Shown here in pieces: positions 1-64,000 of a DNA stretch of 64,000 nucleotides (positions within the stretch are counted from its first letter, which is position 1; the number at the start of each line of letters is the position of its first letter). A program made the position numbers and the translations under genes. The stretch comes from Microbulbifer thermotolerans. Its GTDB lineage: Bacteria; Pseudomonadota; Gammaproteobacteria; Pseudomonadales; Cellvibrionaceae. The stretch is taken from the NCBI RefSeq assembly GCF_900112305.1, contig NZ_FOKT01000001.1, forward strand, positions 434,001-498,000, given 5' to 3'. The notes beneath the pieces are model-generated. The model had not been told where the DNA came from, ran no database searches, and was given only the letters and a program-made list of their open reading frames with translations.

Positions 1-52
1 CAGCACCGTCCGAGACGCTTCCGTCACGGACGGTTTGCAACGGCCATTCCAT
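1..52 (-). CDS. Start of an unidentified protein, cut by the window edge
   Basis: An ATG on the minus strand at 52 opens a frame that stays open to the window edge, and the visible protein begins MEWPLQTVRDGSVSDGA. An AGGGAG ribosome site lies 7 nt upstream of the ATG, which is the main support. The fragment is too short to assign a family. It would be transcribed divergently from the sigma factor gene, leaving about 140 bp for both promoters. Confidence 0.35.
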   Translation of the reverse strand, partial: MEWPLQTVRDGSVSDGA

Positions 53-191
53 TACATGACTCCCTGGTACACATCGGCCAGAGATTGCACCGAACCCAGG
101 GCGTGGAAGCCTCGAGAACTCAATCACGGCCGCTCGCTGTAATTGGCGGCAAAATGGAATTTTCTGCACGAAACAGCGTCGATCGGCATTC

Positions 192-719
192 ATGAATCAA
201 TTTCTGGCCTCGGTGGAACGGCGGGCATTTACTATGGCGAGGCTGGCAGTGGGCAATCCCGACGACGCCCTGGACATTGTGCAGGACGCCATGTTGGCCC
301 TGGTGAAAAACTATCGCCACCGGGATAGGGCAGAGTGGAGGCCGCTTTTTTTCACCATCCTCAACAACCGCATTACCGACTGGCACCGCCGCCGCAATAC
401 GATCTCCCGCTGGCAATTGCTGAGGGAAAGACTGGTGGGAGACTCCGCCGAAGACGCCGAGCTTGACCCGGGTGATCTGCCGGGCCCACAGGCCGCCGCT
501 CCGGATCGGGCGCTGATCAGTGAGCGTACACTGGACGCTATAGACTCGGCTGTGGGCCGATTGCCCCTGCGTCAGCAGCAGGCCTTTTTGTTGCGTTGTG
601 TAGAGGGGTTTGATGTGGCGGAAACCGCCCGCGCCATGTCCTGTAGCGGCGGCAGTGTAAAGACCCACTTGTCCCGCGCGCTTGCCACACTGCGCAAACA
701 CCTGGAGGATTTGCGATGA
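192..719 (+). CDS. ECF-family RNA polymerase sigma factor
   Basis: A 175-residue sigma-70 family regulator of the extracytoplasmic type. Residues 1 to about 72 match sigma region 2, with an acidic DDALDIVQDAM helix and the DWHRRRN end. Residues about 110-170 match region 4, with the LPLRQQQAFLLRCVEGF helix and the helix-turn-helix around GGSVKTHLSRAL. No other domains are present. It overlaps the next gene by 4 nt (ATGA), so the genes are probably translationally coupled. The next product, a small single-span membrane protein, is the likely partner or antagonist, although it lacks a recognisable zinc-binding anti-sigma motif. The regulon is unknown. Confidence 0.9.
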   Translation: MNQFLASVERRAFTMARLAVGNPDDALDIVQDAMLALVKNYRHRDRAEWRPLFFTILNNRITDWHRRRNTISRWQLLRERLVGDSAEDAELDPGDLPGPQAAAPDRALISERTLDAIDSAVGRLPLRQQQAFLLRCVEGFDVAETARAMSCSGGSVKTHLSRALATLRKHLEDLR

Positions 720-1072
720 AGCCGTCTGTCCCGAAATCCGACAGCAACCGACGCGTGATCGACGCCGCCCGCGAAGTGATGGCGCGTCGCGACCGCGAGC
801 TGGACGGCGAGACGCTGGCGAGCCTGCGCTGCGCCCGCGCCCGAGCGCTGGAGGCGCAGCGTGTGCGGGCACCTGTATGGCTGCCCGCCGGTGCCGCGGT
901 GGCCGCAGCTGTGGTGGTGGCGCTCTTGTGGACTCGTGCGCCCGAGCCGGAAGCGGAGCTTTTTGCCGGTGGTGAATGGTTGCTGGAGGATGGTATGGAA
1001 ATCGAATTGATGGAGGAAATGGATTTCTACCAGTGGCTTGCAGAGGAGGCGCTGGATGATCACTCTTCCTGA
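716..1072 (+). CDS. Small membrane protein next to the ECF sigma factor (DUF3619-like)
   Basis: A 118-residue protein with a charged cytoplasmic half (residues 1-54), one hydrophobic span at about 55-72 (WLPAGAAVAAAVVVALLW) and an acidic C-terminal tail rich in Glu and Met. The layout matches short proteins that follow ECF sigma genes in proteobacteria (DUF3619 type), and an anti-sigma or accessory role is inferred from position only. The start overlaps the sigma gene stop. The ORF ends 17 nt inside the next gene. Confidence 0.7.
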   Translation: MKPSVPKSDSNRRVIDAAREVMARRDRELDGETLASLRCARARALEAQRVRAPVWLPAGAAVAAAVVVALLWTRAPEPEAELFAGGEWLLEDGMEIELMEEMDFYQWLAEEALDDHSS

Positions 1073-1301
1073 TCCGCGCCGACTGGGGCTTTTCCTGTTG
1101 CTTTTGCCTATTTCGCTCCTCGCAGCGGATCCGAAAGCACAATCCGCGTTGGATGCAGATTTTTTGCTGTTTCTGAACGAGTGGGTCGACGACTCGGGAG
1201 AAGTTTTCGAGCCCGATAACTTGGAGCCGTCGCGGGAAGTGCCGCCGAGTGAAACGGAAGAGGGGCAGGCGGCCCGACCACAGGAGGAAGGTGATGCTTA
1301 G
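1056..1301 (+). CDS. Small exported hypothetical protein in the sigma operon
   Basis: An 81-residue protein of unknown family. The ATG at 1056 is chosen because GAGGAGG lies 6 nt upstream, and it overlaps the preceding gene by 17 nt. Residues 8-24 are hydrophobic and end in LLAADP, which looks like a signal peptide. The mature part is very acidic (DDSGEVFEPDNLEPS and ETEEGQ). The stop overlaps the start of the following DUF3106 gene, so all four genes form one tightly packed operon. Confidence 0.65.
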   Translation: MITLPDPRRLGLFLLLLPISLLAADPKAQSALDADFLLFLNEWVDDSGEVFEPDNLEPSREVPPSETEEGQAARPQEEGDA

Positions 1302-1725
1302 ATGGTTGATAGTAACGCTGACCGAGACTGTCGGCCTGGCGCTTCTCCTGTTCGCTGCGGGGGTAAGCGCGGCGGATTGGCAGAGTCTGAGCGACGGCGA
1401 GCGGCGCATTTTACAGCGCTTCGAGGAACGCTGGCCGGACCTCTCCGAGACACAACAGCAAAAGCTCCTCAACGGTGCCCGCCGCTGGGCGGCGATGACA
1501 CCGGAGCAGCGCCAGCGGGCGCAGGAGCAATACCGCAAATGGCAGGATTTGCCACCAGAGCGCCGCAAAAAACTGCGGGAGGCATACCGGCGTTTCAAGG
1601 CGCTGCCGCCAGAGCAGCGCGCGCGCATCCTCAAGGCGCGCAAGAAATTTCGCCAGCTGTCCCCCGAGCAGCGGCGCTGGCTGCGCGAACAGTGGCGTCG
1701 GCGCAGGCTGAGTAATGAAGACTGA
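1294..1725 (+). CDS. DUF3106 domain protein, periplasmic, Pro-Glu-Gln repeat-rich
   Basis: A 143-residue protein starting at MLRWLIV, with GGAGGAAGG just upstream. A signal peptide covers about residues 1-26 (ending VSAADW). The mature part carries DUF3106-type repeats of the form PEQR, with WAAMTPEQRQRAQEQYRKW and LPPEQRARILKARKKF as examples, spaced about 20-22 residues apart and strongly basic and helical. The function is not known. It is the last gene of the ECF operon and may be an envelope output of the sigma factor. Confidence 0.8.
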   Translation: MLRWLIVTLTETVGLALLLFAAGVSAADWQSLSDGERRILQRFEERWPDLSETQQQKLLNGARRWAAMTPEQRQRAQEQYRKWQDLPPERRKKLREAYRRFKALPPEQRARILKARKKFRQLSPEQRRWLREQWRRRRLSNED

Positions 1726-1805
1726 TGTCAGCAGCGGAGATTCAGCTTCGATTCATTCCCCCAGCTTTAACCTTTCCCCGTCGATAATCTACGGGAGAAA
1801 GCACC

Positions 1806-2369
1806 GTGAAATACTACAAGCAGCTCCTCGTCGCCGCTCTGGTGGCCGGATTGGTGGGCTTTAGTGCCTGCGCCAGTGCTGGTGACAGCGGTTATTACCC
1901 CCACGATGGTTACGACTACGCTAGGGTGGTGAGCGCGACCCCAGTGTATACCGATGTCCAGGTGCAAACCCCGCGCACCCAGTGTTGGGACGAGCAGGTG
2001 GCCTACCGGCAGCCGGCCTCTCCGGCCGGAGCGGTAATCGGTGGCCTGATCGGCGCCGCTGTCGGCAACAAGCTGGGCAAAAACCGCCATCGCGGACATG
2101 GATACCGCCATCGCCACGACCGGGGGGCTTCCACCGTGGCCGGTGCGGCGGTCGGCGCGCTGGTGGGCCACCAGATCAGCAGCGCCAATGCGCCCACCCA
2201 CTATGTGACGGAACAGCGCTGCCAAGTCGTGGAGGAAGTCACCACCCGGCGGGAACTGATCGGATACGACGTGCGCTACCGCTATAATGGCCGGGAATAT
2301 CTGACTCGCACAGACCGGCATCCCGGCGATAGAATCAGGGTTCGCGTCGATGTCACGCCGGCTTGGTAA
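1806..2369 (+). CDS. Glycine zipper 2TM domain envelope protein
   Basis: A 187-residue exported protein. It has a signal peptide at residues 1 to about 25 with a Cys in GFSACASA; this is not a clean lipobox. Two glycine-zipper segments at about 75-90 (AVIGGLIGAAVGNKLG) and 110-127 (VAGAAVGALVGHQISS) flank a His/Arg-rich linker. The C-terminal 55 residues are beta-rich, with QCQVVEE- and RYNGREYLTRTD-like strands. The pattern matches outer-membrane-associated SlyB/Rick_17kDa-type proteins. An 80 bp gap separates it from the sigma operon, so it may have its own promoter. Confidence 0.8.
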   Translation: MKYYKQLLVAALVAGLVGFSACASAGDSGYYPHDGYDYARVVSATPVYTDVQVQTPRTQCWDEQVAYRQPASPAGAVIGGLIGAAVGNKLGKNRHRGHGYRHRHDRGASTVAGAAVGALVGHQISSANAPTHYVTEQRCQVVEEVTTRRELIGYDVRYRYNGREYLTRTDRHPGDRIRVRVDVTPAW

Positions 2370-2417
2370 CCGGCCTGTCGATACCGAAAAAATATTACCG
2401 TGCACAGGAGCCGCACC

Positions 2418-2741
2418 GTGAAAATCAATTGCGCCGCAATCCGGTCGTTTCCCCTAGTCATCGCACTGCTGATGAGCGTTCCAGCCGCGCAGCTGCAGGC
2501 GGCCGGCGCGCATGAACGGGGTGGCTTGCGGCCGGAGTTTTCCTTGGTGCAAAAAAAGGGCGGCGTGTCCCGGGACGAGGCAGCGGCCATCGTCAAACGC
2601 CGTTACGGTGGCAAGATACTGGCGATATCCGAGGTACAGCGCGACGGCCGCAAGGTCTACCGGGTAAAAGGACTGTCAAAAAAAAGCCAAGTCTATGTGG
2701 TTTACGTAGATAAACGGAGCGGGCGCATTTCCCGTTCTTGA
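2418..2741 (+). CDS. PepSY domain periplasmic protein
   Basis: A 107-residue protein. The GTG at 2418 is preferred over an in-frame GTG at 2400 because AGGAG lies 7 nt upstream. A signal peptide spans about residues 1-28 (ending LQAAG). The remainder contains a single PepSY unit: the helix SRDEAAAIVKRRYGGKIL followed by strands ISEVQRDGRKVYRVKGL and VYVVYVDKRSGRI. PepSY genes often precede PhoPQ-like systems, and here the response regulator starts 45 nt downstream, so they are probably co-transcribed. The periplasmic location suggests modulation of the sensor or of a protease, which is inference. Confidence 0.85.
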   Translation: MKINCAAIRSFPLVIALLMSVPAAQLQAAGAHERGGLRPEFSLVQKKGGVSRDEAAAIVKRRYGGKILAISEVQRDGRKVYRVKGLSKKSQVYVVYVDKRSGRISRS

Positions 2742-2786
2742 TTGAAGAATATTGAGTTTCAAACAGGTAAATTTTCAGGGGGCACC

Positions 2787-3461
2787 ATGCGTGCACTGTT
2801 AGTAGAGGATGAGGTGCTGCTGCGGCAACAATTGGCAGAGTCCCTGCGCGGTGCCGGCTATACCGTGGACGAAGCGCCGGATGGTGAAGAAGCGCTCTAC
2901 CTGGGGCGAGAATACCCCTACGACGTAGCGGTGATGGATCTGGGATTGCCGAAGATAGACGGTATTCAGGTCATTGAAACACTGCGTGCCGAAGACAAAC
3001 ACTTTCCGATCTTAATTCTCACTGCGCGCGGCCACTGGCAGGAACGGGTGGCGGGGCTAGAGGCCGGCGGTGACGACTATCTGGTAAAACCCTTTCATAC
3101 CGAGGAGCTATTGGCGCGGCTGAACGCCCTGGTGCGCCGTTCCGCTGGTTTTTCCTCTCCAACTATTAAAGCGGGCCCTATCACCTTGGATACCAGTTCC
3201 CAACGGGTGCGGGTAAACGATACCGAGCTGGATCTGACCTCATTCGAATACAAGGTCCTGGAATACCTGATGCTGCATCCGGATGAGGTGGTTTCCAAAA
3301 CCACTTTGACCGAGCACATTTACGAGCAGGACTGCGATCGCGACAGCAATGTCATAGAAGTATTTATCGGCCGTCTGCGCAAGAAATTCTCTGTGGCGGC
3401 GCAGCTGAAGCCGATCGAAACCCTGCGCGGCCGCGGTTACCGTTTTGTCGCCCCGGAATAG
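2787..3461 (+). CDS. phoP: OmpR/PhoB-family response regulator, PhoP-like
   Basis: A 224-residue two-domain regulator. The receiver domain (1-115) has the acidic pocket E7-D8, phosphoacceptor D51 in MDLGLPKIDG, T79 in LTARG and K101 in LVKPF. The winged-helix domain (about 125-222) ends with the typical RGRGYRFV. The start at 2787 matches the family N-terminus MRALLVEDE; an upstream in-frame TTG would only add leader sequence. It is followed after 6 nt by a kinase with a PhoQ-type H-box, so a PhoPQ-type system for divalent cations or antimicrobial peptides is likely. The actual signal is not shown by the sequence. Confidence 0.85.
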   Translation: MRALLVEDEVLLRQQLAESLRGAGYTVDEAPDGEEALYLGREYPYDVAVMDLGLPKIDGIQVIETLRAEDKHFPILILTARGHWQERVAGLEAGGDDYLVKPFHTEELLARLNALVRRSAGFSSPTIKAGPITLDTSSQRVRVNDTELDLTSFEYKVLEYLMLHPDEVVSKTTLTEHIYEQDCDRDSNVIEVFIGRLRKKFSVAAQLKPIETLRGRGYRFVAPE

Positions 3462-3467
3462 CAGCGC

Positions 3468-4814
3468 GTGCTCTCATTTTGGTTCGATTCCCTAAAGGGA
3501 CGATTATCCCTTGTCACCAGCCTGATGCTGGTGGCCTTTCTGCTGGTGTTTTCGGGCGTGTTGGAACACGCCTATCGGAGTTCTCTGGATGAAGCCAAAG
3601 AGCGGGAGCTCCAGCTGCACGTGTACACGCTGCTGGCAGTGGCGGAACCCGAAGCGGGCACATTGAGCTTTCCTCCCCTGCTGCCGGAGCAGCGCTTCAA
3701 CCAGCCGGATTCCGGGTTGGTGGGTGCGGTTACCGATGATCGGGGACGGGTTATTTGGCGCTCCGCGTCGTCCCTCGCATTGCCACAATTGCCCTCCCAC
3801 CCACTACCTCAGGGGCGCCAAGCCTTTGGCCAGGTGACACTGCCCGGGGATGCCGGCCGCTATGTCAGCTTCCGCCAGGGGGTGGCCTGGGGACTGGATA
3901 ACGAACAGCGCTTCACTTTTATCGTTATGGAAGATGCCGCGCCGCTGGCTGCGCAGGTGGAACAGTTCCGCTCTACCCTTTGGCGCTGGCTGGGACTGGG
4001 CGCGCTGTTGCTGGTGCTGATTCAGTGGCTGGTCTTGCGCTGGGGCCTGGCGCCGCTGCGATCCGTAACCCGTGGATTGCAGGAGATGCAACGGGGTGGC
4101 AGCGACCGTCTGGAGGGCAAATTTCCTGGCGAATTGCGTCCACTGACCGACAACCTGAACCTGTTGATTGAAAATGAGCGCCGCCAGCGGGAGAAAACCC
4201 GGCACACACTGGCAGACTTGGCGCACAGCCTCAAAACACCGTTGGCGGTACTCAAGGGACTGAATTTTTCCGGAGATCCGCGCGAAGCCTACAAGACCCT
4301 GATAGATCAGGTGCAGCGCATGGACAGCATTATCGGCTATCAGCTGAACCGCGCTGTTACCGGATCGCCAAAGTCGATATTGCGCGGTGTCCCCGTGGCA
4401 CCGCTGGTGCAGAAAATCCTCGATGCACTGGAAAAGGTCTATCGCGAAACCCCCTGCAATGTGCAACTGAAATGCGACCAGCAGACCCGCTTTTATGGCG
4501 ATGAGGGCGATCTGATGGAGCTGCTTGGCAACCTGCTCGACAACGGCTACAAATATGGCGGCGGAGAAATGGACGTGGCAATAGAAGGCCGCAACGATGG
4601 GCGTAAACTCCATATCCGAGTGGCCGACCGGGGGCCAGGCATGGACGAGGAAAAATGGCAGCAGGTCACCCAGCGCGGTGTGCGCGCCGACCAACAGCAA
4701 CCGGGGCAGGGTATTGGCTTGGCGGTGGTCGTGGATATCGTGGAGAGTTACGAGGGCCAAATTTCCGCGGTGCCCCGCCCCGGGGGCGGCACTGAAATCA
4801 AAGTCGACCTATAG
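3468..4814 (+). CDS. phoQ: Sensor histidine kinase, PhoQ-like
   Basis: A 448-residue membrane kinase beginning with GTG. TM1 lies at about 12-34 and TM2 at about 172-192, enclosing a periplasmic sensor domain of roughly 135 residues. The HAMP region follows TM2. The phosphoacceptor is H253 in DLAHSLKTPLAVLKG, the variant H-box typical of PhoQ. The ATPase domain has an N box (LGNLLDNGYKYG), a G1 box (DRGPGM) and a G2 box (GQGIGLAVV). It partners the regulator immediately upstream. The sensor domain is not identical in layout to E. coli PhoQ, so ligand specificity cannot be assumed. Confidence 0.85.
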   Translation: MLSFWFDSLKGRLSLVTSLMLVAFLLVFSGVLEHAYRSSLDEAKERELQLHVYTLLAVAEPEAGTLSFPPLLPEQRFNQPDSGLVGAVTDDRGRVIWRSASSLALPQLPSHPLPQGRQAFGQVTLPGDAGRYVSFRQGVAWGLDNEQRFTFIVMEDAAPLAAQVEQFRSTLWRWLGLGALLLVLIQWLVLRWGLAPLRSVTRGLQEMQRGGSDRLEGKFPGELRPLTDNLNLLIENERRQREKTRHTLADLAHSLKTPLAVLKGLNFSGDPREAYKTLIDQVQRMDSIIGYQLNRAVTGSPKSILRGVPVAPLVQKILDALEKVYRETPCNVQLKCDQQTRFYGDEGDLMELLGNLLDNGYKYGGGEMDVAIEGRNDGRKLHIRVADRGPGMDEEKWQQVTQRGVRADQQQPGQGIGLAVVVDIVESYEGQISAVPRPGGGTEIKVDL

Positions 4815-4985
4815 GCGGTAATGCCGCTGGAATCCTGTAGGGGCCCACTGTGTCCCCCGGGCTTGTCGCGGGGCTCTGCGCAGTCCTGCGGAGCGATCCC
4901 TATCTCAATCTGCTAGCGGGTCGCGCCTGTGGCATACTCTTGGCCCCAATCCCGAACAGACCAATTCAATGCAAGGACTCTCGCC

Positions 4986-6263
4986 ATGAAACCGGAAACC
5001 CTGGCGTTGCACGCGGGCTTTAAGAGCGATCCCACCACCAAGGCCGCGACCACACCGATCTACCAGACCACTTCCTACACCTTCGATGATACCCAGCACG
5101 GCGCTGATCTGTTCGATCTCAAGGTGCAGGGCAATATTTATACCCGCATTATGAACCCGACCAATGCGGTCCTCGAGGAACGTATGGCGGCACTGGAAGG
5201 CGGCATTGGCGCTTTGGCCGTGGCTTCGGGCATGGCGGCGATTACCTACGCGATTCAGACCATCTGTCGGGTCGGTAACAATATTGTCAGTACCAGCCAG
5301 CTCTATGGCGGTACCTATAATCTGTTTGCCCATTCTCTGCCCAATCAGGGCATCGAATGCCGCATGGTGCCCCACGATGACTTTGAAGCCCTTGAAAAGG
5401 CCATCGATGACCAGACGCGCGCCCTGTTCTGCGAGTCCATCGGCAACCCGGCCGGCAATGTGGTGGACCTGCGGCGCTGGGCAGAGATCGCCCACAAACA
5501 CGGCATTCCGCTGATTGTGGACAACACTGTTGCCACTCCTTTCCTGTGCCGGCCCTTCGAACACGGCGCAGATATCGTGATTCACTCGCTGACCAAATAC
5601 ATCGGCGGTCACGGTACCACCGTCGCTGGTATCGTTGTGGATTCGGGCAAGTTCGACTGGAAAGCCAGTGCGGATAAGTTTCCGATGATGAATGAACCGG
5701 ACCCCTCCTATCACGGGGTTGTTTACACCGAAGCGCTCGGCGAGGCTGCCTTTATCGGCCGTTGCCGGGTGGTTCCTCTGCGGAATACTGGTTCGGCACT
5801 GTCTCCCTTTAATGCGTTCCTAATCATGCAAGGGCTGGAAACTTTGGGGCTGCGCATGGAGCGTCACTGTCAGAACGCGGAAGCCGTGGCCCGTTTTCTC
5901 CAGCAACATCCGGCGGTGGAGTGGGTCAACTACGCTGCCCTTGACGACAGCCCCTACAAAGCCACCTGCGAAAAGATTTGTGGCGGCAGGGCTTCGGGTA
6001 TTCTGAGTTTTGGGATTAAGGGCGGGCGAGAAGCTGGTGCCCGATTTATCGACGCCCTGGAGATGATTTACCGGCTAGTCAATATCGGAGATGCCAAGTC
6101 CCTGGCCTGCCACCCAGCTACCACCACCCATCGCCAGCTCAATGCCGAGGAATTGCGTAGTGCCGGAGTGAGTGAGGACTTGGTGCGGCTGTCCATTGGC
6201 ATCGAGCACGTGGACGATATTATTGCCGATATACGCCAGGCACTGGAGAAATCCCAGGCTTGA
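4986..6263 (+). CDS. metY: O-acetylhomoserine sulfhydrylase
   Basis: A 425-residue PLP enzyme of the Cys/Met metabolism family. It makes homocysteine from O-acetyl-L-homoserine and sulfide in methionine synthesis, in the cytoplasm. The start at 4986 has AAGGA 8 nt upstream. Visible features are TTPIYQTTSYTF at the N-terminus, YTRIMNPTN, the substrate loop SQLYGGTYNLF, and the PLP lysine K204 in HSLTKYIGGHG. The length (about 425) and the 60-residue insertion with FPMMNEPDPSYHG separate it from cystathionine synthases (about 390). It is monocistronic and followed by a strong inverted repeat. No SAM riboswitch was recognised upstream. Confidence 0.9.
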   Translation: MKPETLALHAGFKSDPTTKAATTPIYQTTSYTFDDTQHGADLFDLKVQGNIYTRIMNPTNAVLEERMAALEGGIGALAVASGMAAITYAIQTICRVGNNIVSTSQLYGGTYNLFAHSLPNQGIECRMVPHDDFEALEKAIDDQTRALFCESIGNPAGNVVDLRRWAEIAHKHGIPLIVDNTVATPFLCRPFEHGADIVIHSLTKYIGGHGTTVAGIVVDSGKFDWKASADKFPMMNEPDPSYHGVVYTEALGEAAFIGRCRVVPLRNTGSALSPFNAFLIMQGLETLGLRMERHCQNAEAVARFLQQHPAVEWVNYAALDDSPYKATCEKICGGRASGILSFGIKGGREAGARFIDALEMIYRLVNIGDAKSLACHPATTTHRQLNAEELRSAGVSEDLVRLSIGIEHVDDIIADIRQALEKSQA

Positions 6264-6302
6264 TTCTTCCCGCCGGCTGCGCTGAAAACAGCCGCTCACT
6301 AA

Positions 6303-6337
6303 CAAGCCCAGCCAGCTCCAGCATCCGGCTGGGCTTG
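6303..6337 (+). terminator. Inverted repeat after metY, probable terminator
   Basis: Perfect 11 bp arms (CAAGCCCAGCC and GGCTGGGCTTG) with a 13 nt loop begin 40 nt after the metY stop. There is no long T-run, so it is either a weak intrinsic terminator or a 3' end stabiliser. Confidence 0.6.
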
Positions 6338-6899
6338 ATTCGCGCACAATGCGTCGTCCCTTCTGCGATATTCATATACTGCTGTCCGGGGGGGCTTGAA
6401 TAGCTATCAGAAGTTATAAGGCGTTGGCTCAGCTGATGGTTCATACGCTTTATAAATCATCAGGATTCTTTTATCGAATAAGAGACGGTTCACTATTTTT
6501 GGCGTTAAATGTTTCGTATTGGAATGTAATTCCGTTGCCTTTTGCACTTTGGTAATTCACCATTTTCTCAGTGGATATAGTCCTCTAAACGATTTTCCCG
6601 GTCAGACAGTGGTTTAAGGCTCGTAGATAATTTTCATGCCGCCGGCCGGACTTTCGTCAAAATACCTCCTGATATTTTCGTTCCCGGGATTACAGAGTGC
6701 TCTGTGGTAGTTTTTTCGTGAGACAACCACAGCGCTCACGCAAATAATTCAGGAAAACTCTGATTTATTCGCATAAGTTCTGTAGCCGTTACCGGATGCT
6801 CAGAAAATGGTGTGGGCTGCCTATCTGGCTTCAAAGAGCCTTTACCGTTGCAAAGCGACTGAATCAGAGATTCCATAAAACGCGAAAAGGTGAAAGATC
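6338..6899. other. AT-rich intergenic region with one long imperfect hairpin
   Basis: About 560 bp with no credible coding frame on either strand and visibly lower GC than its neighbours. An imperfect inverted repeat lies at 6695-6737, with arms around GAGTGCTCTGTGGT and ACCACAGCGCTC. No repeats shared with the rest of the window were found here. The composition suggests acquired DNA together with the following orphan gene. Confidence 0.5.
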
Positions 6900-7454
6900 A
6901 TGCCTTCAAGTACGCAAAATGTCCTGATCACATGGATTCCAAATTCTATTGATGGCGCTCGAGAGGCGACTAAGTTATACCGGCTTTACAAAAATTATGC
7001 CGAGCTTCGTCCACCCGAGAGGCTGGGAGATATGGGCGAGTTTATGAGTGTCATTTTGGTTGGTCATCGCAGTGAACTATTGTGTGACTATATTATACAT
7101 AGCATGCTCAAAGTCTTTTCCGGCAAGCAGAATCTATCCAGGACTAGGGCCTGTGGATGCAACTGGTTGGTGTTGGCCATATGCGAGGGCGGCGTGGGGA
7201 AATATCACGGTGCGCTTAGTGACAATAACGAAATCCTGTCTCCCGCCCGGCGGCTGGCAGATTTGCTCAAGATAAAAGTTTCGTCTACCGTGCGCCCGCT
7301 TTTATTTGATGAGGTCGGCCAGGGCAAGGCGTTCACCTTGGCATGTGGTGGGCTATTGATCCGTTCGAACCCCGATCACAACCCGCTGTGGTATGACTTC
7401 GAGCCCAATAAAATCTCTATTGACGAACTCGCCAACCAGTTCAGCAGACTTTGA
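6900..7454 (+). CDS. Orphan hypothetical protein, possible caspase-like fold
   Basis: A 184-residue protein I cannot assign to a family. The start has AAAGGTG 7 nt upstream. It has no signal peptide or membrane span. Two predicted strands end in a His and a Cys (FMSVILVGHR with H56, and NWLVLAICEGG with C95), followed by a helix (SPARRLADLLKIK) and a strand (VSSTVRPLLF). This order resembles the His/Cys dyad layout of caspase-hemoglobinase-fold peptidases, but the resemblance is only by eye. Codon use (TTA, ATA, AAT) is more AT-rich than in neighbouring genes. No partner gene is adjacent; the next gene is convergent. A remnant of a larger toxin or effector is an alternative. Confidence 0.6.
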   Translation: MPSSTQNVLITWIPNSIDGAREATKLYRLYKNYAELRPPERLGDMGEFMSVILVGHRSELLCDYIIHSMLKVFSGKQNLSRTRACGCNWLVLAICEGGVGKYHGALSDNNEILSPARRLADLLKIKVSSTVRPLLFDEVGQGKAFTLACGGLLIRSNPDHNPLWYDFEPNKISIDELANQFSRL

Positions 7455-7480
7455 TGTCCGTGCCGCAGTGTATGGGTTCG

Positions 7481-8530
7481 TTAATCCGCGGCGACCTGTG
7501 CCGCGCGGTCGGGAACCACTTGCCCCCAGAGGCCGTTGGCCAATTCAGCCGTGGTTTGGCGGCGGCCCTCGGCCAGCCAGCGCACAATGCTTCCAGCGAC
7601 ATCCGGCCACTGGATGCGCACACCGGTGGGGTCGCTGTCCAGCCAGCTGCCAATCGTAGTGGCATTTACCTGGTCTACGACATGGGCCAGTTGCAGTTCA
7701 CGTAGTGCCAGGGCGTTGGCCTCTTGTTCAAATTGGCCGGCAAGGGGACGCGTAAGAATGGGTTTGCCCAAGGTCAGGGTTTCGGCAATCAATTCGAAAC
7801 CGCTGTTGCAGATGACAGCTTTTGAACTTGCCACGTCTCGTTGGAAGCCGTCGATGGAGGGGGCCTTGAGCTCAATATTGCCCGCCGCCGGCAGGTCGAC
7901 CGGAGCGCCGTAGACAATAAATTGTTGCGGTAGCCTGGCTAGCTCGCTCAGTAGCGGCTGGTGGTGTTCAAAAGGTAGATAGACGAGGATATGGTCGCCG
8001 CTTTCGGCTTCGCCGTGGGGATGAGCGATCGGCGGCAGTATCGGGTGGCCGAAGTGGTACCAGTGCATACCGAGACTGCTCTGCACTGGCGCGAAGGTGC
8101 GCATGATACCGCGCGCTGTCCATTTGAAGCGCGGAGCGGGGATCGGAAAGTTGAAGGCATACTGGTGCCCCAGGCCAAGGCTGGGGACGCCGCGGCGTTT
8201 GGCCGCCCAGGCGGTGACTGGCTCGAAATCGCTGATGACCATATCGAAGTCGTTCACCGGCAGTTCGCGGATATCTCGCAGCAACTCGCCCAAATTGAGT
8301 TGCCTGATGGTGGCGAGGGAATCTATTTTTCCTTCCCGGTGCACAAAGGTCAGGCCCTCACGCCACCAGTAGTCACCGAAGGGTTCCATGCTGAAGAGTT
8401 TTTCGGGAGAGCGGCCGGAAAAGAGCCACTGCACTTCCAATTGCGGGTGTTGAGCGAGCGCTTTGGCCATGGCGCGGGCACGCGAGATATGCCCATTGCC
8501 GGTTCCCTGCACGCCGTAGAGTATTTTCAC
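7481..8530 (-). CDS. MJ1255/VC2487-family glycosyltransferase
   Basis: A 349-residue GT-B fold protein starting with GTG at 8530 (KILYGVQGTGNGHISRA). GGAG sits 7 nt upstream of the GTG. The N-terminal glycine-rich GTGNGHISRA loop and the C-terminal nucleotide-sugar site (CNSGFELIAETLTLGKPILTRP) are those of the TIGR00661 family related to MurG-like and UDP-glycosyltransferases. It overlaps the upstream PAP2 phosphatase by 4 nt, so the two are coupled and may act together on a lipid or polyprenyl glycoconjugate. The sugar and acceptor are unknown. Confidence 0.85.
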   Translation of the reverse strand: MKILYGVQGTGNGHISRARAMAKALAQHPQLEVQWLFSGRSPEKLFSMEPFGDYWWREGLTFVHREGKIDSLATIRQLNLGELLRDIRELPVNDFDMVISDFEPVTAWAAKRRGVPSLGLGHQYAFNFPIPAPRFKWTARGIMRTFAPVQSSLGMHWYHFGHPILPPIAHPHGEAESGDHILVYLPFEHHQPLLSELARLPQQFIVYGAPVDLPAAGNIELKAPSIDGFQRDVASSKAVICNSGFELIAETLTLGKPILTRPLAGQFEQEANALALRELQLAHVVDQVNATTIGSWLDSDPTGVRIQWPDVAGSIVRWLAEGRRQTTAELANGLWGQVVPDRAAQVAAD

Positions 8531-9057
8531 AAAAAGGCTCCACTGATTAATAGGCCGACACTGGTGCCCAGGGCTGCGCCTGCGCAGACATCGGTGGGGA
8601 AGTGTACCCCCAGTCCTACTCGCGAGGTGCCGACGCCTGCGGCCCAGAAGTAGCCCAGCAACCACAGTGGACTCAGGGTCTGGGAGAGCAGGGTGACGAA
8701 CAGGAAGGCGCCGGAAGTGTGCCCTGAAGGCAGGCTGAAACGGTCGTGGGCGACAATCACCGAACGCATGCCGGGAATGGCTTGCGGTGGGCGGAGCCGC
8801 TTGGTGGTGTTCTTGATAGTCCAATAGAGTGAGCGTTCCACCGCGAAAGCGGTGCCGCACATAAAGAAGTATTGTATCGCGGCGGCGGTGGTGCTGGAGA
8901 GAGCCACAATCAGCGGGGACAGTAGGTACAGCCAGCCGTCCCCGCTTTTGGATAGCCACAGATAGCGCTTGCGTGATGCGGGCCGTGCCGCCCGCTGCGC
9001 CATATGCAGTACCAGGGACACGTCGAAATGTTTCAGAGTCATCGGTAAGCTTCGCAT
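8527..9057 (-). CDS. PAP2-family membrane phosphatase
   Basis: A 176-residue integral membrane phosphatase of the type 2 phosphatidic acid phosphatase superfamily. The three catalytic motifs are in order: KNTTKRLRPP, PSGHT (with the catalytic His) and SRVGLGVHFPTD. Several hydrophobic spans surround them. The likely substrate is a lipid phosphate or undecaprenyl diphosphate at the outer face of the inner membrane. The start is uncertain: ATG at 9057 or 9042, or TTG at 9078, none with a strong ribosome site. It is translationally coupled to the glycosyltransferase gene downstream. Confidence 0.85.
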   Translation of the reverse strand: MRSLPMTLKHFDVSLVLHMAQRAARPASRKRYLWLSKSGDGWLYLLSPLIVALSSTTAAAIQYFFMCGTAFAVERSLYWTIKNTTKRLRPPQAIPGMRSVIVAHDRFSLPSGHTSGAFLFVTLLSQTLSPLWLLGYFWAAGVGTSRVGLGVHFPTDVCAGAALGTSVGLLISGAFL

Positions 9058-9298
9058 GTCGTCAAGGTACGAAGCCAATGTTGCGTCGACTTGACCAATT
9101 TATGTCAAAAACATGAAATCTTGCCGGTTTGCGCAACTGGGCGGAAAAGAGAAGTGTTAAGGCGCCCGTATACCAATTGTCGGAACGTCGGGGATTTGGT
9201 GTTAGCGCTGATATGAATGCAGCGGAGCTTTCTCCCACTTTTTATCCTGGACGGTATATGGTCAACTCCCGGGAATTCTTATAGCGGACTCTGAGGGG

Positions 9299-10366
9299 CT
9301 AGTCGATGCCTATTTCGATTGCGCCGGAACCGGGTAGTTTTTCAACTAATTCGCTACCACACAGTTTTGACGGGGTGAAATAGCCCCCGGGACCCTCGTA
9401 GTTCAATAAAAACGCCATTACTGCCAGGGTGCCGTGTACAGTGACATCATAGCCGTTAGCGGTCACGACACGGCCAATTTTGCGCTCGCCGCGGCGATCG
9501 TTGCGCACTTCGCCCCAAACCCAGGTTTTCTGTTCGGCGCGCGCCTGTTCTCCGGGGCCGCGCACCGAATTGTCCACTTTCTTTTTTAGCCACTTCTGCA
9601 TCCAGTTCATGCGCAGCAGCCAGCGGAACTTGTTGAGCCGTTTCAGTTTTTTAGCCCGGCGCGGGCTCATGGGGATGTAGACCTCAATATTGGGGATGCC
9701 GGTGGTGTAGTATGCGGTGGCCACATCGCCCCAGGGAATGGCGACGGCGAATTTCTCACCGCGGCCGAAATTTATCTGCCGGGTCAGCTCGCCGTGGCCG
9801 ATGATTTCTATTTCACCTTTGCGGCGCACAGCGCCGCCAACGCCCAGACTTTCGATAGAGGTTTTGGCGGTGCCGGGACTCAGCGCAGAATCCGAGTCGA
9901 AACCCAGGGCCAGGTGAGTGGCGGAAGGAATGGCTTTGTGCAGTGCCGCCGCAAGGCAGTCAGTGGGGATTACATCGAAACCCGTGCCGGGGCAGAGCAC
10001 CACGCCCGCTGACTCGGCCTGGTCATGCATGCCGTGGGCCATTCGGTAAACCGCCATTTCACCGGTGATATCCTGATAGTGGGTGCCGGTGTTTAGGCAG
10101 GCGCGCATCATGGGTTCGGCGGTGGCGGAAAAGGGACCGGCGCAGTGGATGACCACTTGAATATCGCGCAGTGTGTGCTCCAGAGTCTCGGATGCATCTA
10201 GACCGATGGCCACGGCGGGCAGGCCCAGTTCGTCCGCCAGCGGTTGCAGTTTTTTCGCGTCGCGCCCCGCCAATACCGGGCGGTAACCCTTTGCCACAGC
10301 TTCGCGCGCGATCAGTTCGCCGGTGTAGCCGTAGGCACCATAAATCATTATTTTTTTGTCGTTCAC
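9299..10366 (-). CDS. Saccharopine dehydrogenase-like / trans-acting enoyl reductase family protein
   Basis: A 355-residue NAD(P)-binding protein. The N-terminal Rossmann loop is IYGAYGYTGELIAREA (residues about 8-23), followed by VLAGRDAKKLQPLADELG. VIHCAGPFSATAEPMMRAC and YQDITGEMAVYRM match the saccharopine dehydrogenase/trans-acting enoyl reductase group. That group includes reductases of unusual lipids, and the bacterial members mostly lack known substrates. The gene stands alone, with 120-240 bp gaps on both sides. Confidence 0.8.
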   Translation of the reverse strand: MNDKKIMIYGAYGYTGELIAREAVAKGYRPVLAGRDAKKLQPLADELGLPAVAIGLDASETLEHTLRDIQVVIHCAGPFSATAEPMMRACLNTGTHYQDITGEMAVYRMAHGMHDQAESAGVVLCPGTGFDVIPTDCLAAALHKAIPSATHLALGFDSDSALSPGTAKTSIESLGVGGAVRRKGEIEIIGHGELTRQINFGRGEKFAVAIPWGDVATAYYTTGIPNIEVYIPMSPRRAKKLKRLNKFRWLLRMNWMQKWLKKKVDNSVRGPGEQARAEQKTWVWGEVRNDRRGERKIGRVVTANGYDVTVHGTLAVMAFLLNYEGPGGYFTPSKLCGSELVEKLPGSGAIEIGID

Positions 10367-10486
10367 CGAATAGCCTTATCTGTTCGATCGGTTGCGGAAA
10401 CGGAGTGACGCAACCTTATGGTCTCGTCTGAGTCTAGTCAAACGCTTGTCATATTCGGTGGTGTGACCGCGGCACTTTGGAGCGCT

Positions 10487-10807
10487 TCAGGCCACGTGAT
10501 AGGGGGAAAGCTGTATCCGTGTGATGCGGCGCCCGTGCAATACCACCGTGCCGGCGTAGCGGTACTCGCCAGTGGATGTGAATTCGAACCCATAACTGCG
10601 ATGCAGGCGTAGCTGTCCGCGTTCGTCACGCTTTAAGCGGGTGCGCGTCAGTGCCACAGTGTCGTCCAGCAATTGCAGGCCTTGCTCGCGACAGTAACGA
10701 GCCGCAACTCTGCGCACTTGTTCTTTGGCCGCCATCCCTGTCCAGAGGTAGCCAACTGCCAGGGTGGGCAGGAAGAGCCAAAAGAGATCGCTGAGAGAGT
10801 AGAACAT
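10487..10807 (-). CDS. DUF3301 family membrane-anchored protein
   Basis: A 106-residue protein with an N-terminal membrane span at about 6-24 (LSDLFWLFLPTLAVGYLW), a basic segment (EQVRRVAARYCREQGLQLLDDTVAL) and a beta-rich C-terminal part. Gln-Leu-Leu-Asp followed by LHRSYGFEFTSTGEYRYAGTVVLHG is the DUF3301 signature. The function is unknown. It is divergent from the SDR gene at 10865 across 57 bp, which must hold both promoters. Confidence 0.75.
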   Translation of the reverse strand: MFYSLSDLFWLFLPTLAVGYLWTGMAAKEQVRRVAARYCREQGLQLLDDTVALTRTRLKRDERGQLRLHRSYGFEFTSTGEYRYAGTVVLHGRRITRIQLSPYHVA

Positions 10808-10864
10808 TGGGTTGCTGTTGTTATCATCGGACCGCGCAAGAATAGCATTATTCGAGGAGAAAGC

Positions 10865-11560
10865 ATGTCCGGCACCATCCTGATTACCGGCAGTAACCGG
10901 GGCATAGGCCTGGAAGTTTCCCGTCAATTCGCATCGGAAGGTTGGCGAGTACTCGCCTGCTGCCGCGACCTGAGTAACGCGGACCTGTTGCGTGCACTCA
11001 GTGAACAGTATGCCAACGTGCGGCTTCTGCCGCTGGACGTGACTGATCACCAGGCGGTAGCGGCCCTGGGCCGGACGCTGCAAGACGAGTCTATCGATAT
11101 TTTGCTGAACAATGCCGGCTACTATGGGCCCAAGGGGGTAGGATTCGGAAATGTGGACTTCGATGAGTGGCGCAGGGTGCTGGAAACCAACACCATAGCG
11201 CCCTATGTCATGGCGGAGACCTTTGCCGACAAGGTGGCTGCCAGCGGGCGTCGCGTGATCGCTGTCCTCAGCAGTAAGGTGGGCAGTATCGCCGACAATA
11301 CTTCCGGCGGCGGTTATATTTACCGCTCCTCCAAAACGGCGGTGAATCAGGTGGTCAAGAGTCTCTCCATCGATTTGCGCGATCGGGGGATCAGTGTGAT
11401 AGCGTTGCACCCGGGTTGGGTAAAAACTGCAATGGGTGGCCCCAACGCGTTGATTTCGGTAGAAGAGAGTGCGGCGGGGCTGAAGCGGGTCCTGCTGAAT
11501 GCCAGTCTGGAAAGCAGCGGGCGCTTTATCAATTACGATGGCAGTGAGATTCCCTGGTAG
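10865..11560 (+). CDS. Short-chain dehydrogenase/reductase
   Basis: A 231-residue SDR oxidoreductase with the NAD(P) loop TGSNRGIG (residues about 8-15), LNNAGYYG (about 83), a catalytic SSK and YRSSKTAVNQ (Tyr/Lys) at about 138-160, and HPGWVKTAMGG near the end. The start has GAGGAG upstream, and the longer open frame to the left overlaps the divergent DUF3301 gene and is rejected. The protein resembles the YciK/CsgA-like SDR group. The substrate is unknown. The gene is followed by a MITE-like element. Confidence 0.85.
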   Translation: MSGTILITGSNRGIGLEVSRQFASEGWRVLACCRDLSNADLLRALSEQYANVRLLPLDVTDHQAVAALGRTLQDESIDILLNNAGYYGPKGVGFGNVDFDEWRRVLETNTIAPYVMAETFADKVAASGRRVIAVLSSKVGSIADNTSGGGYIYRSSKTAVNQVVKSLSIDLRDRGISVIALHPGWVKTAMGGPNALISVEESAAGLKRVLLNASLESSGRFINYDGSEIPW

Positions 11561-11626
11561 TTTTTTTCTTGGCCACCAGTGGTGGGAGTGCCCGTGGACC
11601 GCTCCTACAGGGGCTGATAGCTTTCC

Positions 11627-11848
11627 CTAAGGAGCCTCTGATTAATTCATTTCCTGGTGGCAGAGGTTCTTCGGGGGCGGATGTGAAGCTCAGGTGATAG
11701 GGCGGATATTTCGAAACCGTCGGATACAGGGATGTATCCGTCGGAGCTACAGGGAAGTACTCGTGCGTTTTCGAAATATCCGTCCTATTGCCTGAGCGTC
11801 CCGGAACCTACTTATTGTGTTCACGCGAATTAATCAGAGGTGCCCTAA
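11627..11848. mobile_element. Complete MITE-like element with CTAA target duplication
   Basis: A 214 bp element (11631-11844) with terminal inverted repeats GGAGCCTCTGATTAATTC and, as complement at the right end, GGCACCTCTGATTAATTC (16 of 18 identical). Subterminal inverted copies of CTCAGG and GGATATTTCGAAA face each other. The flanks 11627-11630 and 11845-11848 are both CTAA, a 4 bp duplication fitting the YTAR target known for IS5-group transposases. There is no coding capacity. It sits between convergent genes, and the right duplication ends 1 nt before the stop codon of the downstream leftward SDR gene. Confidence 0.8.
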
Positions 11849-11849
11849 A

Positions 11850-12608
11850 TTACAGGAACATACCGCCTGAAGCCTCTATCCGCTGGGCATTGATCCAGCG
11901 ATTCTCGTCTGACAGCAGCGAGGCAATAACGCCGCCGATATCTTCCGCCAGGCCCACGCGGCCCAACGCCGTCTGTGCGGCGATAAAATCGTTCACCTCC
12001 TTGTTATCGCGCACCCGGCCATCGCCGAAGTCGGTCTCGATGGCGCCTGGCGCGACCACGTTGACGGCGATCCCGCGCGCACCCAGTTCCTTGGCCATAT
12101 AGCGACTCAGTACCTCGACCGCGCCCTTCATCGCTGCGTAGGCGGAGTGGCCTGGAAGAGTGAAGCGCGTCAGTCCGCTGGACAGGTTCACTATGCGGCC
12201 GCCGTCGGCGATCAGCGGCAGCAGTTTCTGGGTCAAGAAGAAGACACCTTTCACATGGATGTTCATCAGCTGGTCGAACTGAGCCTCAGTGGTCTCGGCA
12301 AAGGGCACGTGGATGCCGATGCCGGCGTTATTCACCAGGTAGTCGAACTGGTAGCTTTGCCAGCGGGACTGCAGCAGTTCGCGCAGCTGATCGGCGAAGC
12401 CGGCAAAGCTCTTCGAGTCGGCGGTGTCCAGATGCAGGGCGGTGGCGCGGGCACCGCGCCGTTCGATATCTGCGACCACTGTATTGGCCTCGGTCGCACG
12501 GCTGTGATAGGTCAGAATCACGTCCACGCCCTTGTCCGCCAGGTGCAGGGCGGTATTGCGGCCCAGGCCGCGGCTGCCGCCGGTGATTAGTGCGATTTTC
12601 TGTTTCAT
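11850..12608 (-). CDS. Short-chain dehydrogenase/reductase, 3-oxoacyl reductase-like
   Basis: A 252-residue SDR with TGGSRGLG (residues 9-16), NNAGIGIHVPF (about 93), catalytic Ser in NLSSGLTRF, YAAMKGAVE (Tyr and Lys about 156-160) and the C-terminal NAQRIEASGGMFL typical of FabG-like enzymes. It is divergent from a LysR regulator across a 127 bp gap holding a long inverted repeat, so that regulator probably controls it. The substrate is unknown. Its stop codon touches the MITE-like element. Confidence 0.88.
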   Translation of the reverse strand: MKQKIALITGGSRGLGRNTALHLADKGVDVILTYHSRATEANTVVADIERRGARATALHLDTADSKSFAGFADQLRELLQSRWQSYQFDYLVNNAGIGIHVPFAETTEAQFDQLMNIHVKGVFFLTQKLLPLIADGGRIVNLSSGLTRFTLPGHSAYAAMKGAVEVLSRYMAKELGARGIAVNVVAPGAIETDFGDGRVRDNKEVNDFIAAQTALGRVGLAEDIGGVIASLLSDENRWINAQRIEASGGMFL

Positions 12609-12670
12609 GGTCAGTTCCTGTCGTTGGTGGTGGTTTTACCCGGCGAATGAGAGCTTATTTGTCAGGAATG

Positions 12671-12712
12671 AATAGATAAACGCATCTAGTGTAGCTAGAC
12701 TGTTTGTCTATT
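12671..12712. promoter_or_regulatory. Inverted-repeat operator between SDR and LysR genes
   Basis: The arms AATAGATAAAC (12671-12681) and GTTTGTCTATT (12702-12712) match at 10 of 11 positions. A smaller nested repeat, TCTAG (12685-12689) and CTAGA (12695-12699), lies between them. Long interrupted dyads in a divergent SDR/LysR gap are typical LysR binding and activation sites. Autoregulation and control of the SDR gene are inferred. Confidence 0.65.
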
Positions 12713-12735
12713 CTGAACAATGCCGGCGGCTAACC

Positions 12736-13668
12736 ATGAAACTGCTGGAATCCATGAAGATCTATCTGCGAGTGGCGGAGCAGGGCAGCTTTACCGCGGC
12801 GGCGGACAGCCTGGGTCTGTCACGCGCCAGTGTCTCCAGCGCGATACAACAGCTGGAGAACCTGCTGGGCACCCGCCTGCTGCACCGCACCACCCGCAGC
12901 GTACAGATGACCCAGGACGGCCAGGTCTTCTACGAGCGCTGTTGGGATCTGCTGGCGGATATGGACGAGCTACAGAACCTGTTCCGCGAGGATGTTTCGG
13001 AACTGCACGGTCGCCTGCGGGTGGATATGCCGTTGCCAATCGCCCGCGACCTGGTGATTCCGCGCCTGCCAGAATTCCTGCGCATGCATCCGGGGCTGGA
13101 GGTGGAGCTGTCCAGTACCGACCGCTTTGTCGACCTGGTGCGGGAGGGTTTCGACTGTGTACTGCGGGTGGGCACCCTGCAGGATTCCAGCCTGATAGCG
13201 CGGCCGCTTGGCTACTACCGCATGGTCAGCTGCGCCAGCGCCGCGTACCTGGCCGAGTACGGCACGCCGCGCAATTTGGACGACTTGGCCGGCCACCAGC
13301 TTATCCATTATGTGCTGACTCTGGGCGCCCGCCCACCGGGTTTCGAGTATGTGGACCCGGCAGAACCGGATGTGGAGCAGTCGATATCCATGCAGGGAGC
13401 GGTGACTGTCAACAATACCGAGGCTTACCTGGAGGCCTGTATCGCCGGTCTGGGTATCATTCAGGTCCCCGAGGTCGGTGTGCGATCCTACCTGGAGTCG
13501 GGGGAGCTGAAGGAAATACTGCCCGAGTACCGGCCGGCGCCAATGCCGGTATCACTGCTCTACGCCAACCGCCGGCATCTGCCGAAAAGGGTGCAGGTGT
13601 TTATGGCCTGGATCGCCGAGATCATGCAGCCGCGGTTGGTTGATGCGGCCGGCAAGCGTCTTAGTTGA
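12736..13668 (+). CDS. LysR-family transcriptional regulator
   Basis: A 310-residue regulator. The N-terminal helix-turn-helix (about 5-62) has FTAAADSLGLSRASVSSAIQQLENLLGTRLLHR, and residues about 90-295 form the LysR substrate-binding domain (LRVDMPLPIARDLVIPRLPEFL). The local context is one divergent SDR gene, the usual arrangement for a dedicated regulator. It belongs to the large CrgA/PecT-like group that often controls SDR genes; the inducer is unknown. The 3' end overlaps the convergent transporter gene by 8 bp. Confidence 0.9.
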   Translation: MKLLESMKIYLRVAEQGSFTAAADSLGLSRASVSSAIQQLENLLGTRLLHRTTRSVQMTQDGQVFYERCWDLLADMDELQNLFREDVSELHGRLRVDMPLPIARDLVIPRLPEFLRMHPGLEVELSSTDRFVDLVREGFDCVLRVGTLQDSSLIARPLGYYRMVSCASAAYLAEYGTPRNLDDLAGHQLIHYVLTLGARPPGFEYVDPAEPDVEQSISMQGAVTVNNTEAYLEACIAGLGIIQVPEVGVRSYLESGELKEILPEYRPAPMPVSLLYANRRHLPKRVQVFMAWIAEIMQPRLVDAAGKRLS

Positions 13669-14434
13669 GACTGATCCAGTCGAAATACTGGGCTATCTGG
13701 CTGATGGACATCAGTACGCACATGGTGATCACCAACGGGCGAATCAGTTTTGCGCCGCCGTTCAACATAGTATGACTGCCGATAAAGGCGCCGAGCGCCT
13801 GGCCGGCCATCATGGCTGCGCCTATGGCCCAGATCACCTTTCCGCCAGCGGCGAAGAGCGCCAGGGATACTGCGTTGGTGGTGAAGTTCAGCAGCTTGGC
13901 GCGGATGGTCGCGGAGAGGAGTGTCTGTCCGCGAAAAGCGACGGCGGATGCGGCGAAGAAGGAACCGGTCCCCGGGCCGAAAGCACCATCGTAGAAGCCG
14001 ACCCCGGGCGCCCAGGTCAGGGCCCACTGCCGCTCGGATTGCCAGGCTTCCGATTCGTGCGTTCCCAGGTTCGGCGACAGCCAAAAATAAAAGGCCACTG
14101 CAATCAGCAGCAGCGGAATCACCCAGCTCATCCAGCTGGTATCTATGCGCTGTACCACCCAGGTGCCCAGGGCCGCGCCTACTCCTGCGGCAATAACCAA
14201 TGGTATCAGCGCGCGGCCGCGCAGATGGCCCTTGAGGAAAAGTGTCAGGCTCGCGGTCAGAACACCTACCACGGACTGGCTTTTGTTCGTGGCCAGGGCG
14301 TTGACCGGCGGCACTCCGGCGAGCAACAGAGCCGGCAGAGTGATCAGGCCCCCGCCGCCAGCGAGCGTATCCACCCAGCCTGCCAGCAAGGCGACCGCGA
14401 AAAAAATTAACAGCAGAGAGATCGTAACTTCCAT
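13661..14434 (-). CDS. TSUP (TauE/SafE) family membrane transporter
   Basis: A 257-residue protein with about seven to eight hydrophobic spans. The typical repeats are WVDTLAGGGGLITLPALLLAGVPPVNALATNK near the N-terminus and YDGAFGPGTGSFF near the middle, both hallmarks of TSUP/YfcA transporters. Family members move sulfite, sulfoacetate or other organic sulfonates or acids across the inner membrane; the substrate here is not known. The MEVTISLLL start at 14434 fits family N-termini; an upstream start would add 28 residues without hydrophobic character. Confidence 0.88.
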   Translation of the reverse strand: MEVTISLLLIFFAVALLAGWVDTLAGGGGLITLPALLLAGVPPVNALATNKSQSVVGVLTASLTLFLKGHLRGRALIPLVIAAGVGAALGTWVVQRIDTSWMSWVIPLLLIAVAFYFWLSPNLGTHESEAWQSERQWALTWAPGVGFYDGAFGPGTGSFFAASAVAFRGQTLLSATIRAKLLNFTTNAVSLALFAAGGKVIWAIGAAMMAGQALGAFIGSHTMLNGGAKLIRPLVITMCVLMSISQIAQYFDWISLN

Positions 14435-14794
14435 CGGGAGGGAACCGCCAAGGGGGATCAGAAGCGCGGATTTTGCCTGAATCCTGTGCGAAAAAACATC
14501 TCCCGAGAGCAATTTCAAGGTGAAATAATGAGGCTTCTATTTGGCGCTGATATAACTGTTCAGTATTGCTTAATAGCAGAAGCCTCCTTCTAATCCACGC
14601 ATTTGCCGCCCTCTGGAACTTTGGGCAAGGATAGTGAAGTTCTCCGCTACCGGTGCAATTGCCCCGTGTGCACAATTCAATGGCCGCGGAAATATGCCGC
14701 GGACTAGGTGATAAGCCCCTTTCTTTTTGTTTGATGGAATCGATTTTCCACTCGCGGGGCGCGGTTACAAATCCAATTTTGGAGGGCGTGGTTG
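14435..14794. other. Intergenic region with a CCGCGG hairpin
   Basis: A 360 bp gap upstream of the transporter and of the DUF1097 gene (divergent). Two copies of the palindrome CCGCGG at 14684-14689 and 14697-14702 can pair across a 7 nt loop. No coding frame with a credible start was found. A GGAGG ribosome site for the DUF1097 gene lies at its right edge. Confidence 0.4.
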
Positions 14795-15310
14795 ATGGGG
14801 CGGGTCCTGGCCGATGAGCGCAGTGTCGATCAAGTGGAAATTTTGGGCTTCACCGGGGCGCGACTGCCGGCGGCGCTTTTGACCGGCGCGGCAGCTCTGG
14901 TGCTCGGCCTGTATGTCGGTCTGTCTGTGTGGGCGGTGCTCGGTGGTTGGAGTGCCTATTTTACACGGGGAACAAGTTTGCGTGACCGGGCCTATAACAT
15001 CGCCTGCGCAGTGACCGGTCTCGGCCTTGCTATCGTAGCTCAGGCGCTGGCAGATAAATTGAACCCCGGGCTCGGAGCCGCGGCGCTGCCGGTGACATGG
15101 TTTTTGCTGGCGATCAGTGTGCAGCTGATGCAATGGATTACCGGAGTCAAGAATATTCCCAGTTATTTCCTGGGTTGTGCGGTAGCCTTCGCCGCGTCTG
15201 TGGAAACATCATTGGACAGCTATTTGATGCTCACCGCGGCTATTGTTGCAGGTGCGTTTGTCGCGGCACTGCCGGATATGGTGCGTCCGGTACCGGAGGA
15301 TAAGTTATGA
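14795..15310 (+). CDS. DUF1097 family membrane protein
   Basis: A 171-residue protein with about five hydrophobic segments. After an acidic N-terminus (DERSVDQVEILGFTG) come LPAALLTGAAALVLGLYVGL, AYNIACAVTGLGLAIVAQAL, LPVTWFLLAISVQLMQWI, YFLGCAVAFAASV and LTAAIVAGAFVAAL. The pattern SYFLGCAVAFA fits DUF1097. The function is unknown. The ATG is 9 nt after GGAGG. Its stop overlaps the ATG of a 44-codon ORF (ATGA), implying coupled translation. Confidence 0.75.
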   Translation: MGRVLADERSVDQVEILGFTGARLPAALLTGAAALVLGLYVGLSVWAVLGGWSAYFTRGTSLRDRAYNIACAVTGLGLAIVAQALADKLNPGLGAAALPVTWFLLAISVQLMQWITGVKNIPSYFLGCAVAFAASVETSLDSYLMLTAAIVAGAFVAALPDMVRPVPEDKL

Positions 15311-15441
15311 AAACGCTGAAGCAGCGCGCAGGAACACTGATGCGCGTGCCCGCGGACAAATTGCGTTCCGCCGTTGTAAATGCCGTGGTGGACGCCGGGC
15401 TGCGGCTTATGCAACCCGGCAGGGGCACCAGTGTTGAATAG
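15307..15441 (+). CDS. Tiny ORF coupled to the DUF1097 gene
   Basis: A 44-residue frame beginning MKTLKQRAGTLMRVP and ending RLMQPGRGTSVE. Its ATG overlaps the DUF1097 stop by 1 nt (TATGA), the arrangement of a coupled cistron. It is basic, with an amphipathic middle (LRSAVVNAVVDAGLRLM). No family is recognised; support is the coupling only. Confidence 0.45.
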   Translation: MKTLKQRAGTLMRVPADKLRSAVVNAVVDAGLRLMQPGRGTSVE

Positions 15442-15460
15442 GTGTTGAGAGAATTTTGAG

Positions 15461-15577
15461 ATGTTGAGGCGCTTTCTGTTTGCCAGCCTGATGGTGTTTA
15501 TCACCGCGTTGGCATTCACCAGTCCAGTCACGTCGGAAGCGGATTTGAAAACCGAAATTTACGGCAGTCAGCCGTGA
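15461..15577 (+). CDS. Tiny secreted or membrane peptide
   Basis: A 38-residue frame (begins MLRRFLFASLMVFITALAF) that is almost entirely a signal peptide or single membrane span followed by a short polar tail (SEADLKTEIYGSQP). It follows the previous tiny ORF by 19 nt in the same direction. The ribosome site is weak. It may be real, given the third position in a row with the DUF1097 gene, but no homolog is recognised. Confidence 0.4.
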   Translation: MLRRFLFASLMVFITALAFTSPVTSEADLKTEIYGSQP

Positions 15578-15648
15578 TGCGCTAAGGCCTGTCATAGCCG
15601 TCTTTGGCATGTGATCCGAAGACGATCTGGGGGCAAAATGCTCTCAGT

Positions 15649-15954
15649 TCAGGCCATTTCTCGCGAGGCCCTGAGTTGCTCGCCGGCGGTAGTTCCCCCA
15701 ACACTGCCGGCAATCAGGGCCTCTTTTTTTTTCTTTGGCCACTTCTTGATTTGCATTTCCAGTTTCAGTGCTTCGGATTTGTCCGCCACTGCACAATAGA
15801 ACTCCAGTTTCAGCGGACCGCGTCCACGCAGCGCTTTCGCAGCTCTAGGGCCTCCGCTTTGGTGCTCGGAGAAGCGGCGCTCCACATCCTTGGTAATACC
15901 GGTATAGAGGGCGCCGTTTCTGGTGCGGATCAGGTAGACAAACCAATTGCTCAA
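15649..15954 (-). CDS. GIY-YIG nuclease superfamily protein (YhbQ-like)
   Basis: A 101-residue single GIY-YIG domain protein. The motif appears as WFVYLIRTRNGALYTGITKDVERR (Y7 to R27), with the basic helix KLEMQIKKWPKKKKEAL following. I choose a TTG start at 15954 because GGAAG lies 7 nt upstream and the protein then begins SNWFVYLIR, as YhbQ-type proteins do. Upstream in-frame ATGs would place the N-terminus inside a dispersed repeat copy. The cellular role of this group in DNA processing is not settled. Confidence 0.8.
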   Translation of the reverse strand: MSNWFVYLIRTRNGALYTGITKDVERRFSEHQSGGPRAAKALRGRGPLKLEFYCAVADKSEALKLEMQIKKWPKKKKEALIAGSVGGTTAGEQLRASREMA

Positions 15955-16043
15955 AAAATTGCTTCCACTGTAGTTTCTCTCTATTTTCCGCCAGTTGGCG
16001 ATGCGTGCAAACCGTTTGAGGCTCTGCTGCATTTGAACGCGCC

Positions 16044-16123
16044 TTTTCGAAATATCCATCCCATTACCTGAGCGCCTCGGAACCAACGACTGTGCTCAGG
16101 TGAATTCATCAGAGGCTCCCTAG
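16044..16123. repeat. Half-length copy of the AATTAATCAGAGG element, CTAG flank
   Basis: It begins at TTTTCGAAATATCC, corresponding to the inner part of the complete element, and ends GAATTCATCAGAGGCTCC followed by CTAG. Internal arms ACCTGAGC (16066-16073) and GCTCAGGT (16094-16101) form a perfect 8 bp hairpin. The CTAG flank contains the stop codon of the leftward radical SAM gene. Confidence 0.75.
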
Positions 16124-17214
16124 AACAGGGATTGCTGTTCACCCGCCTGCGCCGGGGTATGAAAACGGGTGCAGTCCAGCTTTAACTCACGCAGGTTGAG
16201 CCCCAGCTTGTTGACCGCCACGCGGAAGCGCTGGCGCAGTAGCTGTGCGAAAACGCCGGTGCCCGACTGGCGCTGGGCGAAGTCACTCCGATAGTCGCGG
16301 CCGCCGCGGCTCTGTTGTACCAGGCTCATCACGTGGGCGGCGCGTTCCGGGTAGTGGGTGCTCAACCATTGCCGAAACAGCGGCGCCACTTCGTGGGGCA
16401 GGCGCAGCAGTATGTAGGCAGCGTACTCCGCCCCCGCTACCTTGGCAGCTTTTAGAATGGCTTCCAGTTCGCAGTCGTTCAGTGCCGGAATCATCGGCGC
16501 GGCCATAACCGCCGTGGGGATTCCGGCCCTGCTCAAGTGCTCAATTGTGCGCAGCCGTGCCGATGGCCCCGCAGTGCGCGGTTCGAGCTTCCTCTTCAGA
16601 TCGTTGTCCAGGGTGGTTACGCTGATGGCCACTTGTGCCAGTCTGTCTTGCGCCATTTCCGCGAGGATGGGGAGGTCGCGCAGTATCAGCTGGCTTTTGG
16701 TAACGATGGTCACTGGCTGATTGAAGCGTTGCATCACCTCGAGTAGTTCCCGGGTTATGCACTTTTCTTTTTCCAGAGGTTGATAGGGGTCTGTATTGGT
16801 GCCCATAGCGATGGGGGTGCACCGGTAGCCGCTCTTGCGCAGCGCCAATTCCAAGAGTTCTGGCGCGTTGGGTTTGAAAAAAATCCGGCTTTCGAAGTCC
16901 AGCCCCGGCGATAAGTCCATATAGGCGTGGGCCGGGCGTGCGTAGCAATAAATACACCCGTGTTCGCAGCCTCTATACGGATTGACCGATTGACTGAACG
17001 GCAGGTCCGGCGAGCGGTTACTGCTGATAATCGTCTTGGCTTTTTCCTCAATGGCCTCGGTTAACAGCCGTTCCAGGGGTTCTTCTTCGCTCTGCCAGCC
17101 GTCGCTTTCGCGCGCGCTTACCTGCACCGCAAAGCGCCCGGCGAGATTGCTCGCGGCGCCGCGGCCCTTGTGGATTCTGGTGGAGTTGCGGGGATCTTCG
17201 TTGGCCAATTTCAT
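16120..17214 (-). CDS. PA0069-type radical SAM protein (SplB-related)
   Basis: A 364-residue radical SAM protein. The [4Fe-4S] ligands C83, C87 and C90 lie in RGCEHGCIYCYARPAH, and the core SAM fold follows (GTNTDPYQPLEKEK, VTIVTKSQLILRD). It is of the PA0069/Rv2578c group, distantly related to spore photoproduct lyase, and the precise reaction is unknown. The ATG at 17214 starts MKLANEDPRN; a longer frame would cross the LexA box. A near-perfect SOS operator 8 nt upstream indicates damage induction. The TAG stop is part of a repeat-element flank. Confidence 0.85.
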   Translation of the reverse strand: MKLANEDPRNSTRIHKGRGAASNLAGRFAVQVSARESDGWQSEEEPLERLLTEAIEEKAKTIISSNRSPDLPFSQSVNPYRGCEHGCIYCYARPAHAYMDLSPGLDFESRIFFKPNAPELLELALRKSGYRCTPIAMGTNTDPYQPLEKEKCITRELLEVMQRFNQPVTIVTKSQLILRDLPILAEMAQDRLAQVAISVTTLDNDLKRKLEPRTAGPSARLRTIEHLSRAGIPTAVMAAPMIPALNDCELEAILKAAKVAGAEYAAYILLRLPHEVAPLFRQWLSTHYPERAAHVMSLVQQSRGGRDYRSDFAQRQSGTGVFAQLLRQRFRVAVNKLGLNLRELKLDCTRFHTPAQAGEQQSLF

Positions 17215-17221
17215 TACCCTA

Positions 17222-17241
17222 AACTGTATGAATATACAGTT
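17222..17241. promoter_or_regulatory. LexA (SOS) box upstream of the radical SAM gene
   Basis: The core CTGT-N8-ACAG (17224-17239) is embedded in a near-perfect 20 bp palindrome with arms AACTGTAT and ATACAGTT. This is the gammaproteobacterial LexA consensus. It ends 8 nt before the radical SAM start codon, where bound LexA would block transcription or its promoter. The divergent GltB-like gene starts 79 nt away. Confidence 0.85.
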
Positions 17242-17319
17242 TAGGGTGGGCTTGTTGTGCTGTGCAACCCCTGTCGCAAGGGCATACAATTGGGGCCAAA
17301 TCGAACCGGAGAGTGGAGT

Positions 17320-18864
17320 ATGGATTTAGAGGCGGTAGCTGCTATCCGCAATTTCGCAGTCAATGTGCTCCAGATATTCGCGCTGCTGTTTGCGTTTGCG
17401 CTGGTACTGCTGGTGCTTTATGTGCTCTATATGTACCTGTCGGATATCAGCCAGACCAAGCACGCCATCCGGCGCAACTTCCCGGTACTGGGCCGTTTCC
17501 GCTACACCTTTGAGCACCTCGGAGAGTTCTTCCGTCAGTATTTCTACGCTTTGGACCGGGAGGAGCTGCCTTTTAACCGCGCACAGCGCAGCTGGGTTTA
17601 CCGTGCGGCCAAGAATGTTGATTCCACTGTGGCCTTCGGTTCCACCCGACCGCTGAACCAGCCGGGGGATGTGATATTTCTGAATCATCCTTTCCCGACC
17701 CTGGAGAAGGACGCGGTGCCACCGGAGGAGGTCACCGTCGGCGAAGGCTATGTACGGGAACCCTATAGCACCAGTTCCATTTTCAATATTTCCGGTATGA
17801 GTTTCGGCGCCCTTTCGGTGCCGGCGGTGACGGCCCTGTCGAAGGGGGCGGCCAAGGCAGGTATTTGGCTGAACACCGGTGAGGGTGGCCTGTCGCCATA
17901 TCATTTGGTTGGGGGCTGCGACATCGTGTTCCAGATCGGCACCGCCAAATACGGTGTGCGGGATGCGGAGGGCAATCTTTCAGACGACAAACTGCGCGCC
18001 CTGGCGCAGCGCCCTCAGGTGAAAATGTTTGAATTGAAATTGTCCCAGGGCGCCAAGCCGGGCAAGGGCGGTATTCTGCCGGGCGTCAAGGTCACCGAGG
18101 AAATCGCCCGGGTGCGGGGTATTCCAGTCGGTCAGCCCTCTATCAGTCCCAACGGGCATCCGGAGTTCAGTAGCGTGGACGGCCTGTTGGATATGCTGCA
18201 CCACATACGGGAAGTTACCGGTAAACCCACCGGTTTCAAGACAGTGGTCGGCGCCAGTGGCTGGTTGCGCGAGATGTGTGAATCCATCCAGCTGCGAGGA
18301 AGGGAGTATGCGCCTGACTTTATCACTATCGATAGCGCCGACGGCGGTAGCGGAGCGGCTCCGCAGAGCCTGATGGACTATATGGGGCTGCCGATCAACC
18401 GCAGCCTGCCACTGGTAGTGGATCTATTGGCGGAATACGGATTGCGCGACAGGGTCAAGGTGATCTGCTCCGGGAAATTGCTGACGCCTTCGATGGTGGC
18501 CTGGGCACTGGCAATGGGCGCGGATTTTGTGAATTGCGCGCGGGGTTTCATGTTCGCGCTGGGCTGTATTCAAGCGATGCAGTGCAATAAAAACACCTGT
18601 CCTACCGGCGTCACTACCCACAATCCTGACCTTCAGCGCGGACTGGACCCGGTAGATAAGGCCGAGCGTGTCTACAATTATGCGCGCAACATGACGCGTG
18701 AGGTGGGCATCATCGCTCACTCCTGCGGCGTGGCGGAACCGCGCCAGCTGCGCCGCCACCATGTGGAAATCATAGACGAGCGGGGCATGGCGGTGCCGCT
18801 TTCCAGCGCCGCGTCGAACGTCAAACCACAATCGGTGATAGCGTCTGATAAGGGAGTTACGTGA
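17320..18864 (+). CDS. FMN-binding glutamate synthase-family protein
   Basis: A 514-residue protein: an N-terminal membrane span at about 12-36 (LQIFALLFAFALVLLVLYVLY), then a glutamate synthase central/FMN-type barrel. Signature segments are FNISGMSFGALSVPAV, LNTGEGGLSPYH, TIDSADGGSGAAPQSLMD and the cysteine segment QCNKNTCPTGVTTH. It lacks the glutaminase and FAD domains of GltB, so it is not a complete glutamate synthase. Such stand-alone proteins are widespread and mostly uncharacterised; a membrane-linked FMN oxidoreductase role is inferred. The start at 17320 follows GGAG. The antiporter gene follows after 13 nt. Confidence 0.85.
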   Translation: MDLEAVAAIRNFAVNVLQIFALLFAFALVLLVLYVLYMYLSDISQTKHAIRRNFPVLGRFRYTFEHLGEFFRQYFYALDREELPFNRAQRSWVYRAAKNVDSTVAFGSTRPLNQPGDVIFLNHPFPTLEKDAVPPEEVTVGEGYVREPYSTSSIFNISGMSFGALSVPAVTALSKGAAKAGIWLNTGEGGLSPYHLVGGCDIVFQIGTAKYGVRDAEGNLSDDKLRALAQRPQVKMFELKLSQGAKPGKGGILPGVKVTEEIARVRGIPVGQPSISPNGHPEFSSVDGLLDMLHHIREVTGKPTGFKTVVGASGWLREMCESIQLRGREYAPDFITIDSADGGSGAAPQSLMDYMGLPINRSLPLVVDLLAEYGLRDRVKVICSGKLLTPSMVAWALAMGADFVNCARGFMFALGCIQAMQCNKNTCPTGVTTHNPDLQRGLDPVDKAERVYNYARNMTREVGIIAHSCGVAEPRQLRRHHVEIIDERGMAVPLSSAASNVKPQSVIASDKGVT

Positions 18865-18877
18865 CGGAGCGATAAAA

Positions 18878-20131
18878 ATGGAAGGCGTTACCACCTTGGT
18901 GGGGCAGGGACTCTACATGGCCGTAGCCGCGGTGGTAGGCCTGATGTTGGCGCGGATACTGCGCACCGACATTACCCTCGGTTGCCTGATTGCCGGTGTC
19001 CTCGCCGGTGTCCTGTTGCCGGTGCTCGATTACGACACTGGCCTGCGGGCGGCGAATCTGCAGCAATTGGTATTTTTCGTCATACTGCCGGTGCTTATCT
19101 TCGAGGCCGCCTGGCAGATTGAGCCGCGCCTTCTCAAGCGCTGGCTGGGCCCGATATTTCTCTTCTCAACACTGGGCGTGGTGGTCTGTGCGCTGATCAT
19201 CGCTCTGCTCACTTTTTTCGGCATCAACCACCCAGAGGGGTTTCCCTGGATCGCAGCTTTGCTTACCGGCGCCATACTGGCTGCCACAGACCCGGTGTCG
19301 GTGGTCACTAAACTGCGCCAGAGTGATGCGGAAGCGGAGCTACTGACACTGGTGGAAGGGGAAAGTCTATTTAATGACGCGGCGGCGATTGTACTGTTTT
19401 CCCTGGTGCTGGGCGTGGCCAGCCACAGTGTGATGGAGGGAGGCATCGAAACGGGGGAGCCATTGATCGGCGCCGCTGATGTTGCTGTGTATTTTGTGGT
19501 GACTTTTGCAGGCGGCTTGGCGGTGGGACTGCTTTGCGGATTGGTGACCGCGGTTGTGGTGCTGTTTTTGGGCTCGGCCGGAGCGGGGTTGATGACTTTG
19601 GTGCTGGCCGCATTCGGAAGTTTTTATCTCGCCGAGCATGTGGTGCATGTCTCCGGCATCATATCGGTAGTGACCTGTGCCATTGTGGCCCGTGTCTGCC
19701 TGCGCGAGCAGTGCGAAACCTACTTGGTGCATGTGGAGCCCACTTGGGACTGGCTGGGGCTGCTGTTCAATGCGCTGATCTTTGTCATTATGGGAGTCAC
19801 GATTACCTTTGAGATGTTCGCCCATCAGTGGCTGGCGATCTTGATCGCCATTGCGGCCTCCATAGGCGCTCGCGCCCTGGCTATTTTTCTTGTGGCGCCA
19901 CTGGCACACCTCGTGGGTCCGCAGATTCCCAAGGCCTGGCGTCTGATTATGGGGTGGGGTGGGCTGCGCGGCGTGGTTGCGGTGGCCTTGGTGCTGTCGT
20001 TACCGACGGAATTGCCTTATTGGTGGACGGTGCAGTCGATGGTGTTCGGCGTGGTGTTGTTTTCCCTGTTGGTACAAGGTAGCAGCAGTGCCTGGCTGAT
20101 CGGCAAGCTGCAGAAAAACGATCGCTGTTAA
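18878..20131 (+). CDS. CPA1-family Na+/H+ antiporter (NhaP-type)
   Basis: A 417-residue inner-membrane protein with about 11-12 spans. The CPA1 core motif is LLTGAILAATDPVSVVTKLR (about 130-148), followed by LVEGESLFNDAAAIVLF. The C-terminal core has WGGLRGVVAVALVLSLP. No cytoplasmic nucleotide-binding tail is present. It exchanges Na+ (or K+) for H+ and supports pH and salt homeostasis, which fits a marine host. It is 13 nt downstream of the GltB-like gene and is likely co-transcribed with it. Confidence 0.88.
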   Translation: MEGVTTLVGQGLYMAVAAVVGLMLARILRTDITLGCLIAGVLAGVLLPVLDYDTGLRAANLQQLVFFVILPVLIFEAAWQIEPRLLKRWLGPIFLFSTLGVVVCALIIALLTFFGINHPEGFPWIAALLTGAILAATDPVSVVTKLRQSDAEAELLTLVEGESLFNDAAAIVLFSLVLGVASHSVMEGGIETGEPLIGAADVAVYFVVTFAGGLAVGLLCGLVTAVVVLFLGSAGAGLMTLVLAAFGSFYLAEHVVHVSGIISVVTCAIVARVCLREQCETYLVHVEPTWDWLGLLFNALIFVIMGVTITFEMFAHQWLAILIAIAASIGARALAIFLVAPLAHLVGPQIPKAWRLIMGWGGLRGVVAVALVLSLPTELPYWWTVQSMVFGVVLFSLLVQGSSSAWLIGKLQKNDRC

Positions 20132-20318
20132 GCGCAGTCAATTCAGATTCGATTGATCTTGTGTTGCCTACGACCTTGGTCGTATAGCTCCAGCGCGGTG
20201 AATTGCTCAGAGTTTAGCGGCAGCCCGGTGGCTGTGGGTCTGCGTTGTCAATTTCCATCCACGGTGTCGCCCGAACAAGGTGTGGTGACAGGGCGGCAAC
20301 AACAAAAGGAAAATAATA

Positions 20319-21032
20319 ATGAAAAGCCTGTTTTCTGTGTGTATCCGCACTGGATACCTGATTCCGATGCTTTCCGTCTTGTATATCGCGTCCGCGCAGG
20401 CCGGCTGCGTTGACAATGTGGTGTTGGTTCATGGCAACACCGGTTCGCCGTCGGACTGGGACAATACCTATTCTGAGCTGAGGAGCCGGGGTTACAGTGA
20501 AAGCGAGATTTACCGACCGAGTTGGGGGTCCAAGACCTGTGCTGCCTGTAATGATCACAGTGGCTCGGAAGAGACCCCTGTGCGGGATGCGATCAGCAGC
20601 GCCATCGCCGATTCCTGTACCGGGAAGATCGATGTGATCGGGCATTCCATGGGAGTGACTTTGGCGGCGCAGCAGATCATTAAGCTGGGTGTGCAAGACC
20701 AGGTGGATGCGTTTGTCGGTGTCGCTGGCGCCTACCGTGGGCTTTGGAGTTGTGGCACCTATCCGTTTAACGTTTACACCAGTACCTGCGGCAGCAATGG
20801 TCTATCGGTTTCCAGCCCATTTCTCGATTGGCTCTATGGTAAGCCTATTGCGGGAAGGGTGTATTCCATCAAGAGCTGGTCAGATCAAATTGTATGCGCC
20901 ACCGGTTTTTGCACAGTTGGCGGTGTGCACTCCAGTCAAATAGCGGGGGAAGATGCCACTTATACGTATGCCTACGGACACTTTGGCCTGCAGACATATA
21001 CCTACGACCGGCAAGTATCACTGATTCAATAA
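20319..21032 (+). CDS. Secreted class 2 lipase
   Basis: A 237-residue alpha/beta hydrolase. A signal peptide ends at about ASAQA (residue 28). The oxyanion region is VVLVHGNTGSPSDW, the nucleophile S110 lies in VIGHSMGVTL, the acid is probably D189 in KSWSDQIV, and the base is H204 or H221. The mature protein has eight cysteines (30, 74, 77, 100, 145, 157, 193, 198), so up to four disulfides, in keeping with export. The size and motifs fit the lipase class 2 family (Bacillus LipA-like). It stands alone, with a GC-rich palindrome after it. Confidence 0.85.
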   Translation: MKSLFSVCIRTGYLIPMLSVLYIASAQAGCVDNVVLVHGNTGSPSDWDNTYSELRSRGYSESEIYRPSWGSKTCAACNDHSGSEETPVRDAISSAIADSCTGKIDVIGHSMGVTLAAQQIIKLGVQDQVDAFVGVAGAYRGLWSCGTYPFNVYTSTCGSNGLSVSSPFLDWLYGKPIAGRVYSIKSWSDQIVCATGFCTVGGVHSSQIAGEDATYTYAYGHFGLQTYTYDRQVSLIQ

Positions 21033-21175
21033 CAGGGGAGAATTCAATCGCGCTCAACTGAGCAAAGAGCGGGGCGCCTCTGCTCCTTCCACTTGAGCAC
21101 CATAGTTGGTGCAGTGGCGCCCAGGCATGCGACAGATTTGGGATATTTCGTGCCGGTATACAGCGATTAAAGCCG

Positions 21176-21197
21176 GATCGCGGCCATGGCCGCGATC
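21176..21197. terminator. Perfect 22 bp palindrome between lipase and tdh
   Basis: The arms GATCGCGGCC (21176-21185) and GGCCGCGATC (21188-21197) are separated by AT. It lies between the convergent lipase and tdh genes, 12 nt from the tdh stop, and may act as a bidirectional terminator. There is no T-run. A nearly identical stem occurs at 28290. Confidence 0.6.
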
Positions 21198-21208
21198 GCA
21201 AAGGGGGG

Positions 21209-22234
21209 TCACTGCCAGTTCAGGATCACTTTGCCGGACTGGCCGGAGTCCATGGTGTCGAACCCCTTTTGGAAGTCATCGACACTGAAGTGGTGGGTAA
21301 TAATCGGTGTCAGGTCCAGGCCGGACTGAATAAGGCTGGCCATCTTGTACCAGGTCTCGAACATTTCGCGGCCGTAGATGCCCTTGATAACCAGGCCCTT
21401 AAAGATCACCTTGCTCCAGTCGATGGCCATTTCGCCGGAGGGAATGCCGAGCATGGCGATTTTTCCCCCGTGGTTCATTGCGCTGATCATATCGCGGAAG
21501 GCAACGGGCACGCCGGACATTTCCAGACCTACGTCGAAGCCCTCGGTCATGCCAATTTCCTGCATGACGTCTGTCAGTTTTTCACGGCTGACGTTGACTG
21601 TGCGGGTGGCGCCCATTTTTTTTGCCAGGTCCAGGCGGTAGTCATTGATATCGGTGACGACAATATGGCGCGCGCCCACGTGGCGGGCCACGGCGGTAGC
21701 CATGGCGCCGATGGGTCCGGCTCCGGTTATCAGTACGTCTTCACCCACCAAGTCGAAGGACAGGGCGGTGTGCACGGCGTTGCCAAAAGGGTCGAAGATG
21801 GATGCCAGATCGTCGGAAATGTTGTCCGGGATCTTGAAGGCGTTGAGTGCCGGAATCACCAGGTACTCGGCAAAGGCGCCGGGTCTGTTGACCCCCACGC
21901 CGTAGGTGTTGCGACACAGGTGGCGGCGGCCGGCGCGACAGTTGCGGCAGTGGCCGCAAGTGATGTGCCCCTCGCCGGAGACTCTGTCGCCGATTTCAAA
22001 GCCCGCCACTTCTTGTCCCATGCCCACCACTTCACCTACATATTCGTGGCCCACCACCATGGGTACGGGAATGGTTTTCCGCGACCACTCGTCCCAGTGG
22101 TAGATATGCATATCGGTACCGCAGATGGCGGTTTTGCGGATTTTTATCAAGAGGTCGTTGTGGCCCGGGACCGGGGGTTCCACTTCGGTGAGCCAGATAC
22201 CCGGCTCGGCTTTCAGTTTTGACAGTGCTTTCAT
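21209..22234 (-). CDS. tdh: L-threonine 3-dehydrogenase
   Basis: A 341-residue zinc-dependent alcohol dehydrogenase that oxidises L-threonine to 2-amino-3-oxobutanoate with NAD+. The catalytic Zn ligands begin with the Cys in [17 protein letters not shown]. The structural Zn site is [15 protein letters not shown], and the NAD fold is [17 protein letters not shown]. Length and motifs match E. coli Tdh (341 residues). It follows kbl across a 107 bp gap containing a hairpin, so the two enzymes form the threonine-to-glycine pathway. Start ATG 22234. Confidence 0.95.
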
Positions 22235-22284
22235 TGGTTCTGTGCCATGCGCGGCGCTAGGGGTTGGGATTCAATCGCGGCCGA

Positions 22285-22311
22285 GCACTGCTGCCGCGGG
22301 GGGAGCAGTGC
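22285..22311 (-). promoter_or_regulatory. Hairpin in the kbl-tdh intercistronic gap
   Basis: The arms GCACTGCT (22285-22292) and AGCAGTGC (22304-22311) pair perfectly around an 11 nt G/C loop. The position between two genes of one pathway suggests a processing or stability element; there is no U-run for termination. Confidence 0.4.
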
Positions 22312-22341
22312 CGGAGTCGTGTGGCCGCAACCGGTGTTGGA

Positions 22342-23541
22342 TCAGATGATTTTCAGCTCTTTGCCCACTTCCACGAATGCGTCGATACACCGGTCAAGCT
22401 GCTCTCTGGTGTGGGCGGCGGACATCTGGGTGCGGATACGAGCTTGTCCCTTGGGGACTACCGGGTAGAAGAAGCCGATCACATAGATTCCCCGTTCGAG
22501 CATTTTGTCGGCCATCTTCTGTGCCAGGGCGGCGTTGCCGATCATAACCGGGATGATCGGGTGATCAGCTCCTGCCAGGGTAAAACCGGCTTCGGTCATA
22601 CGGCGGCGGAAGTAAGCGGAGTTTTCGCGCAGTTTGTCGCGCAGCTCGCCGCCTTCCATCAGCATGTCCAGCACTCTCAGAGACGCGGTGACAATTGCCG
22701 GTGCCACGGAATTGGAGAAGAGATAGGGGCGAGAGCGCTGGCGCAGTAACTCGATAATTTCCTTGCGTCCGGAAGTGTAGCCGCCGGACGCACCGCCCAA
22801 AGCCTTGCCCAGGGTGCCGGTGATGATGTCGATCCGGTCGATCACATTGCAGTATTCGTGGGTGCCGCGGCCGTGCTCGCCGAGAAAACCCACTGCGTGG
22901 GAGTCGTCCACCATAACCAGAGCGTCGTACCTGTCTGCCAGATCGCAGATGGATTTCAGATCAGCGATAACGCCGTCCATGGAAAAGACGCCGTCGGTGG
23001 CGATGAGTTTGATTCTGGCACCTGCGGCGTCGGCTTCCTTCAGACGCGCTTCGAGATCCGCCATGTCGTTGTTGGCGTAGCGGTAGCGTTTTGCCTTGCA
23101 CAGACGCACGCCGTCGATGATAGAGGCGTGGTTTAGCGCGTCGGAGATAATGGCGTCCTCAGGCCCCAGCAGGGTCTCGAATAATCCGCCATTGGCATCG
23201 AAACAGGAGGTGTAGAGAATGGTGTCTTCGGTGTGAAGAAATTCCGACAGGCGCGATTCCAGCGCCTTGTGGATATCCTGGGTGCCGCAGATAAAACGCA
23301 CCGAGGCCATGCCGAAACCGTATTGATCGAGACCGTCTTTGGCCGCCTGGATCAGCTCTGGATGGTTGGCCAGGCCCAGGTAATTGTTGGCGCAGAAGTT
23401 AAGTACTTCGGTGTCGTTGTTGACCTGGATCTGCGCGGACTGCTGGGAAGTGATGATGCGCTCGCGTTTGTAGAGACCGTCTGCCTCTATCTGTTGCAGC
23501 TCGTCTCGCAGATGCTGGAAGAATTGCTCTCGCTTGGACAT
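22342..23541 (-). CDS. kbl: 2-amino-3-ketobutyrate CoA ligase (glycine C-acetyltransferase)
   Basis: A 399-residue PLP enzyme of the alpha-oxoamine synthase family. It cleaves 2-amino-3-oxobutanoate with CoA to glycine and acetyl-CoA. Visible motifs are [16 protein letters not shown], the glycine-rich [24 protein letters not shown] and the PLP lysine K246 in [14 protein letters not shown]. The start MSKREQ at 23541 matches the family length (E. coli 398). It is followed by tdh. A small gene and a structured leader lie upstream. Confidence 0.95.
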
Positions 23542-23681
23542 GGTTTTGTTGTTAGCTCCTGTCTGGTGCTTGTGGCACAGGACAAATAAGTAGAGACGCG
23601 GGTAGCCGTGTTCTACCTGTGTTTTGCCCACCTTATCAATGAGTCATTGTAGGCTGGGCCAAGCGCAAGGCGCCTGCCACT

Positions 23682-23897
23682 CTATCCCGCCAGTTCACAG
23701 GCCTTGTGGGCTGTAACCGGCTGCTCGCTGGCGCGGCAATTGATGGCGAATTGTAAGGCTTCTTCCGCGCTGTCGAACAGTAGTTGCCACAATAGTTGCC
23801 GATCGGTTCGTCTCACAGCGCGTACGGCCGTGCGACGACGCTGATTGGCTATTTCGATTTCGATAACGTCTGTACTGGATTTGCTCAATTCGGACAT
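23682..23897 (-). CDS. Small hypothetical protein upstream of kbl-tdh
   Basis: A 71-residue cytoplasmic protein without a recognised family. It begins MSELSKSSTDVIEIEIANQR and continues with basic strands (RRTAVRAVRRTDRQ) and a helix (LWQLLFDSAEEALQFAINC). The ribosome site GGAGGG is 3 nt from the ATG and is locked in a perfect hairpin just upstream. It precedes kbl by 140 nt in the same direction, so it may be the first cistron of a threonine operon or a separate short transcript. Confidence 0.65.
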   Translation of the reverse strand: MSELSKSSTDVIEIEIANQRRRTAVRAVRRTDRQLLWQLLFDSAEEALQFAINCRASEQPVTAHKACELAG

Positions 23898-23900
23898 GAT

Positions 23901-23926
23901 CCCTCCAAATAAAACGGCTTGGAGGG
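23901..23926 (-). promoter_or_regulatory. Hairpin sequestering the Shine-Dalgarno site of the small gene
   Basis: On the transcript, CCCTCCAA pairs perfectly with TTGGAGGG (forward coordinates 23919-23926 and 23901-23908) around a 10 nt loop. The second arm contains the ribosome site GGAGGG, 3 nt before the ATG. A further hairpin with 8 bp arms CCCCTTCG/CGAAGGGG (23993-24000 and 24014-24021) lies upstream. This is a plausible translational switch; the ligand or trigger is unknown. Confidence 0.55.
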
Positions 23927-24152
23927 CTGACGTGGAAGCGGCGCTTGTAAATTCGCTTTTCCGGTTGGATTGCTCGCTTAGAGCCCCATCGCCCCCTTCG
24001 TGCTCTTGTGGATCGAAGGGGAGCAAACCACCTTGCCCCGGTCGGCAGGTTGGCGTTGGCGTCAGCCACTCTCTGGATGTCGGGGAGCAAAGATAGCGGC
24101 GCGGGAATGGAGCGTCAACCGCACCGCCGCCATAGGGCGGCGGTGCGGAAGA

Positions 24153-25586
24153 TTATGCCGGCAGCTGCACGGATTTCAGTTCGATAAACTCGTCGAGGCC
24201 GGCCTGGCCGAATTCGCGCCCATTGCCGGAGCGCTTGTAGCCGCCGAAAGGCGCGTCGTAATTGAACTCACCGCCATTGACAAAGCAGAGGCCGGCCTCC
24301 AATCGGCGCGCGATGGGCAGTGCGCTCTCCGGGTCCTTGGCCCAGACACCGCTGGAGAGCCCGTAGTCGGTGTCGTTGGCGATGCGTATGGCCTCTTCCA
24401 TATCTCCGTAGGGAATCAGGCAGATGACCGGCCCGAAAATTTCTTCGCGGGCGATGGTCATCTCGTTGTTGACGTCGGCAAACACTGTGGGCTTGACGTA
24501 GAAGCCCTGCTCGAACTGCACCGGTGGCTCCGCGCCGCCGGTGACTAGGCGCGCGCCTTCGGCAAGCCCCTTTTCGATATAGCCGCGCACTATGTCCCGC
24601 TGGCGCGCGGATGACAGGGGACCCATAAAGGCGTCCGGCCCGGTGCCCAGGGTGACACCTTCGGCGACATTTTTCGCGATTGCCACCGCCGCGTCGTAGT
24701 GCTCCGCCGGGATCAGCATGCGGGTCAGAGCGGTGCAGGTTTGCCCGCTGTTGATAAAGACATCCTCACAGCCCCAGCGCACCGCCGCTTCGAGATCTGC
24801 ATCCGCGGTGATGATCAGCGGCGATTTGCCCCCCAGCTCCTGAGTGACGCGCTTGACCGTTGGGGCGGCGGCTTTGGCGACTTCTATGCCGGCACGGGTT
24901 GATCCGGTGAAAGACACCATGTCGATATCCGGGTGGGCCGACAGAGCGGCGCCGACGACAGGGCCGGCCCCAGGCACCAGATTGAACACGCCCGGCGGCA
25001 GGCCTGCGGACTCGATGATTTCCGCCATCACGTAGTCCTGCAGCGGTGTAATCTCAGAGGGTTTACAGATCATGGTACAGCCGGCGGCCAGAGCGGGGGC
25101 CACTTTGCCCACGAACTGGTGCAGCGGATAGTTCCAGGGGGTGATAAAGCCGCAGACACCGATCGGCTCGCGCATCACCAGTGAGTGGCCCGCCTTTTCG
25201 GTTTTGTCCAGGATGTCGGTGTGCTGGGCGTAATAGCGCATAGCGTAGATGGGCCCTTCTACATGCAGCCATTTGCAGATATGGGCGGGGCAGCCGAGCG
25301 CTTGCGACACCGCTTGGATCAGGTCTTCCTTACGCCGCTCCATGCCATCGGCTATGGCATTCAACAACTCGGTGCGGTCGACGGCACTGGTATTGCGCCA
25401 GCGCCTGAAAGCCGCGCGGGCAGCAGCCACCGCATGGTCTACATCCTCCGCGGAGCCCTGCACCACCTCGCAGATCACCGCTTCGTTGGCCGGGTTTATG
25501 ACTGGATGCAGCACTCCGCTCCGGGAGTCCTGCCAACTTCCGTCGATAAACAGCTTGTCGGTTTTTAGCTTGTAGAAATCGGTCAT
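24153..25586 (-). CDS. Aldehyde dehydrogenase (candidate guanidinobutyraldehyde dehydrogenase)
   Basis: A 477-residue NAD(P)+-dependent aldehyde dehydrogenase. Conserved sites are N152 in TPWNYP, VSFTGSTRAG, catalytic base E250 in QELGGKSP, nucleophile C284 in NSGQTCTA and EEIFGPV. The start MTDFYKLKTD at 25586 excludes a 27-residue extension overlapping the upstream gene. It lies 73 nt downstream of an AruI-like decarboxylase. In the arginine transaminase pathway the decarboxylase makes 4-guanidinobutyraldehyde, which an ALDH oxidises; that role is inferred from the pairing. Confidence 0.88.
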   Translation of the reverse strand: MTDFYKLKTDKLFIDGSWQDSRSGVLHPVINPANEAVICEVVQGSAEDVDHAVAAARAAFRRWRNTSAVDRTELLNAIADGMERRKEDLIQAVSQALGCPAHICKWLHVEGPIYAMRYYAQHTDILDKTEKAGHSLVMREPIGVCGFITPWNYPLHQFVGKVAPALAAGCTMICKPSEITPLQDYVMAEIIESAGLPPGVFNLVPGAGPVVGAALSAHPDIDMVSFTGSTRAGIEVAKAAAPTVKRVTQELGGKSPLIITADADLEAAVRWGCEDVFINSGQTCTALTRMLIPAEHYDAAVAIAKNVAEGVTLGTGPDAFMGPLSSARQRDIVRGYIEKGLAEGARLVTGGAEPPVQFEQGFYVKPTVFADVNNEMTIAREEIFGPVICLIPYGDMEEAIRIANDTDYGLSSGVWAKDPESALPIARRLEAGLCFVNGGEFNYDAPFGGYKRSGNGREFGQAGLDEFIELKSVQLPA

Positions 25587-25659
25587 GGTCAATCTCTGTT
25601 GAGGGCAAGCATCGGAAGCGATTTCCTTACTTGCGATCTTTATTCGCTGTAAATACCGT

Positions 25660-27264
25660 TCAGGCAACGGCGATTTCGATCAGTGTCGGTGTGTTTCTGG
25701 CGCGAGCCTCGGCAACGGCGTCTGCCAGTTGATCCGGGCGGTGGATACGGCATCCCTCAGCGCCGAAGGCGCGCGCCAGGGCAACGAAGTCTGGTGTGCG
25801 CAGTTCCACCCCTTCGCGGGGGACTTCGGCGGCATCCATAAAGTCTCGGATTTCCCCGTAGCCGGCATTGTTCCATACCAGTATCGGCAACGATAGCCGC
25901 TGCTCCACCGCTACCGCCAATTCCCCCAGGGTGAACATCAGGCCGCCATCGCCAATCAGCGCGAGCACTTCTCTGCCGCTCGCCAACTTGGCGCCGATGG
26001 CGGCTGGCAGGGCAAAGCCCAGCGTGCCATAGCCCGTCGTGCAGGTAATGTGGCTGCGCGGATGGTAAAGCGGCAGGGCGTGGTTGGTGTTGTAAGCCAG
26101 TTGGGTGGAATCGGTCACCAGTACGCCGTCTTCCGGCAGGGCGGCCCGCAGTGCCTCCACCCAGGGAAAACGCGCTTCCGAGCCCGGCCACCACTCGGCG
26201 CGGCAATCCCGCAAAATCTGCGCGACTTCCGCTGCCGCCGCCTCGCGGGCGGCATCACTGCGCGGTTGCAGCGCGCCGTTGAGCTGCTCCAGAGTTTCGC
26301 GCGCGTCGGCACAGATGGCCAGATCGGGACTGGCGTTGCACGTCAGTTGTGCCGGGTCTCTGTCCACGCGGATCAGCTTGCCTCTAAAGGCGTAGTTTTC
26401 CCGCACCAGGTTGCGGTCCGTTTCCGCCAGTTCCGTGCCCACCGCCAGCACGACATCGGCGCTTTCCACACGCTCGCGGGCGCAGCGGAAGCTCAGGTTG
26501 GCACCGCCACACAGCGGGTGCCGCTCATCGACAACCCCCTTGGCGGCCAGAGACAGGAAGACCGGGGCGCCCAACTTTTCCGAAATTGCCGCCGCTTCAA
26601 GGCCGGCCTCCTGGGCACCGCCGCCGAGCAGTATCGCCGGGCGCTTGGCCTCCTGCAGCCAACCGGCAGCGGTCGCCACGGCTTTTGCACTTGCCGCCGC
26701 AGGCTGGGCCCCCGGGCAGGCGCGGTAGTCATCCAGCTGACCGGGCATGGGGGCAGGGAAGAGATCGATGGGTATCTCAATATGCACTGGCCCCGGGCGG
26801 CTGGAAGTGAGCAAAAGAAAGGCGCGGGCGATCACCTCCGGCAGCTGTTCCGCGTGAGTCAGAGTGTGTTGCCAGATGCACAGGCCGCGACTGACATCAC
26901 TCTGGCGCGGCAGTTCGTGCAGGCGCCCTCCGCCCAGGCCCAGATCCTCGCGCCGGTTGACTGCGGAGATAACCAGCATCGGCACAGAATCCGAGTAGGC
27001 CTGAGCCATGGCGGTAGCGGCGTTGGTCAGCCCCGGGCCCGTGATCAGAAAGCAGACGCCGGGCCGACCGCTGGCGCGGGCGTAGCCGTCGGCCATAAAC
27101 GCGGCGCCCTGTTCGTGGCGCGGGGTGATGTGCTGCAGGCCGCTGCCCGGTAGACCGCGGTACAGCTCGATGGTGTGTACGCCGGGAATACCGAACACTT
27201 TCTCCACTCGGTATTCCCGCAGCAGACGCATCAGTACTTGAGCACAGGTGGGCGCAGAGGGCAT
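25660..27264 (-). CDS. ThDP-dependent decarboxylase, AruI-like (acetolactate synthase family)
   Basis: A 534-residue three-domain ThDP enzyme. The pyrimidine-binding N-domain has VFGIPGVHTIELYRGLP and the catalytic Glu in RHEQGAAFMADGYA. The central domain follows at about 190-330. The C-terminal Mg-ThDP motif is LIGDGGLMFTLGELAVAV with NNAGYGEI. The opening, especially FGIPGVHTIELYRGLPGSG, recalls 2-ketoarginine decarboxylase AruI more than biosynthetic IlvB, and no small subunit gene is nearby. Together with the downstream ALDH it suggests arginine degradation via 4-guanidinobutanoate. A generic acetolactate synthase-like function is the alternative. Confidence 0.75.
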   Translation of the reverse strand: MPSAPTCAQVLMRLLREYRVEKVFGIPGVHTIELYRGLPGSGLQHITPRHEQGAAFMADGYARASGRPGVCFLITGPGLTNAATAMAQAYSDSVPMLVISAVNRREDLGLGGGRLHELPRQSDVSRGLCIWQHTLTHAEQLPEVIARAFLLLTSSRPGPVHIEIPIDLFPAPMPGQLDDYRACPGAQPAAASAKAVATAAGWLQEAKRPAILLGGGAQEAGLEAAAISEKLGAPVFLSLAAKGVVDERHPLCGGANLSFRCARERVESADVVLAVGTELAETDRNLVRENYAFRGKLIRVDRDPAQLTCNASPDLAICADARETLEQLNGALQPRSDAAREAAAAEVAQILRDCRAEWWPGSEARFPWVEALRAALPEDGVLVTDSTQLAYNTNHALPLYHPRSHITCTTGYGTLGFALPAAIGAKLASGREVLALIGDGGLMFTLGELAVAVEQRLSLPILVWNNAGYGEIRDFMDAAEVPREGVELRTPDFVALARAFGAEGCRIHRPDQLADAVAEARARNTPTLIEIAVA

Positions 27265-27478
27265 TGCGAATTTCCTTGTTCATTCAAAACCGCATGGAGC
27301 CTAGCGGCGGGTGTTGAGCGGTGCAAGCGCCTGCAGACTCTGCGCGTCGGGGCGGGATATCGCAGGAAAATTGAGAAATATCCGGTGTTATGAAAGGAAA
27401 TTTGCGCAAGGGCGGAAGATTGGGAAAAAGCGGCGGAGTGAGTACACTTGCCCCTTGAACAAGATAAGGATGTAGAGC

Positions 27479-28117
27479 ATGGAAATTGATCAGTGGCGCC
27501 GGGACTATCTGCGCGGCGGTTTGCGCCGCAAGGATCTGAAGTCGAGCCCGGTGGAGCAGTTTCGCCAGTGGCTGAGTGAAGCGGTGGAGGCGGGCCTGAC
27601 CGACCCCAGCGCCATGTGCCTGGCCACCGCGGATGCCAGTGGCCAGCCTTCCCAGCGGATCGTGCTTTTAAAGGGGTTCGATGAGCGGGGCTTTGTTTTT
27701 TACACCAACCTCCAGAGCCATAAGGCGCGGGATATCTCCGCCAATCCAAAGGTATCTCTGCTCTTCCCCTGGCACTCGCTGGAACGCCAGGTAATTGTTT
27801 ATGGGCGCGCTGAGGCACTGTCTCGGGAAGAAGCTCTGGCGTATTTCCACACCCGTCCGCGTGACAGCCAGTTGGCGGCCCGGGCTTCCCGCCAGAGCGA
27901 GCCACTGGAGTCCCGAGCGGTGCTGGAGCAGCAATTCCAGGCTGAGAAGGAGAAGTACGGTGAAGGGGAAATTCCGCTGCCGGACTTCTGGGGCGGTTAT
28001 CGGGTGCAGCCGGATGCAATGGAGTTTTGGCAGGGTGGCGCCAACCGCCTGCACGACCGCTTCATATACCGCCGTGAAGACGGTGATCAGTGGGCGGCCG
28101 AGAGGCTGTCTCCCTAG
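27479..28117 (+). CDS. pdxH: Pyridoxamine 5'-phosphate oxidase
   Basis: A 212-residue FMN enzyme that oxidises PNP or PMP to pyridoxal 5'-phosphate. Family motifs are [22 protein letters not shown] near residue 43, [15 protein letters not shown] (FMN site), [16 protein letters not shown] and the C-terminal [24 protein letters not shown] with the substrate-binding RLHDR. It matches E. coli PdxH in length (218). It is the only gene between the divergent AruI-like gene and the quinone oxidoreductase, and probably monocistronic. pdxJ of the same pathway lies at 40.7 kb. Confidence 0.95.
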
Positions 28118-28289
28118 CCAATCACAGAGATTCCGCCTGACGCCGCTCGGTAAAAAAGCTAGCGGACAAGGGCAATAACCCCCAAGCGCTGGCAATTCTG
28201 GGTGGCCTGGGGGCCGGTTTTACTTCGCTGAACAAAGGGCGGGTTTTGGGTGTCGAGTTGTGATACACCGTTGCCCGCCAAAAGATTTC

Positions 28290-28316
28290 AATCGCGGCCT
28301 TGGCCGCGATTTTTAT
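28290..28316 (+). terminator. Intrinsic terminator-like hairpin just before the qor ribosome site
   Basis: The arms AATCGCGGCC (28290-28299) and GGCCGCGATT (28302-28311) pair perfectly and run into TTTAT. It ends immediately before the AGGGAGAAAGG ribosome site of the next gene. It could terminate pdxH transcripts or act as a leader attenuator. Confidence 0.65.
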
Positions 28317-28328
28317 AGGGAGAAAGGC

Positions 28329-29306
28329 ATGCGTTTTATTGACTTGCCGGAATACGGCGGTCCGGAAGTGTTGCAGTTGTCCGAGGGCGAGAAGCCGCGG
28401 CCGGCTGCCGGCGAAGTGCTAATCAAGGTCGCTGCCGCCGGCGTCAATCGCCCGGATATTGTTCAACGCAAAGGACTGTATCCACCGCCGCCCGGAGCCT
28501 CACCGATTCCGGGGCTGGAGGTGGCGGGAGAGGTGGTCGCTGTCGGCGAGGGGGCTGCGCGCTGGCATGTGGGTGACCGGGTTTGCGCGCTTACCAACGG
28601 CGGGGGTTATGCCGATTATGTCACAGTGCCCGCTGGCCAGTGCCTGCCTGTGCCCCAGGGGCTGTCCCCGGTTGAGGCGGCGGCATTGCCGGAGACGTTT
28701 TTTACCGTATGGAGCAATGTATTCGACCGCGGCCGGCTGCAAGCCGGGGAGGTGTTCCTGGTGCACGGCGGTTCTTCCGGCATAGGCACTACGGCCATTC
28801 AGCTGGCGAGTCAATTCGGCGCAAGGGTTTTTGCCACTGCCGGGTCCGACGACAAGTGCCGCGCCTGCGAGTCGCTGGGGGCGGAAAGAGCAATCAATTA
28901 CAGGGCCGAGGATTTTGTGGAAGTGGTGCGCGCGGCGACGGATGAGCGCGGTGCCGATGTCATTTTGGATATGGTTGGAGGCGACTATATTGCGCGCAAC
29001 ATGAAGGCCGCTGCAATGGACGGGCGCATCGTCAATATCGCTTATCTGCAGGGAGCTAAGGTGCAGGTAAACATGTTGCCGGTGATGCTCAAGCGCCTGA
29101 TCCTCACCGGTTCTACATTGCGCCCCCGCAGCGCGGAAGAAAAGGCCGCGATAGCTCAAGCATTGGAAGAGAAAGTTTGGCCACTGATCGAGAAGGGAAA
29201 GATCCGTCCCCAGGTTTACGCCACCTTTCCGCTGCCGGAAGCCGCGGAGGCGCACCGGCTGATGGAATCCGGCGCTCATGTCGGGAAAATTGTATTGACA
29301 CTTTAA
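28329..29306 (+). CDS. NAD(P)H:quinone oxidoreductase, zinc-free MDR family
   Basis: A 325-residue medium-chain reductase without zinc ligands. Motifs are VNRPDIVQRKGLYPPPPGASPIPGLE, AALPETFFTVWSNVF, the nucleotide loop HGGSSGIGTTAIQLA and DMVGGDYIARNMKAAAMDGRIV. The pattern is that of the PIG3/TP53I3-like quinone oxidoreductases that use NADPH. The start MRFIDLPEYGG at 28329 follows GGGAGAAAGG. The gene is bounded by a hairpin upstream and a repeat element downstream, and is probably monocistronic. Confidence 0.9.
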   Translation: MRFIDLPEYGGPEVLQLSEGEKPRPAAGEVLIKVAAAGVNRPDIVQRKGLYPPPPGASPIPGLEVAGEVVAVGEGAARWHVGDRVCALTNGGGYADYVTVPAGQCLPVPQGLSPVEAAALPETFFTVWSNVFDRGRLQAGEVFLVHGGSSGIGTTAIQLASQFGARVFATAGSDDKCRACESLGAERAINYRAEDFVEVVRAATDERGADVILDMVGGDYIARNMKAAAMDGRIVNIAYLQGAKVQVNMLPVMLKRLILTGSTLRPRSAEEKAAIAQALEEKVWPLIEKGKIRPQVYATFPLPEAAEAHRLMESGAHVGKIVLTL

Positions 29307-29383
29307 AAAAACTGCGGTCAACCGGCTTCGAGGCGGTAACAATACTATGCTGCCAGGTGAGAAGCTCGGGCGACCGCTGGGCA

Positions 29384-29510
29384 TTTCGAAATCGCCGAAT
29401 AAAAGGGCGGGAGCGGCGGGCACATGCTCTTGTGTTCTCGAATTGCCGGTTCCACTGCCTGAGTGCCTCGAAACCAGCTTCAGCGCTTACGTGAATCAAT
29501 CAGAGGTATC
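29384..29510. repeat. Degenerate AATTAATCAGAGG element reaching into the mltF-like gene
   Basis: TTTCGAAAT (29384) marks the inner boundary. The right half reads CCTGAGTGCCTCGAAACC and ends GAATCAATCAGAGGTATC. The YTAR flank is not preserved (TGAT). The last ten or so codons of the leftward lytic transglycosylase gene are made by this element, including its TGA stop. Confidence 0.6.
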
Positions 29511-31804
29511 TGATTCTTCTTTTCCTTTGCGGCGGAACCACCGCTTCGCCCGCGGGATTCAGCTATGTCTTCCCTTGCATTTTTTCTGAGTGGCGGGCGT
29601 ACGCTGATCTCTCCGCTGGCCACTGCTGCATAGGCTCGGTAGAGATTGCTGATATTGCGTACATACTGCACGGGCTCGGCGCCGCGCACGTAACCGTAGC
29701 GGGCTTTGCTGAAGTATTGGGGCTCTGACAGTTTCAGCATCGCAACTTCCACATTGCCGAACCATACATTGGGGTCCAGGCCGAGCTCCTCGGCCAAACG
29801 CTGGGCATCCAGGAGGTGGCCATATCCGGCGTTATAGGAAGCCAGGGTGAACCACAGCCTGTTGACCGCTGAGAGCTTTGGACTGAATCTGCTGCGTACC
29901 CAGTCGAGATATTTCACCCCGGCGTTAATATTGCGGTCGGGCTCAAACACCGGCGGTGGAAATCCCATTTCCTCCGCCGTAGCCGGCATCAGCTGCATCA
30001 GGCCCTGGGCCCCAACGGGGGACACTGCATTGGGGTTGAAATTGCTCTCCTGCCACATTTGTGCGACGACCAGACGCCAATCGAAGTCGTAGTCGATGGA
30101 GAAGTTTTTCACCAGACTGTCAAAGGGAGAGAGGTCCTGACCCGGAATAATGCGTGCTTTGACCCTTTGAGTGAAACGCTTATTGGGTTCGAAATAGGCT
30201 GCGAACTGCTTTTCGTATTGCTTGGTTTTTCGATATTTTTTTAGAAAACTGTTCAACCTTTTCAGTAATTCTCTGTTTTCGGGTAACACCATCCAGCCTT
30301 GCGGTTTAGGGTCGCCCAGCAGGGTTCCGGTGATCAGGTTTGGCTGTAGTGAAGCTTCGATTTTAACTGCGTCGCTGTCCGCGACAGAGGCATCCAGCAA
30401 GCCGTCTGAAATCATATTGAATATTTCCGACTGCGAAATACCGGGCGGGGCAACTTGGATGTCCACATCAATACCACTGTCGCGGATTGTCCGCGCTGTG
30501 TCGATAAATGGAGAGAAGGCGCGTAAGGTAAGTGTACGCCCGGCCAGATCCTGGACTTTCGCAATTGGGGGTTTGTCCTTGTTGCTCACCACCTGTTCCG
30601 GGGTTTCCATATAGGAAACTGTGAATTTTACGCCTTCTTTTTCCCGCGCTTCGGTAATGGTGGTGGAGGCGCCGGCAAAGTCACCGCGGCCCGCCTTGAG
30701 CCAGTCGGCCAGGTTTTCGTTGTAGGGAACAACAACAACCTGCAATTGCAGTTTGTGCTTATCGGCGAAGGCTTTGGCCAGGTCGTAGTCGAATCCCATT
30801 AGCACCCCCTTCCATAAAAAATAGGAAGTGGGTCCGTTGTAGGTCAGAAGTCGGATCAGACCGGATTTTTTGATTTGTTTCCAGTCTCCGGTCCGTGCTT
30901 CTTGTTCGCTGACTAGATTGCGGGTAAGGAAGTTGTCGACTCTGACCAGTAGATTTCTTGAGCCTTTGCGCATTCCCCAGGCGACGATTTCCTTTTCCCC
31001 CACATCCCCACCCATGCGTATATCGTCCCGGTAACTGCGCATATCCTCGGCGATATAGTTATAGAGAATGGCAACCCGGTTTTTCCGTGCGTTGAGTAGA
31101 TCCAAAAATTTGTCTTTATCGATGTAGTCGCTGACCTCCCGGATCGTCAGGTTGGCATCGGGGTTTTCTGCGATCAGGCGCTTGGCGGTATCTTCAAAGA
31201 TGGAACCGGGCTGGACGACGAGCTCTACATCACGCAGTTTTTGAACACTGCTGATGTCCGGTCCGTTTCTTCCGGTGACCAGTATTTGCTGGGCGTCCAT
31301 AATGGGAATAGTGAAGTCGATCAGTTCGCGCCGCGCCTCCGTGTCCGTCAGGTCGTAGGCCACTATATCGGCGCGGCCGGTGCGCACCATTTCAATGGCT
31401 TCGGGCGGTGTGCGCGCGCGCAGCCAAACTGGTTCCAGCTTGAGTTTTTCCGCCAGCTTGTTGGCGAGATCGAAGTGGCGCAGTGTGACGATGTGCGCCC
31501 TCGGCAGCATATCTTCCGAGGCCCCGGTGAGGTTTACGAAGCGGATGGTGCCGCGCTTTTTAATGGCCTTGAGGTCGCCGGTCTCGATGTAATTGTCGAT
31601 AGGCGGTTGTTCGGCTTTCTCAGGCAGAGGCACTTTTTCCAGGCGATCTTCAGTCTCCACCGTTTGCTCCGCGGCGCGCTCGGTTTTTTCTGCTCTGCCT
31701 TCCTCTTTCCCGCAGGAGGTGACCAAAAGCAGGAAAACCGCGGAAATGACCACCAGTGCGGCAACGAGGGAAGATGAAGATAAAGCACTGCAACGGCTCG
31801 GCAT
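29480..31804 (-). CDS. MltF-like lytic transglycosylase lipoprotein with two SBP domains
   Basis: A 774-residue envelope protein. The N-terminal lipobox LLLVTSC places it in a membrane. Residues about 78-305 form one extracellular solute-binding family 3 domain (IKKRGTIRFVNLTGASEDM start), and about 313-560 form a second (IKKSGLIRLLTYNGPTSYF start). The SLT domain is at about 565-725, with catalytic E586 in MWQESNFNPNAVSPVGAQGLMQLMP. Ordinary MltF (about 480-520) has only one SBP domain. It cleaves peptidoglycan with 1,6-anhydro ends; the SBP domains may sense muropeptides or amino acids. The C-terminal PLIDSRKR is encoded by a repeat element. Confidence 0.85.
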   Translation of the reverse strand: MPSRCSALSSSSLVAALVVISAVFLLLVTSCGKEEGRAEKTERAAEQTVETEDRLEKVPLPEKAEQPPIDNYIETGDLKAIKKRGTIRFVNLTGASEDMLPRAHIVTLRHFDLANKLAEKLKLEPVWLRARTPPEAIEMVRTGRADIVAYDLTDTEARRELIDFTIPIMDAQQILVTGRNGPDISSVQKLRDVELVVQPGSIFEDTAKRLIAENPDANLTIREVSDYIDKDKFLDLLNARKNRVAILYNYIAEDMRSYRDDIRMGGDVGEKEIVAWGMRKGSRNLLVRVDNFLTRNLVSEQEARTGDWKQIKKSGLIRLLTYNGPTSYFLWKGVLMGFDYDLAKAFADKHKLQLQVVVVPYNENLADWLKAGRGDFAGASTTITEAREKEGVKFTVSYMETPEQVVSNKDKPPIAKVQDLAGRTLTLRAFSPFIDTARTIRDSGIDVDIQVAPPGISQSEIFNMISDGLLDASVADSDAVKIEASLQPNLITGTLLGDPKPQGWMVLPENRELLKRLNSFLKKYRKTKQYEKQFAAYFEPNKRFTQRVKARIIPGQDLSPFDSLVKNFSIDYDFDWRLVVAQMWQESNFNPNAVSPVGAQGLMQLMPATAEEMGFPPPVFEPDRNINAGVKYLDWVRSRFSPKLSAVNRLWFTLASYNAGYGHLLDAQRLAEELGLDPNVWFGNVEVAMLKLSEPQYFSKARYGYVRGAEPVQYVRNISNLYRAYAAVASGEISVRPPLRKNAREDIAESRGRSGGSAAKEKKNQIPLIDSRKR

Positions 31805-31873
31805 AGATCGCTCCGTCAGCCATCTACGCGGGAATTCTAGTGTGGGCAGCGCTCAGTCGCCCAAAAGGGGGGA

Positions 31874-33220
31874 TCAGCCCTCTGTTTCTTTCACGGTCGC
31901 GGAGAAGTGTCCCTCGGCCAGCCGGACCCGCAGCGACTGGCCAGGGTGCAACTGACAGCTGCTTTTTATTACGCGTCCGGTGTCGTCCTGCACAATGGCA
32001 TAGCCCCTTTGCAGCACAGCGAGCGGACTGACATTGTGCAAGAGTTGTGCCCTGTGGCTGAGCAGTTCGCGGCGCTGACGCAATGTGAGTTGCACTGCCC
32101 GCTGCAGTTTTTGTGCCGTCGCCGACAGTCTTTCCCGCCCCAGTTGCAGGCTGCGTTCAGGGTGGCAGTGGGCAAAGGCGCGCAGTGCCGCGCGCAGTTC
32201 CTCACGGCGCGACTGCAGCTGTTGGCGGCAAGCCGCGTGTAGACGCATTTCCAGATGGTCCAGCCGCTGTGTGCGGTTCTGCAGTTGCTCGCGGGGATGG
32301 CGCAGGCGCGCGCTGGTAATCTGCAATTGTTGGCGCATGTGGCGCAGTTGCGATTGGGCCGCGCGGATAAGGCGCTGCCGTTGATTTTGCAGTGTTTGCA
32401 GTAGTTCAGTGGCATGGCGGCTTGCGATTTCCGCCGCGGCGGAGGGGGTGGGGGCGCGCAGGTCTGCGACCAGGTCGGCAATTGTGGTATCCGTTTCGTG
32501 GCCGACAGCGGAGATGGTTGGGATATCGCAGGCGGCGAGCGCGCGTGCGACTACCTCCTCATTAAAGGGCCAGAGATCCTCCAGAGAGCCGCCGCCGCGC
32601 CCGACAATAAGCAGGTCGTGGCGCCCGCTGCGGCTGGCTTTTGTTATGGCGTCGGCAATCTGTTGCGCCGCGCCCGCCCCCTGTACCTGCACTGGCCAAA
32701 TTTCGATTTCGGCGGCGGGAAAGCGCCGCCCGAGCACTTGAATCATATCCCGCACCGCCGCGCCGGTGGGGGAAGTAACGATACCGATATTGCCCGGCAG
32801 TCGTGGCAGACTTTTTTTGCGCGAGAGCGCAAAAAGCCCCTCTGCCTGCAGCCTGGCCTTCAGCTGTTCCAGTCGGCGCATCAGAGCGCCGAACCCCGCT
32901 TCTTCCATATGTTCAACGATCAGCTGAAACTCGCCCCGGCCCTCGTAGAGGCCGGCCCTGGCCCGGACCAGTACCTCGCGGCCGTTTTCAGGGCGGAAGG
33001 CCACATTGCGGTTGCGGCCCCGGAACATGGCGCAGCGCACTTGGGCGCGGGCGTCTTTGAGGGTGAAATACCAGTGGCCGGAACTGGGCGCGGCGAAGTT
33101 GGAGATCTCCCCGCTCACCCAAAGCAGAGGCACTGTTCCTTCCAACAGCTGCTTGATCTCCCGGTTCAGGTCGCTGACGGAAAGAACACTGCGCTTGGCG
33201 ATGGCAGAGTTATCTGGCAT
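31874..33220 (-). CDS. xseA: Exodeoxyribonuclease VII large subunit
   Basis: A 448-residue nuclease subunit. The N-terminal OB fold (about 8-100: LSVSDLNREIKQLLEGTVPLLWVSGEISNF) is followed by the catalytic core with GIVTSPTGAAVRDMIQVLGRRFP and DLLIVGRGGGSLEDLWPFNEE. The C-terminal half is a long coiled coil rich in Gln, Arg and Leu. With XseB (not in this window) it degrades single-stranded DNA. The start MPDNSAIAK at 33220 is chosen. It is divergent from guaB, an arrangement common in gammaproteobacteria. Confidence 0.95.
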   Translation of the reverse strand: MPDNSAIAKRSVLSVSDLNREIKQLLEGTVPLLWVSGEISNFAAPSSGHWYFTLKDARAQVRCAMFRGRNRNVAFRPENGREVLVRARAGLYEGRGEFQLIVEHMEEAGFGALMRRLEQLKARLQAEGLFALSRKKSLPRLPGNIGIVTSPTGAAVRDMIQVLGRRFPAAEIEIWPVQVQGAGAAQQIADAITKASRSGRHDLLIVGRGGGSLEDLWPFNEEVVARALAACDIPTISAVGHETDTTIADLVADLRAPTPSAAAEIASRHATELLQTLQNQRQRLIRAAQSQLRHMRQQLQITSARLRHPREQLQNRTQRLDHLEMRLHAACRQQLQSRREELRAALRAFAHCHPERSLQLGRERLSATAQKLQRAVQLTLRQRRELLSHRAQLLHNVSPLAVLQRGYAIVQDDTGRVIKSSCQLHPGQSLRVRLAEGHFSATVKETEG

Positions 33221-33314
33221 ATCGGTCTCTGGATGGTGGATTTGGCGGGCCAATATTGCAGCATCGCCGCTTGAGGTAAAGCCACATTTGTCCGGCGGAG
33301 TGAAAAATAGTCTT

Positions 33315-33342
33315 TTGCTGGCGGCGCACTTGCGGGTATAAT
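33315..33342 (+). promoter_or_regulatory. Sigma-70 promoter of guaB
   Basis: TTGCTG (33315-33320) and a perfect TATAAT (33337-33342) are separated by 16 bp and lie about 40 bp before the guaB start. Transcription would begin near 33350. Confidence 0.75.
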
Positions 33343-33384
33343 CGCTCCGATACCCAATCCCGCTCTTTCGAGGTTTGAGTGTCC

Positions 33385-34872
33385 ATGTCTGAATCCGGCC
33401 TGCGCATCGCGCGCGAAGCTCTCACTTTTGATGATGTCCTGCTGGTGCCCGGTTACTCCGAGGTAACGGCAAAAGATGTAAGTCTCAAGACTAAACTTTC
33501 CCGCAATATCTCTTTGAATATTCCCGTTGTGTCCGCCGCTATGGATACGGTCACCGAGTCCCGTCTGGCGATTGCGTTGGCGCAGGAAGGCGGTATCGGC
33601 ATTATTCACAAGAGTATGACCATCGAGGACCAAGCGCTGGCAGTGCGCGCGGTGAAGAAGTTCGAGGCCGGTGTGGTCAAGGACCCGATTACTATCGAGT
33701 CCGATGCCACGGTACGGGATCTGATTGCACTCACCTCTCACCACAATATTTCCGGTGTGCCGGTGATGGAGAAGGGCAACCTGGTTGGTATCGTCACCAG
33801 CCGCGATGTGCGCTTTCAGACGGATCTGGATGCTACCGTTGCCAGCATTATGACCTCGCGGGAGCGGCTGGTGACGGCACCGGAAGGTGCCGCGCCGGAA
33901 CAGGTTCGCGAGTTGTTGCACAAGCACCGTATCGAGAAGGTGCTTGTGGTCAACGATAATTTCGAACTGCGCGGCCTGATTACCGTCAAGGATTTCAATA
34001 AGGCGGAGCAGTACCCGAATTCCTGCAAGGACGGGGATGGCCGCCTGCGCGTCGGCGCATCCGTGGGCACCAGCCCGGACACCGATGACCGTGTGGCGGC
34101 TCTGGTCGAGGCCGGTGTTGACGTATTGGTGGTGGATACCGCCCACGGCCATTCCCGCAATGTGATTGAGCGGGTGCGCCGCATTAAAGAGATGCATCCG
34201 CAGGTAGATGTTGTCGGCGGTAATATCGCTACTGCCGAGGCTGCGCGGGCACTGGTTGAAGCCGGTGCGGATGCCGTCAAGGTGGGTATCGGCCCCGGCT
34301 CCATCTGTACCACTCGCATAGTGACCGGCATAGGCGTACCTCAGATCACCGCTATCTCAGAAGTGGCCCAGGCCCTGGCCGGCACGGATATACCGCTGAT
34401 TGCCGACGGCGGCATTCGCTATTCCGGCGATATTGCCAAAGCCATAGTGGCCGGTGCCCACTCGGTGATGATGGGCTCCATGTTCGCCGGTACCGAAGAG
34501 GCGCCGGGCGAGGTGGAACTCTATCAGGGCCGTACCTACAAGTCCTACCGCGGTATGGGCAGTCTGGGAGCCATGTCCCGCACCCAGGGATCTTCCGACC
34601 GCTACTTCCAGGATGCCAGCAAGGGGGCAGAGAAACTGGTGCCGGAAGGTATCGAAGGGCGGGTACCCTACAAAGGGCCGCTATCGGTCATCGTGCATCA
34701 GATGATGGGAGGACTGCGCGCGGCTATGGGCTACACCGGTAGCGTGGATATCGAGACCATGCGCACCAGGCCCGAGTTTGTGCGCGTAACCTCCGCGGGT
34801 ATGGGCGAGTCCCACGTGCACGATGTGCAGATCACCAAGGAGGCCCCCAACTACCCGGTGGGTGGTCGCTAA
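33385..34872 (+). CDS. guaB: IMP dehydrogenase
   Basis: A 495-residue enzyme that oxidises IMP to XMP with NAD+, the committed step to GMP. The barrel has [15 protein letters not shown] at the N-terminus and the catalytic C308 in [15 protein letters not shown]; the flap carries RGMGSLGAM. Two CBS domains are inserted at about 95-150 and 155-210. The ATG at 33385 is preferred; an in-frame GTG 6 nt upstream is equally placed for the GAGG site. It is followed by a strong hairpin and guaA, so guaBA form an operon with possible intercistronic attenuation. Confidence 0.97.
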
Positions 34873-34937
34873 TTCCCGGAACGCGCCGCCGCAGTGGCCC
34901 CGGTCGCTTCGGTAAAGTAAAACCGGATATTCACTCG

Positions 34938-34962
34938 CAAACGGACCCGCCGGGTCCGTTTG
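34938..34962 (+). terminator. Hairpin between guaB and guaA
   Basis: Perfect 11 bp arms CAAACGGACCC and GGGTCCGTTTG with a 3 nt loop, followed by TAATTT, 37 nt before the guaA start. It is likely a partial terminator or processing signal within the operon. Confidence 0.65.
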
Positions 34963-34999
34963 TAATTTAGGAACACTATTCGCCAAATTTGGATAAGCC

Positions 35000-36577
35000 A
35001 TGAGCCAAGATATCCACGCCAGCCGCATACTGATCCTGGATTTTGGATCTCAGTACACTCAGTTGATTGCCCGCCGCGTACGCGAGCTGGGGGTTTTCTC
35101 CGAGATCCGCGCTTTCGATATGAGTGAAGAGGAGATCCGCGCATACAACCCGCAGGGGATTATTCTTGCCGGCGGTCCCGAATCGGTGGTGGAGGCGGGA
35201 TCGCCGCGGGCACCGGAAGTGGTATTCCAACTGGGGGTGCCGGTTCTCGGTATTTGCTATGGCATGCAGACAATGGCGCATCAGCTGGGCGGCGAGGTGC
35301 AGGGCAGCGATATCCGTGAATTCGGCTACGCGCAGGTAAAAGTCGAGGGCGCGTCAAAGCTGCTGCACGATATCAAGGATCACGTGGACGACAACGGCAA
35401 TGCGCTGCTGGACGTTTGGATGAGTCACGGTGACAAGGTGGTGAGTATGCCCGAGGGCTTCGAGCTGATGGCTTCCACCGAGTCCTGTCCCATTGCCGGT
35501 ATGTACTGCGCAGAGAAAAATTTCTACGGTGTGCAGTTTCACCCGGAAGTTACGCACACGCTGCAGGGTATGCGCATCTACGAGCATTTCGTCATCGAAC
35601 TGTGCGGTTGCGAACGCCTGTGGACACCGGCCAACATTATCGAAGACTCCATCGCCAAGGTGCGCGAACAGGTGGGCAGCGGCAAGGTATTACTGGGGTT
35701 GTCCGGCGGTGTCGACAGCTCCGTCGTGGCGGCGCTGCTGCACAAGGCGATCGGAGATCAGCTCACTTGCGTTTTCGTGGACAACGGCTTGCTGCGCAAG
35801 GACGAAGGCGATCAAGTGATGCAAATGTTTGCCGACAATATGGGGGTGCGGGTGATCCGTGCCGATGCCGAATCCCAATTTCTGTCGCGTCTCGCCGGAG
35901 TGATTGATCCGGAGGCCAAGCGCAAAATTATCGGCAACACTTTCATCGAGGTGTTTGACCAGGAGGCGGCCAAACTCGAGGATGTGAAATTCCTGGCTCA
36001 GGGCACCATTTATCCGGATGTGATCGAGTCGGCGGCAGCCAAAACCGGCAAGGCCCATGTGATCAAGTCTCACCACAATGTGGGCGGGTTGCCGGAGGAC
36101 ATGCAGTTCGAACTGGTGGAACCTCTGCGCGAACTGTTCAAAGACGAGGTGCGTAAAATCGGCTTGGAGCTTGGCCTGCCTTACGACATGGTCTATCGGC
36201 ACCCATTCCCCGGCCCGGGACTAGGTGTGCGGATTCTCGGTGAAGTGAAAAAGGAATACGCGGACATTCTGCGCGAAGCGGATGCTATTTTTATTGAGGA
36301 GCTACACAAGGCGGATTGGTATCACAAAACCAGCCAGGCCTTTGCGGTCTTCCTGCCGGTGAAGTCCGTGGGTGTGGTGGGTGACGGCCGCCGCTACGAG
36401 TATGTTGTGGCTTTGCGGGCGGTGGAAACCGTGGACTTTATGACCGCGCGTTGGGCGCACCTGCCGTACGAGTTGATCGAAAAGGTTTCCAATCGCATCA
36501 TCAACGAGATAGAGCATATTTCCCGCGTGGTCTACGACGTGTCGAGCAAGCCGCCGGCGACGATTGAGTGGGAATAG
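35000..36577 (+). CDS. guaA: GMP synthase (glutamine-hydrolysing)
   Basis: A 525-residue amidotransferase converting XMP to GMP. The class I glutaminase domain (1 to about 195) has nucleophile C86 in GICYGMQ, and H181 and E183 in FHPEVTHT. The ATP pyrophosphatase domain has the P-loop LSGGVDSS (234-241). The C-terminal dimerisation domain ends with the conserved KPPATIEWE. Length matches E. coli GuaA (525). It is downstream of guaB in the same direction. Confidence 0.97.
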
Positions 36578-36620
36578 GCTCTACAGTACAAAAACTGTGG
36601 GTGCGGGAACCAGCGGCCCC

Positions 36621-37079
36621 TCAGTTCCAATTGTCGATTTTGACATCGTGTGGACTGGGGGAGCCGTGGCCGGTTTCCAGCAGTGACTTCAGGCTCAGTA
36701 GAAAAACTGCCCACTTCGTGCTGCAGTGGTACATAAACTCCACTGGTTCTTTCCACCCCATATGCTTAAACAAAACGACTGTGTAGTCGCCTTCCTGCTT
36801 TAATTCAAAACTGATACTCGTACCTATCCACTCCTCGGGGCCGTCGACTACCTGCCATAAAACTTTACGGGCAGGTGTGAGGTCGAGAACTTTCATATCG
36901 AAGCCGCCTATTTCCGCGCCACCGGTATCACAGAAGCGGAATTTGAGCCGACCGCCTACTGCACTTTCCCCTCGGGTTTTCGTTGTCCACCAGGCGGCGA
37001 GCCCTTCACGCGTGCTCAGTGCCCGGTAGACGCTTTCCGGAGAGGATTTGATACCCACTCTGTGCAGAATATTTGCCAT
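36621..37079 (-). CDS. SRPBCC/AHSA1-domain protein
   Basis: A 152-residue single-domain protein of the START-like fold. The typical opening is ILHRVGIKSSPESVYRALSTREGLAAWWTTKTRG, with GGRLKFRF, VLWQVVDGPEEWIGTSISFEL and a C-terminal helix (FMYHCSTKWAVFLLSLKSLLETG). AHSA1-type bacterial proteins bind small hydrophobic ligands; the ligand is unknown. The start ATG is 8 nt after GGAGGG. It is convergent with guaA across 43 bp. Confidence 0.85.
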   Translation of the reverse strand: MANILHRVGIKSSPESVYRALSTREGLAAWWTTKTRGESAVGGRLKFRFCDTGGAEIGGFDMKVLDLTPARKVLWQVVDGPEEWIGTSISFELKQEGDYTVVLFKHMGWKEPVEFMYHCSTKWAVFLLSLKSLLETGHGSPSPHDVKIDNWN

Positions 37080-37512
37080 TTTCAATGCCCTCCTGTGAGT
37101 TTGATGTCCGGCGTACAAAGGGTAGTCCGAGACTGACAGGGTGGAATATTTGTCTCTTCTACACGGCTTTCCACAGCTGGGTGATTATCAATGCCGAATG
37201 GAACTTACAGTTTATTATTGTCAAGACCGATTTATTGCCGTTTGTAACTTGTTGATTTTTATAGGTTTATAGCATTGGTTAAATTTTCTTCACAAAACAG
37301 TTGCAACGATATTACGGGGTCTAGAGGAATGTTTGGGGTGGTTGCTAACAGAGTTATCCACAGAATCTGTGGAAGAGACAGCTGAGGTGGACATTTATCA
37401 ACTGATCGCTGGCGACGGTGTAAGGCTTTCGATGGGGACTGCAACAGCCAGCAAGGAAATGATAGTGGGCTGTCCGCGGCTTTTGCCGCGGACCAAAGAG
37501 TTTCTTAGAGGC
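37080..37512. other. AT-rich gap with a 9 bp-arm hairpin and one DnaA-box-like sequence
   Basis: Lies between the OmpA-like gene (3' end) and the SRPBCC gene (5' end). A hairpin with arms GTCCGCGGC (37472-37480) and GCCGCGGAC (37485-37493) and a TTTT loop stands 20 nt from the ompA-like stop and is its probable terminator. TTATCCACA at 37354-37362 is a lone DnaA-box match. No coding frame is supported. Confidence 0.5.
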
Positions 37513-38568
37513 TCAGTGAAAGCGCATCTCCACTCGACGGTTTAGCGCTCGGCCGCTTTCGGTCGAGTTGGATGCAACCGGCTGTTGCTCCCCGTAACCG
37601 CGAGCCGTCAGTCTGGCGGCATCTATACCATTTTGGATTAAGAATGCGCGCACGGCATCCGCACGACTCTGGGAGAGGCGCAAGTTATAGTTGTCATTTC
37701 CGAGATTATCTGTGTGACCGGCAATTTCCACTGTACTGCCAGGCTGGCTGCGCAGGGCATTCACCACCTGTAGCAGGGCGCGCTGGGCCGCGAGAGTGAG
37801 AGTGGCGGAGTTGAACTCGAAGTGAACATTTTGGAGGGGGATGGCCTGGTCGGCGATAACACAGCCTTCGCTGTCCACTTGGGCGCCGGGCAGGGTGTCG
37901 GGACAGCGGTCGTGCCGGTCTACGACTCCGTCGCCGTCCGAATCTGCCAGGGTGAGCTCTACCGGCCCCATATCTTTTGGCGGTGGCGCAATGGTAGCGG
38001 CAGCTGCGGGCGGGCAGCGCAGGGGGATACTGATACCAAAAGCCAGTTGCCAGTCGCCCATATTGCTATTGAAAAAGTCGTAGAAGTAACGGATTTCGCT
38101 GCGCAAGCGCACGCCACGGCGGGAGATTTCCTGGGTGGTGATGCCTGCGGCGACATTCAGGAATGGGTTGGTGGCGTCGTCTTTATCTGGTGATACGTCA
38201 TCGCGGACAGCTCCGAAGCCGCCTAACAGGTAAGGCGTGTAGCCGTTCCTGTCGCCGAAGTTATACACCACATCGAAGCCAAGACCGTACATGTAATAGT
38301 CTGTTTGTTCCCAGTATCCGTTTTCGTTTGTGTTTTCATTTGTCTCCAGAATTGAACCGAATACCTGTACCTCCGAATACCAGGGACCCTGCCAGCCCCA
38401 TCCGTAGGCGGCGCGCAGGCCGCCTGCTTGACGGTCTGTGTCGCGATCTTTATCGACGCGGCTAAAGTAAGGGGTCAGGTCGAAATAGCCGTCTTCCGGC
38501 CCCGCAGCTTTGACGGTCGGACTTGTAGCGAGATATGAGCAGATAATTAGTGAGAGTATCAAGCGCAT
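37513..38568 (-). CDS. OmpA-family outer membrane protein
   Basis: A 351-residue protein. A signal peptide ends near VKAAG (about residue 22). Residues about 25-190 are beta-barrel-like, with alternating aromatic strands (YGWGWQGPWYSEVQVFGS, YYMYGLGFDVVYNFG). A Ca-binding TSP3-like repeat follows (DSDGDGVVDRHDRCPDT, about 208-224). The OmpA peptidoglycan-binding domain is at about 245-351, with HTDNLGNDNYNLRLSQSRA. It anchors the outer membrane to peptidoglycan and probably forms a small pore. It is monocistronic, with a 450 bp AT-rich region upstream. Confidence 0.92.
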   Translation of the reverse strand: MRLILSLIICSYLATSPTVKAAGPEDGYFDLTPYFSRVDKDRDTDRQAGGLRAAYGWGWQGPWYSEVQVFGSILETNENTNENGYWEQTDYYMYGLGFDVVYNFGDRNGYTPYLLGGFGAVRDDVSPDKDDATNPFLNVAAGITTQEISRRGVRLRSEIRYFYDFFNSNMGDWQLAFGISIPLRCPPAAAATIAPPPKDMGPVELTLADSDGDGVVDRHDRCPDTLPGAQVDSEGCVIADQAIPLQNVHFEFNSATLTLAAQRALLQVVNALRSQPGSTVEIAGHTDNLGNDNYNLRLSQSRADAVRAFLIQNGIDAARLTARGYGEQQPVASNSTESGRALNRRVEMRFH

Positions 38569-38802
38569 GGCGATACATCCTTGTTGTTGGTGTTATCGGA
38601 TTCGCGGCTTATTGCCGGGAAAGTTGTCAAAGTCCATTTGGTTTTTGGTTTAGAAACTGTTTAGTTTATCTTGCGGATTTTTCCACTAATTTGTCGCGAA
38701 AATTATTGTGCGTAAGGGAGAGGATAACGAGAGTATTCTGCTGAGTGCGGTATTCAGGCGCACCCGTTGGGGATAGGTTTAGGCGGAAAAATTAAAATTT
38801 AT

Positions 38803-38977
38803 GGCGTTTCTGATTATTTTCCGCAAGAGCTGTGCTTGCTCAGGCAATGGGCGGACATTTCGCAAGCGCTTGAGTGGGCCCCGTAGTCTAATAGGTTTGG
38901 AGTATCTCTATTATCAGCGGTGATTTAATTGCCTTAGGGTTATCTTTACCGGCCGGAGCAAATTGATCAGAGGTTAC
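38803..38977. mobile_element. Diverged long copy of the AATTAATCAGAGG element
   Basis: The left end GGCGTTTCTGATTATTTTC and right end AATTGATCAGAGGTTAC match the terminal repeats of the complete copy at 11631. The flanks are TTAT (38799-38802) and TTAA (38978-38981), a near target duplication of YTAR type. Inside, GCTCAGGCAATGGGCGGACA corresponds to the subterminal part. The surrounding gap (38569-39019), otherwise without genes, lies between the OmpA-like and SpoU genes. Confidence 0.65.
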
Positions 38978-39019
38978 TTAAAAACAGAGATCAGGAGCTG
39001 GTTGTCGTCTCCATGCAAG

Positions 39020-39820
39020 TTAAACCGGGTTGCTATGAGAGGGCCTTTCCCGGAAAGCAATCAGAGCCGCCGTGACAGCCACATTTAGGCTCTCGACACC
39101 GTTGTGCATGGGAATGCGCAATCTGTGCGTGCACAGCTCATCGACTGCGTCGCTGACACCGTGGGTCTCATTGCCGAGCACGAAAATTGTTGGTGTGTTT
39201 CCCTCCAGTGCTGATAGTGTCATCGGCGCATGGGAGGAGAGACCGCAGATACGCGCTCCCCGCTGTTTAAACGCACTCAATGTCGGTGCAAGCTTTTCAC
39301 AGCGCAGCAGGCGCATTTTGAAGACGGTGCCGGTACTGGCCTTAATGACCAGTGGATCTATTTGCGCGCAGCCCTTGCGCGGAAGGAGGATACCGTCCAT
39401 GCCACCGGCGCAGGCGGAACGGATGATCATGCCGAGGTTCTGTGGGTTGGTGATACCGTCGATAGCGAGCAATTCGTAATTGGTTTTTGGCTCGTGCAAG
39501 AAGGCTTCCACGGTGCCGTAGTGAGGCAGAGCCAAGTCTAGCGCAACTCCCTGGTCCTGGCGGGCATTCTTGGAGATGCGCGACAGCTCCCGGCGGCTCC
39601 AGTAAACGATTTCTATGTGCCGTTCGGCAGCCAGCGCTTCGATGCGCTCGATCAGTTTGTCGCGGCGGTTGCTGTCGGCCAGATGTAGTTTGTGTACTGG
39701 CAGCGACAAATCTTCCAACGCTTCGAGTACCGGCTTGCGCCCGTAGATGGTCAGCAGGCTGTCGTAGAAGGCGCGTTTGCGCAAGTAGTCTTGCGAATCC
39801 GCAGGCGTAGTATCAGTCAT
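39020..39820 (-). CDS. SpoU/TrmH-family RNA 2'-O-methyltransferase
   Basis: A 266-residue methyltransferase of the SPOUT class. The N-terminal part (IYGRKPVLEALED) resembles the RNA-binding domain of RlmB. The three SpoU motifs are DGITNPQNLGMIIRSA, FVLGNETHGVSD and IPMHNGVESLNVAVTAAL, which form the knotted AdoMet site. The likely product is 2'-O-methylated rRNA or tRNA; the target cannot be told from sequence alone. It is the last gene of the leftward pdxJ operon, 4 nt after the DUF2520 gene. Confidence 0.88.
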   Translation of the reverse strand: MTDTTPADSQDYLRKRAFYDSLLTIYGRKPVLEALEDLSLPVHKLHLADSNRRDKLIERIEALAAERHIEIVYWSRRELSRISKNARQDQGVALDLALPHYGTVEAFLHEPKTNYELLAIDGITNPQNLGMIIRSACAGGMDGILLPRKGCAQIDPLVIKASTGTVFKMRLLRCEKLAPTLSAFKQRGARICGLSSHAPMTLSALEGNTPTIFVLGNETHGVSDAVDELCTHRLRIPMHNGVESLNVAVTAALIAFRERPSHSNPV

Positions 39821-39824
39821 GGGG

Positions 39825-40694
39825 TTAGATCTTTTCGCTGGGTTCCCGCAGCACTTCGGTGAGGCGGGCTGCTGTTTCTTCCGGAAGTTGGCAGCGCCGG
39901 GCCAACTCTACACAGACCTGCCCCAGTTGGCGATAGCAATTTGCGAGTTGCGTATCCGTGGATTGCAGGCTGCTCAGCTGGGCCGCCACGGTTTCCGCAT
40001 CGCCGCGGGCGATGGGGCCGGTAAGTGATTTTTCCGGTCCCAGATGCATATTGTTTTCCGCGGTTTGCAGAACTATGGGCTTGAGCAGTTTTAGGGCCTG
40101 CTGCCTGTCGATGCCCGCGGCGGAAAACGCGCGCAGGCTTAGCTCCATCAGGGCGGTGAGGTAGTTGCAGGCGAATACGGAGCCGGCGTGATAGAGGACC
40201 TTGTGCTCCGGCGCTATGGTGAGCGGGGTACAGCCAATCGCGGAAAACGCCTTGCTCAGATGTTCGATTGCACGTTGGTCTCCCTCCAGGGCGACACAGC
40301 TGCCAGCGAGGGTGGCCACGGAACGCTCCGGGTCGGCAAAGCTATGCACCGGGTGGGCGCTGGCCACTGCGGCGGGCTTACAGGGGGAGAGTGTCGAGGA
40401 GCTCAAGGCACCGCTGCAGTGAAAAACCATGGTGCTATTAGAAAGGCGCGGTGCCAGCTGTGTGGCGATGGCGGCAATCTGCCCATCGCCGCTGGCGATC
40501 AGCCAGCAGTCGGCGTCGGCCATGGTTTCCACTGAGGGGCAGGGGGTGCCGGCGCCAATAAAGCGACAGGCAGACACGGCGCTTTCCAGGCTGCGGTTGC
40601 AGACGGCGCCGATTTGAAAAATTCCCTGGCGTTGCCACAGGCGGGCGAGGGTTTTCCCCAGCCTGCCGGCGCCAATAATGTTAAGTGTCGGCAT
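39825..40694 (-). CDS. Rossmann-like and DUF2520 domain oxidoreductase-like protein
   Basis: A 289-residue protein with an N-terminal Rossmann fold (LNIIGAGRLGKTLARLW; NRSLESA) and a C-terminal helical DUF2520 domain (about 150-285, FACNYLTALMELSLRAFSAAGI). It resembles prephenate or NADP-dependent dehydrogenases in layout, but no reaction is known. A conserved SAHPVHSFADPE segment may form the active region. It lies between pdxJ and the SpoU gene with very short gaps. Confidence 0.85.
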   Translation of the reverse strand: MPTLNIIGAGRLGKTLARLWQRQGIFQIGAVCNRSLESAVSACRFIGAGTPCPSVETMADADCWLIASGDGQIAAIATQLAPRLSNSTMVFHCSGALSSSTLSPCKPAAVASAHPVHSFADPERSVATLAGSCVALEGDQRAIEHLSKAFSAIGCTPLTIAPEHKVLYHAGSVFACNYLTALMELSLRAFSAAGIDRQQALKLLKPIVLQTAENNMHLGPEKSLTGPIARGDAETVAAQLSSLQSTDTQLANCYRQLGQVCVELARRCQLPEETAARLTEVLREPSEKI

Positions 40695-40704
40695 CGGATA
40701 GCAG

Positions 40705-41463
40705 TCAGTTGCCGGCCAGGCAGTTGAGATAGGCGGTCACAGCGTTTTCAAGCCCCATGCTGATTGCGTCGACGGTCAGCGCGTGGCCGATGGAGACTTC
40801 CTGCAGGCCGGGCAGTGTGCGGTAGCGGGGCAGGTTGATCAGATTCAGGTCGTGACCCGCGTTGACGCCAAGCCCCAGCTGGCATGCCTGTTCGGCGGCG
40901 GCACAATGGGCGGCAAAAATCGATTCGAGTTCGTCGCTCTGATGTTTCACGGCTTCCGCGTAGGGGCCCGTGTAGAGTTCGATACGGTCGGCGCCCACTT
41001 CTTTGGCAAGCTTTATCTGAGATGGCTCCGGGTCCATAAATAGGCTGACGCGGATATTGGCGTCTTTCAGTTGCGCAATCAGCGGCTCCAGGCGCGCTCC
41101 GTCACGCTCAAGGTCGAAGCCGTGATCCGAAGTGAGCTGGTCGTTGCTGTCAGGTACCAGGGTGCACTGATCGGGTTTGGTTTCCAGTACCAAGGGCATC
41201 AGGCCCGGATAGTCCTTCAGGGGGCTGGCAAAGGGGTTGCCCTCCACGTTAAATTCCGCCTCTTCACGGCTGCGGCACAGTTCGGCGAGCGCGCGCACGT
41301 CGTCGGGGCGGATATGGCGCTGGTCTGGGCGCGGGTGCACAGTGAGCCCCTGGGCACCTGCTTCCAGGCACACGCGGCCGTGGGCGACCACATCCGGATA
41401 ATTGCCCTCGCGGGAATTCCGGATCAGAGCGATTTTGTTGAGGTTAACGCTGAGGGCTATCAC
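40705..41463 (-). CDS. pdxJ: Pyridoxine 5'-phosphate synthase
   Basis: A 252-residue TIM-barrel enzyme. It condenses 1-deoxyxylulose 5-phosphate with 3-hydroxy-1-aminoacetone phosphate to PNP, the last step of de novo vitamin B6 synthesis. Motifs are LSVNLNKIALIRNSR, GLTVHPRPDQRHI, FNVEGNPF, CTLVPDSNDQLTSDHGFD and LGVNAGHDLNL. In many gammaproteobacteria pdxJ follows recO; here it is 3 nt after a cyclophilin gene, in a different operon. Confidence 0.95.
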   Translation of the reverse strand: MIALSVNLNKIALIRNSREGNYPDVVAHGRVCLEAGAQGLTVHPRPDQRHIRPDDVRALAELCRSREEAEFNVEGNPFASPLKDYPGLMPLVLETKPDQCTLVPDSNDQLTSDHGFDLERDGARLEPLIAQLKDANIRVSLFMDPEPSQIKLAKEVGADRIELYTGPYAEAVKHQSDELESIFAAHCAAAEQACQLGLGVNAGHDLNLINLPRYRTLPGLQEVSIGHALTVDAISMGLENAVTAYLNCLAGN

Positions 41464-41466
41464 CGC

Positions 41467-42051
41467 TTAGTCTCCCTGAGTATTGCCGGCAACCGCAGTG
41501 GTGTCGGCGCGCCTGGCATTCAGAATGCGGATGGGTACATTGGGGGCATTTGGAAAAGCGCGATAGAGGCCGCGCGGTTCATTAACGATTTTTTCTACCA
41601 CATCCATACCCTGAATGACCCGGCCGAACACAGTGTAACCGGGTTTATCGGCCTGTGCGTCCAGATGGGCGTTGTGCTTCAGATTGATGAAGAACTGTGA
41701 CGTGGCACTGTCCGGGTCGTTTTTGCGCGCCATGGCGAGGGTGCCGCGCAAATTTTTGAGGCCGTTGCCGGATTCGTTGATGACCGGTTCGCGGGTTTCT
41801 TTGAGCTGGAAGTCAAAGGTGTGTCCACCGGTCTGGACCATAAAGTTGGGGATTACCCGGTGGAAAATCACACCGTTGTAGAAGCCGCTGTCCAGGTACG
41901 CTAGGAAATTCTCCACTGTGGCCGGAGCCTTGTCGCGGAAAAGCTCGACCCGGATGAGGCCCAGATCGGTTTTCAGCTCCACTTCAGGGTTGTCGGCCAA
42001 TGCCGGCAGGGCGAGCAGGCAGGTTAAAAAGAGTGCTGTCAAGCTGCGCAT
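41467..42051 (-). CDS. Periplasmic cyclophilin-type peptidyl-prolyl isomerase
   Basis: A 194-residue protein with a signal peptide ending LPALADNP (about residue 20). The cyclophilin fold has FYNGVIFHRVIPNFMVQTGG, ATSQFFINLKHNAHLD and YTVFGRVIQGMDVVEKI, with the catalytic Arg in FHRV. It speeds prolyl isomerisation in folding envelope proteins (PpiA-like). ATG 42051 is chosen because a longer frame would begin in the upstream SH3 gene and cross a repeat copy. It is followed by pdxJ after 3 nt. Confidence 0.9.
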   Translation of the reverse strand: MRSLTALFLTCLLALPALADNPEVELKTDLGLIRVELFRDKAPATVENFLAYLDSGFYNGVIFHRVIPNFMVQTGGHTFDFQLKETREPVINESGNGLKNLRGTLAMARKNDPDSATSQFFINLKHNAHLDAQADKPGYTVFGRVIQGMDVVEKIVNEPRGLYRAFPNAPNVPIRILNARRADTTAVAGNTQGD

Positions 42052-42074
42052 CTTCCGTGTCTCCCGATAAGACC

Positions 42075-42140
42075 GTTCCACTGTCCGAGCGCGTCTGGAC
42101 TCACAGAAGCGCTCGTGTGAATTAATCAGAGTTTCCTTAG
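42075..42140. repeat. Half-length AATTAATCAGAGG element, TTAG flank
   Basis: It ends GAATTAATCAGAGTTTCC followed by TTAG (42137-42140), whose complement carries the TAA stop codon of the leftward SH3 gene. A hairpin with arms CGAGCGC (42086-42092) and GCGCTCG (42109-42115) lies inside. It sits between two genes of the pdxJ operon, so it is transcribed within the mRNA. Confidence 0.75.
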
Positions 42141-42817
42141 TTTGCCCATTCCGAGCGGCGCCGCCGCGGCCGGATAAAGGGCGCAATCATGGCGAGAATA
42201 GCACCCAGTCCCACGGACATAGCGCCGTACATATACCACTTGTGCGCCTCGCTGCTGGACAGGCGCTGAATTTCTGCTTCTGCCATCGCCTGTTTTTGTT
42301 TGAGCAGTTCATGCTGTTTCAGGAGGTTTTGGTGGCGCTCGTTCAGGGCCACGGCGTCGGCGGACAGGGTTTTCAGATCTTTCAGTTCTTTGGCCAGCTG
42401 CTGGGCTTTTTCCCGCTCGCTAGCCAGGGCGGTATTCAGTTTTTGGTTTTCCGCTTCCAGGCGGCGGACCTCGCCGCCCAAGTCCATAGCTTCGAAGCGG
42501 GCCAGGTCAGCTTCAGCCTTCCGCAATTTGATTTTTGCCACTGGCTCGGACACCAGGTACTGGCGGCGCATCCATCCCTCCTGGCCGTCGGGTGTGCGCA
42601 CGTGGGCCCAGCCCTCTTCGGGGGCATCCTCCAGCAGTGTCAATTGAGTGCCGCTGGGAAGGCCGCGGTGCAGAATCCTGAATTCATTGCCTTTGCCCGC
42701 GCGCAGCGGCACGTGCAGCTGATCGGTAATATAGCGAGTGTCTCCGCCTTGCGAACTGGCGGGGGAGGCGATGGCAATCAAGGCAGCGGCCATAAGGCCG
42801 GTCAATTGTTTCATCAT
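42137..42817 (-). CDS. TIGR04211-family SH3 domain envelope protein
   Basis: A 226-residue protein. A signal peptide ends around ASSQGGD. A bacterial SH3 domain covers about 28-95 (YITDQLHVPLRAGKGNEFRILHRGLPSGTQLTLL; WAHVRTPDGQEGWMRRQYL). A coiled coil follows at about 100-190 (VRRLEAENQKLNTALASEREKAQQLAKELKDLK), and a C-terminal membrane span lies at about 197-215, then RPRRRR. The layout matches YgiM/TIGR04211 proteins of unknown function. Its stop codon is provided by the flank of a repeat element. Confidence 0.88.
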   Translation of the reverse strand: MMKQLTGLMAAALIAIASPASSQGGDTRYITDQLHVPLRAGKGNEFRILHRGLPSGTQLTLLEDAPEEGWAHVRTPDGQEGWMRRQYLVSEPVAKIKLRKAEADLARFEAMDLGGEVRRLEAENQKLNTALASEREKAQQLAKELKDLKTLSADAVALNERHQNLLKQHELLKQKQAMAEAEIQRLSSSEAHKWYMYGAMSVGLGAILAMIAPFIRPRRRRSEWAN

Positions 42818-42845
42818 TATTAGAGGAGCACCGTTTGTGATTGGG

Positions 42846-43145
42846 TTACGGAAACAGATGGTTGAAAGGTTTGACCTTTACCGAGGCATAAACGCCGGCT
42901 TCCACATAGGGATCGGCGTCCGCCCAGGCTTTGGCCTCTTCCAGGGAAGAAAATTCCGCGACCACCAGGCTGCCACTGAAGCCGGCTTCACCGGGGGCCT
43001 CGCTGTCGATGGCCGGGCAGGGACCGGCGATCAAAAGCCGCCCTTCGTCTTTCAGGCGGTTTAGCCGTGCCAGATGATCCGGGCGTGCGCCTTTGCGCAG
43101 CGGCAAACTGTTTTCAACGTCCTCGCTGATGATTGCATACCACAT
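42846..43145 (-). CDS. yciI: YciI-like protein
   Basis: A 99-residue ferredoxin-fold protein with the family pattern [40 protein letters not shown] and [21 protein letters not shown]. The His and Asp expected in the pocket are visible (H in RPDHLARL, D in DADPY). Its biochemical role is not defined. It lies between the SH3 gene and a membrane protein gene in the leftward operon. Confidence 0.92.
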
Positions 43146-43190
43146 AAATTGCTTGTGCTCTTTTCGTGTTGTCAGTGATCGAATAGTTGG

Positions 43191-43913
43191 TTACTGCTGA
43201 ACCATGATTTCTTCAAGCTTCAGGCCGGTCAGTTTGCCGATGCGGCGGAACAGAAAGAACAAGACCAGCATCAGGATAATGGTCGCCGGCAGAGCGATTA
43301 CCGGGAAGCTGAGCGCGGTCATCTTGCCCAGTTCCTCGTTGAAAGCCTCAGTGCCGGGGGGGCTTTGTAGCAGTAGCTTGGCCAGAATGTAATTCAGCGC
43401 GGAAGAGAGAAAGAAGGAGCAGGCAATCATCCAGGACGCTTGCTGTAGGGTGCGCTCAAAGGCGGTTTGGTTACCGTTGACTGCCAGGGTGCGGGCGATT
43501 TTCTCTGTGTCTAGAATCCGATCGTTGTATAGCAGTGTCTTGACCAGTGGCCAGCGGGTATAGAGGGAAGCGACGGTGGCGATACCCAGCAGCCCGGGAA
43601 TAGCGGCTTCCTTGATGGCAATATACTGCGCGTCCAGCTCCAGCAGACTGATGCCGCCAGTGAGCAATATGCTGATTATGCCGAGGGCGGAGAAGAAATT
43701 GACTTTGCCGGACTGGGTCAGGTCGCGCAGGCCGTAGGCCAGCGGGAATATCAGCGCAATGACTATCGCCCATTTTGTGCCCAGCCAGTCATCGCCCGAC
43801 AGTTTGGTCAGTATCAGTGTCGGAATGACGATATTGAGTAACAAATTTGCCCAAAGGCTTTCTTTTTGGGGTTGCCGTTCGTTGGTTTGGGATGTCGGGT
43901 TGGTTTCGGTCAT
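43191..43913 (-). CDS. VC0807-family membrane protein
   Basis: A 240-residue integral membrane protein with about six spans: LLLNIVIPTLIL near 25, AIVIALIFPLAYGL near 50, ALGIISILLTGGISL near 75, LLGIATVASLYT near 110, IACSFFLSSALNYILAKL near 165 and VIALPATIILMLVLFFLF near 210. Similar proteins are called the VC0807 family. The function is unknown. It is the first gene of the leftward operon; the promoter should lie just right of 43913, where a hairpin with arms CGGGAAG and CTTCCCG occurs (43938-43971). Confidence 0.8.
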   Translation of the reverse strand: MTETNPTSQTNERQPQKESLWANLLLNIVIPTLILTKLSGDDWLGTKWAIVIALIFPLAYGLRDLTQSGKVNFFSALGIISILLTGGISLLELDAQYIAIKEAAIPGLLGIATVASLYTRWPLVKTLLYNDRILDTEKIARTLAVNGNQTAFERTLQQASWMIACSFFLSSALNYILAKLLLQSPPGTEAFNEELGKMTALSFPVIALPATIILMLVLFFLFRRIGKLTGLKLEEIMVQQ

Positions 43914-44138
43914 GTCTGTTTCCGGTGATAATGCCCGCGGGAAGTTACTTCATATTCAAAATAGCTTCCCGGCTGACGGTGCCGCTGCCAGAATTTGGTT
44001 TCCCCAGAGCTTCCACTTGGAAACCCTTGGTCGGGGCCTTATCCCTGGAACCGCGGGGTGCCCCTGAGACAGCAGCACCTGCGCGTTGTTCAAAAACCGG
44101 GTGTCACTACCCGGCCGAATCTGAGCGAGAATCCTGAA

Positions 44139-45017
44139 TTGAAAGCCCTGTCAGCAGCTGAGGAGGCGATCTGTGCAGATCTGCACTGCCACAGCACTGC
44201 ATCGGACGGTATTTTAAGCCCTACGGCACTGGTGTCGAGGGCGAAATCCCGCGGTGTGACCCTGTTGGCTCTAACTGATCACGACACCGTCGGCGGTTTG
44301 CCCGAGGCTGCCGCAGCTTGTCGCCGCCAGGGCGTGGCGCTGGTGCCGGCGATCGAGTTTTCCAGCCGTTGGGGAAAGCGCCCTGTGCATATTGTCGGCC
44401 TCGATATCGATCCGAATTCCCCCGCGCTGCGGGAAGGCATAGCCCTGCGGGAACGGCTGCGCCGGGAGCGCGCCGAGCGGATCGCTACGAGGCTGGAAAA
44501 GCGCGGCTTTGAGGGTGCGCTGAAAGGCGCCCGGGCGCTGGCTGGTGACGGAGTGATCGGCCGTCCGCACTTCGCCCGCTGGCTGGTGCAGCAGGGATAT
44601 GTGGAGGATAACGGGCGGGCTTTCAAGCGCTATCTGGGTGCCGGCAAGGTCGCGGATGTAAAAGTGGAGTGGCCACAGTTATCCGAGACAGTGGCGTGTA
44701 TCCGGGCCGCCAACGGCGTAGCGGTGCTGGCGCACCCGCTAAAGTACAACCTCAGCCGCACTCAGCTGCGCAGTTTGTTGCGCGACTTCGCAATGGCCGG
44801 TGGCGAAGCGATAGAGCTCCTGTGCGGACGCCAGAATCCGGTGCAGACGCGGGAGCTGCGTCAGCTGATGGAGGCGGTGGCCGCCGAATTGGCGCGGCCA
44901 CCGCTACACTGCTCACTGGGTAGTGACTTTCACCAGCCGGAACAACCCTGGCGGGAGCTGGGGTGTGTGCGCTTGCCGGAGGGGGTTCAGCCGGTGTGGG
45001 CTCTGCTGGGGCGTTAG
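44139..45017 (+). CDS. PHP-domain phosphoesterase (RNase AM/YciV-like)
   Basis: A 292-residue metal-dependent phosphoesterase. PHP motifs are DLHCHSTASDGILSP, ALTDHDTVGGLPEA, VPAIEFSSRW, VIGRPHFARWLV, VAVLAHPLKY and GSDFHQPEQPW, which supply the metal ligands. E. coli YciV (RNase AM) degrades short oligonucleotides and trims rRNA 5' ends. No ATG is available near the N-terminus; I choose TTG at 44139, which places the start 17 residues before the first motif. The yciO gene lies downstream, as in many gammaproteobacteria. Confidence 0.85.
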   Translation: MKALSAAEEAICADLHCHSTASDGILSPTALVSRAKSRGVTLLALTDHDTVGGLPEAAAACRRQGVALVPAIEFSSRWGKRPVHIVGLDIDPNSPALREGIALRERLRRERAERIATRLEKRGFEGALKGARALAGDGVIGRPHFARWLVQQGYVEDNGRAFKRYLGAGKVADVKVEWPQLSETVACIRAANGVAVLAHPLKYNLSRTQLRSLLRDFAMAGGEAIELLCGRQNPVQTRELRQLMEAVAAELARPPLHCSLGSDFHQPEQPWRELGCVRLPEGVQPVWALLGR

Positions 45018-45322
45018 TTGCTCGGCGATGAACTTGTAATGCCCGCCCGTCGGGCTCCTCATCTGCTGCAAACACGCCTATGCGTTCAGGCAATGGGTGA
45101 CCCGCGGTTCTCCTCTGTCCATGGCTGCTATGCAGAAGGGGAGTGATCGGCTGCTTTGCCGAGTGTATCTGTGGCAAACTTGGCCTGCGGCGGGGTTCGA
45201 CAAGGATCGCCGGACAAGTGCGCGGCCATTGCTCATTGGCTGCGGCGATATATCCTTTGAGGGAGGTCCGGGAAGGCCCGGCTGGCAAGATGGATCAGAG
45301 AAGAAATTATTTGGGGGGACCA
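45018..45322. other. 305 bp intergenic region before yciO
   Basis: No gene is supported. A short match to the inner part of the dispersed element (TTCAGGCAATGGG near 45078) is too small to call. A GGGGGG ribosome site lies at the right edge, 4 nt before yciO. Confidence 0.4.
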
Positions 45323-45946
45323 GTGGCTCAGTTTTTTCAAATCCACCCGGACAATCCTCAGGGCAGGCTGATCAGCCAGGCTGCGGACATAGTCGCTGCT
45401 GGCGGGGTCATCGTATTTCCCACCGATTCCGCCTACGCGATCGGCTGCCGACTGGAGGAAAAACTGGCGGTGGAGCGCATCCGCGCCTTGCGTCAATTAG
45501 ATAAACAACACAATTTCACGCTGATGTGCCGCGACCTATCGGAACTGGCCAGTTACGCCAAGGTGGACAATCAGATGTTCCGCCTGCTCAAAAGTCATAC
45601 TCCGGGTCCCTATACCTTTATCATGCCCGCTACAACAGAGGTTCCCCGACGCCTACTGCATCCCAAGCGCAGGACCATTGGTCTGCGTGTGCCCGATAAC
45701 GCCATTGTATTGGCGCTGATCGAAGCGCTGGGCGAGCCGCTGATGAGCTGCAGCCTGATCATGCCCGGAGATACACAGCCTCTGACGGATCCCTACGATA
45801 TTCGAGACACGCTCGAACACCAGGTGGAACTGGTGATCGATGGCGGCTTTTGCGGTATGGAACCCACCACTGTGGTGGATTTGACTGGTGACGAACCGCA
45901 GTTGATTCGCCAGGGCCGCGGCCCCATCGACGAAATCATGGGCTAA
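45323..45946 (+). CDS. yciO: Sua5/YciO/YrdC-family protein, YciO type
   Basis: A 207-residue protein starting with GTG (AQFFQIHPDNPQGRL), exactly as E. coli YciO (206 residues). The YrdC fold is shown by GGVIVFPTDSAYAIGC, HNFTLMCRDLSELASYA, TPGPYTFIMPATTEVPRRLL, KRRTIGLRVPDN and PTTVVDLTGD. YrdC/Sua5 makes threonylcarbamoyl-AMP for tRNA t6A; YciO has a weaker or different activity. An upstream in-frame ATG would add 60 residues with no family match. scpA follows after 78 nt. Confidence 0.92.
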   Translation: MAQFFQIHPDNPQGRLISQAADIVAAGGVIVFPTDSAYAIGCRLEEKLAVERIRALRQLDKQHNFTLMCRDLSELASYAKVDNQMFRLLKSHTPGPYTFIMPATTEVPRRLLHPKRRTIGLRVPDNAIVLALIEALGEPLMSCSLIMPGDTQPLTDPYDIRDTLEHQVELVIDGGFCGMEPTTVVDLTGDEPQLIRQGRGPIDEIMG

Positions 45947-46024
45947 ACCGACGGGTGCTCATGTATAATCGCGCGTTTGCCTCTCCCGATGGGGAGGGGC
46001 CGATGGAGAGCGAGGCGGGGCAGA

Positions 46025-46969
46025 GTGTCCACTGAAGAGTTATTAGCTGAGGCGGAAGAGCAGATATTGGCGGAGGTTGCCGCCGCTGAGGCCGAGGCGG
46101 GCGAAGAGCCGGGAGCCGACCAATCGCCGCGCCAAGGCGAAATGCCTTTCGCCGTGGTGCAGGGGCAGGCCTATACCGAACTACCGGAAGATCTTTATAT
46201 TCCCCCGGATGCGTTGGAGGTGATCCTGGAGGCCTTCGAGGGCCCTCTGGATCTGCTGCTTTATCTGATCCGTCGGCAAAACCTGGATATTCTCGAAATC
46301 AATGTCTCGGATATCACCCGCCAGTACATGGCCTATGTGGAAATGATGACGGCCATGCGTTTCGAGCTGGCGGCGGAATATCTGGTCATGGCCGCCATGC
46401 TGGCGGAGATCAAGTCGCGTATGCTGCTGCCGCGTCCTCCACAGGAGGAAGAAGAAGAGGGTGAGGACCCCCGTGCGGCACTGATCCGTCGTCTGCAGGA
46501 ATACGAGCGCTTCAAGACGGCTGCGGAGGATCTCGATGAGATACCGCGTATGGGGCGCGACATTCATCAAGCCACCGCTCAGGGACCGGACCGCAGTATC
46601 ACGCGCCCGGATCCTGAGGTGGACCTGAAAGAAGTGCTGCTGGCCCTGGCGGAAGTACTCAGGCGCGCGGATATGTTTGAGAGCCATCAGGTGGAGCGGG
46701 AACGGCTGTCCACTCGCGAGCGCATGACCCAGGTACTGGACAAGATCCGCCACCGCCAGTTTGTTCCCTTTGTCAGCCTCTTTACGGTGGAAGAGGGCCG
46801 CCTCGGTGTGGTGGTCACCTTCCTCGCCGTAATGGAACTGGTCAAGGAATCCCTGGTGGAGTTGATACAGAACGAGCCCTTTGGCCCCATCCACGTGCGC
46901 GCCGCGAGCGGCGAAGAGGCTGCCGCTGGCGCGGAAGATGAAGTGGAAGCCGGGCCGGCAATGCCGTAG
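46025..46969 (+). CDS. scpA: Segregation and condensation protein A
   Basis: A 314-residue kleisin that bridges SMC heads with ScpB in chromosome condensation. After an acidic N-terminal extension (about 65 residues rich in Glu and Ala) comes the kleisin N-domain VILEAFEGPLDLLLYLIRRQNLDILEINVSDITRQYMAYV, then EYLVMAAMLAEIKSRMLLPRP and the C-terminal winged helix (VPFVSLFTVEEGRLGVVVTFLAVMELVKE). GTG at 46025 is the likely start (GGGG nearby). The long acidic N-terminus and tail are extra to typical ScpA (about 250-280). scpB follows. Confidence 0.92.
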   Translation: MSTEELLAEAEEQILAEVAAAEAEAGEEPGADQSPRQGEMPFAVVQGQAYTELPEDLYIPPDALEVILEAFEGPLDLLLYLIRRQNLDILEINVSDITRQYMAYVEMMTAMRFELAAEYLVMAAMLAEIKSRMLLPRPPQEEEEEGEDPRAALIRRLQEYERFKTAAEDLDEIPRMGRDIHQATAQGPDRSITRPDPEVDLKEVLLALAEVLRRADMFESHQVERERLSTRERMTQVLDKIRHRQFVPFVSLFTVEEGRLGVVVTFLAVMELVKESLVELIQNEPFGPIHVRAASGEEAAAGAEDEVEAGPAMP

Positions 46970-47082
46970 CGGTTGCGGTTGGTCTGCCGGGCCTGATAGG
47001 CGCCAACCGCGTGGGGAAGTTGCGGCCCTATCGGCCGGACATGCATGATCATAAAGAGAATTCCAAGGTTAGAAACGAGAAG

Positions 47083-47973
47083 ATGACAATTGCTCCGGAA
47101 CTACTGCGCCGCATCGTGGAGGGCGCGCTGCTGGCGGCGGGGCAACCGCTGTCGGAGGACAAGCTGCTGTCACTGATCGACGAGGGCGAGCGCCCGGAAA
47201 AGTCGGAAGTGCGCGGGGTCCTCGAAGAGATCGCCGAGAGCTGCTCGGAGCGGGGCTTTGAACTCAAGCAGGTAGCCAGCGGTTGGCGTTTCCAGGTGCC
47301 AGAGGACCTGGCGCCTTGGGTTAACCGCCTGTGGGAGGAAAAGCCTCAGAAGTACTCCCGCGCAATACTGGAGACGCTGGCGATTATCGCCTACCGCCAG
47401 CCGATCACCCGCGGTGATATCGAGGAGATTCGCGGGGTGGCGGTCAGCTCCCATATCGTCAAGACTCTGACGGAGCGCGGCTGGATCAAAGTGGTGGGGC
47501 ATCGGGATGTGCCGGGTAAACCGTCTCTCTATGCCACTACCAAAGAGTTCCTCGACTATTTCAACTTACGCACCCTGGATGACCTGCCGACCCTGGCGGA
47601 GATTCGCGATATCGACAGTCTCAACCAGCTGCTGGATTTGGGGCAGCAGGAGGGAGGTGACGAGGCCCAGGAGGCGGCTGCGGAAGTGGAAGAAGAGGCA
47701 GTTGCGGCGCCCGGGAAATCCGGTCCCGAAACGGATGACACGCCCCCTGCGAATCCCGAGTCGGAGCGCGCGCCTGTGGCGGGTGGTGAGAGCGAAGACG
47801 CAGTCTCAGGGGAGCTGTCCGGCGATCAGGGTGTCGAGCTTGGAGAAGAGATGGATTCAGAGAAGACAGAGCCGCCACAAGATAGCGAGACTGCCGCATC
47901 CGAAGCGCTGGAAGCCGGGGTGGCAATGAATGAATCCGGGGAAGAATCGCAAGCGGAAAACAGTTCCCTATGA
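47083..47973 (+). CDS. scpB: Segregation and condensation protein B
   Basis: A 296-residue protein. The tandem winged-helix ScpB core occupies about 1-190 ([82 protein letters not shown]). A disordered, very acidic tail of about 100 residues is unusually long (family about 190-200). It works with ScpA and SMC. Translation is coupled to rluB through a 4 nt overlap. The ATG at 47083 is chosen; an in-frame ATG at 47041 is possible. Confidence 0.92.
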
Positions 47974-48836
47974 GTGAAGGTACTTCGCCCGCGGGCGAGA
48001 AACTGCAAAAGGTACTGGCGCGTGCCGGTCTGGGATCGCGGCGCGAGATGGAGCGCGCGATAGAGGCCGGCCGAGTGACCGTGAACGGCACAGTGGCTGA
48101 ACTGGGCGAGCGGGTCACTGAAGAAGACCGTATAGAGTTTGATGGCCGCCGGCTGCCGGTGGTGGAGGAAAGCCGCTGCCGGGTGATTCTGTACAATAAG
48201 CCGGTGGGGGAAATCTGTTCCCGGCACGATCCAGAGGGGCGTCCCACCGTCTACGATCGGCTGCCGCGCTTGAAGACCGGGCGTTGGATTTCCGTCGGCC
48301 GCCTGGATTTCAACACCAGTGGCCTTCTGTTGTTCACCAATAGCGGTGAACTGGCCAATAGATTGATGCATCCCTCTTCGGTGATTGACCGCGAATACCT
48401 GGTGCGAATTCAGGGTGAAGTGGACGATGAAATGAAAAAACGTCTGCTCACCGGGGTGCTGTTGGAAGATGGCGTGGCGCGCTTTACCGATATCGTCGAA
48501 AGCGGCGGAGAGGGCAGAAACCGCTGGTTCTACTGCGTGGTAATGGAGGGGCGTAACCGCGAGGTGCGACGCCTGTGGGAGTCTCAGGGCGTGCGCGTCA
48601 GTCGTCTGAAGCGGGTGCGCTACGGGAGCGTGTTTATCCCTTCCCATGTGCGCGTGGGGCAGTGGATAGAAATGGAGCCCAGGGAGATCGACGATCTATG
48701 CCTGACTGCCGGCCTGCCGAAGCTGGGCCAGCGCCCGCTGACCCCGGTGGAGAGGCAGAGCCTGCAGCGTCAGCGGCGTAAGTTGCGCAAGTCGCCGTCT
48801 CCAGCTTCGCGTCGCGGCAAATCGTCGGGAAAGTAG
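47970..48836 (+). CDS. rluB: 23S rRNA pseudouridine synthase RluB
   Basis: A 288-residue pseudouridine synthase of the RsuA family that modifies U2605 of 23S rRNA. An S4 RNA-binding domain covers about 9-55 ([30 protein letters not shown]). The catalytic D113 is in [13 protein letters not shown], and the C-terminal motif is [16 protein letters not shown]. The tail is basic. The start overlaps scpB (ATGA). The TAG stop is followed at once by a half-length repeat element. Confidence 0.94.
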
Positions 48837-48840
48837 AGGG

Positions 48841-48904
48841 CCCATTGCCTGGGCGCCCCGCAAGTAACGTCAGCGCTCAGGCGGATTAATCAAAGGTTCC
48901 TTAG
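48841..48904. repeat. Half-length AATTAATCAGAGG element after rluB, TTAG flank
   Basis: It starts CCCATTGCCTGGGCGCC and ends GGATTAATCAAAGGTTCC followed by TTAG (48901-48904). The arms GCCTGGGCGC (48847-48856) and GCGCTCAGGC (48873-48882) match at 9 of 10 positions. It begins 4 nt after the rluB stop and may serve as its 3' end hairpin. Confidence 0.75.
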
Positions 48905-48964
48905 GGAATTCCTGAGTCAGGAGTGCGAGCGGCGCAGCTGGCTCCTGAGCGCCAGAAGGCACTT

Positions 48965-49642
48965 CTACGGGTTTTCCTCAATCGGCTCTTCGCGCTCTAC
49001 ATCGGGCGATTGTCCTTCCATGCCGGGATCGGCTCCCGGCGGGTTAGTGTCCATAGTGCCGCCGTTTTCCGGTGGCAGTTCGGTATCGGTACCTTCATCA
49101 AGAGATTCTGAAGGTGCTGCTGTCCCGGACTCAACCACATTTTTCAGGTTTTCCAGTCCCCGTTGGTAGGATTCGCTCACCATTCTTTTGACCAGTAGCC
49201 CCATCCAGCGGGCTACGGGACCGCCACCCATGTCGGTACTGAAATACCAAGTGATGTTGGTTCCACTCCCCTGAGGTTGCAGGCGGAATTCCGCTGTTGC
49301 CGCGCCCTGCTCGCCAAAGTCCAGCTGAGTGCGCACCAGGGAGTAGGGCTCGCTGGAGATGATAGTCTGGGCGCCACTTCCCATATTTGGATTGTCGCCG
49401 CGCCAGCGCATAACGGCGCCGACCCCCTCGCTGGGGCCGCTGTATTCGTAGCGGGCACTCGGGTCCAGGTGGTACCAGGGAGACCAGCTGTTAAAGTTGC
49501 GCAGGTTATTGACGTAGGGAAAAACGACTTGTGGCGGCTTGGTGATATAGACGCTGCGCTCGAGTGTGACTTCCCGTGGAAAGAGGAAACCGGCCAGTAC
49601 CAAAAGTGCCAGGAAAATCAGAATGTAGAGTATCCAGCGCAT
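48965..49642 (-). CDS. Membrane-anchored SRPBCC (polyketide cyclase-like) protein
   Basis: A 225-residue protein. An N-terminal span (about 4-22, ILYILIFLALLVLAGFLF) anchors a START-like domain at about 28-175 (EVTLERSVYITKPPQVVFPYVNNLRNFNSWSPWY; GVGAVMRWRGDNPNMGSGAQTI; GTNITWYFSTDMG). The acidic, Pro-rich C-terminal 50 residues look disordered. Ligand and role are unknown. ATG 49642 follows AAGGG at 7 nt. It lies downstream of the Cpx-like kinase gene in the same direction, with a 94 nt gap. Confidence 0.82.
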   Translation of the reverse strand: MRWILYILIFLALLVLAGFLFPREVTLERSVYITKPPQVVFPYVNNLRNFNSWSPWYHLDPSARYEYSGPSEGVGAVMRWRGDNPNMGSGAQTIISSEPYSLVRTQLDFGEQGAATAEFRLQPQGSGTNITWYFSTDMGGGPVARWMGLLVKRMVSESYQRGLENLKNVVESGTAAPSESLDEGTDTELPPENGGTMDTNPPGADPGMEGQSPDVEREEPIEENP

Positions 49643-49736
49643 AGCGGAGCCCTTTTGCAGTGGGCGGGGTGAACGCGGCCCGACTTTACAAGCATGTGTG
49701 ATAGATCCGCATTTATCAACGAGTGGGCGGGAATTG

Positions 49737-51110
49737 TTACTCGCCGACAGCCAGAACGGGTAGTTGTATCTCCACGCAAAGACCGGAAGATGGCGTGTTG
49801 TAGGCCTGGATATTGCCGCCGTGTTGAACGATGGTGCGTTGGGCGATGGCGAGCCCGAGGCCAATGCCGCCACTTTCGCGGGTACGGGCACTGTCTGTGC
49901 GGTAAAAGGGACGGAAAATCGCCTGAAGCTCGTCTTCGGGAACGCCATTGCCGGAGTCCGTCACCCGGATTCGACACTCTTCGCCCAAGTCGTCGATGGC
50001 GATACGGACGTTCCCGCCGTGGGGGCTGTATTTGATCGCATTGCGTAAAATGTTTTCCAGCGCTGCGGTCAATGAGCTGCCGCGAGTGGCGACAAGAAGT
50101 TCTCCATTGCTGGCTTTGAAAGCAAAGCTCAGTTGTTTTTCTTCCGCTTCAGCCTTGAGTTCTTCCTGCAGGGCTTGTGCCAGGCTGTTGATTTCCACCA
50201 CGTCGTCCAGGGGCCGCTGATCCTGAGCGGTGACCGGTAGAGATAGGACGTCAGCGATAATCTCCTCCAAGTAGTCGGCGGCCTTGCCGATTTTATCCAG
50301 CTCCGCGTCCAGTCCCCTGATATTCTTTTGCCGCGCTATGCCCAGTGCAACCTGCAACCGCGCCAGAGGAGAGCGGAGTTCGTGGGATACGTCTTTGATC
50401 AGGCGGCGCTGTTCGGCCATGGACTCCTGTAGCTGCGCGGTCATCGAGTCAAAATCCCGGGCCAGGTCCGCCAGTTCACCGCTGCGGCTGTGCAGGCCGG
50501 GGCTTACCCGGTAGTCCAGTTCTCCGGCGGCCACACGGCGGGTGGCTGCGCGCAGCTGCTCCAGTGGGCGGCTCAGATAGCGCGCCAGCCAGTAGCTGGC
50601 GGCACCGGAGGCGAGCATGGACAGCAGCAGCATGGGCCAGAAGTTGCGCCACAAAAACCGCAAGAGCAGGGTTTCTTTGCTCTGGCCGGTAATCATTACT
50701 ACCCGCAGGTTGTCGTTGTCGCGCAGGGGCAGGAAAAAGCCTACGGCGGGTTTCTTGTCTACCTGTGCATGGGATTCGCGGTTGCGGTAGTTGAGGGCTA
50801 CCAGCATTGGCGCCATGTCTTCGGGCAGCGGGCGCCCGAGCAACTCTCGTCCGAACTGGTCTACCGCAAAGACCTGCTCCTTTACTTTTTTGGGCTGCCG
50901 TTCGAGCCACTGCTGGAAGTATTCCTGTCCGTGGCGGCGGGCGCCGCGCAGGTTGCGCACCACCTCGCGATAAAGCGCCGGGCCCTCCCAGCGCTCCTCG
51001 TGGCGCGGATCGCCAAACTCACCGAAATGTGTGATATAGATGGCTGCCACCACCATAACCATGGCGGTGATCCAGGCACCGAAAAACATCTTCCAGAAGA
51101 GACTGCGCAT
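49737..51110 (-). CDS. cpxA: Envelope stress sensor kinase, CpxA-like
   Basis: A 457-residue histidine kinase. TM1 lies at about 8-27 and TM2 at about 158-176, enclosing a periplasmic domain of about 130 residues. A HAMP domain follows (SRPLEQLRAATRRVAAGELDYRV). Phosphoacceptor H243 is in KDVSHELRSPLARLQ. The catalytic domain has NILRNAIKYSPHGG, DSGNGVPEDE and GGIGLGLAIAQR. It shares one base with the stop of the regulator gene upstream. The divergent Spy/CpxP gene supports a Cpx-type envelope stress system, though sequence alone does not exclude another ligand. Confidence 0.88.
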   Translation of the reverse strand: MRSLFWKMFFGAWITAMVMVVAAIYITHFGEFGDPRHEERWEGPALYREVVRNLRGARRHGQEYFQQWLERQPKKVKEQVFAVDQFGRELLGRPLPEDMAPMLVALNYRNRESHAQVDKKPAVGFFLPLRDNDNLRVVMITGQSKETLLLRFLWRNFWPMLLLSMLASGAASYWLARYLSRPLEQLRAATRRVAAGELDYRVSPGLHSRSGELADLARDFDSMTAQLQESMAEQRRLIKDVSHELRSPLARLQVALGIARQKNIRGLDAELDKIGKAADYLEEIIADVLSLPVTAQDQRPLDDVVEINSLAQALQEELKAEAEEKQLSFAFKASNGELLVATRGSSLTAALENILRNAIKYSPHGGNVRIAIDDLGEECRIRVTDSGNGVPEDELQAIFRPFYRTDSARTRESGGIGLGLAIAQRTIVQHGGNIQAYNTPSSGLCVEIQLPVLAVGE

Positions 51111-51814
51111 CAGCCGTTTTTACTCTCGGTGAGCATATAGCCGGCCCCGCGGATATTGATAATCAGGTCACGGCTGGCTCCCTGTTTGGAGAGCTTCTTG
51201 CGGATATTACTGACATGTACGTCGATGGACCTGTCGTAGGGCATCAGCTTTCGTCCCAAGGCCGTCTCCGTGAGTATTTCCTTGCTCACTACTTCGCCAG
51301 CGTGCTGCACCAGCACCTTGAGTACCGCGAATTCGGCGCCGGTCAGGGATAGCGGCTGATCCTCCCAGTAGCCCTGGTGTTCCGACGGCAGCAGGCGCAG
51401 TGGGCCGCTACTCAAAGTTCCGTCGTTTTCCGGCTCTACCCGCCCGCGGCGCAATACCGCGCGCAGGCGCGCGGCCAGTTCACGCGGGTTGCAGGGTTTG
51501 GGCAGATAGTCGTCGGCGCCCATTTCAAGGCCGACAATGCGATCAACGGTATCGCCCTTGGCGGTCAGCATAAGCACCGGCAGGGAGCGGCTGGCGGGCC
51601 CGGCGTCTTTGCGAAGTTTGCGCAGCAGGTCGAAGCCGTTATGTACCGGTAGCATCACATCCAGTACCAAGGCGTCGAAATTGTGGCTTTGGGCCAGTTC
51701 CAGGCCCCGGCCACCATCGTTGGCCACGGTTACCTCAAAGCCATCGCCGGTGAGATATTCCCTCAGGAGATCGGTCAGTTCTGTGTCGTCGTCGACCAGT
51801 AGGATACGGCTCAT
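51110..51814 (-). CDS. cpxR: Response regulator, CpxR-like
   Basis: A 234-residue OmpR-family regulator. The receiver domain has D8-D9-D10 in LLVDDDTEL, phosphoacceptor D52 in VLDVMLPVHNG, and the conserved Lys in YLPKPCNPRELA. The winged helix (about 135-230) includes LTGAEFAVLKVLVQHAGEVVSKEIL and INIRGAGYML. It is translationally coupled to the kinase gene. Two direct repeats matching CpxR-type sites lie between it and the divergent Spy-like gene, suggesting control of both. Confidence 0.9.
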   Translation of the reverse strand: MSRILLVDDDTELTDLLREYLTGDGFEVTVANDGGRGLELAQSHNFDALVLDVMLPVHNGFDLLRKLRKDAGPASRSLPVLMLTAKGDTVDRIVGLEMGADDYLPKPCNPRELAARLRAVLRRGRVEPENDGTLSSGPLRLLPSEHQGYWEDQPLSLTGAEFAVLKVLVQHAGEVVSKEILTETALGRKLMPYDRSIDVHVSNIRKKLSKQGASRDLIINIRGAGYMLTESKNG

Positions 51815-51886
51815 GGTGTGCTCTCAGATTAGGTATGGCCATTATATGCGAAGCCCTGGCGCCGATTACGGCGGCAGCGTGGGCTT

Positions 51887-51921
51887 TTAACCGTTCTTAA
51901 CAGTTGTTTACTGCGGTTATC
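51887..51921. promoter_or_regulatory. Two tandem CpxR-like direct repeats
   Basis: TTAAC-N5-TTAAC (51887-51901) is followed by TTTAC-N5-TTATC (51907-51921). On the complement these read GATAA-N5-GTAAA and GTTAA-N5-GTTAA, close to the CpxR consensus GTAAA-N5-GTAAA. They lie in the 168 bp gap between cpxR-like and spy-like genes, about 60-95 bp before the latter. Confidence 0.65.
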
Positions 51922-51982
51922 CCCCCTTTACACGGCGCCATCCTACTATGCAACCACCGACACAAACCAAGAGGACGAATCG

Positions 51983-52444
51983 ATGAAGAACTGGAAAGCG
52001 ATAGCGGGCAGCGTGATATTGGCGGGCGCACTGGCGGCTCCGGCTGCGACTCTCGCCTTCGGAGGCGGGCAGGGTCCACACCATCACAAAGGGCACTATA
52101 TGGAGCATATCGCCGAGGAGCTGAATCTGACTGAAGGTCAGAAGGCGCAGCTCAAGGCCAACCGCGAAGCTGCCCGGGAAGCGCATAAAGCACAGCGCAA
52201 ACAGAAGCGCGAGCTGCACAAAAAACTGCGCGAGGCCATAGCGTCCGGTGCGGATCAGGCCACTCTGGACAGCCTGGGCGCCGAGCTGGGACGGCTGCAG
52301 GTAGCTGAAATGCAGCAACGTCATAAACAACGCCAGCAATTTGAGGCCATTCTGACCGACGAGCAAAAGGCCAAGCTGGAAAAACTGAAGGCCGAACGCG
52401 AAGAGCGCCGCATGGAGCGTCGTGGAAAGCGCGGCGAGGGCTAA
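51983..52444 (+). CDS. Spy/CpxP-family periplasmic chaperone
   Basis: A 153-residue protein. A signal peptide ends near AATLAFGGG (about residue 27), followed by a His-rich stretch (PHHHKGH). Two LTxxQ-type motifs are ELNLTEGQKAQLK and ILTDEQKAKLEKLK, joined by long basic helices. The family forms cradle-shaped dimers that bind unfolded periplasmic proteins or restrain the CpxA sensor. Position opposite cpxR and the His stretch fit a stress or metal-responsive role. A terminator with a T-run follows. Confidence 0.88.
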   Translation: MKNWKAIAGSVILAGALAAPAATLAFGGGQGPHHHKGHYMEHIAEELNLTEGQKAQLKANREAAREAHKAQRKQKRELHKKLREAIASGADQATLDSLGAELGRLQVAEMQQRHKQRQQFEAILTDEQKAKLEKLKAEREERRMERRGKRGEG

Positions 52445-52537
52445 TCTGACACTTAGTCACTGACATTGATCATCCGATTTCTGTGCGATCCACCGGGTCC
52501 GCCCCCCAATTGGGCCCGGTAGAGATACCACCCCCTT

Positions 52538-52562
52538 GCCCCTGCTCAGCGGGGGCTTTTTT
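52538..52562 (+). terminator. Rho-independent terminator after the spy-like gene
   Basis: The stem GCCCC (52538-52542) pairs with GGGGC (52552-52556) and is followed by TTTTTT. It is located 94 nt after the stop. Confidence 0.75.
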
Positions 52563-52669
52563 ATTCTCTTTCCTGATCGCCCGCCGGCTTGCCGTGCCCC
52601 GGTATTGCTGGGAGAATACGCCGCCGCCCCAACCGGAATGTCGGACCAGTGTCCAGAAGAGGAGAGAAC

Positions 52670-53221
52670 GTGCGCAAAATCGGCTTGTTTTACGGCAGTG
52701 ACGAGGGCAACACCGAGGGTGTGGCTCTGCGCATTCAGGCCCGCCTGGGTGAGGAACGGGTGGACATATACGATATTGCCGACGTCACCCAGCTGGAGAT
52801 CGCCGATTACGACCAGCTTATCTTCGGAATCCCCACCTGGGATTTCGGGCAGATACAGTCCGACTGGGAAGAGTTTTGGGAAGATCTGCAGTCAATGGAC
52901 TTTACCGGAAAGACGGTGGCACTGTTTGGCCTCGGCGACCAGTTCGGTTATGGCGACTATTTCCTCGATGCCATGGGGATGTTGCACGACGAGATCGTCG
53001 CCAGGGGGGCGACCATTGTCGGCCACTGGCCCACCGATGGCTACGAATTCGAGTCATCCAAAGCGGAAATCGAGGGCGAGGGCATGTTCGTTGGCCTCGC
53101 TATTGATGAGGATCAGCAGGAAGACTTGACGGGCGAGCGCCTAAACCGCTGGTGCCGGCAGATCGCAGAGGCGTTTGGTCTCGAAGGCGGTGCCGACAGC
53201 GTACTGGAGCTGGATGACTGA
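52670..53221 (+). CDS. Flavodoxin
   Basis: A 183-residue long-chain flavodoxin starting with GTG (RKIGLFYGSDEGNTEGVALRI), GGAGAG 3 nt upstream. The FMN phosphate loop is GSDEGNTE, and the isoalloxazine loops contain IPTWDFGQIQSDWEEF and GLGDQFGYGDYFLDAMG. A one-electron carrier in the cytoplasm; partners may include biotin synthase, IspG/IspH or MetH in related bacteria. The following small gene overlaps its stop, suggesting a pair. Confidence 0.9.
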   Translation: MRKIGLFYGSDEGNTEGVALRIQARLGEERVDIYDIADVTQLEIADYDQLIFGIPTWDFGQIQSDWEEFWEDLQSMDFTGKTVALFGLGDQFGYGDYFLDAMGMLHDEIVARGATIVGHWPTDGYEFESSKAEIEGEGMFVGLAIDEDQQEDLTGERLNRWCRQIAEAFGLEGGADSVLELDD

Positions 53222-53600
53222 TCGGCCTATGAAAAATACGCTCTCCTTCAAAGAGTTCTGGCATTGGCTCACCGAACATCCCAATTGCATTCTGCGCGCA
53301 GGCACCGCCGACTCTGTGGTCTTCGATGATGATGACTACCACTGGCGTTTCAGTGAGGAAGATGTGCGCACTTTGCTTGTGCAGGTGATGCGCGGTAAGC
53401 GCCCGGTTGCGGAAATGTTTATTGAGCCGGAGCATGTGACTGCGGTGAAAATCACACCCGGCGAGAAAGGCGAGTACAACTTCGACCTGGTTGCCGAGAT
53501 ACAGGGGCAGCCGCAGGTAATCTACTACTTTGTGTTGACCCATTCCTATGAAGCGCCGGACCAGAGCCCGCGCGCTTCTGGTCACAGGCGGCTACATTAA
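53214..53600 (+). CDS. Hypothetical protein coupled to flavodoxin
   Basis: A 128-residue soluble protein of unknown family. ATG at 53214 overlaps the flavodoxin stop and has GGAG 4 nt upstream; an alternative ATG at 53229 lacks a ribosome site. The core is SFKEFWHWLTEHPNCIL, a string of Asp (VVFDDDDYHWRF), a helix (EEDVRTLLVQVMRGKRPVAEM) and strands (VTAVKI, YNFDLVAEI, VIYYFVLTHSYE). The coupling suggests a link to flavodoxin function, which is inference. Confidence 0.65.
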   Translation: MTDRPMKNTLSFKEFWHWLTEHPNCILRAGTADSVVFDDDDYHWRFSEEDVRTLLVQVMRGKRPVAEMFIEPEHVTAVKITPGEKGEYNFDLVAEIQGQPQVIYYFVLTHSYEAPDQSPRASGHRRLH

Positions 53601-53670
53601 ACCGTTAGTCGCGGTAGCCCTGTTATTTTCCGCTCACAGCGGCCCGGTGCCGTTGTGTCGATCCAGGAAG

Positions 53671-53813
53671 GCGAGCACAGGTGCTCGCTGTTCGCGCAGC
53701 CTTGCGCTACAGCTCGGTGGACTGTGTCAGTGCCACCCGTCTGAATGTTGTTTCCCCCACTGGCGGTATCCCGCGCTAATAAGCGCACTTAGCCGGGCAA
53801 GCGAGTGCGCTTA
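53671..53813. other. Two perfect inverted repeats between the flavodoxin pair and dapE
   Basis: GCGAGCAC (53671-53678) and GTGCTCGC (53681-53688) form one hairpin. TAAGCGCACT (53780-53789) and AGTGCGCTTA (53804-53813) form another with a 14 nt loop, ending 17 nt from the dapE stop. The second probably marks transcript ends of the convergent genes. Confidence 0.5.
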
Positions 53814-53829
53814 CAGCGGATGATACCGG

Positions 53830-54963
53830 TTACGTCAGCAGGCGGGAAAGAATTTCCCGATACATATCCTTGAGCTTATCCAGATCCTCGGCTTTAACAC
53901 ACTCATCGACTTTGTGAATGGTGGCGTTTACCGGTCCCAGTTCCACCACTTGTGCACCCGTCGGCGCGATAAAGCGGCCGTCGGAGGTGCCACCGGCGGT
54001 GGATAGTTGGGTGTCGAAACCGGCAACGGATCGGATGGCCGCCTGCGCCGCTTCTACCAGGGGACCTTCGGCGGTGAGAAAGGGCTGGCCCGAGAGTTTG
54101 AAGTCGGCTGTGTATTTGAGTCCATGCTTATCGAGAATTGCACGCGTGCGCTCTTCCAGTTCTCCGGCGGTGGTTTCGGTGGAAAAGCGCCAGTTGCACA
54201 CCACTTTTACTTCTCCGGGAATGACATTGGTCGCGCCGGTGCCGCCGTTGATATTGGATACCTGGAAGCTGGTGGCAGGGAAAAAATCGTTGCCCTTGTC
54301 CCATTCCTCGGCAGCGAGTTCAGCCAGTGCCGGTGCCAGCTTGTGGATTGGGTTCTCCGCCAAATGTGGGTAGGCAACATGGCCCTGAATACCATAGACA
54401 GTCAGCTCCAGACCCAGTGAGCCGCGGCGGCCGTTCTTGATGACATCGCCGACGCACGCCGTGCTCGAGGGTTCTCCGACCAGGCAGCAGTCGATCTTCT
54501 CGCCCTGGTCCTCCAGCCATTCAACCACCTTGACGGTGCCGTTGTGGGCTGGCCCTTCTTCGTCGCTGGTGATAAGGAAAGCGATGCGTCCCTTGTGGTC
54601 CGGATGTTTGGCGATGAATTCTTCGCAGGCAACCACCATAGCTGCCAGTGAGCCTTTCATATCCGCCGCACCGCGGCCGTAGAGATAGCCCTCTTCGATA
54701 TGTGCCGCAAAGGGCGGGTGCCGCCAGTTGTCTTCCGGCCCTGTAGGTACCACGTCGGTGTGGCCCGCGAAGGCGAACAGCGGGCCCTGGTTACTGCCTT
54801 CGCGCACGGCCCAGAAGTTGTCAGTGTCTCCGCGGCGCAGCCAGGTGGTTTTGAAGCCGATTTTTTCCAGGCGCTCGACCATCATGGGCATGCAGCCGGC
54901 ATCTTCGGGGGTAACGGATCTAAGGCGGATCAGGTCGCTGGCGAGTTGTATTGTCGGGGTCAT
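53830..54963 (-). CDS. dapE: Succinyl-diaminopimelate desuccinylase
   Basis: A 377-residue zinc peptidase-family enzyme (M20). It removes succinate from N-succinyl-LL-DAP in lysine and peptidoglycan synthesis. Metal ligands lie in [23 protein letters not shown] and TSDEEGPA; the ligand-bearing VGEPSST and [11 protein letters not shown] segments follow. Length matches E. coli DapE (375). It is the last gene in the leftward map-glnD-dap cluster, 150 nt after dapD. Confidence 0.95.
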
Positions 54964-54981
54964 AGTGTTGTTACGTGTCAG

Positions 54982-55002
54982 GGAGCCACTGAATAATTCG
55001 CG
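54982..55002. repeat. Possible remnant of an AATTAATCAGAGG element end
   Basis: GGAGCCACTGAATAATTCGCG differs from the left end of the complete element by two bases in 21 when the next three bases are included. No partner end or YTAR duplication is visible, so this is tentative. Confidence 0.35.
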
Positions 55003-55113
55003 TAGGCTTTGCGGTTGATTGTGGAGCGCACCGAACCTTTATTTCCGGAAAGCGCATAGCCAGAGGATCTTCCGGTATAAGGCGCGCCGCTCGCGGTCGC
55101 GGCGCGCTTGGGA

Positions 55114-56145
55114 TTAATTGCTGTGCAGTGCGTCGTTGAGCTCGATGGCACTCTTGTTCGTCAGGCACTCCACCGCGCCGTTGACGGAGTTGCGGCGGAA
55201 AAGGAGGTCGGATCGGCCCGCCAGCTCGCGCGCTTTGATGTGCTCCACCAGCTTTCCGCCTTCGTCCAGCAGCGCCACTTTGGTGCCGGCGGTGATATAG
55301 AGTCCCGCCTCCACGGTGCAGCGGTCGCCCAGGGGGATGCCGATTCCAGCGTTGGCGCCGAGCAGGCAGTTATCGCCGACGGAAATCACGATATTACCGC
55401 CGCCGGACAAGGTGCCCATGGTAGAGCTGCCGCCACCCAAATCCGAGCCCGCACCAACGAACACACCAGCGGAGATACGGCCCTCGATCATGCAGGGACC
55501 TTCGGTGCCTGCGTTAAAGTTGACGAAGCCTTCGTGCATGATGGTGGTGCCTTCGCCCAGATAGGCGCCGAGACGAACACGGGCTGTGTCGGCGATGCGC
55601 ACGCCGGTGGGTACCACGTAGTCGGTCATTTTGGGGAATTTGTCCACACAAGCCACTTCGAGGTATTCGCCTTTGAGGCGCGCTTCCAGTTGGCGCTGTG
55701 GCAACTCTTCCAGGTCTATCGCTCCCTGATTGGTCCAGGCAACATTGGCCAGTACGCCAAAGATGCCATCCAGTTTGGTCTGGTGTGGTTTGACCAAGCG
55801 GTGGGAGAGCAGGTGCAGCTTCAGGTAGGCCTCGGGCACAGACTGCGGTGCCTCGTCACTGCTCAGGACCACAGCCACCAGGGGGCGTTGGCTGGAGGCG
55901 AATTGCTGCAGAATTTGCGCTTGTTCGGCAGCGCCCGCGGCGGTCAGTTTGTCCGCAAGTGGTTGCAGCTGTGCGGTGTCCAACGGCAGGGTGTGGTTAC
56001 CTCCATTGACTTTCAGTGTTTCGCTGACCACGGCGGCGATGTCGGCCGAGGGCTGGAACAGTGGTTGCGGATAGTAAACTTCCAGCCACTCCCCCTTACT
56101 GTTGCAGGTGCCGACACCGAAACCAATGCTGTACATGTCGCTCAT
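55114..56145 (-). CDS. dapD: Tetrahydrodipicolinate N-succinyltransferase, long (Pseudomonas) type
   Basis: A 343-residue hexapeptide-repeat acyltransferase that succinylates tetrahydrodipicolinate in lysine/DAP synthesis. The left-handed beta-helix spans about 165-300 (VVPTGVRIADTARVRLGAYLGEGTTIMHEG; CMIEGRISAGVFVGAGSDLGGGSSTMG). The N-terminal 160 residues carry the extra domain of the long DapD type seen in Pseudomonas rather than the 274-residue enteric type. It is followed by dapE in the same direction; an arsC-like gene precedes it. Confidence 0.95.
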   Translation of the reverse strand: MSDMYSIGFGVGTCNSKGEWLEVYYPQPLFQPSADIAAVVSETLKVNGGNHTLPLDTAQLQPLADKLTAAGAAEQAQILQQFASSQRPLVAVVLSSDEAPQSVPEAYLKLHLLSHRLVKPHQTKLDGIFGVLANVAWTNQGAIDLEELPQRQLEARLKGEYLEVACVDKFPKMTDYVVPTGVRIADTARVRLGAYLGEGTTIMHEGFVNFNAGTEGPCMIEGRISAGVFVGAGSDLGGGSSTMGTLSGGGNIVISVGDNCLLGANAGIGIPLGDRCTVEAGLYITAGTKVALLDEGGKLVEHIKARELAGRSDLLFRRNSVNGAVECLTNKSAIELNDALHSN

Positions 56146-56161
56146 GGTGGATTTCCTTTTT

Positions 56162-56503
56162 CTAGATCAGTTGGGAGAAGGCGGCTTCCTTGAAGCCAAA
56201 CAATGTGGTGCCGACGGAAACGGTGACGGGGCGTTTGATGAGAGTGGGGGTTGTCAGGGCGAGCGCCAGGGCCGCCTTGTCATCCATTCCCTGTTTCTGC
56301 TCGTCGCTCAGTGCGCGCCAGCTGGTGGAGCGGCGGTTGAGTACTTCCTGCCAGCCGAATTGTTCCAGCCAGGATTCCAGCGGCACTGTTTCCATGCCGT
56401 CCTCGCGAAAATCGTGGAATTGATATTGGATACCATTGTTTTCCAGCCATTTGCGGGCTTTCTTGACGGTGTCGCAGTTCTTGATGCCGTAGAGCGTAAT
56501 CAC
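56162..56503 (-). CDS. ArsC/Spx-family protein, YffB-like
   Basis: A 113-residue thioredoxin-fold protein that begins with GTG (ITLYGIKNCDTVKKARKWL), AAGG 7 nt upstream. It has a single Cys in KNCDT, matching E. coli YffB, and ends LIKRPVTVSVGTTLFGFKE, with the Arg of the ArsC family. YffB-type proteins are glutathione-linked reductases without proven arsenate activity. It lies between nth and dapD; in many gammaproteobacteria this gene neighbours dapE. Confidence 0.88.
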   Translation of the reverse strand: MITLYGIKNCDTVKKARKWLENNGIQYQFHDFREDGMETVPLESWLEQFGWQEVLNRRSTSWRALSDEQKQGMDDKAALALALTTPTLIKRPVTVSVGTTLFGFKEAAFSQLI

Positions 56504-56505
56504 AA

Positions 56506-57174
56506 TCAGGCCTTTTTGGTTTTCTTGGGTTTTTTGCGGTTCGGGTAACAGGTGGTACAGATCTCGCACACGGTGCCGTCGCAGCCGCGCGCAGTGCAGT
56601 ATTCGCGCCCGTAAAAAATGATCTGTAAATGCAGTTTGTTCCAGTGTTCGCGGGGAAAGAGCCGCTTCAGGTCTTTCTCTGTCTGCGCGACATTTTTGCC
56701 GCTGGTGAGGCCCCAGCGCTGTGCCAGCCGGTGGATATGGGTATCCACTGGAAAGGCCGGGTGGCCAAAGGCCTGGGACATAACGACACTGGCGGTCTTG
56801 TGGCCCACGCCGGGCAGGGTTTCCAGTGCGGCCATATTTTCCGGCACCTGGCCGTGGTATTCGTTGACCAAAATCTGCGAGAGTCTGCTGATGGCCCTGG
56901 ATTTCTGCGGTGACAGGCCGCAGGGGCGGATAACTTCCTGGATCTTTTCCACTGGCACCTGTGCCATATCCGCCGGGTTATCCGCCAGCTGCCACAACGA
57001 CGGAGTGACTTGGTTGACGCGTTCATCGGTGCATTGCGCCGAAAGCAGTACAGCCACCAGCAGTGTATAGGGGTCTTTGTGGTCCAGGGGGATGGGGGTC
57101 TCCGGGTAGAGTTGGTCCAGTTTTTGTTGGATAAACGCCACCCGCTCCCGTTTGAGTAAGTTTTTTCCCGACAT
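56506..57174 (-). CDS. nth: Endonuclease III, variant iron-sulfur loop
   Basis: A 222-residue DNA glycosylase/AP lyase for oxidised pyrimidines. The helix-hairpin-helix is LPGVGHKTASVVM with catalytic K126; the catalytic Asp is D144 in VDTHIHRL. The C-terminal cysteines are C193, C198, C203, C206 and C209 (EYCTARGCDGTVCEICTTC), a spacing unlike the C-X6-C-X2-C-X5-C cluster of E. coli Nth, so the cluster ligands need checking. A basic tail (NRKKPKKTKK) follows. It is located between dapC and the arsC-like gene. Confidence 0.92.
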   Translation of the reverse strand: MSGKNLLKRERVAFIQQKLDQLYPETPIPLDHKDPYTLLVAVLLSAQCTDERVNQVTPSLWQLADNPADMAQVPVEKIQEVIRPCGLSPQKSRAISRLSQILVNEYHGQVPENMAALETLPGVGHKTASVVMSQAFGHPAFPVDTHIHRLAQRWGLTSGKNVAQTEKDLKRLFPREHWNKLHLQIIFYGREYCTARGCDGTVCEICTTCYPNRKKPKKTKKA

Positions 57175-57224
57175 TTTTCCTGCTTATTCCAGTTGGGATC
57201 TCCGTCGCTGTGCGTTTGCTGTTT

Positions 57225-58397
57225 TTACCCGCAGAATGCCCGGATACGTTTCGCTGCCTCGACGCACTCGTCCAGAGTCGCGACCAGTGCCATGCGCACA
57301 TATTCACGGCCGGGATTGACGCCGCCCACCTCGCGTGCGAGGAAGGCGCCGGGAAGCACGGTGATATTTTGCTGGCGATAGAGTTCGCGCGCAAAATTCT
57401 CTCCATCTCCCACTTTCGGCCACAAATAGAAACCTGCCTGGGGCTGCCGCACGTCCAGGCAGCCATCGAGAATTTCCAGCACCTGGATAAATTTTTGCGC
57501 GTAAAGAGCGCGATTATGCCGCACGTGCTGCTCGTCCTGCCAGGCGGCAATAGAGGCGTACTGGCTCGGCAGCGCCATAGCACAGCCGTGGTAAGTGCGG
57601 TAAAGCAGAAATTTTTTCAGTATTTCGGCATCGCCAGCGACAAAGCCCGAGCGCAGCCCCGGCAGATTGGAGCGTTTGGAAAGGCTGTGGAACACCACAC
57701 ACCGGGAAAAATCATCGCGCCCCAGTTGCTGGCAGACTTGCAGTAGTCCCATCGGGGGCTGCTCTTCATCGAAGTAAAGTTCTGAGTAGCATTCATCGGA
57801 GGCGATGACGAAGTCGTAGCGGTCCGCAAGTTCGATAAGTTGGCGCAGATCCGCTTCATCCAGCAGGGCGCCTGTGGGGTTGCCTGGGGTGCAGATATAC
57901 AGTAGTTCACAGTCGTGCCAGACCTGTTCCGGCACGGAGGCGAAATCCGGTTTGAAGTCTGTTTCCGCAACGCAGTTGATGAAATGCGGGCTGGCCGCGG
58001 CGAGCAGGGCTGCGCCCTCGTATATTTGGTAGAAGGGGTTGGGGATCAGTACCTTGGCGCCCGGAGAAACCACCGCCTGTGCAAAGGCGAAGAGTGCTTC
58101 GCGGGTGCCGTTGACTGGTAGCACTTGACTGTCCGCGCAGACAGCTTCGAGCTGAAAGCGTTTGCACAGCCACTTGGCGATGGCTTGTCGCAGAGGGTCT
58201 ATGCCCTTGGTAGCCGGGTAGGCGGAAAGTTTGTCCAGGTTGTCGATCAACTCGTCGCGCACGAATACTGGCGGGGTGTGTTTGGGCTCCCCGATGGACA
58301 GGGCAATCGGTTGCTTTTCAGCCGGCACCAGGCCCTTTTTTAGGGCTGCCAGTTTGGTAAACGGATAGGGCTGTAGTTTATCGATATTTGGATACAT
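57225..58397 (-). CDS. dapC: N-succinyldiaminopimelate aminotransferase
   Basis: A 390-residue class I/II PLP aminotransferase. It starts MYPNIDKLQPYPFTKLAALK, the opening usual for DapC. Motifs are NGTREALFAFAQAV, NPFYQIYEGAAL, CTPGNPTGALLDE, ASDECYSELYFDE and the PLP lysine K241 in FHSLSKRSNLPGLRSGF. It transfers an amino group from glutamate to N-succinyl-2-amino-6-oxopimelate in the DAP pathway. It sits next to glnD, as in Pseudomonas. Confidence 0.93.
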   Translation of the reverse strand: MYPNIDKLQPYPFTKLAALKKGLVPAEKQPIALSIGEPKHTPPVFVRDELIDNLDKLSAYPATKGIDPLRQAIAKWLCKRFQLEAVCADSQVLPVNGTREALFAFAQAVVSPGAKVLIPNPFYQIYEGAALLAAASPHFINCVAETDFKPDFASVPEQVWHDCELLYICTPGNPTGALLDEADLRQLIELADRYDFVIASDECYSELYFDEEQPPMGLLQVCQQLGRDDFSRCVVFHSLSKRSNLPGLRSGFVAGDAEILKKFLLYRTYHGCAMALPSQYASIAAWQDEQHVRHNRALYAQKFIQVLEILDGCLDVRQPQAGFYLWPKVGDGENFARELYRQQNITVLPGAFLAREVGGVNPGREYVRMALVATLDECVEAAKRIRAFCG

Positions 58398-58473
58398 GTT
58401 CGCGTTTCCTGTCCGTGATCCTTGGGTGGTGCCGGCGGTTGCCTGCTATTCCGGCGCTGGGGCTGTGTCGCTG

Positions 58474-61191
58474 TTATTGATGGTTGATTTGGTGCGCGTC
58501 CAGTTCGCGGCAGATGACTTCTTCCAGTTTGCGATTGGCGGCTTCGTCCAGTAATGGCTGGCCGCGGGCATCGGTGATATGGAAGATGTCTTCCACGCGT
58601 TCGCCCAGGGTGGAGATTTTGGCATTGTGCAGGCGCAGGTCGTGGGCGAGAAAGATACGCGCAATTCGCGCCAGCAGGCCCGGCCTGTCAGCGCTGGTAA
58701 TCTCCAGGGTGCTGTAGTGGTTGCCGGGGTCGGTGGAAAGCTGGGCCCGGCTCTCCAGTTCGAACATTTTCAGGCGGCGCGGTGTCCTGCGCTGGATGAC
58801 TTTGGAGTAATCTTCGACCAGTGCCAGTTCCCGCTGCAGAGTGTTGCGGATTTGCTCCAGGCGCCGGGGTTCGTCCAGTAGCGGTTGTCCCGATTCGTCC
58901 AGTACGTAAAACGTGTCTAGTGTGTAGCCGGACGCGGAGCTGTACAGTCGCGCGTCGTGGATGTTCAGATTGAGCATATCGAGACCGGTAACCACGGCCG
59001 CGAAGACGTTGGCTCTGTCCGGGGTGTAAACGAATACTTCGGTGGCGCCGTCGTGTTCGCCGGGGCCCGAGTTGCGGGTCAGCACCAGGGTATCCTTTTG
59101 GTCGCCCCGGCCGCGGCTGCTGTGCAGTTGGTGTATGGCGGCGGTGTGCCAGGTGATATTGTCGGCACTCTCGCGCACAAAGTAGTCCTCGCCCATCTGA
59201 GCCCAGATGTTTTCGACGGCACCGATCGGCAGCCCCATGGCGCGCAGCATGTTGCGCGCCTGGCTGCGGGTCTCTTCAATAATCTCCTCGCGATCGATGG
59301 GGTTTTCCAGGCCCCGGCGCAGGGCGCGTTGCGTCGCCTGGTAAAGTTGACGCATCAGGCTGGCGCGCCAGCTGTTCCACAGATCCGGGTTGGTGGCATT
59401 GATATCGGCTACGGTGAGGGCGTAGAGATAGTCGAGGTGCTCGCGGTCACCCACTTCGCGAGCGAAATCGTGTACCACTTCCGGATCGCTGATATCTTGT
59501 TTCTGCGAAACATGGCTCATCAATAGGTGCTTTTCCACCAGCCAGCACACCAGGCGCCGGTCTCTGCCAGGCAACTGATGGCGGCGGCAGAAGGCATCGG
59601 CATCCGCTACGCCCAGCTTGGAGTGATCGCCGCCGCGTCCTTTGGCGATATCGTGATAGAGGCCGGCGATATACAGAAGCTCCGGTTTGCGCATGCGCGA
59701 CAAAATTTCGGCCGCGATAGGAAATTTTTGCCAGGCCTCCGGGCTGCGGAAAGCGCGCATATTGCGCACTACCTGCAGGGTGTGCGCGTCCACGGTATAA
59801 ATATGAAAAAGGTCGTGTTGCATTTGCCCGGTCACCCGGCCGAATTCCGGCAGGTAGCGGCCGAGAATACCGTAGCGGGTCATGCGGGAAAGCTGGGTGG
59901 AGAGGCCGCGGGGGGAGCGCAGCAGTTGCATAAACAGCTCCGCATTGCACGGGTCGGCGCGGAAGCGTTCATCGATCAGGTGACGGTGTTCGCGGATCAG
60001 GCGGATGGTGGAGGCGCGCACGTCCCGGATCTCGGGTTTTTCCGCCATGAGTACAAAGATTTCCAGCAGCGCTGAGGGGGTCTCGGTGAAGACGCGGGTC
60101 TGGGTGACTTCAATGGTGTTGTCGCGCAGCTGGAAGCGCTCGTTAATCGGCTTGACTACCTGGTGTTGGCCGCGTTGCAGTATGGCCTCATTCAGGAATT
60201 GCAGCAGCACGTCGTTCAGTTCCCGCAGTGCCATCACGATGCGGTAGTAGTTGTGCATGAATTGTTCCACCGCCAGTTGGGTACCGCTGTCCACGTAGCC
60301 GAATTGCTTTGCCAGTTCGCGCTGATAGTCGAACAACAGCCGCTCCTCGGCGCGTCCGGCCAGCAGGTGTAACCCATAGCGGACCCGCCAGAGGAAGTCT
60401 TCCCCGGACTGAAGAATCGCGAATTCATCTTCGGTAAAGAAGCCTTGGCCCTGCAGTTGCTTGAGCGTGCGCACTTGGAAATAGCGCTTGGCTACCCAGC
60501 CGATGGTTTGAATATCGCGTAGGCCGCCGGGGGAGTTTTTGATATTGGGCTCAAGGATGTATTCCGCCGCCTGCTGCTTGTTGTGGCGGTCGCACTGCTC
60601 GGCGTATTTGGCGGAAAAGAATTGCTCTGCCGGCCACAACTTATCGGGAGCCAAACCTTCGGTGAGCCGTTCGCGCAAGCTGTCGTCACCCACAACGGTG
60701 CGGCACTCCATCAGGTTGGTTGCCACCGTGATGTCTTCGGCGGCCAGTTCCAGACAGTGGTCAATGGTGCGCACCGAGTGACCGATATCCAGCCCCAGAT
60801 CCCAGAGAAACGCCACCAACCGCTCGATATTGTCGATAGTGTCCGGGGCGGCGGAGCCGTCGGTCAGTATCAACAGATCGATATCCGAGTGGGGGTGCAG
60901 CTCTCCGCGGCCGTAGCCGCCCACTGCCAGCAGACTGATACCGTTCGGCCAGTCGTATTGATACCAGGCGTAATGCAGAAGGCAGTCGATGAATAGCGCC
61001 CGCTCGTGCACCAGTGTACGCACATCTTCCCCTTCGCGGAAACGCTCCGCCATCTGGGTGTCGGCGGCGGCGAAGGCGTCTTTGAAAATGGTGAGCGGGG
61101 GCTTGACGCCTTCAGTGAGGGCCTTGCGGAAGCGGCCCTGATCGAAGAAGAACAGGGGGCGTTCGAAGTAGGGGGTGTTGGCCAGCTGCAT
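58474..61191 (-). CDS. glnD: [Protein-PII] uridylyltransferase / uridylyl-removing enzyme
   Basis: A 905-residue nitrogen sensor. The nucleotidyltransferase domain has GGYGRGELHPHSDIDLLILTD (about 77-97), the HD domain has YHDIAKGRGGDHSKLG (about 515-530), and two ACT domains lie at the C-terminus (TEVFVYTPDRANVFAAVVTG and LEITSADRPGLLARIARIF). It uridylylates PII proteins under nitrogen limitation and deuridylylates them when glutamine is high. Length is close to E. coli GlnD (890). It lies between map and dapC in the usual gammaproteobacterial order. Confidence 0.96.
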   Translation of the reverse strand: MQLANTPYFERPLFFFDQGRFRKALTEGVKPPLTIFKDAFAAADTQMAERFREGEDVRTLVHERALFIDCLLHYAWYQYDWPNGISLLAVGGYGRGELHPHSDIDLLILTDGSAAPDTIDNIERLVAFLWDLGLDIGHSVRTIDHCLELAAEDITVATNLMECRTVVGDDSLRERLTEGLAPDKLWPAEQFFSAKYAEQCDRHNKQQAAEYILEPNIKNSPGGLRDIQTIGWVAKRYFQVRTLKQLQGQGFFTEDEFAILQSGEDFLWRVRYGLHLLAGRAEERLLFDYQRELAKQFGYVDSGTQLAVEQFMHNYYRIVMALRELNDVLLQFLNEAILQRGQHQVVKPINERFQLRDNTIEVTQTRVFTETPSALLEIFVLMAEKPEIRDVRASTIRLIREHRHLIDERFRADPCNAELFMQLLRSPRGLSTQLSRMTRYGILGRYLPEFGRVTGQMQHDLFHIYTVDAHTLQVVRNMRAFRSPEAWQKFPIAAEILSRMRKPELLYIAGLYHDIAKGRGGDHSKLGVADADAFCRRHQLPGRDRRLVCWLVEKHLLMSHVSQKQDISDPEVVHDFAREVGDREHLDYLYALTVADINATNPDLWNSWRASLMRQLYQATQRALRRGLENPIDREEIIEETRSQARNMLRAMGLPIGAVENIWAQMGEDYFVRESADNITWHTAAIHQLHSSRGRGDQKDTLVLTRNSGPGEHDGATEVFVYTPDRANVFAAVVTGLDMLNLNIHDARLYSSASGYTLDTFYVLDESGQPLLDEPRRLEQIRNTLQRELALVEDYSKVIQRRTPRRLKMFELESRAQLSTDPGNHYSTLEITSADRPGLLARIARIFLAHDLRLHNAKISTLGERVEDIFHITDARGQPLLDEAANRKLEEVICRELDAHQINHQ

Positions 61192-61381
61192 CTTGGTTTA
61201 TTCAGGGATTCGCAGTGCCATTGAGCAGGCTCGAGGTGGCCGCCCTGGCTGAAGTTACTGTTCGCGGCGCGCGCTGCCAGTGTGCCCCTTTGCGCTTGCG
61301 CGGCCGTCCGTGACCTCAGGCGAGCGGCGCCCGCAGTGGGGCCAGGGCGTCGGGCTATAGGCTTGTTCCAGGCTCAGGGTC

Positions 61382-62149
61382 TCAAAAATGTTCTTCACTG
61401 CGCGCTGTCAGAACTTCTACGCCACTGCTAGTGACCACCATAGTGTGCTCCCATTGGGCGGACAGGCGGCGGTCCTTAGTAATAGCGGTCCAGCCATCGC
61501 CGAGAACGCGGGTGGCGGCCTTGCCGGCGTTGATCATCGGCTCGATGGTAAAAGTCATGCCTTCCTTCAACACTTCACCGGTGCCTGGCTTGCCATAGTG
61601 GAGCACCTGCGGGTCCTCGTGAAAGACGTCGCCAATGCCGTGGCCGCAAAAATCGCGCACCACGGAATAGTAGTTCTTTTCCGCGTGCTGTTGGATCACG
61701 TGGCCGATATCGCCGAGTGTGGTGCCGGGGCGCACGATATCGATCGCCTTGTACAGACATTCTTGAGTCACCCGCACCAGGCGCTCTGCGTGGGGGGCCG
61801 GCTTGCCAACAAAGAACATCTTGCTGGTGTCGCCGTACCAGCCGTCCTTGATGACGGTGACATCGATATTGATGATGTCGCCCTTTTTCAGGATTTTGCT
61901 TTCCGATGGAATGCCGTGGCAGACCACTTCGTTGACAGACGTACAGATGGATTTTGGAAATCCGCGGTAGCCGAGGCAGGCGGGAATGGCTTTTTGCACA
62001 TTGACTATATGGTCGTGGCAGCGCCTGTCCAGTTCCTCTGTGGAGACGCCGGGGACAACGTACTCGCCGATCATTTCCAGCACTTCCGCGGCCAGGCGGC
62101 CGGCAATACGCATTTTGGCGATCTGTTCCGGAGTCTTGATAGCTGTCAT
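61382..62149 (-). CDS. map: Methionine aminopeptidase type I
   Basis: A 255-residue enzyme that removes N-terminal Met from new proteins. The pita-bread fold has INIDVTVIKDGWYGDTSKMF (metal ligands Asp), DFCGHGIG (His), TFTIEPMI (Glu) and WTAITKDRRLSAQWEHT (Glu). The ATG at 62149 gives MTAIKTPEQIAKMR, the family start. It is divergent from rpsB across about 300 bp, the same arrangement as in E. coli and Pseudomonas. Confidence 0.96.
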   Translation of the reverse strand: MTAIKTPEQIAKMRIAGRLAAEVLEMIGEYVVPGVSTEELDRRCHDHIVNVQKAIPACLGYRGFPKSICTSVNEVVCHGIPSESKILKKGDIINIDVTVIKDGWYGDTSKMFFVGKPAPHAERLVRVTQECLYKAIDIVRPGTTLGDIGHVIQQHAEKNYYSVVRDFCGHGIGDVFHEDPQVLHYGKPGTGEVLKEGMTFTIEPMINAGKAATRVLGDGWTAITKDRRLSAQWEHTMVVTSSGVEVLTARSEEHF

Positions 62150-62317
62150 GGAAAATCCTTGCTGTTTGGCGTGGCGCCGTATTGTAGCGGATTGGCCGGG
62201 GGAGGGCACTCCGGGACGGGCGGCTTTTGCGCTTGGGGCGGGTAAACTGCGCCCGGACCGCGGAGAGTCTTGGTGGGCTCTTCCGGTGCGGGGGCGAATA
62301 TGGTATAAAGCGCGCCG

Positions 62318-62336
62318 CTCCGGGGCTGTCCCGGAG
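62318..62336 (+). promoter_or_regulatory. Structured leader of rpsB
   Basis: A hairpin with arms CTCCGGG (62318-62324) and CCCGGAG (62330-62336) begins just after a TATAAAG element (62304-62310). The region to the start codon at 62455 is about 120 nt and G/T-rich. E. coli rpsB has a conserved, S2-controlled leader in the same place; homology here is inferred by position only. Confidence 0.5.
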
Positions 62337-62454
62337 TGAGTTTAATGCCGCACACACATCGGCACATGCGTCTGGGTGCTCTGTCCAATTCGGCTGGATG
62401 GGGTTGGTGCATGGGATGTGTGGAGGAGTAACCCGTACAATCGAGGTGTTTGTT

Positions 62455-63207
62455 ATGCCGCAAGTCAGCATGCGCGATATGCTGCAGGCTGGTGTCCACT
62501 TTGGTCACCAGACCCGCTACTGGAACCCGAAGATGGGTCAATATATCTTCGGTGCCCGCAACAAGATTCACATCATCAACCTTGAGCACACTGTTCCGGC
62601 TTTTAATGAGGCCCTGCAGGTTATCAAGGGAATGGCCGCTCAGAAAAAGAAAATTCTGTTCGTAGGCACCAAGCGCGCCGCGCAGAAATCCGTCAAGGAG
62701 CAGGCCGAGCGCTGTGGCATGCCCTATGTCAGCAACCGCTGGCTGGGTGGTATGCTCACTAACTACAAGACTATCCGTGCCTCTATCAAGCGTTACCGCG
62801 ACCTGGAGACTCAATCCCAGGACGGTACTTTTGACAAGTTGACCAAGAAAGAAGCGCTGATGCGCACCCGTGCCATGGAGAAGTTGGAGCGCTCTATCGG
62901 CGGTATCAAGGATATGGCTGGCCTGCCGGATGCGCTCTTTGTCATCGATGTTGAGCACGAGCGCATCGCTATTCAGGAAGCCAACAAACTGGGCATCCCT
63001 GTAATCGGTGTAGTGGATACCAATAGCAACCCGGATGGCGTTGACTATGTTATCCCTGGCAACGACGATGCCATCCGTGCCATCAAGCTGTACACCACCG
63101 CTGTAGCGGATGCTGTGGTTGCCGGTACTGCTGAGGCAGGCGGCAGTGCGGCCGCGGATGAATATGTCGAAGCAAGTGACGACGAGGCCGCTGCGGATTC
63201 CGAGTAA
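62455..63207 (+). CDS. rpsB: 30S ribosomal protein S2
   Basis: A 250-residue protein beginning [26 protein letters not shown], with [40 protein letters not shown] and [30 protein letters not shown]. It matches the family, with an added acidic tail (about 20 residues, [14 protein letters not shown]). The ribosome site GAGGTG lies 6 nt upstream. tsf follows after a terminator-like hairpin, as in most bacteria. Confidence 0.98.
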
Positions 63208-63261
63208 TCGAGAGCCGCAGGGCGCAGTGGTGTAACACAACGCCGTTACACTGCGAACGCG

Positions 63262-63294
63262 AAAAAGGGGGCCCTCGACCGGCCCCTTTTTTCT
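63262..63294 (+). terminator. Intercistronic terminator between rpsB and tsf
   Basis: AAAAAGGGGGCC pairs with GGCCCCTTTTTT across a short loop. An attenuating terminator at this place is known in rpsB-tsf operons. Confidence 0.8.
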
Positions 63295-63327
63295 AATTTT
63301 TCAGAGATAGACCCCGAGGATTGAATC

Positions 63328-64000
63328 ATGGCGATTACCGCGTCTATGGTAAAAGAACTGCGCGAGCGCACCGGCCTGCCGATGATGGAGTGCAAGAAGG
63401 CACTGACCGAGGCGGACGGTGATATTGAAAAAGCGATTGAAAATCTGCGCAAAGCCTCCGGCCTGAAGGCCGCTAAAAAAGCTGGCCGCACCGCTGCGGA
63501 TGGCATTGTTGCTGCCAAAGTGGCCGAAGACGGCAGTTACGGTGTGCTGGTGGAGGTGAATTCCGAGACCGACTTCGTCGCCCGCGATGACAATTTCCAG
63601 GCTTTTGTGGTCAAGGTTGTCGACAAAGCCTTTGCTGAGCGTCAGGAGGATGTAGCGGCCTTGATGGAAGGTGAGCTGGAAGCCGCGCGCGAAGCGCTGG
63701 TCCAAAAGATCGGCGAGAACATTGGCGTGCGCCGCGTGCAGCTGGTGGAAGCGCCGGTTGTCGGTGCCTATGTACACTCCAACAGCCGCATCGCCGCCCT
63801 GGTGGCGCTGAGTGGTGGCAGCGTTGAGCTGGCCAAGGATGTCGCCATGCATGTGGCAGCGGTCAATCCGCAGGTGAATAAGCCCGAAGATATGCCCGCC
63901 GATGTGCTGGACAAAGAAAAGGAAATTATCAAGGCCCAGCCGGATATGGAAGGCAAGCCGGCCGAGATCGTCGAGAAGATGATGGGCGGTCGTATCAAGA
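63328..64000 (+). CDS. tsf: Elongation factor Ts (cut by the window end)
   Basis: The first 224 residues of EF-Ts, which exchanges GDP for GTP on EF-Tu. The start [26 protein letters not shown] contains the UBA-like N-terminal domain. The [10 protein letters not shown] core motif (about residues 81-90) contacts EF-Tu. The frame is open at the right edge; the family is about 285-290 residues, so some 60 residues are missing. GAGG lies 8 nt upstream of the ATG. Confidence 0.97.

Follow-up and report, generated by a model that had tools for sequence, protein, structure and literature searches.

A 213-bp MITE of Microbulbifer thermotolerans inserts at a 4-bp YTAR target, and in 17 of 79 clean insertions the duplicated target is a native stop codon of the host. 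Both the MITE family and this count are new; among the titles and opening abstract lines of open-access papers, none was found on MITEs in Microbulbifer or on YTAR elements at stop codons. The excess of insertions on stop codons is real, but in the genome of the window (the 64,000-nucleotide stretch of DNA analysed) it is explained by the clustering of insertions at gene 3′ ends, where about half of the YTAR sites are stop codons. Tolerance is the simplest reading: insertions survive behind genes, where YTAR is often a stop codon.

The consensus of the repeat, derived from 29 oriented copies, is 213 bp long with 17-bp terminal repeats (GGAACCTCTGATTAATT / AATTAATCAGAGGTTCC) and a 4-bp YTAR target duplication, and has no room for a transposase gene. 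A pattern for the element ends consisting of the terminal repeat plus YTAR (AATTAATCAGAGGTTCCYTAR, up to 3 mismatches) gave 184 forward and 186 reverse matches genome-wide compared to 1 and 0 for the reversed control pattern, which corresponds to about 370 ends of this short, high-copy element. A profile search of a 1.66-Mb block sample (the window plus four 400-kb blocks, superseding an 864-kb first pass) returned 158 hits: 78 two-ended (70 of at least 190 bp), 59 one-ended and 21 endless. The element itself can supply a stop: a called gene terminates within it in 6 of the 158 hits, and in three of these it does so 15 nt in. The flanking 4-mers are identical in 46 of the 78 two-ended copies, whereas 2000 shuffles averaged 11.0 and reached at most 20; element ends could be moved by no more than 2 nt where this gave a YTAR flank, and the shuffles used the same ends. 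A YTAR duplication is present in 22 of the 30 best full copies. These results confirm YTAR as the target, as a sequence-only reading of the window had proposed. REP and BIME repeats are single palindromes that have no duplicated target and are associated with a tyrosine transposase (RAYT). The 17-bp terminal repeats, the duplicated YTAR targets and the 213-bp size rule out a REP-like element or REP-BIME, for which excerpts of PMC3733652 give a size of 20-40 bp and the tags GTAG or CGTC. The copies in the window and the genes beside them are as follows.

11631-11844, plus strand: complete MITE copy with CTAA on both sides (11627-11630 and 11845-11848), from the profile match.
16038-16119, plus strand: right-half MITE remnant, model positions 132-212 of 213, from profile match and hairpin.
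16120-16123, no strand: CTAG target flank with the TAG stop (minus strand) of gene 16120-17214, from sequence and ortholog ends.
16120-17214, minus strand: radical SAM protein gene (PF04055), native C-terminus QSLF at the element (PCF end of the window copy, QQSLF).
29348-29510, plus strand: decayed MITE copy with the stop of gene 29480-31804(-) inside it, from the profile match.
42065-42136, plus strand: right-half MITE remnant, model positions 142-212, from profile match and hairpin.
42137-42140, no strand: TTAG target flank with the TAA stop (minus strand) of gene 42137-42817, from sequence and ortholog ends.
42137-42817, minus strand: SH3-domain protein gene (PF08239), native C-terminus SEWAN, ending inside the TTAG flank.
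48840-48900, plus strand: right-half MITE remnant, model positions 153-213, from profile match and hairpin, its broken end 3-4 nt past the stop of 47970-48836.
48901-48904, no strand: TTAG target flank of the third half copy, without a stop codon, from sequence.

Four PF05598 matches in the genome represent resident IS5-type transposase genes. An IS5-type element end in contigs C28 and C30 shares 15 of 17 positions with the MITE end, and one in G008 shares 16 of 17. No intact autonomous IS with a matching repeat was seen among the partner loci read (C30, C28 and C15). In C28 the copy seems to extend past the contig end, the C15 copy is without one end, and the C30 frame continues into what, from an IS66-like motif, looks like another transposase. 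Because none of the partner copies read is complete, we only infer that an IS5 transposase is the mover. IS5 duplicates Py-T-A-Pu, with CTAG the commonest target, according to excerpts of PMC5493358 and PMC10359306. This duplication is common to IS5 of E. coli and the MITE, whereas IS5 carries its own transposase and none fits in the 213-bp element.

The sequence-only reading had described three half-length copies in the window, each retaining a hairpin, a short conserved sequence and YTAR. All three are right halves in which the stem forms, and at the end of each stands a recognisable right terminal repeat and then YTAR, but the quoted sequence AATTAATCAGAGG is exact in none of the three. The right terminal repeats are AATTCATCAGAGGCTCC (16038-16119), AATTAATCAGAGTTTCC (42065-42136) and GATTAATCAAAGGTTCC (48840-48900). 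The placement of the neighbouring stop within the YTAR flank was correct at 16120-16123 and 42137-42140: the open reading frame around the radical SAM gene (16120-17289(-)) ends inside the CTAG flank and 42137-42817(-) ends inside the TTAG flank. In both genes of the window genome the terminal repeat starts at the first base after the stop. Ortholog ends were compared in 29 relatives per gene, out of 47, 46 and 47 with a match for the three genes beside the half copies. The SH3-domain protein has the same final residue in 29 of 29 relatives read, and the radical SAM protein in 25 of 29, with the other four longer by 1-2 codons. No element was seen by eye at the orthologous stops of either gene in 107 nt of flank each. 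This comparison of orthologs shows that the stops at 16120 and 42137 are native and that insertion at the stop codon did not alter the protein, in line with the earlier proposal that insertion at a stop does no damage. The third copy is different. A stop does lie just before it, where the pseudouridine synthase reading frame 47970-48836(+) ends, but the adjoining end is the broken end rather than the YTAR end, which is separated by 64 nt from the next gene's facing stop. The C-terminus of the pseudouridine synthase is variable among relatives. The complete copy at 11631-11844 ends 5 nt from the stop codon of gene 11850-12608(-).

Insertions were counted against the background of YTAR sites. 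Genes were called with a small Markov-model caller built for this analysis, and the background holds some missed genes because the gene model was simple. Insertions with matching duplications were considered clean; a script took out the element together with one of the duplicates before the original target was classed. The 44 clean insertions in the block sample fall on a stop codon in 9 cases, between genes in 34 and in a gene in 1, and the background YTAR sites number 278, 2798 and 3112 in the same classes. Another 171 background sites are at block edges. The corresponding counts for 35 more clean insertions, taken from 49 targeted stretches, are 8, 27 and 0, which leaves 1 of the 79 inside a gene. 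The target motif of the 79 is partly by construction, because the 35 come from stretches chosen for well-preserved ends and a clean insertion required a YTA[A/G/T] target. Outside genes, stop codons take 17 of 78 insertions compared to 9.0% of the background (Fisher P 0.001). Calculating the expectation per target type gave 6.5 insertions on stop codons compared to the 17 of 74 observed, 2.6 times the rate of random YTAR sites (P ~2e-4). The 74 are the 79 minus the one inside a gene and four with YTAT targets outside the three target classes; the background of this test included the insertion sites themselves, whereas that of the 44-insertion count was cleared of them. Mapping the copies against a random-YTAR expectation, the check suggested at the outset, therefore returned an excess at stop codons. 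Rarity of CTAG was ruled out as its cause, since stop shares are alike across target types (8.2 to 9.3%).

The excess extends beyond the stop codon itself. The same 74 insertions include 44 within 60 nt of a facing stop, compared to 13.2 expected. Stop codons make up 45 to 52% of the YTAR sites in this 60-nt zone, depending on target type, and take 17 of the 44 insertions compared to 21.6 expected (P 0.11). A smaller YTAR-only test within the zone in the block sample points in the same direction, with stop codons taking 7 of 22 compared to 50%; it kept 38 of the 44 insertions and dropped sites near other remnants, non-YTAR targets and sites without two called neighbours. The median distance to the facing stop in the block sample is 39 nt, compared to 330 nt for the background. 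Convergent gaps are over-used in this sample (17 of 43 compared to 21.8% of background sites) and divergent gaps are under-used (3 of 43 compared to 22.4%). When only gaps of up to 1000 nt are considered, the stop excess is not significant (7 of 32 compared to 15.1%, P 0.32), and the 60-nt excess persists (21 of 32 compared to 503 of 1670, P 5e-5). Near gene ends, stop codons of the window genome are not preferred over other YTAR sites, and the special link to stop codons proposed in the sequence-only reading, over and above gene 3′ ends, is not supported. With 44 of 74 insertions near facing stops and no stop preference among them, the pattern is one of survival at gene 3′ ends.

An element directed to stop codons would prefer TAA or TAG at gene ends, for example via terminating ribosomes, RNA 3′ ends or local DNA structure. 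The overall stop-codon excess is what such targeting would produce, and structural features have been proposed to guide IS5 (excerpts of PMC5493358). The lack of a stop-codon excess within the 60-nt zone, seen in both tests, argues against it, as do 44 empty sites chosen with a YTA[A/G/T] target, where the context past the target shows nothing marked, only a weak A/T skew at a few positions. A second genome, G025, from another family of the same order, favours targeting more clearly. It has 90 and 88 matches to the end pattern. The element was read in six places; its terminal repeat agrees at 16 of 17 positions, YTAR stands on both sides and the interior is different, with a length of 258-261 bp in five places and 160 bp in one. 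Its similarity to the MITE profile is weak and confined to the ends (best E 0.002), which shows that, across an order, MITEs can differ clearly in the interior and still have almost the same terminal repeat. Five of 40 G025 termini are exactly on a facing stop, compared to about 1.5 expected (one-sided 3.8%, 39 outside genes; P 0.016), as called with a gene caller trained on 124 kb only. A facing stop lies within 60 nt of seven of the 40 termini, five of them on the stop itself, so G025 has a weaker wider 3′ bias than the window genome does. Although small, this sample speaks more strongly than any other result for a cause that goes beyond tolerance. Direction to stop codons is improbable. We infer that the 3′ bias was caused by selection and not by target choice, although the latter could account for part of it.

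The half copies raise two other possibilities, that their hairpins are kept as mRNA 3′ end elements (a decay barrier or terminator) in place of native terminators, and that they are a short element family of their own. The consensus carries a hairpin of type GCCTGAGCGC...GCGCTCANGC, the intact copy at 11631-11844 folds as one long hairpin (RNA z -10.3), and in 4 of 6 strand tests the folding of the window hairpins is better than the mean of the shuffles by more than 1.6 sd. Thinning reduced 110 right halves to 58, and an alignment of 54 of these shows no covariation of the stem, with 75.7% standard pairs compared to 75.5% in shuffles and no measure clearly above the shuffled values; RNAalifold predicted no helix from the right-half alignment. 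In a slide control the true register scores highest, which would follow if the hairpin was present in the founder element. Rfam at gathering scores gave no match at the hairpins, and elsewhere in the window only a SAM riboswitch and t44. An intrinsic terminator is a GC-rich hairpin followed by a run of T. No terminator-like match was found at 41950-42250, and the weak 5-pair match within 15900-16250 lies across the end of the first copy, where 0.5 is expected. Another weak 5-pair match, on the minus strand at 48854-48840, overlaps the third copy and is more favourable to a 3′ role. A stricter scripted test was applied to the convergent gap that follows 47970-48836: it found a terminator in 15 of 28 relatives' loci and none in the window genome, where the MITE half occupies its place. 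Of the 30 loci, this comparison covered the window genome and 28 relatives, with one locus (L200) left out. Terminator loss in this gap is only a lead, because 13 relatives are also without one. Element orientation relative to a single facing gene in the block sample is the same in 6 cases and opposite in 14 (P 0.12). Among the 59 one-ended copies of the 1.66-Mb sample, a facing stop lies within 4 nt of the intact end in 8 cases and within 60 nt of it in 17; for the broken end the counts are 4 and 21, respectively. The half copies are therefore not specially tied to gene ends, contrary to the earlier claim; the 8 of 59 is near the 6.4 obtained by halving the clean rate of 17 of 79. Deletions that spare the stop-proximal end were also considered and rejected (8 intact compared to 4 broken within 4 nt, n = 59, P 0.39). 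There is no sign that the hairpins are maintained; no selection on them was found, and the proposal that they are kept at 3′ ends is unlikely to be correct. The separate-family explanation is more remote still, and of all the alternatives has the least chance of being right. Two-ended short forms do occur, such as the 123-bp C21:371853-371975 with TTAG on both flanks, and many weak one-ended hits start between model positions 141 and 163. The window halves, however, have no visible left terminal repeat and no second YTAR flank assigned, and they break at three different model positions, 132, 142 and 153. They are truncations of the longer MITE.

The elements compared here are known to us from excerpts of the cited papers. 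The nearest described element found is MITEPsy1 of Pseudomonas syringae, a proposed derivative of ISPsy2 that is likewise a MITE with terminal repeats (18 nt, ending TCTGAAAAAGCC) and a 4-nt duplication (CTAG or YTAA) (PMC3189936). MITEPsy1 is 100 nt long with six copies in strain 1448A, two of which interrupt loci (PMC3189936), whereas the Microbulbifer MITE is 213 bp with 78 two-ended copies in 1.66 Mb alone, and the terminal repeats agree at 11 of 17 positions. The Streptococcus pneumoniae repeats BOX, RUP and SPRITE are read as parasitic and are enriched between convergent genes (PMC3049150), as the Microbulbifer MITE is over-represented in convergent gaps. BOX encodes a stop codon at the 3′ end in 36 cases (PMC3049150), and RUP has a target with TA and an IS630-type mover (PMC2229807); these are other repeats, and in the Microbulbifer MITE it is the duplicated target itself that is the native stop. 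ERIC and RU-1 of enterobacteria are also MITEs joined to gene 3′ ends. A fusion of an RU-1 repeat to a gene end is described, and in the example of ECA3499 the repeat abolished the normal stop and lengthened the protein (PMC2759123), whereas the Microbulbifer MITE kept the stop in two orthology-checked cases and 17 clean insertions. Accumulation of repeats behind genes by tolerance has already been described for other repeats (PMC3049150), and stop-codon landing is a neat, largely expected case of such elements surviving at gene ends.

Taken as a whole, the account of a MITE moved by an IS5-group transposase, inserted at YTAR, left at 3′ ends by selection and later truncated is very probably correct. 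The transposase would move the non-autonomous ~213-bp MITE by acting on its 17-bp terminal repeats, and the MITE would insert into YTAR with duplication of those four bases. YTAR is a pattern identical to its reverse complement, with TAA or TAG inside it, so the stop survives insertion on either strand. Selection would remove insertions inside and upstream of genes, so that the remaining copies concentrate just behind genes, and later deletions would leave half copies. A broader proposal, in which stop codons serve YTAR elements as safe harbours throughout the genome, new 3′ UTR hairpins arise through target choice alone and some remnants took over a host messenger 3′ end (perhaps at 48837-48964), is unlikely. 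In this MITE, a transposon that can have the host stop codon as its duplicated target, such cases are clean and can be counted. For annotators, it explains hairpins lying directly on stop codons without invoking regulation.

Intrinsic terminators were predicted in 15 of 28 relatives' loci (among L199-L227) whose gap matches the convergent gap at window positions 48837-48964. In the window genome, a half copy of the MITE sits in this same gap, and no intrinsic terminator was predicted there. The gene that ends at 29480 encodes solute-binding and SLT transglycosylase domains. Its stop codon lies inside a decayed MITE copy, and the final 31 nt of the reading frame (29480-29510) are thus repeat-derived. 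Rfam places two structured RNAs in the window.

23956-24085, (-), SAM-I/IV riboswitch
62331-62432, (+), t44 RNA

Elsewhere in the window genome (G000), a MITE copy occupies the expected place of an IS outer end at locus L079, beginning a few bases past the start codon of a transposase ORF.

L079 (G000:C15), 901-1869, IS5-type transposase ORF, 322 aa

Three consecutive MITE matches with common ends were found on another contig (G000:C14:16323-16877, L059), an arrangement that appears to be a nested or unequally recombined array.

MITEs with a nearly identical terminal repeat are present in other genomes.

L285-L290, G025, a genome from another family of the same order
L291-L295, G008, G020, G023 and G004

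The elements span 160-264 bp, and YTAR flanks both sides in 8 of these 11 loci. Their interiors are clearly different and the terminal repeat is almost constant, so within this order one family of terminal repeats is combined with several different interiors.
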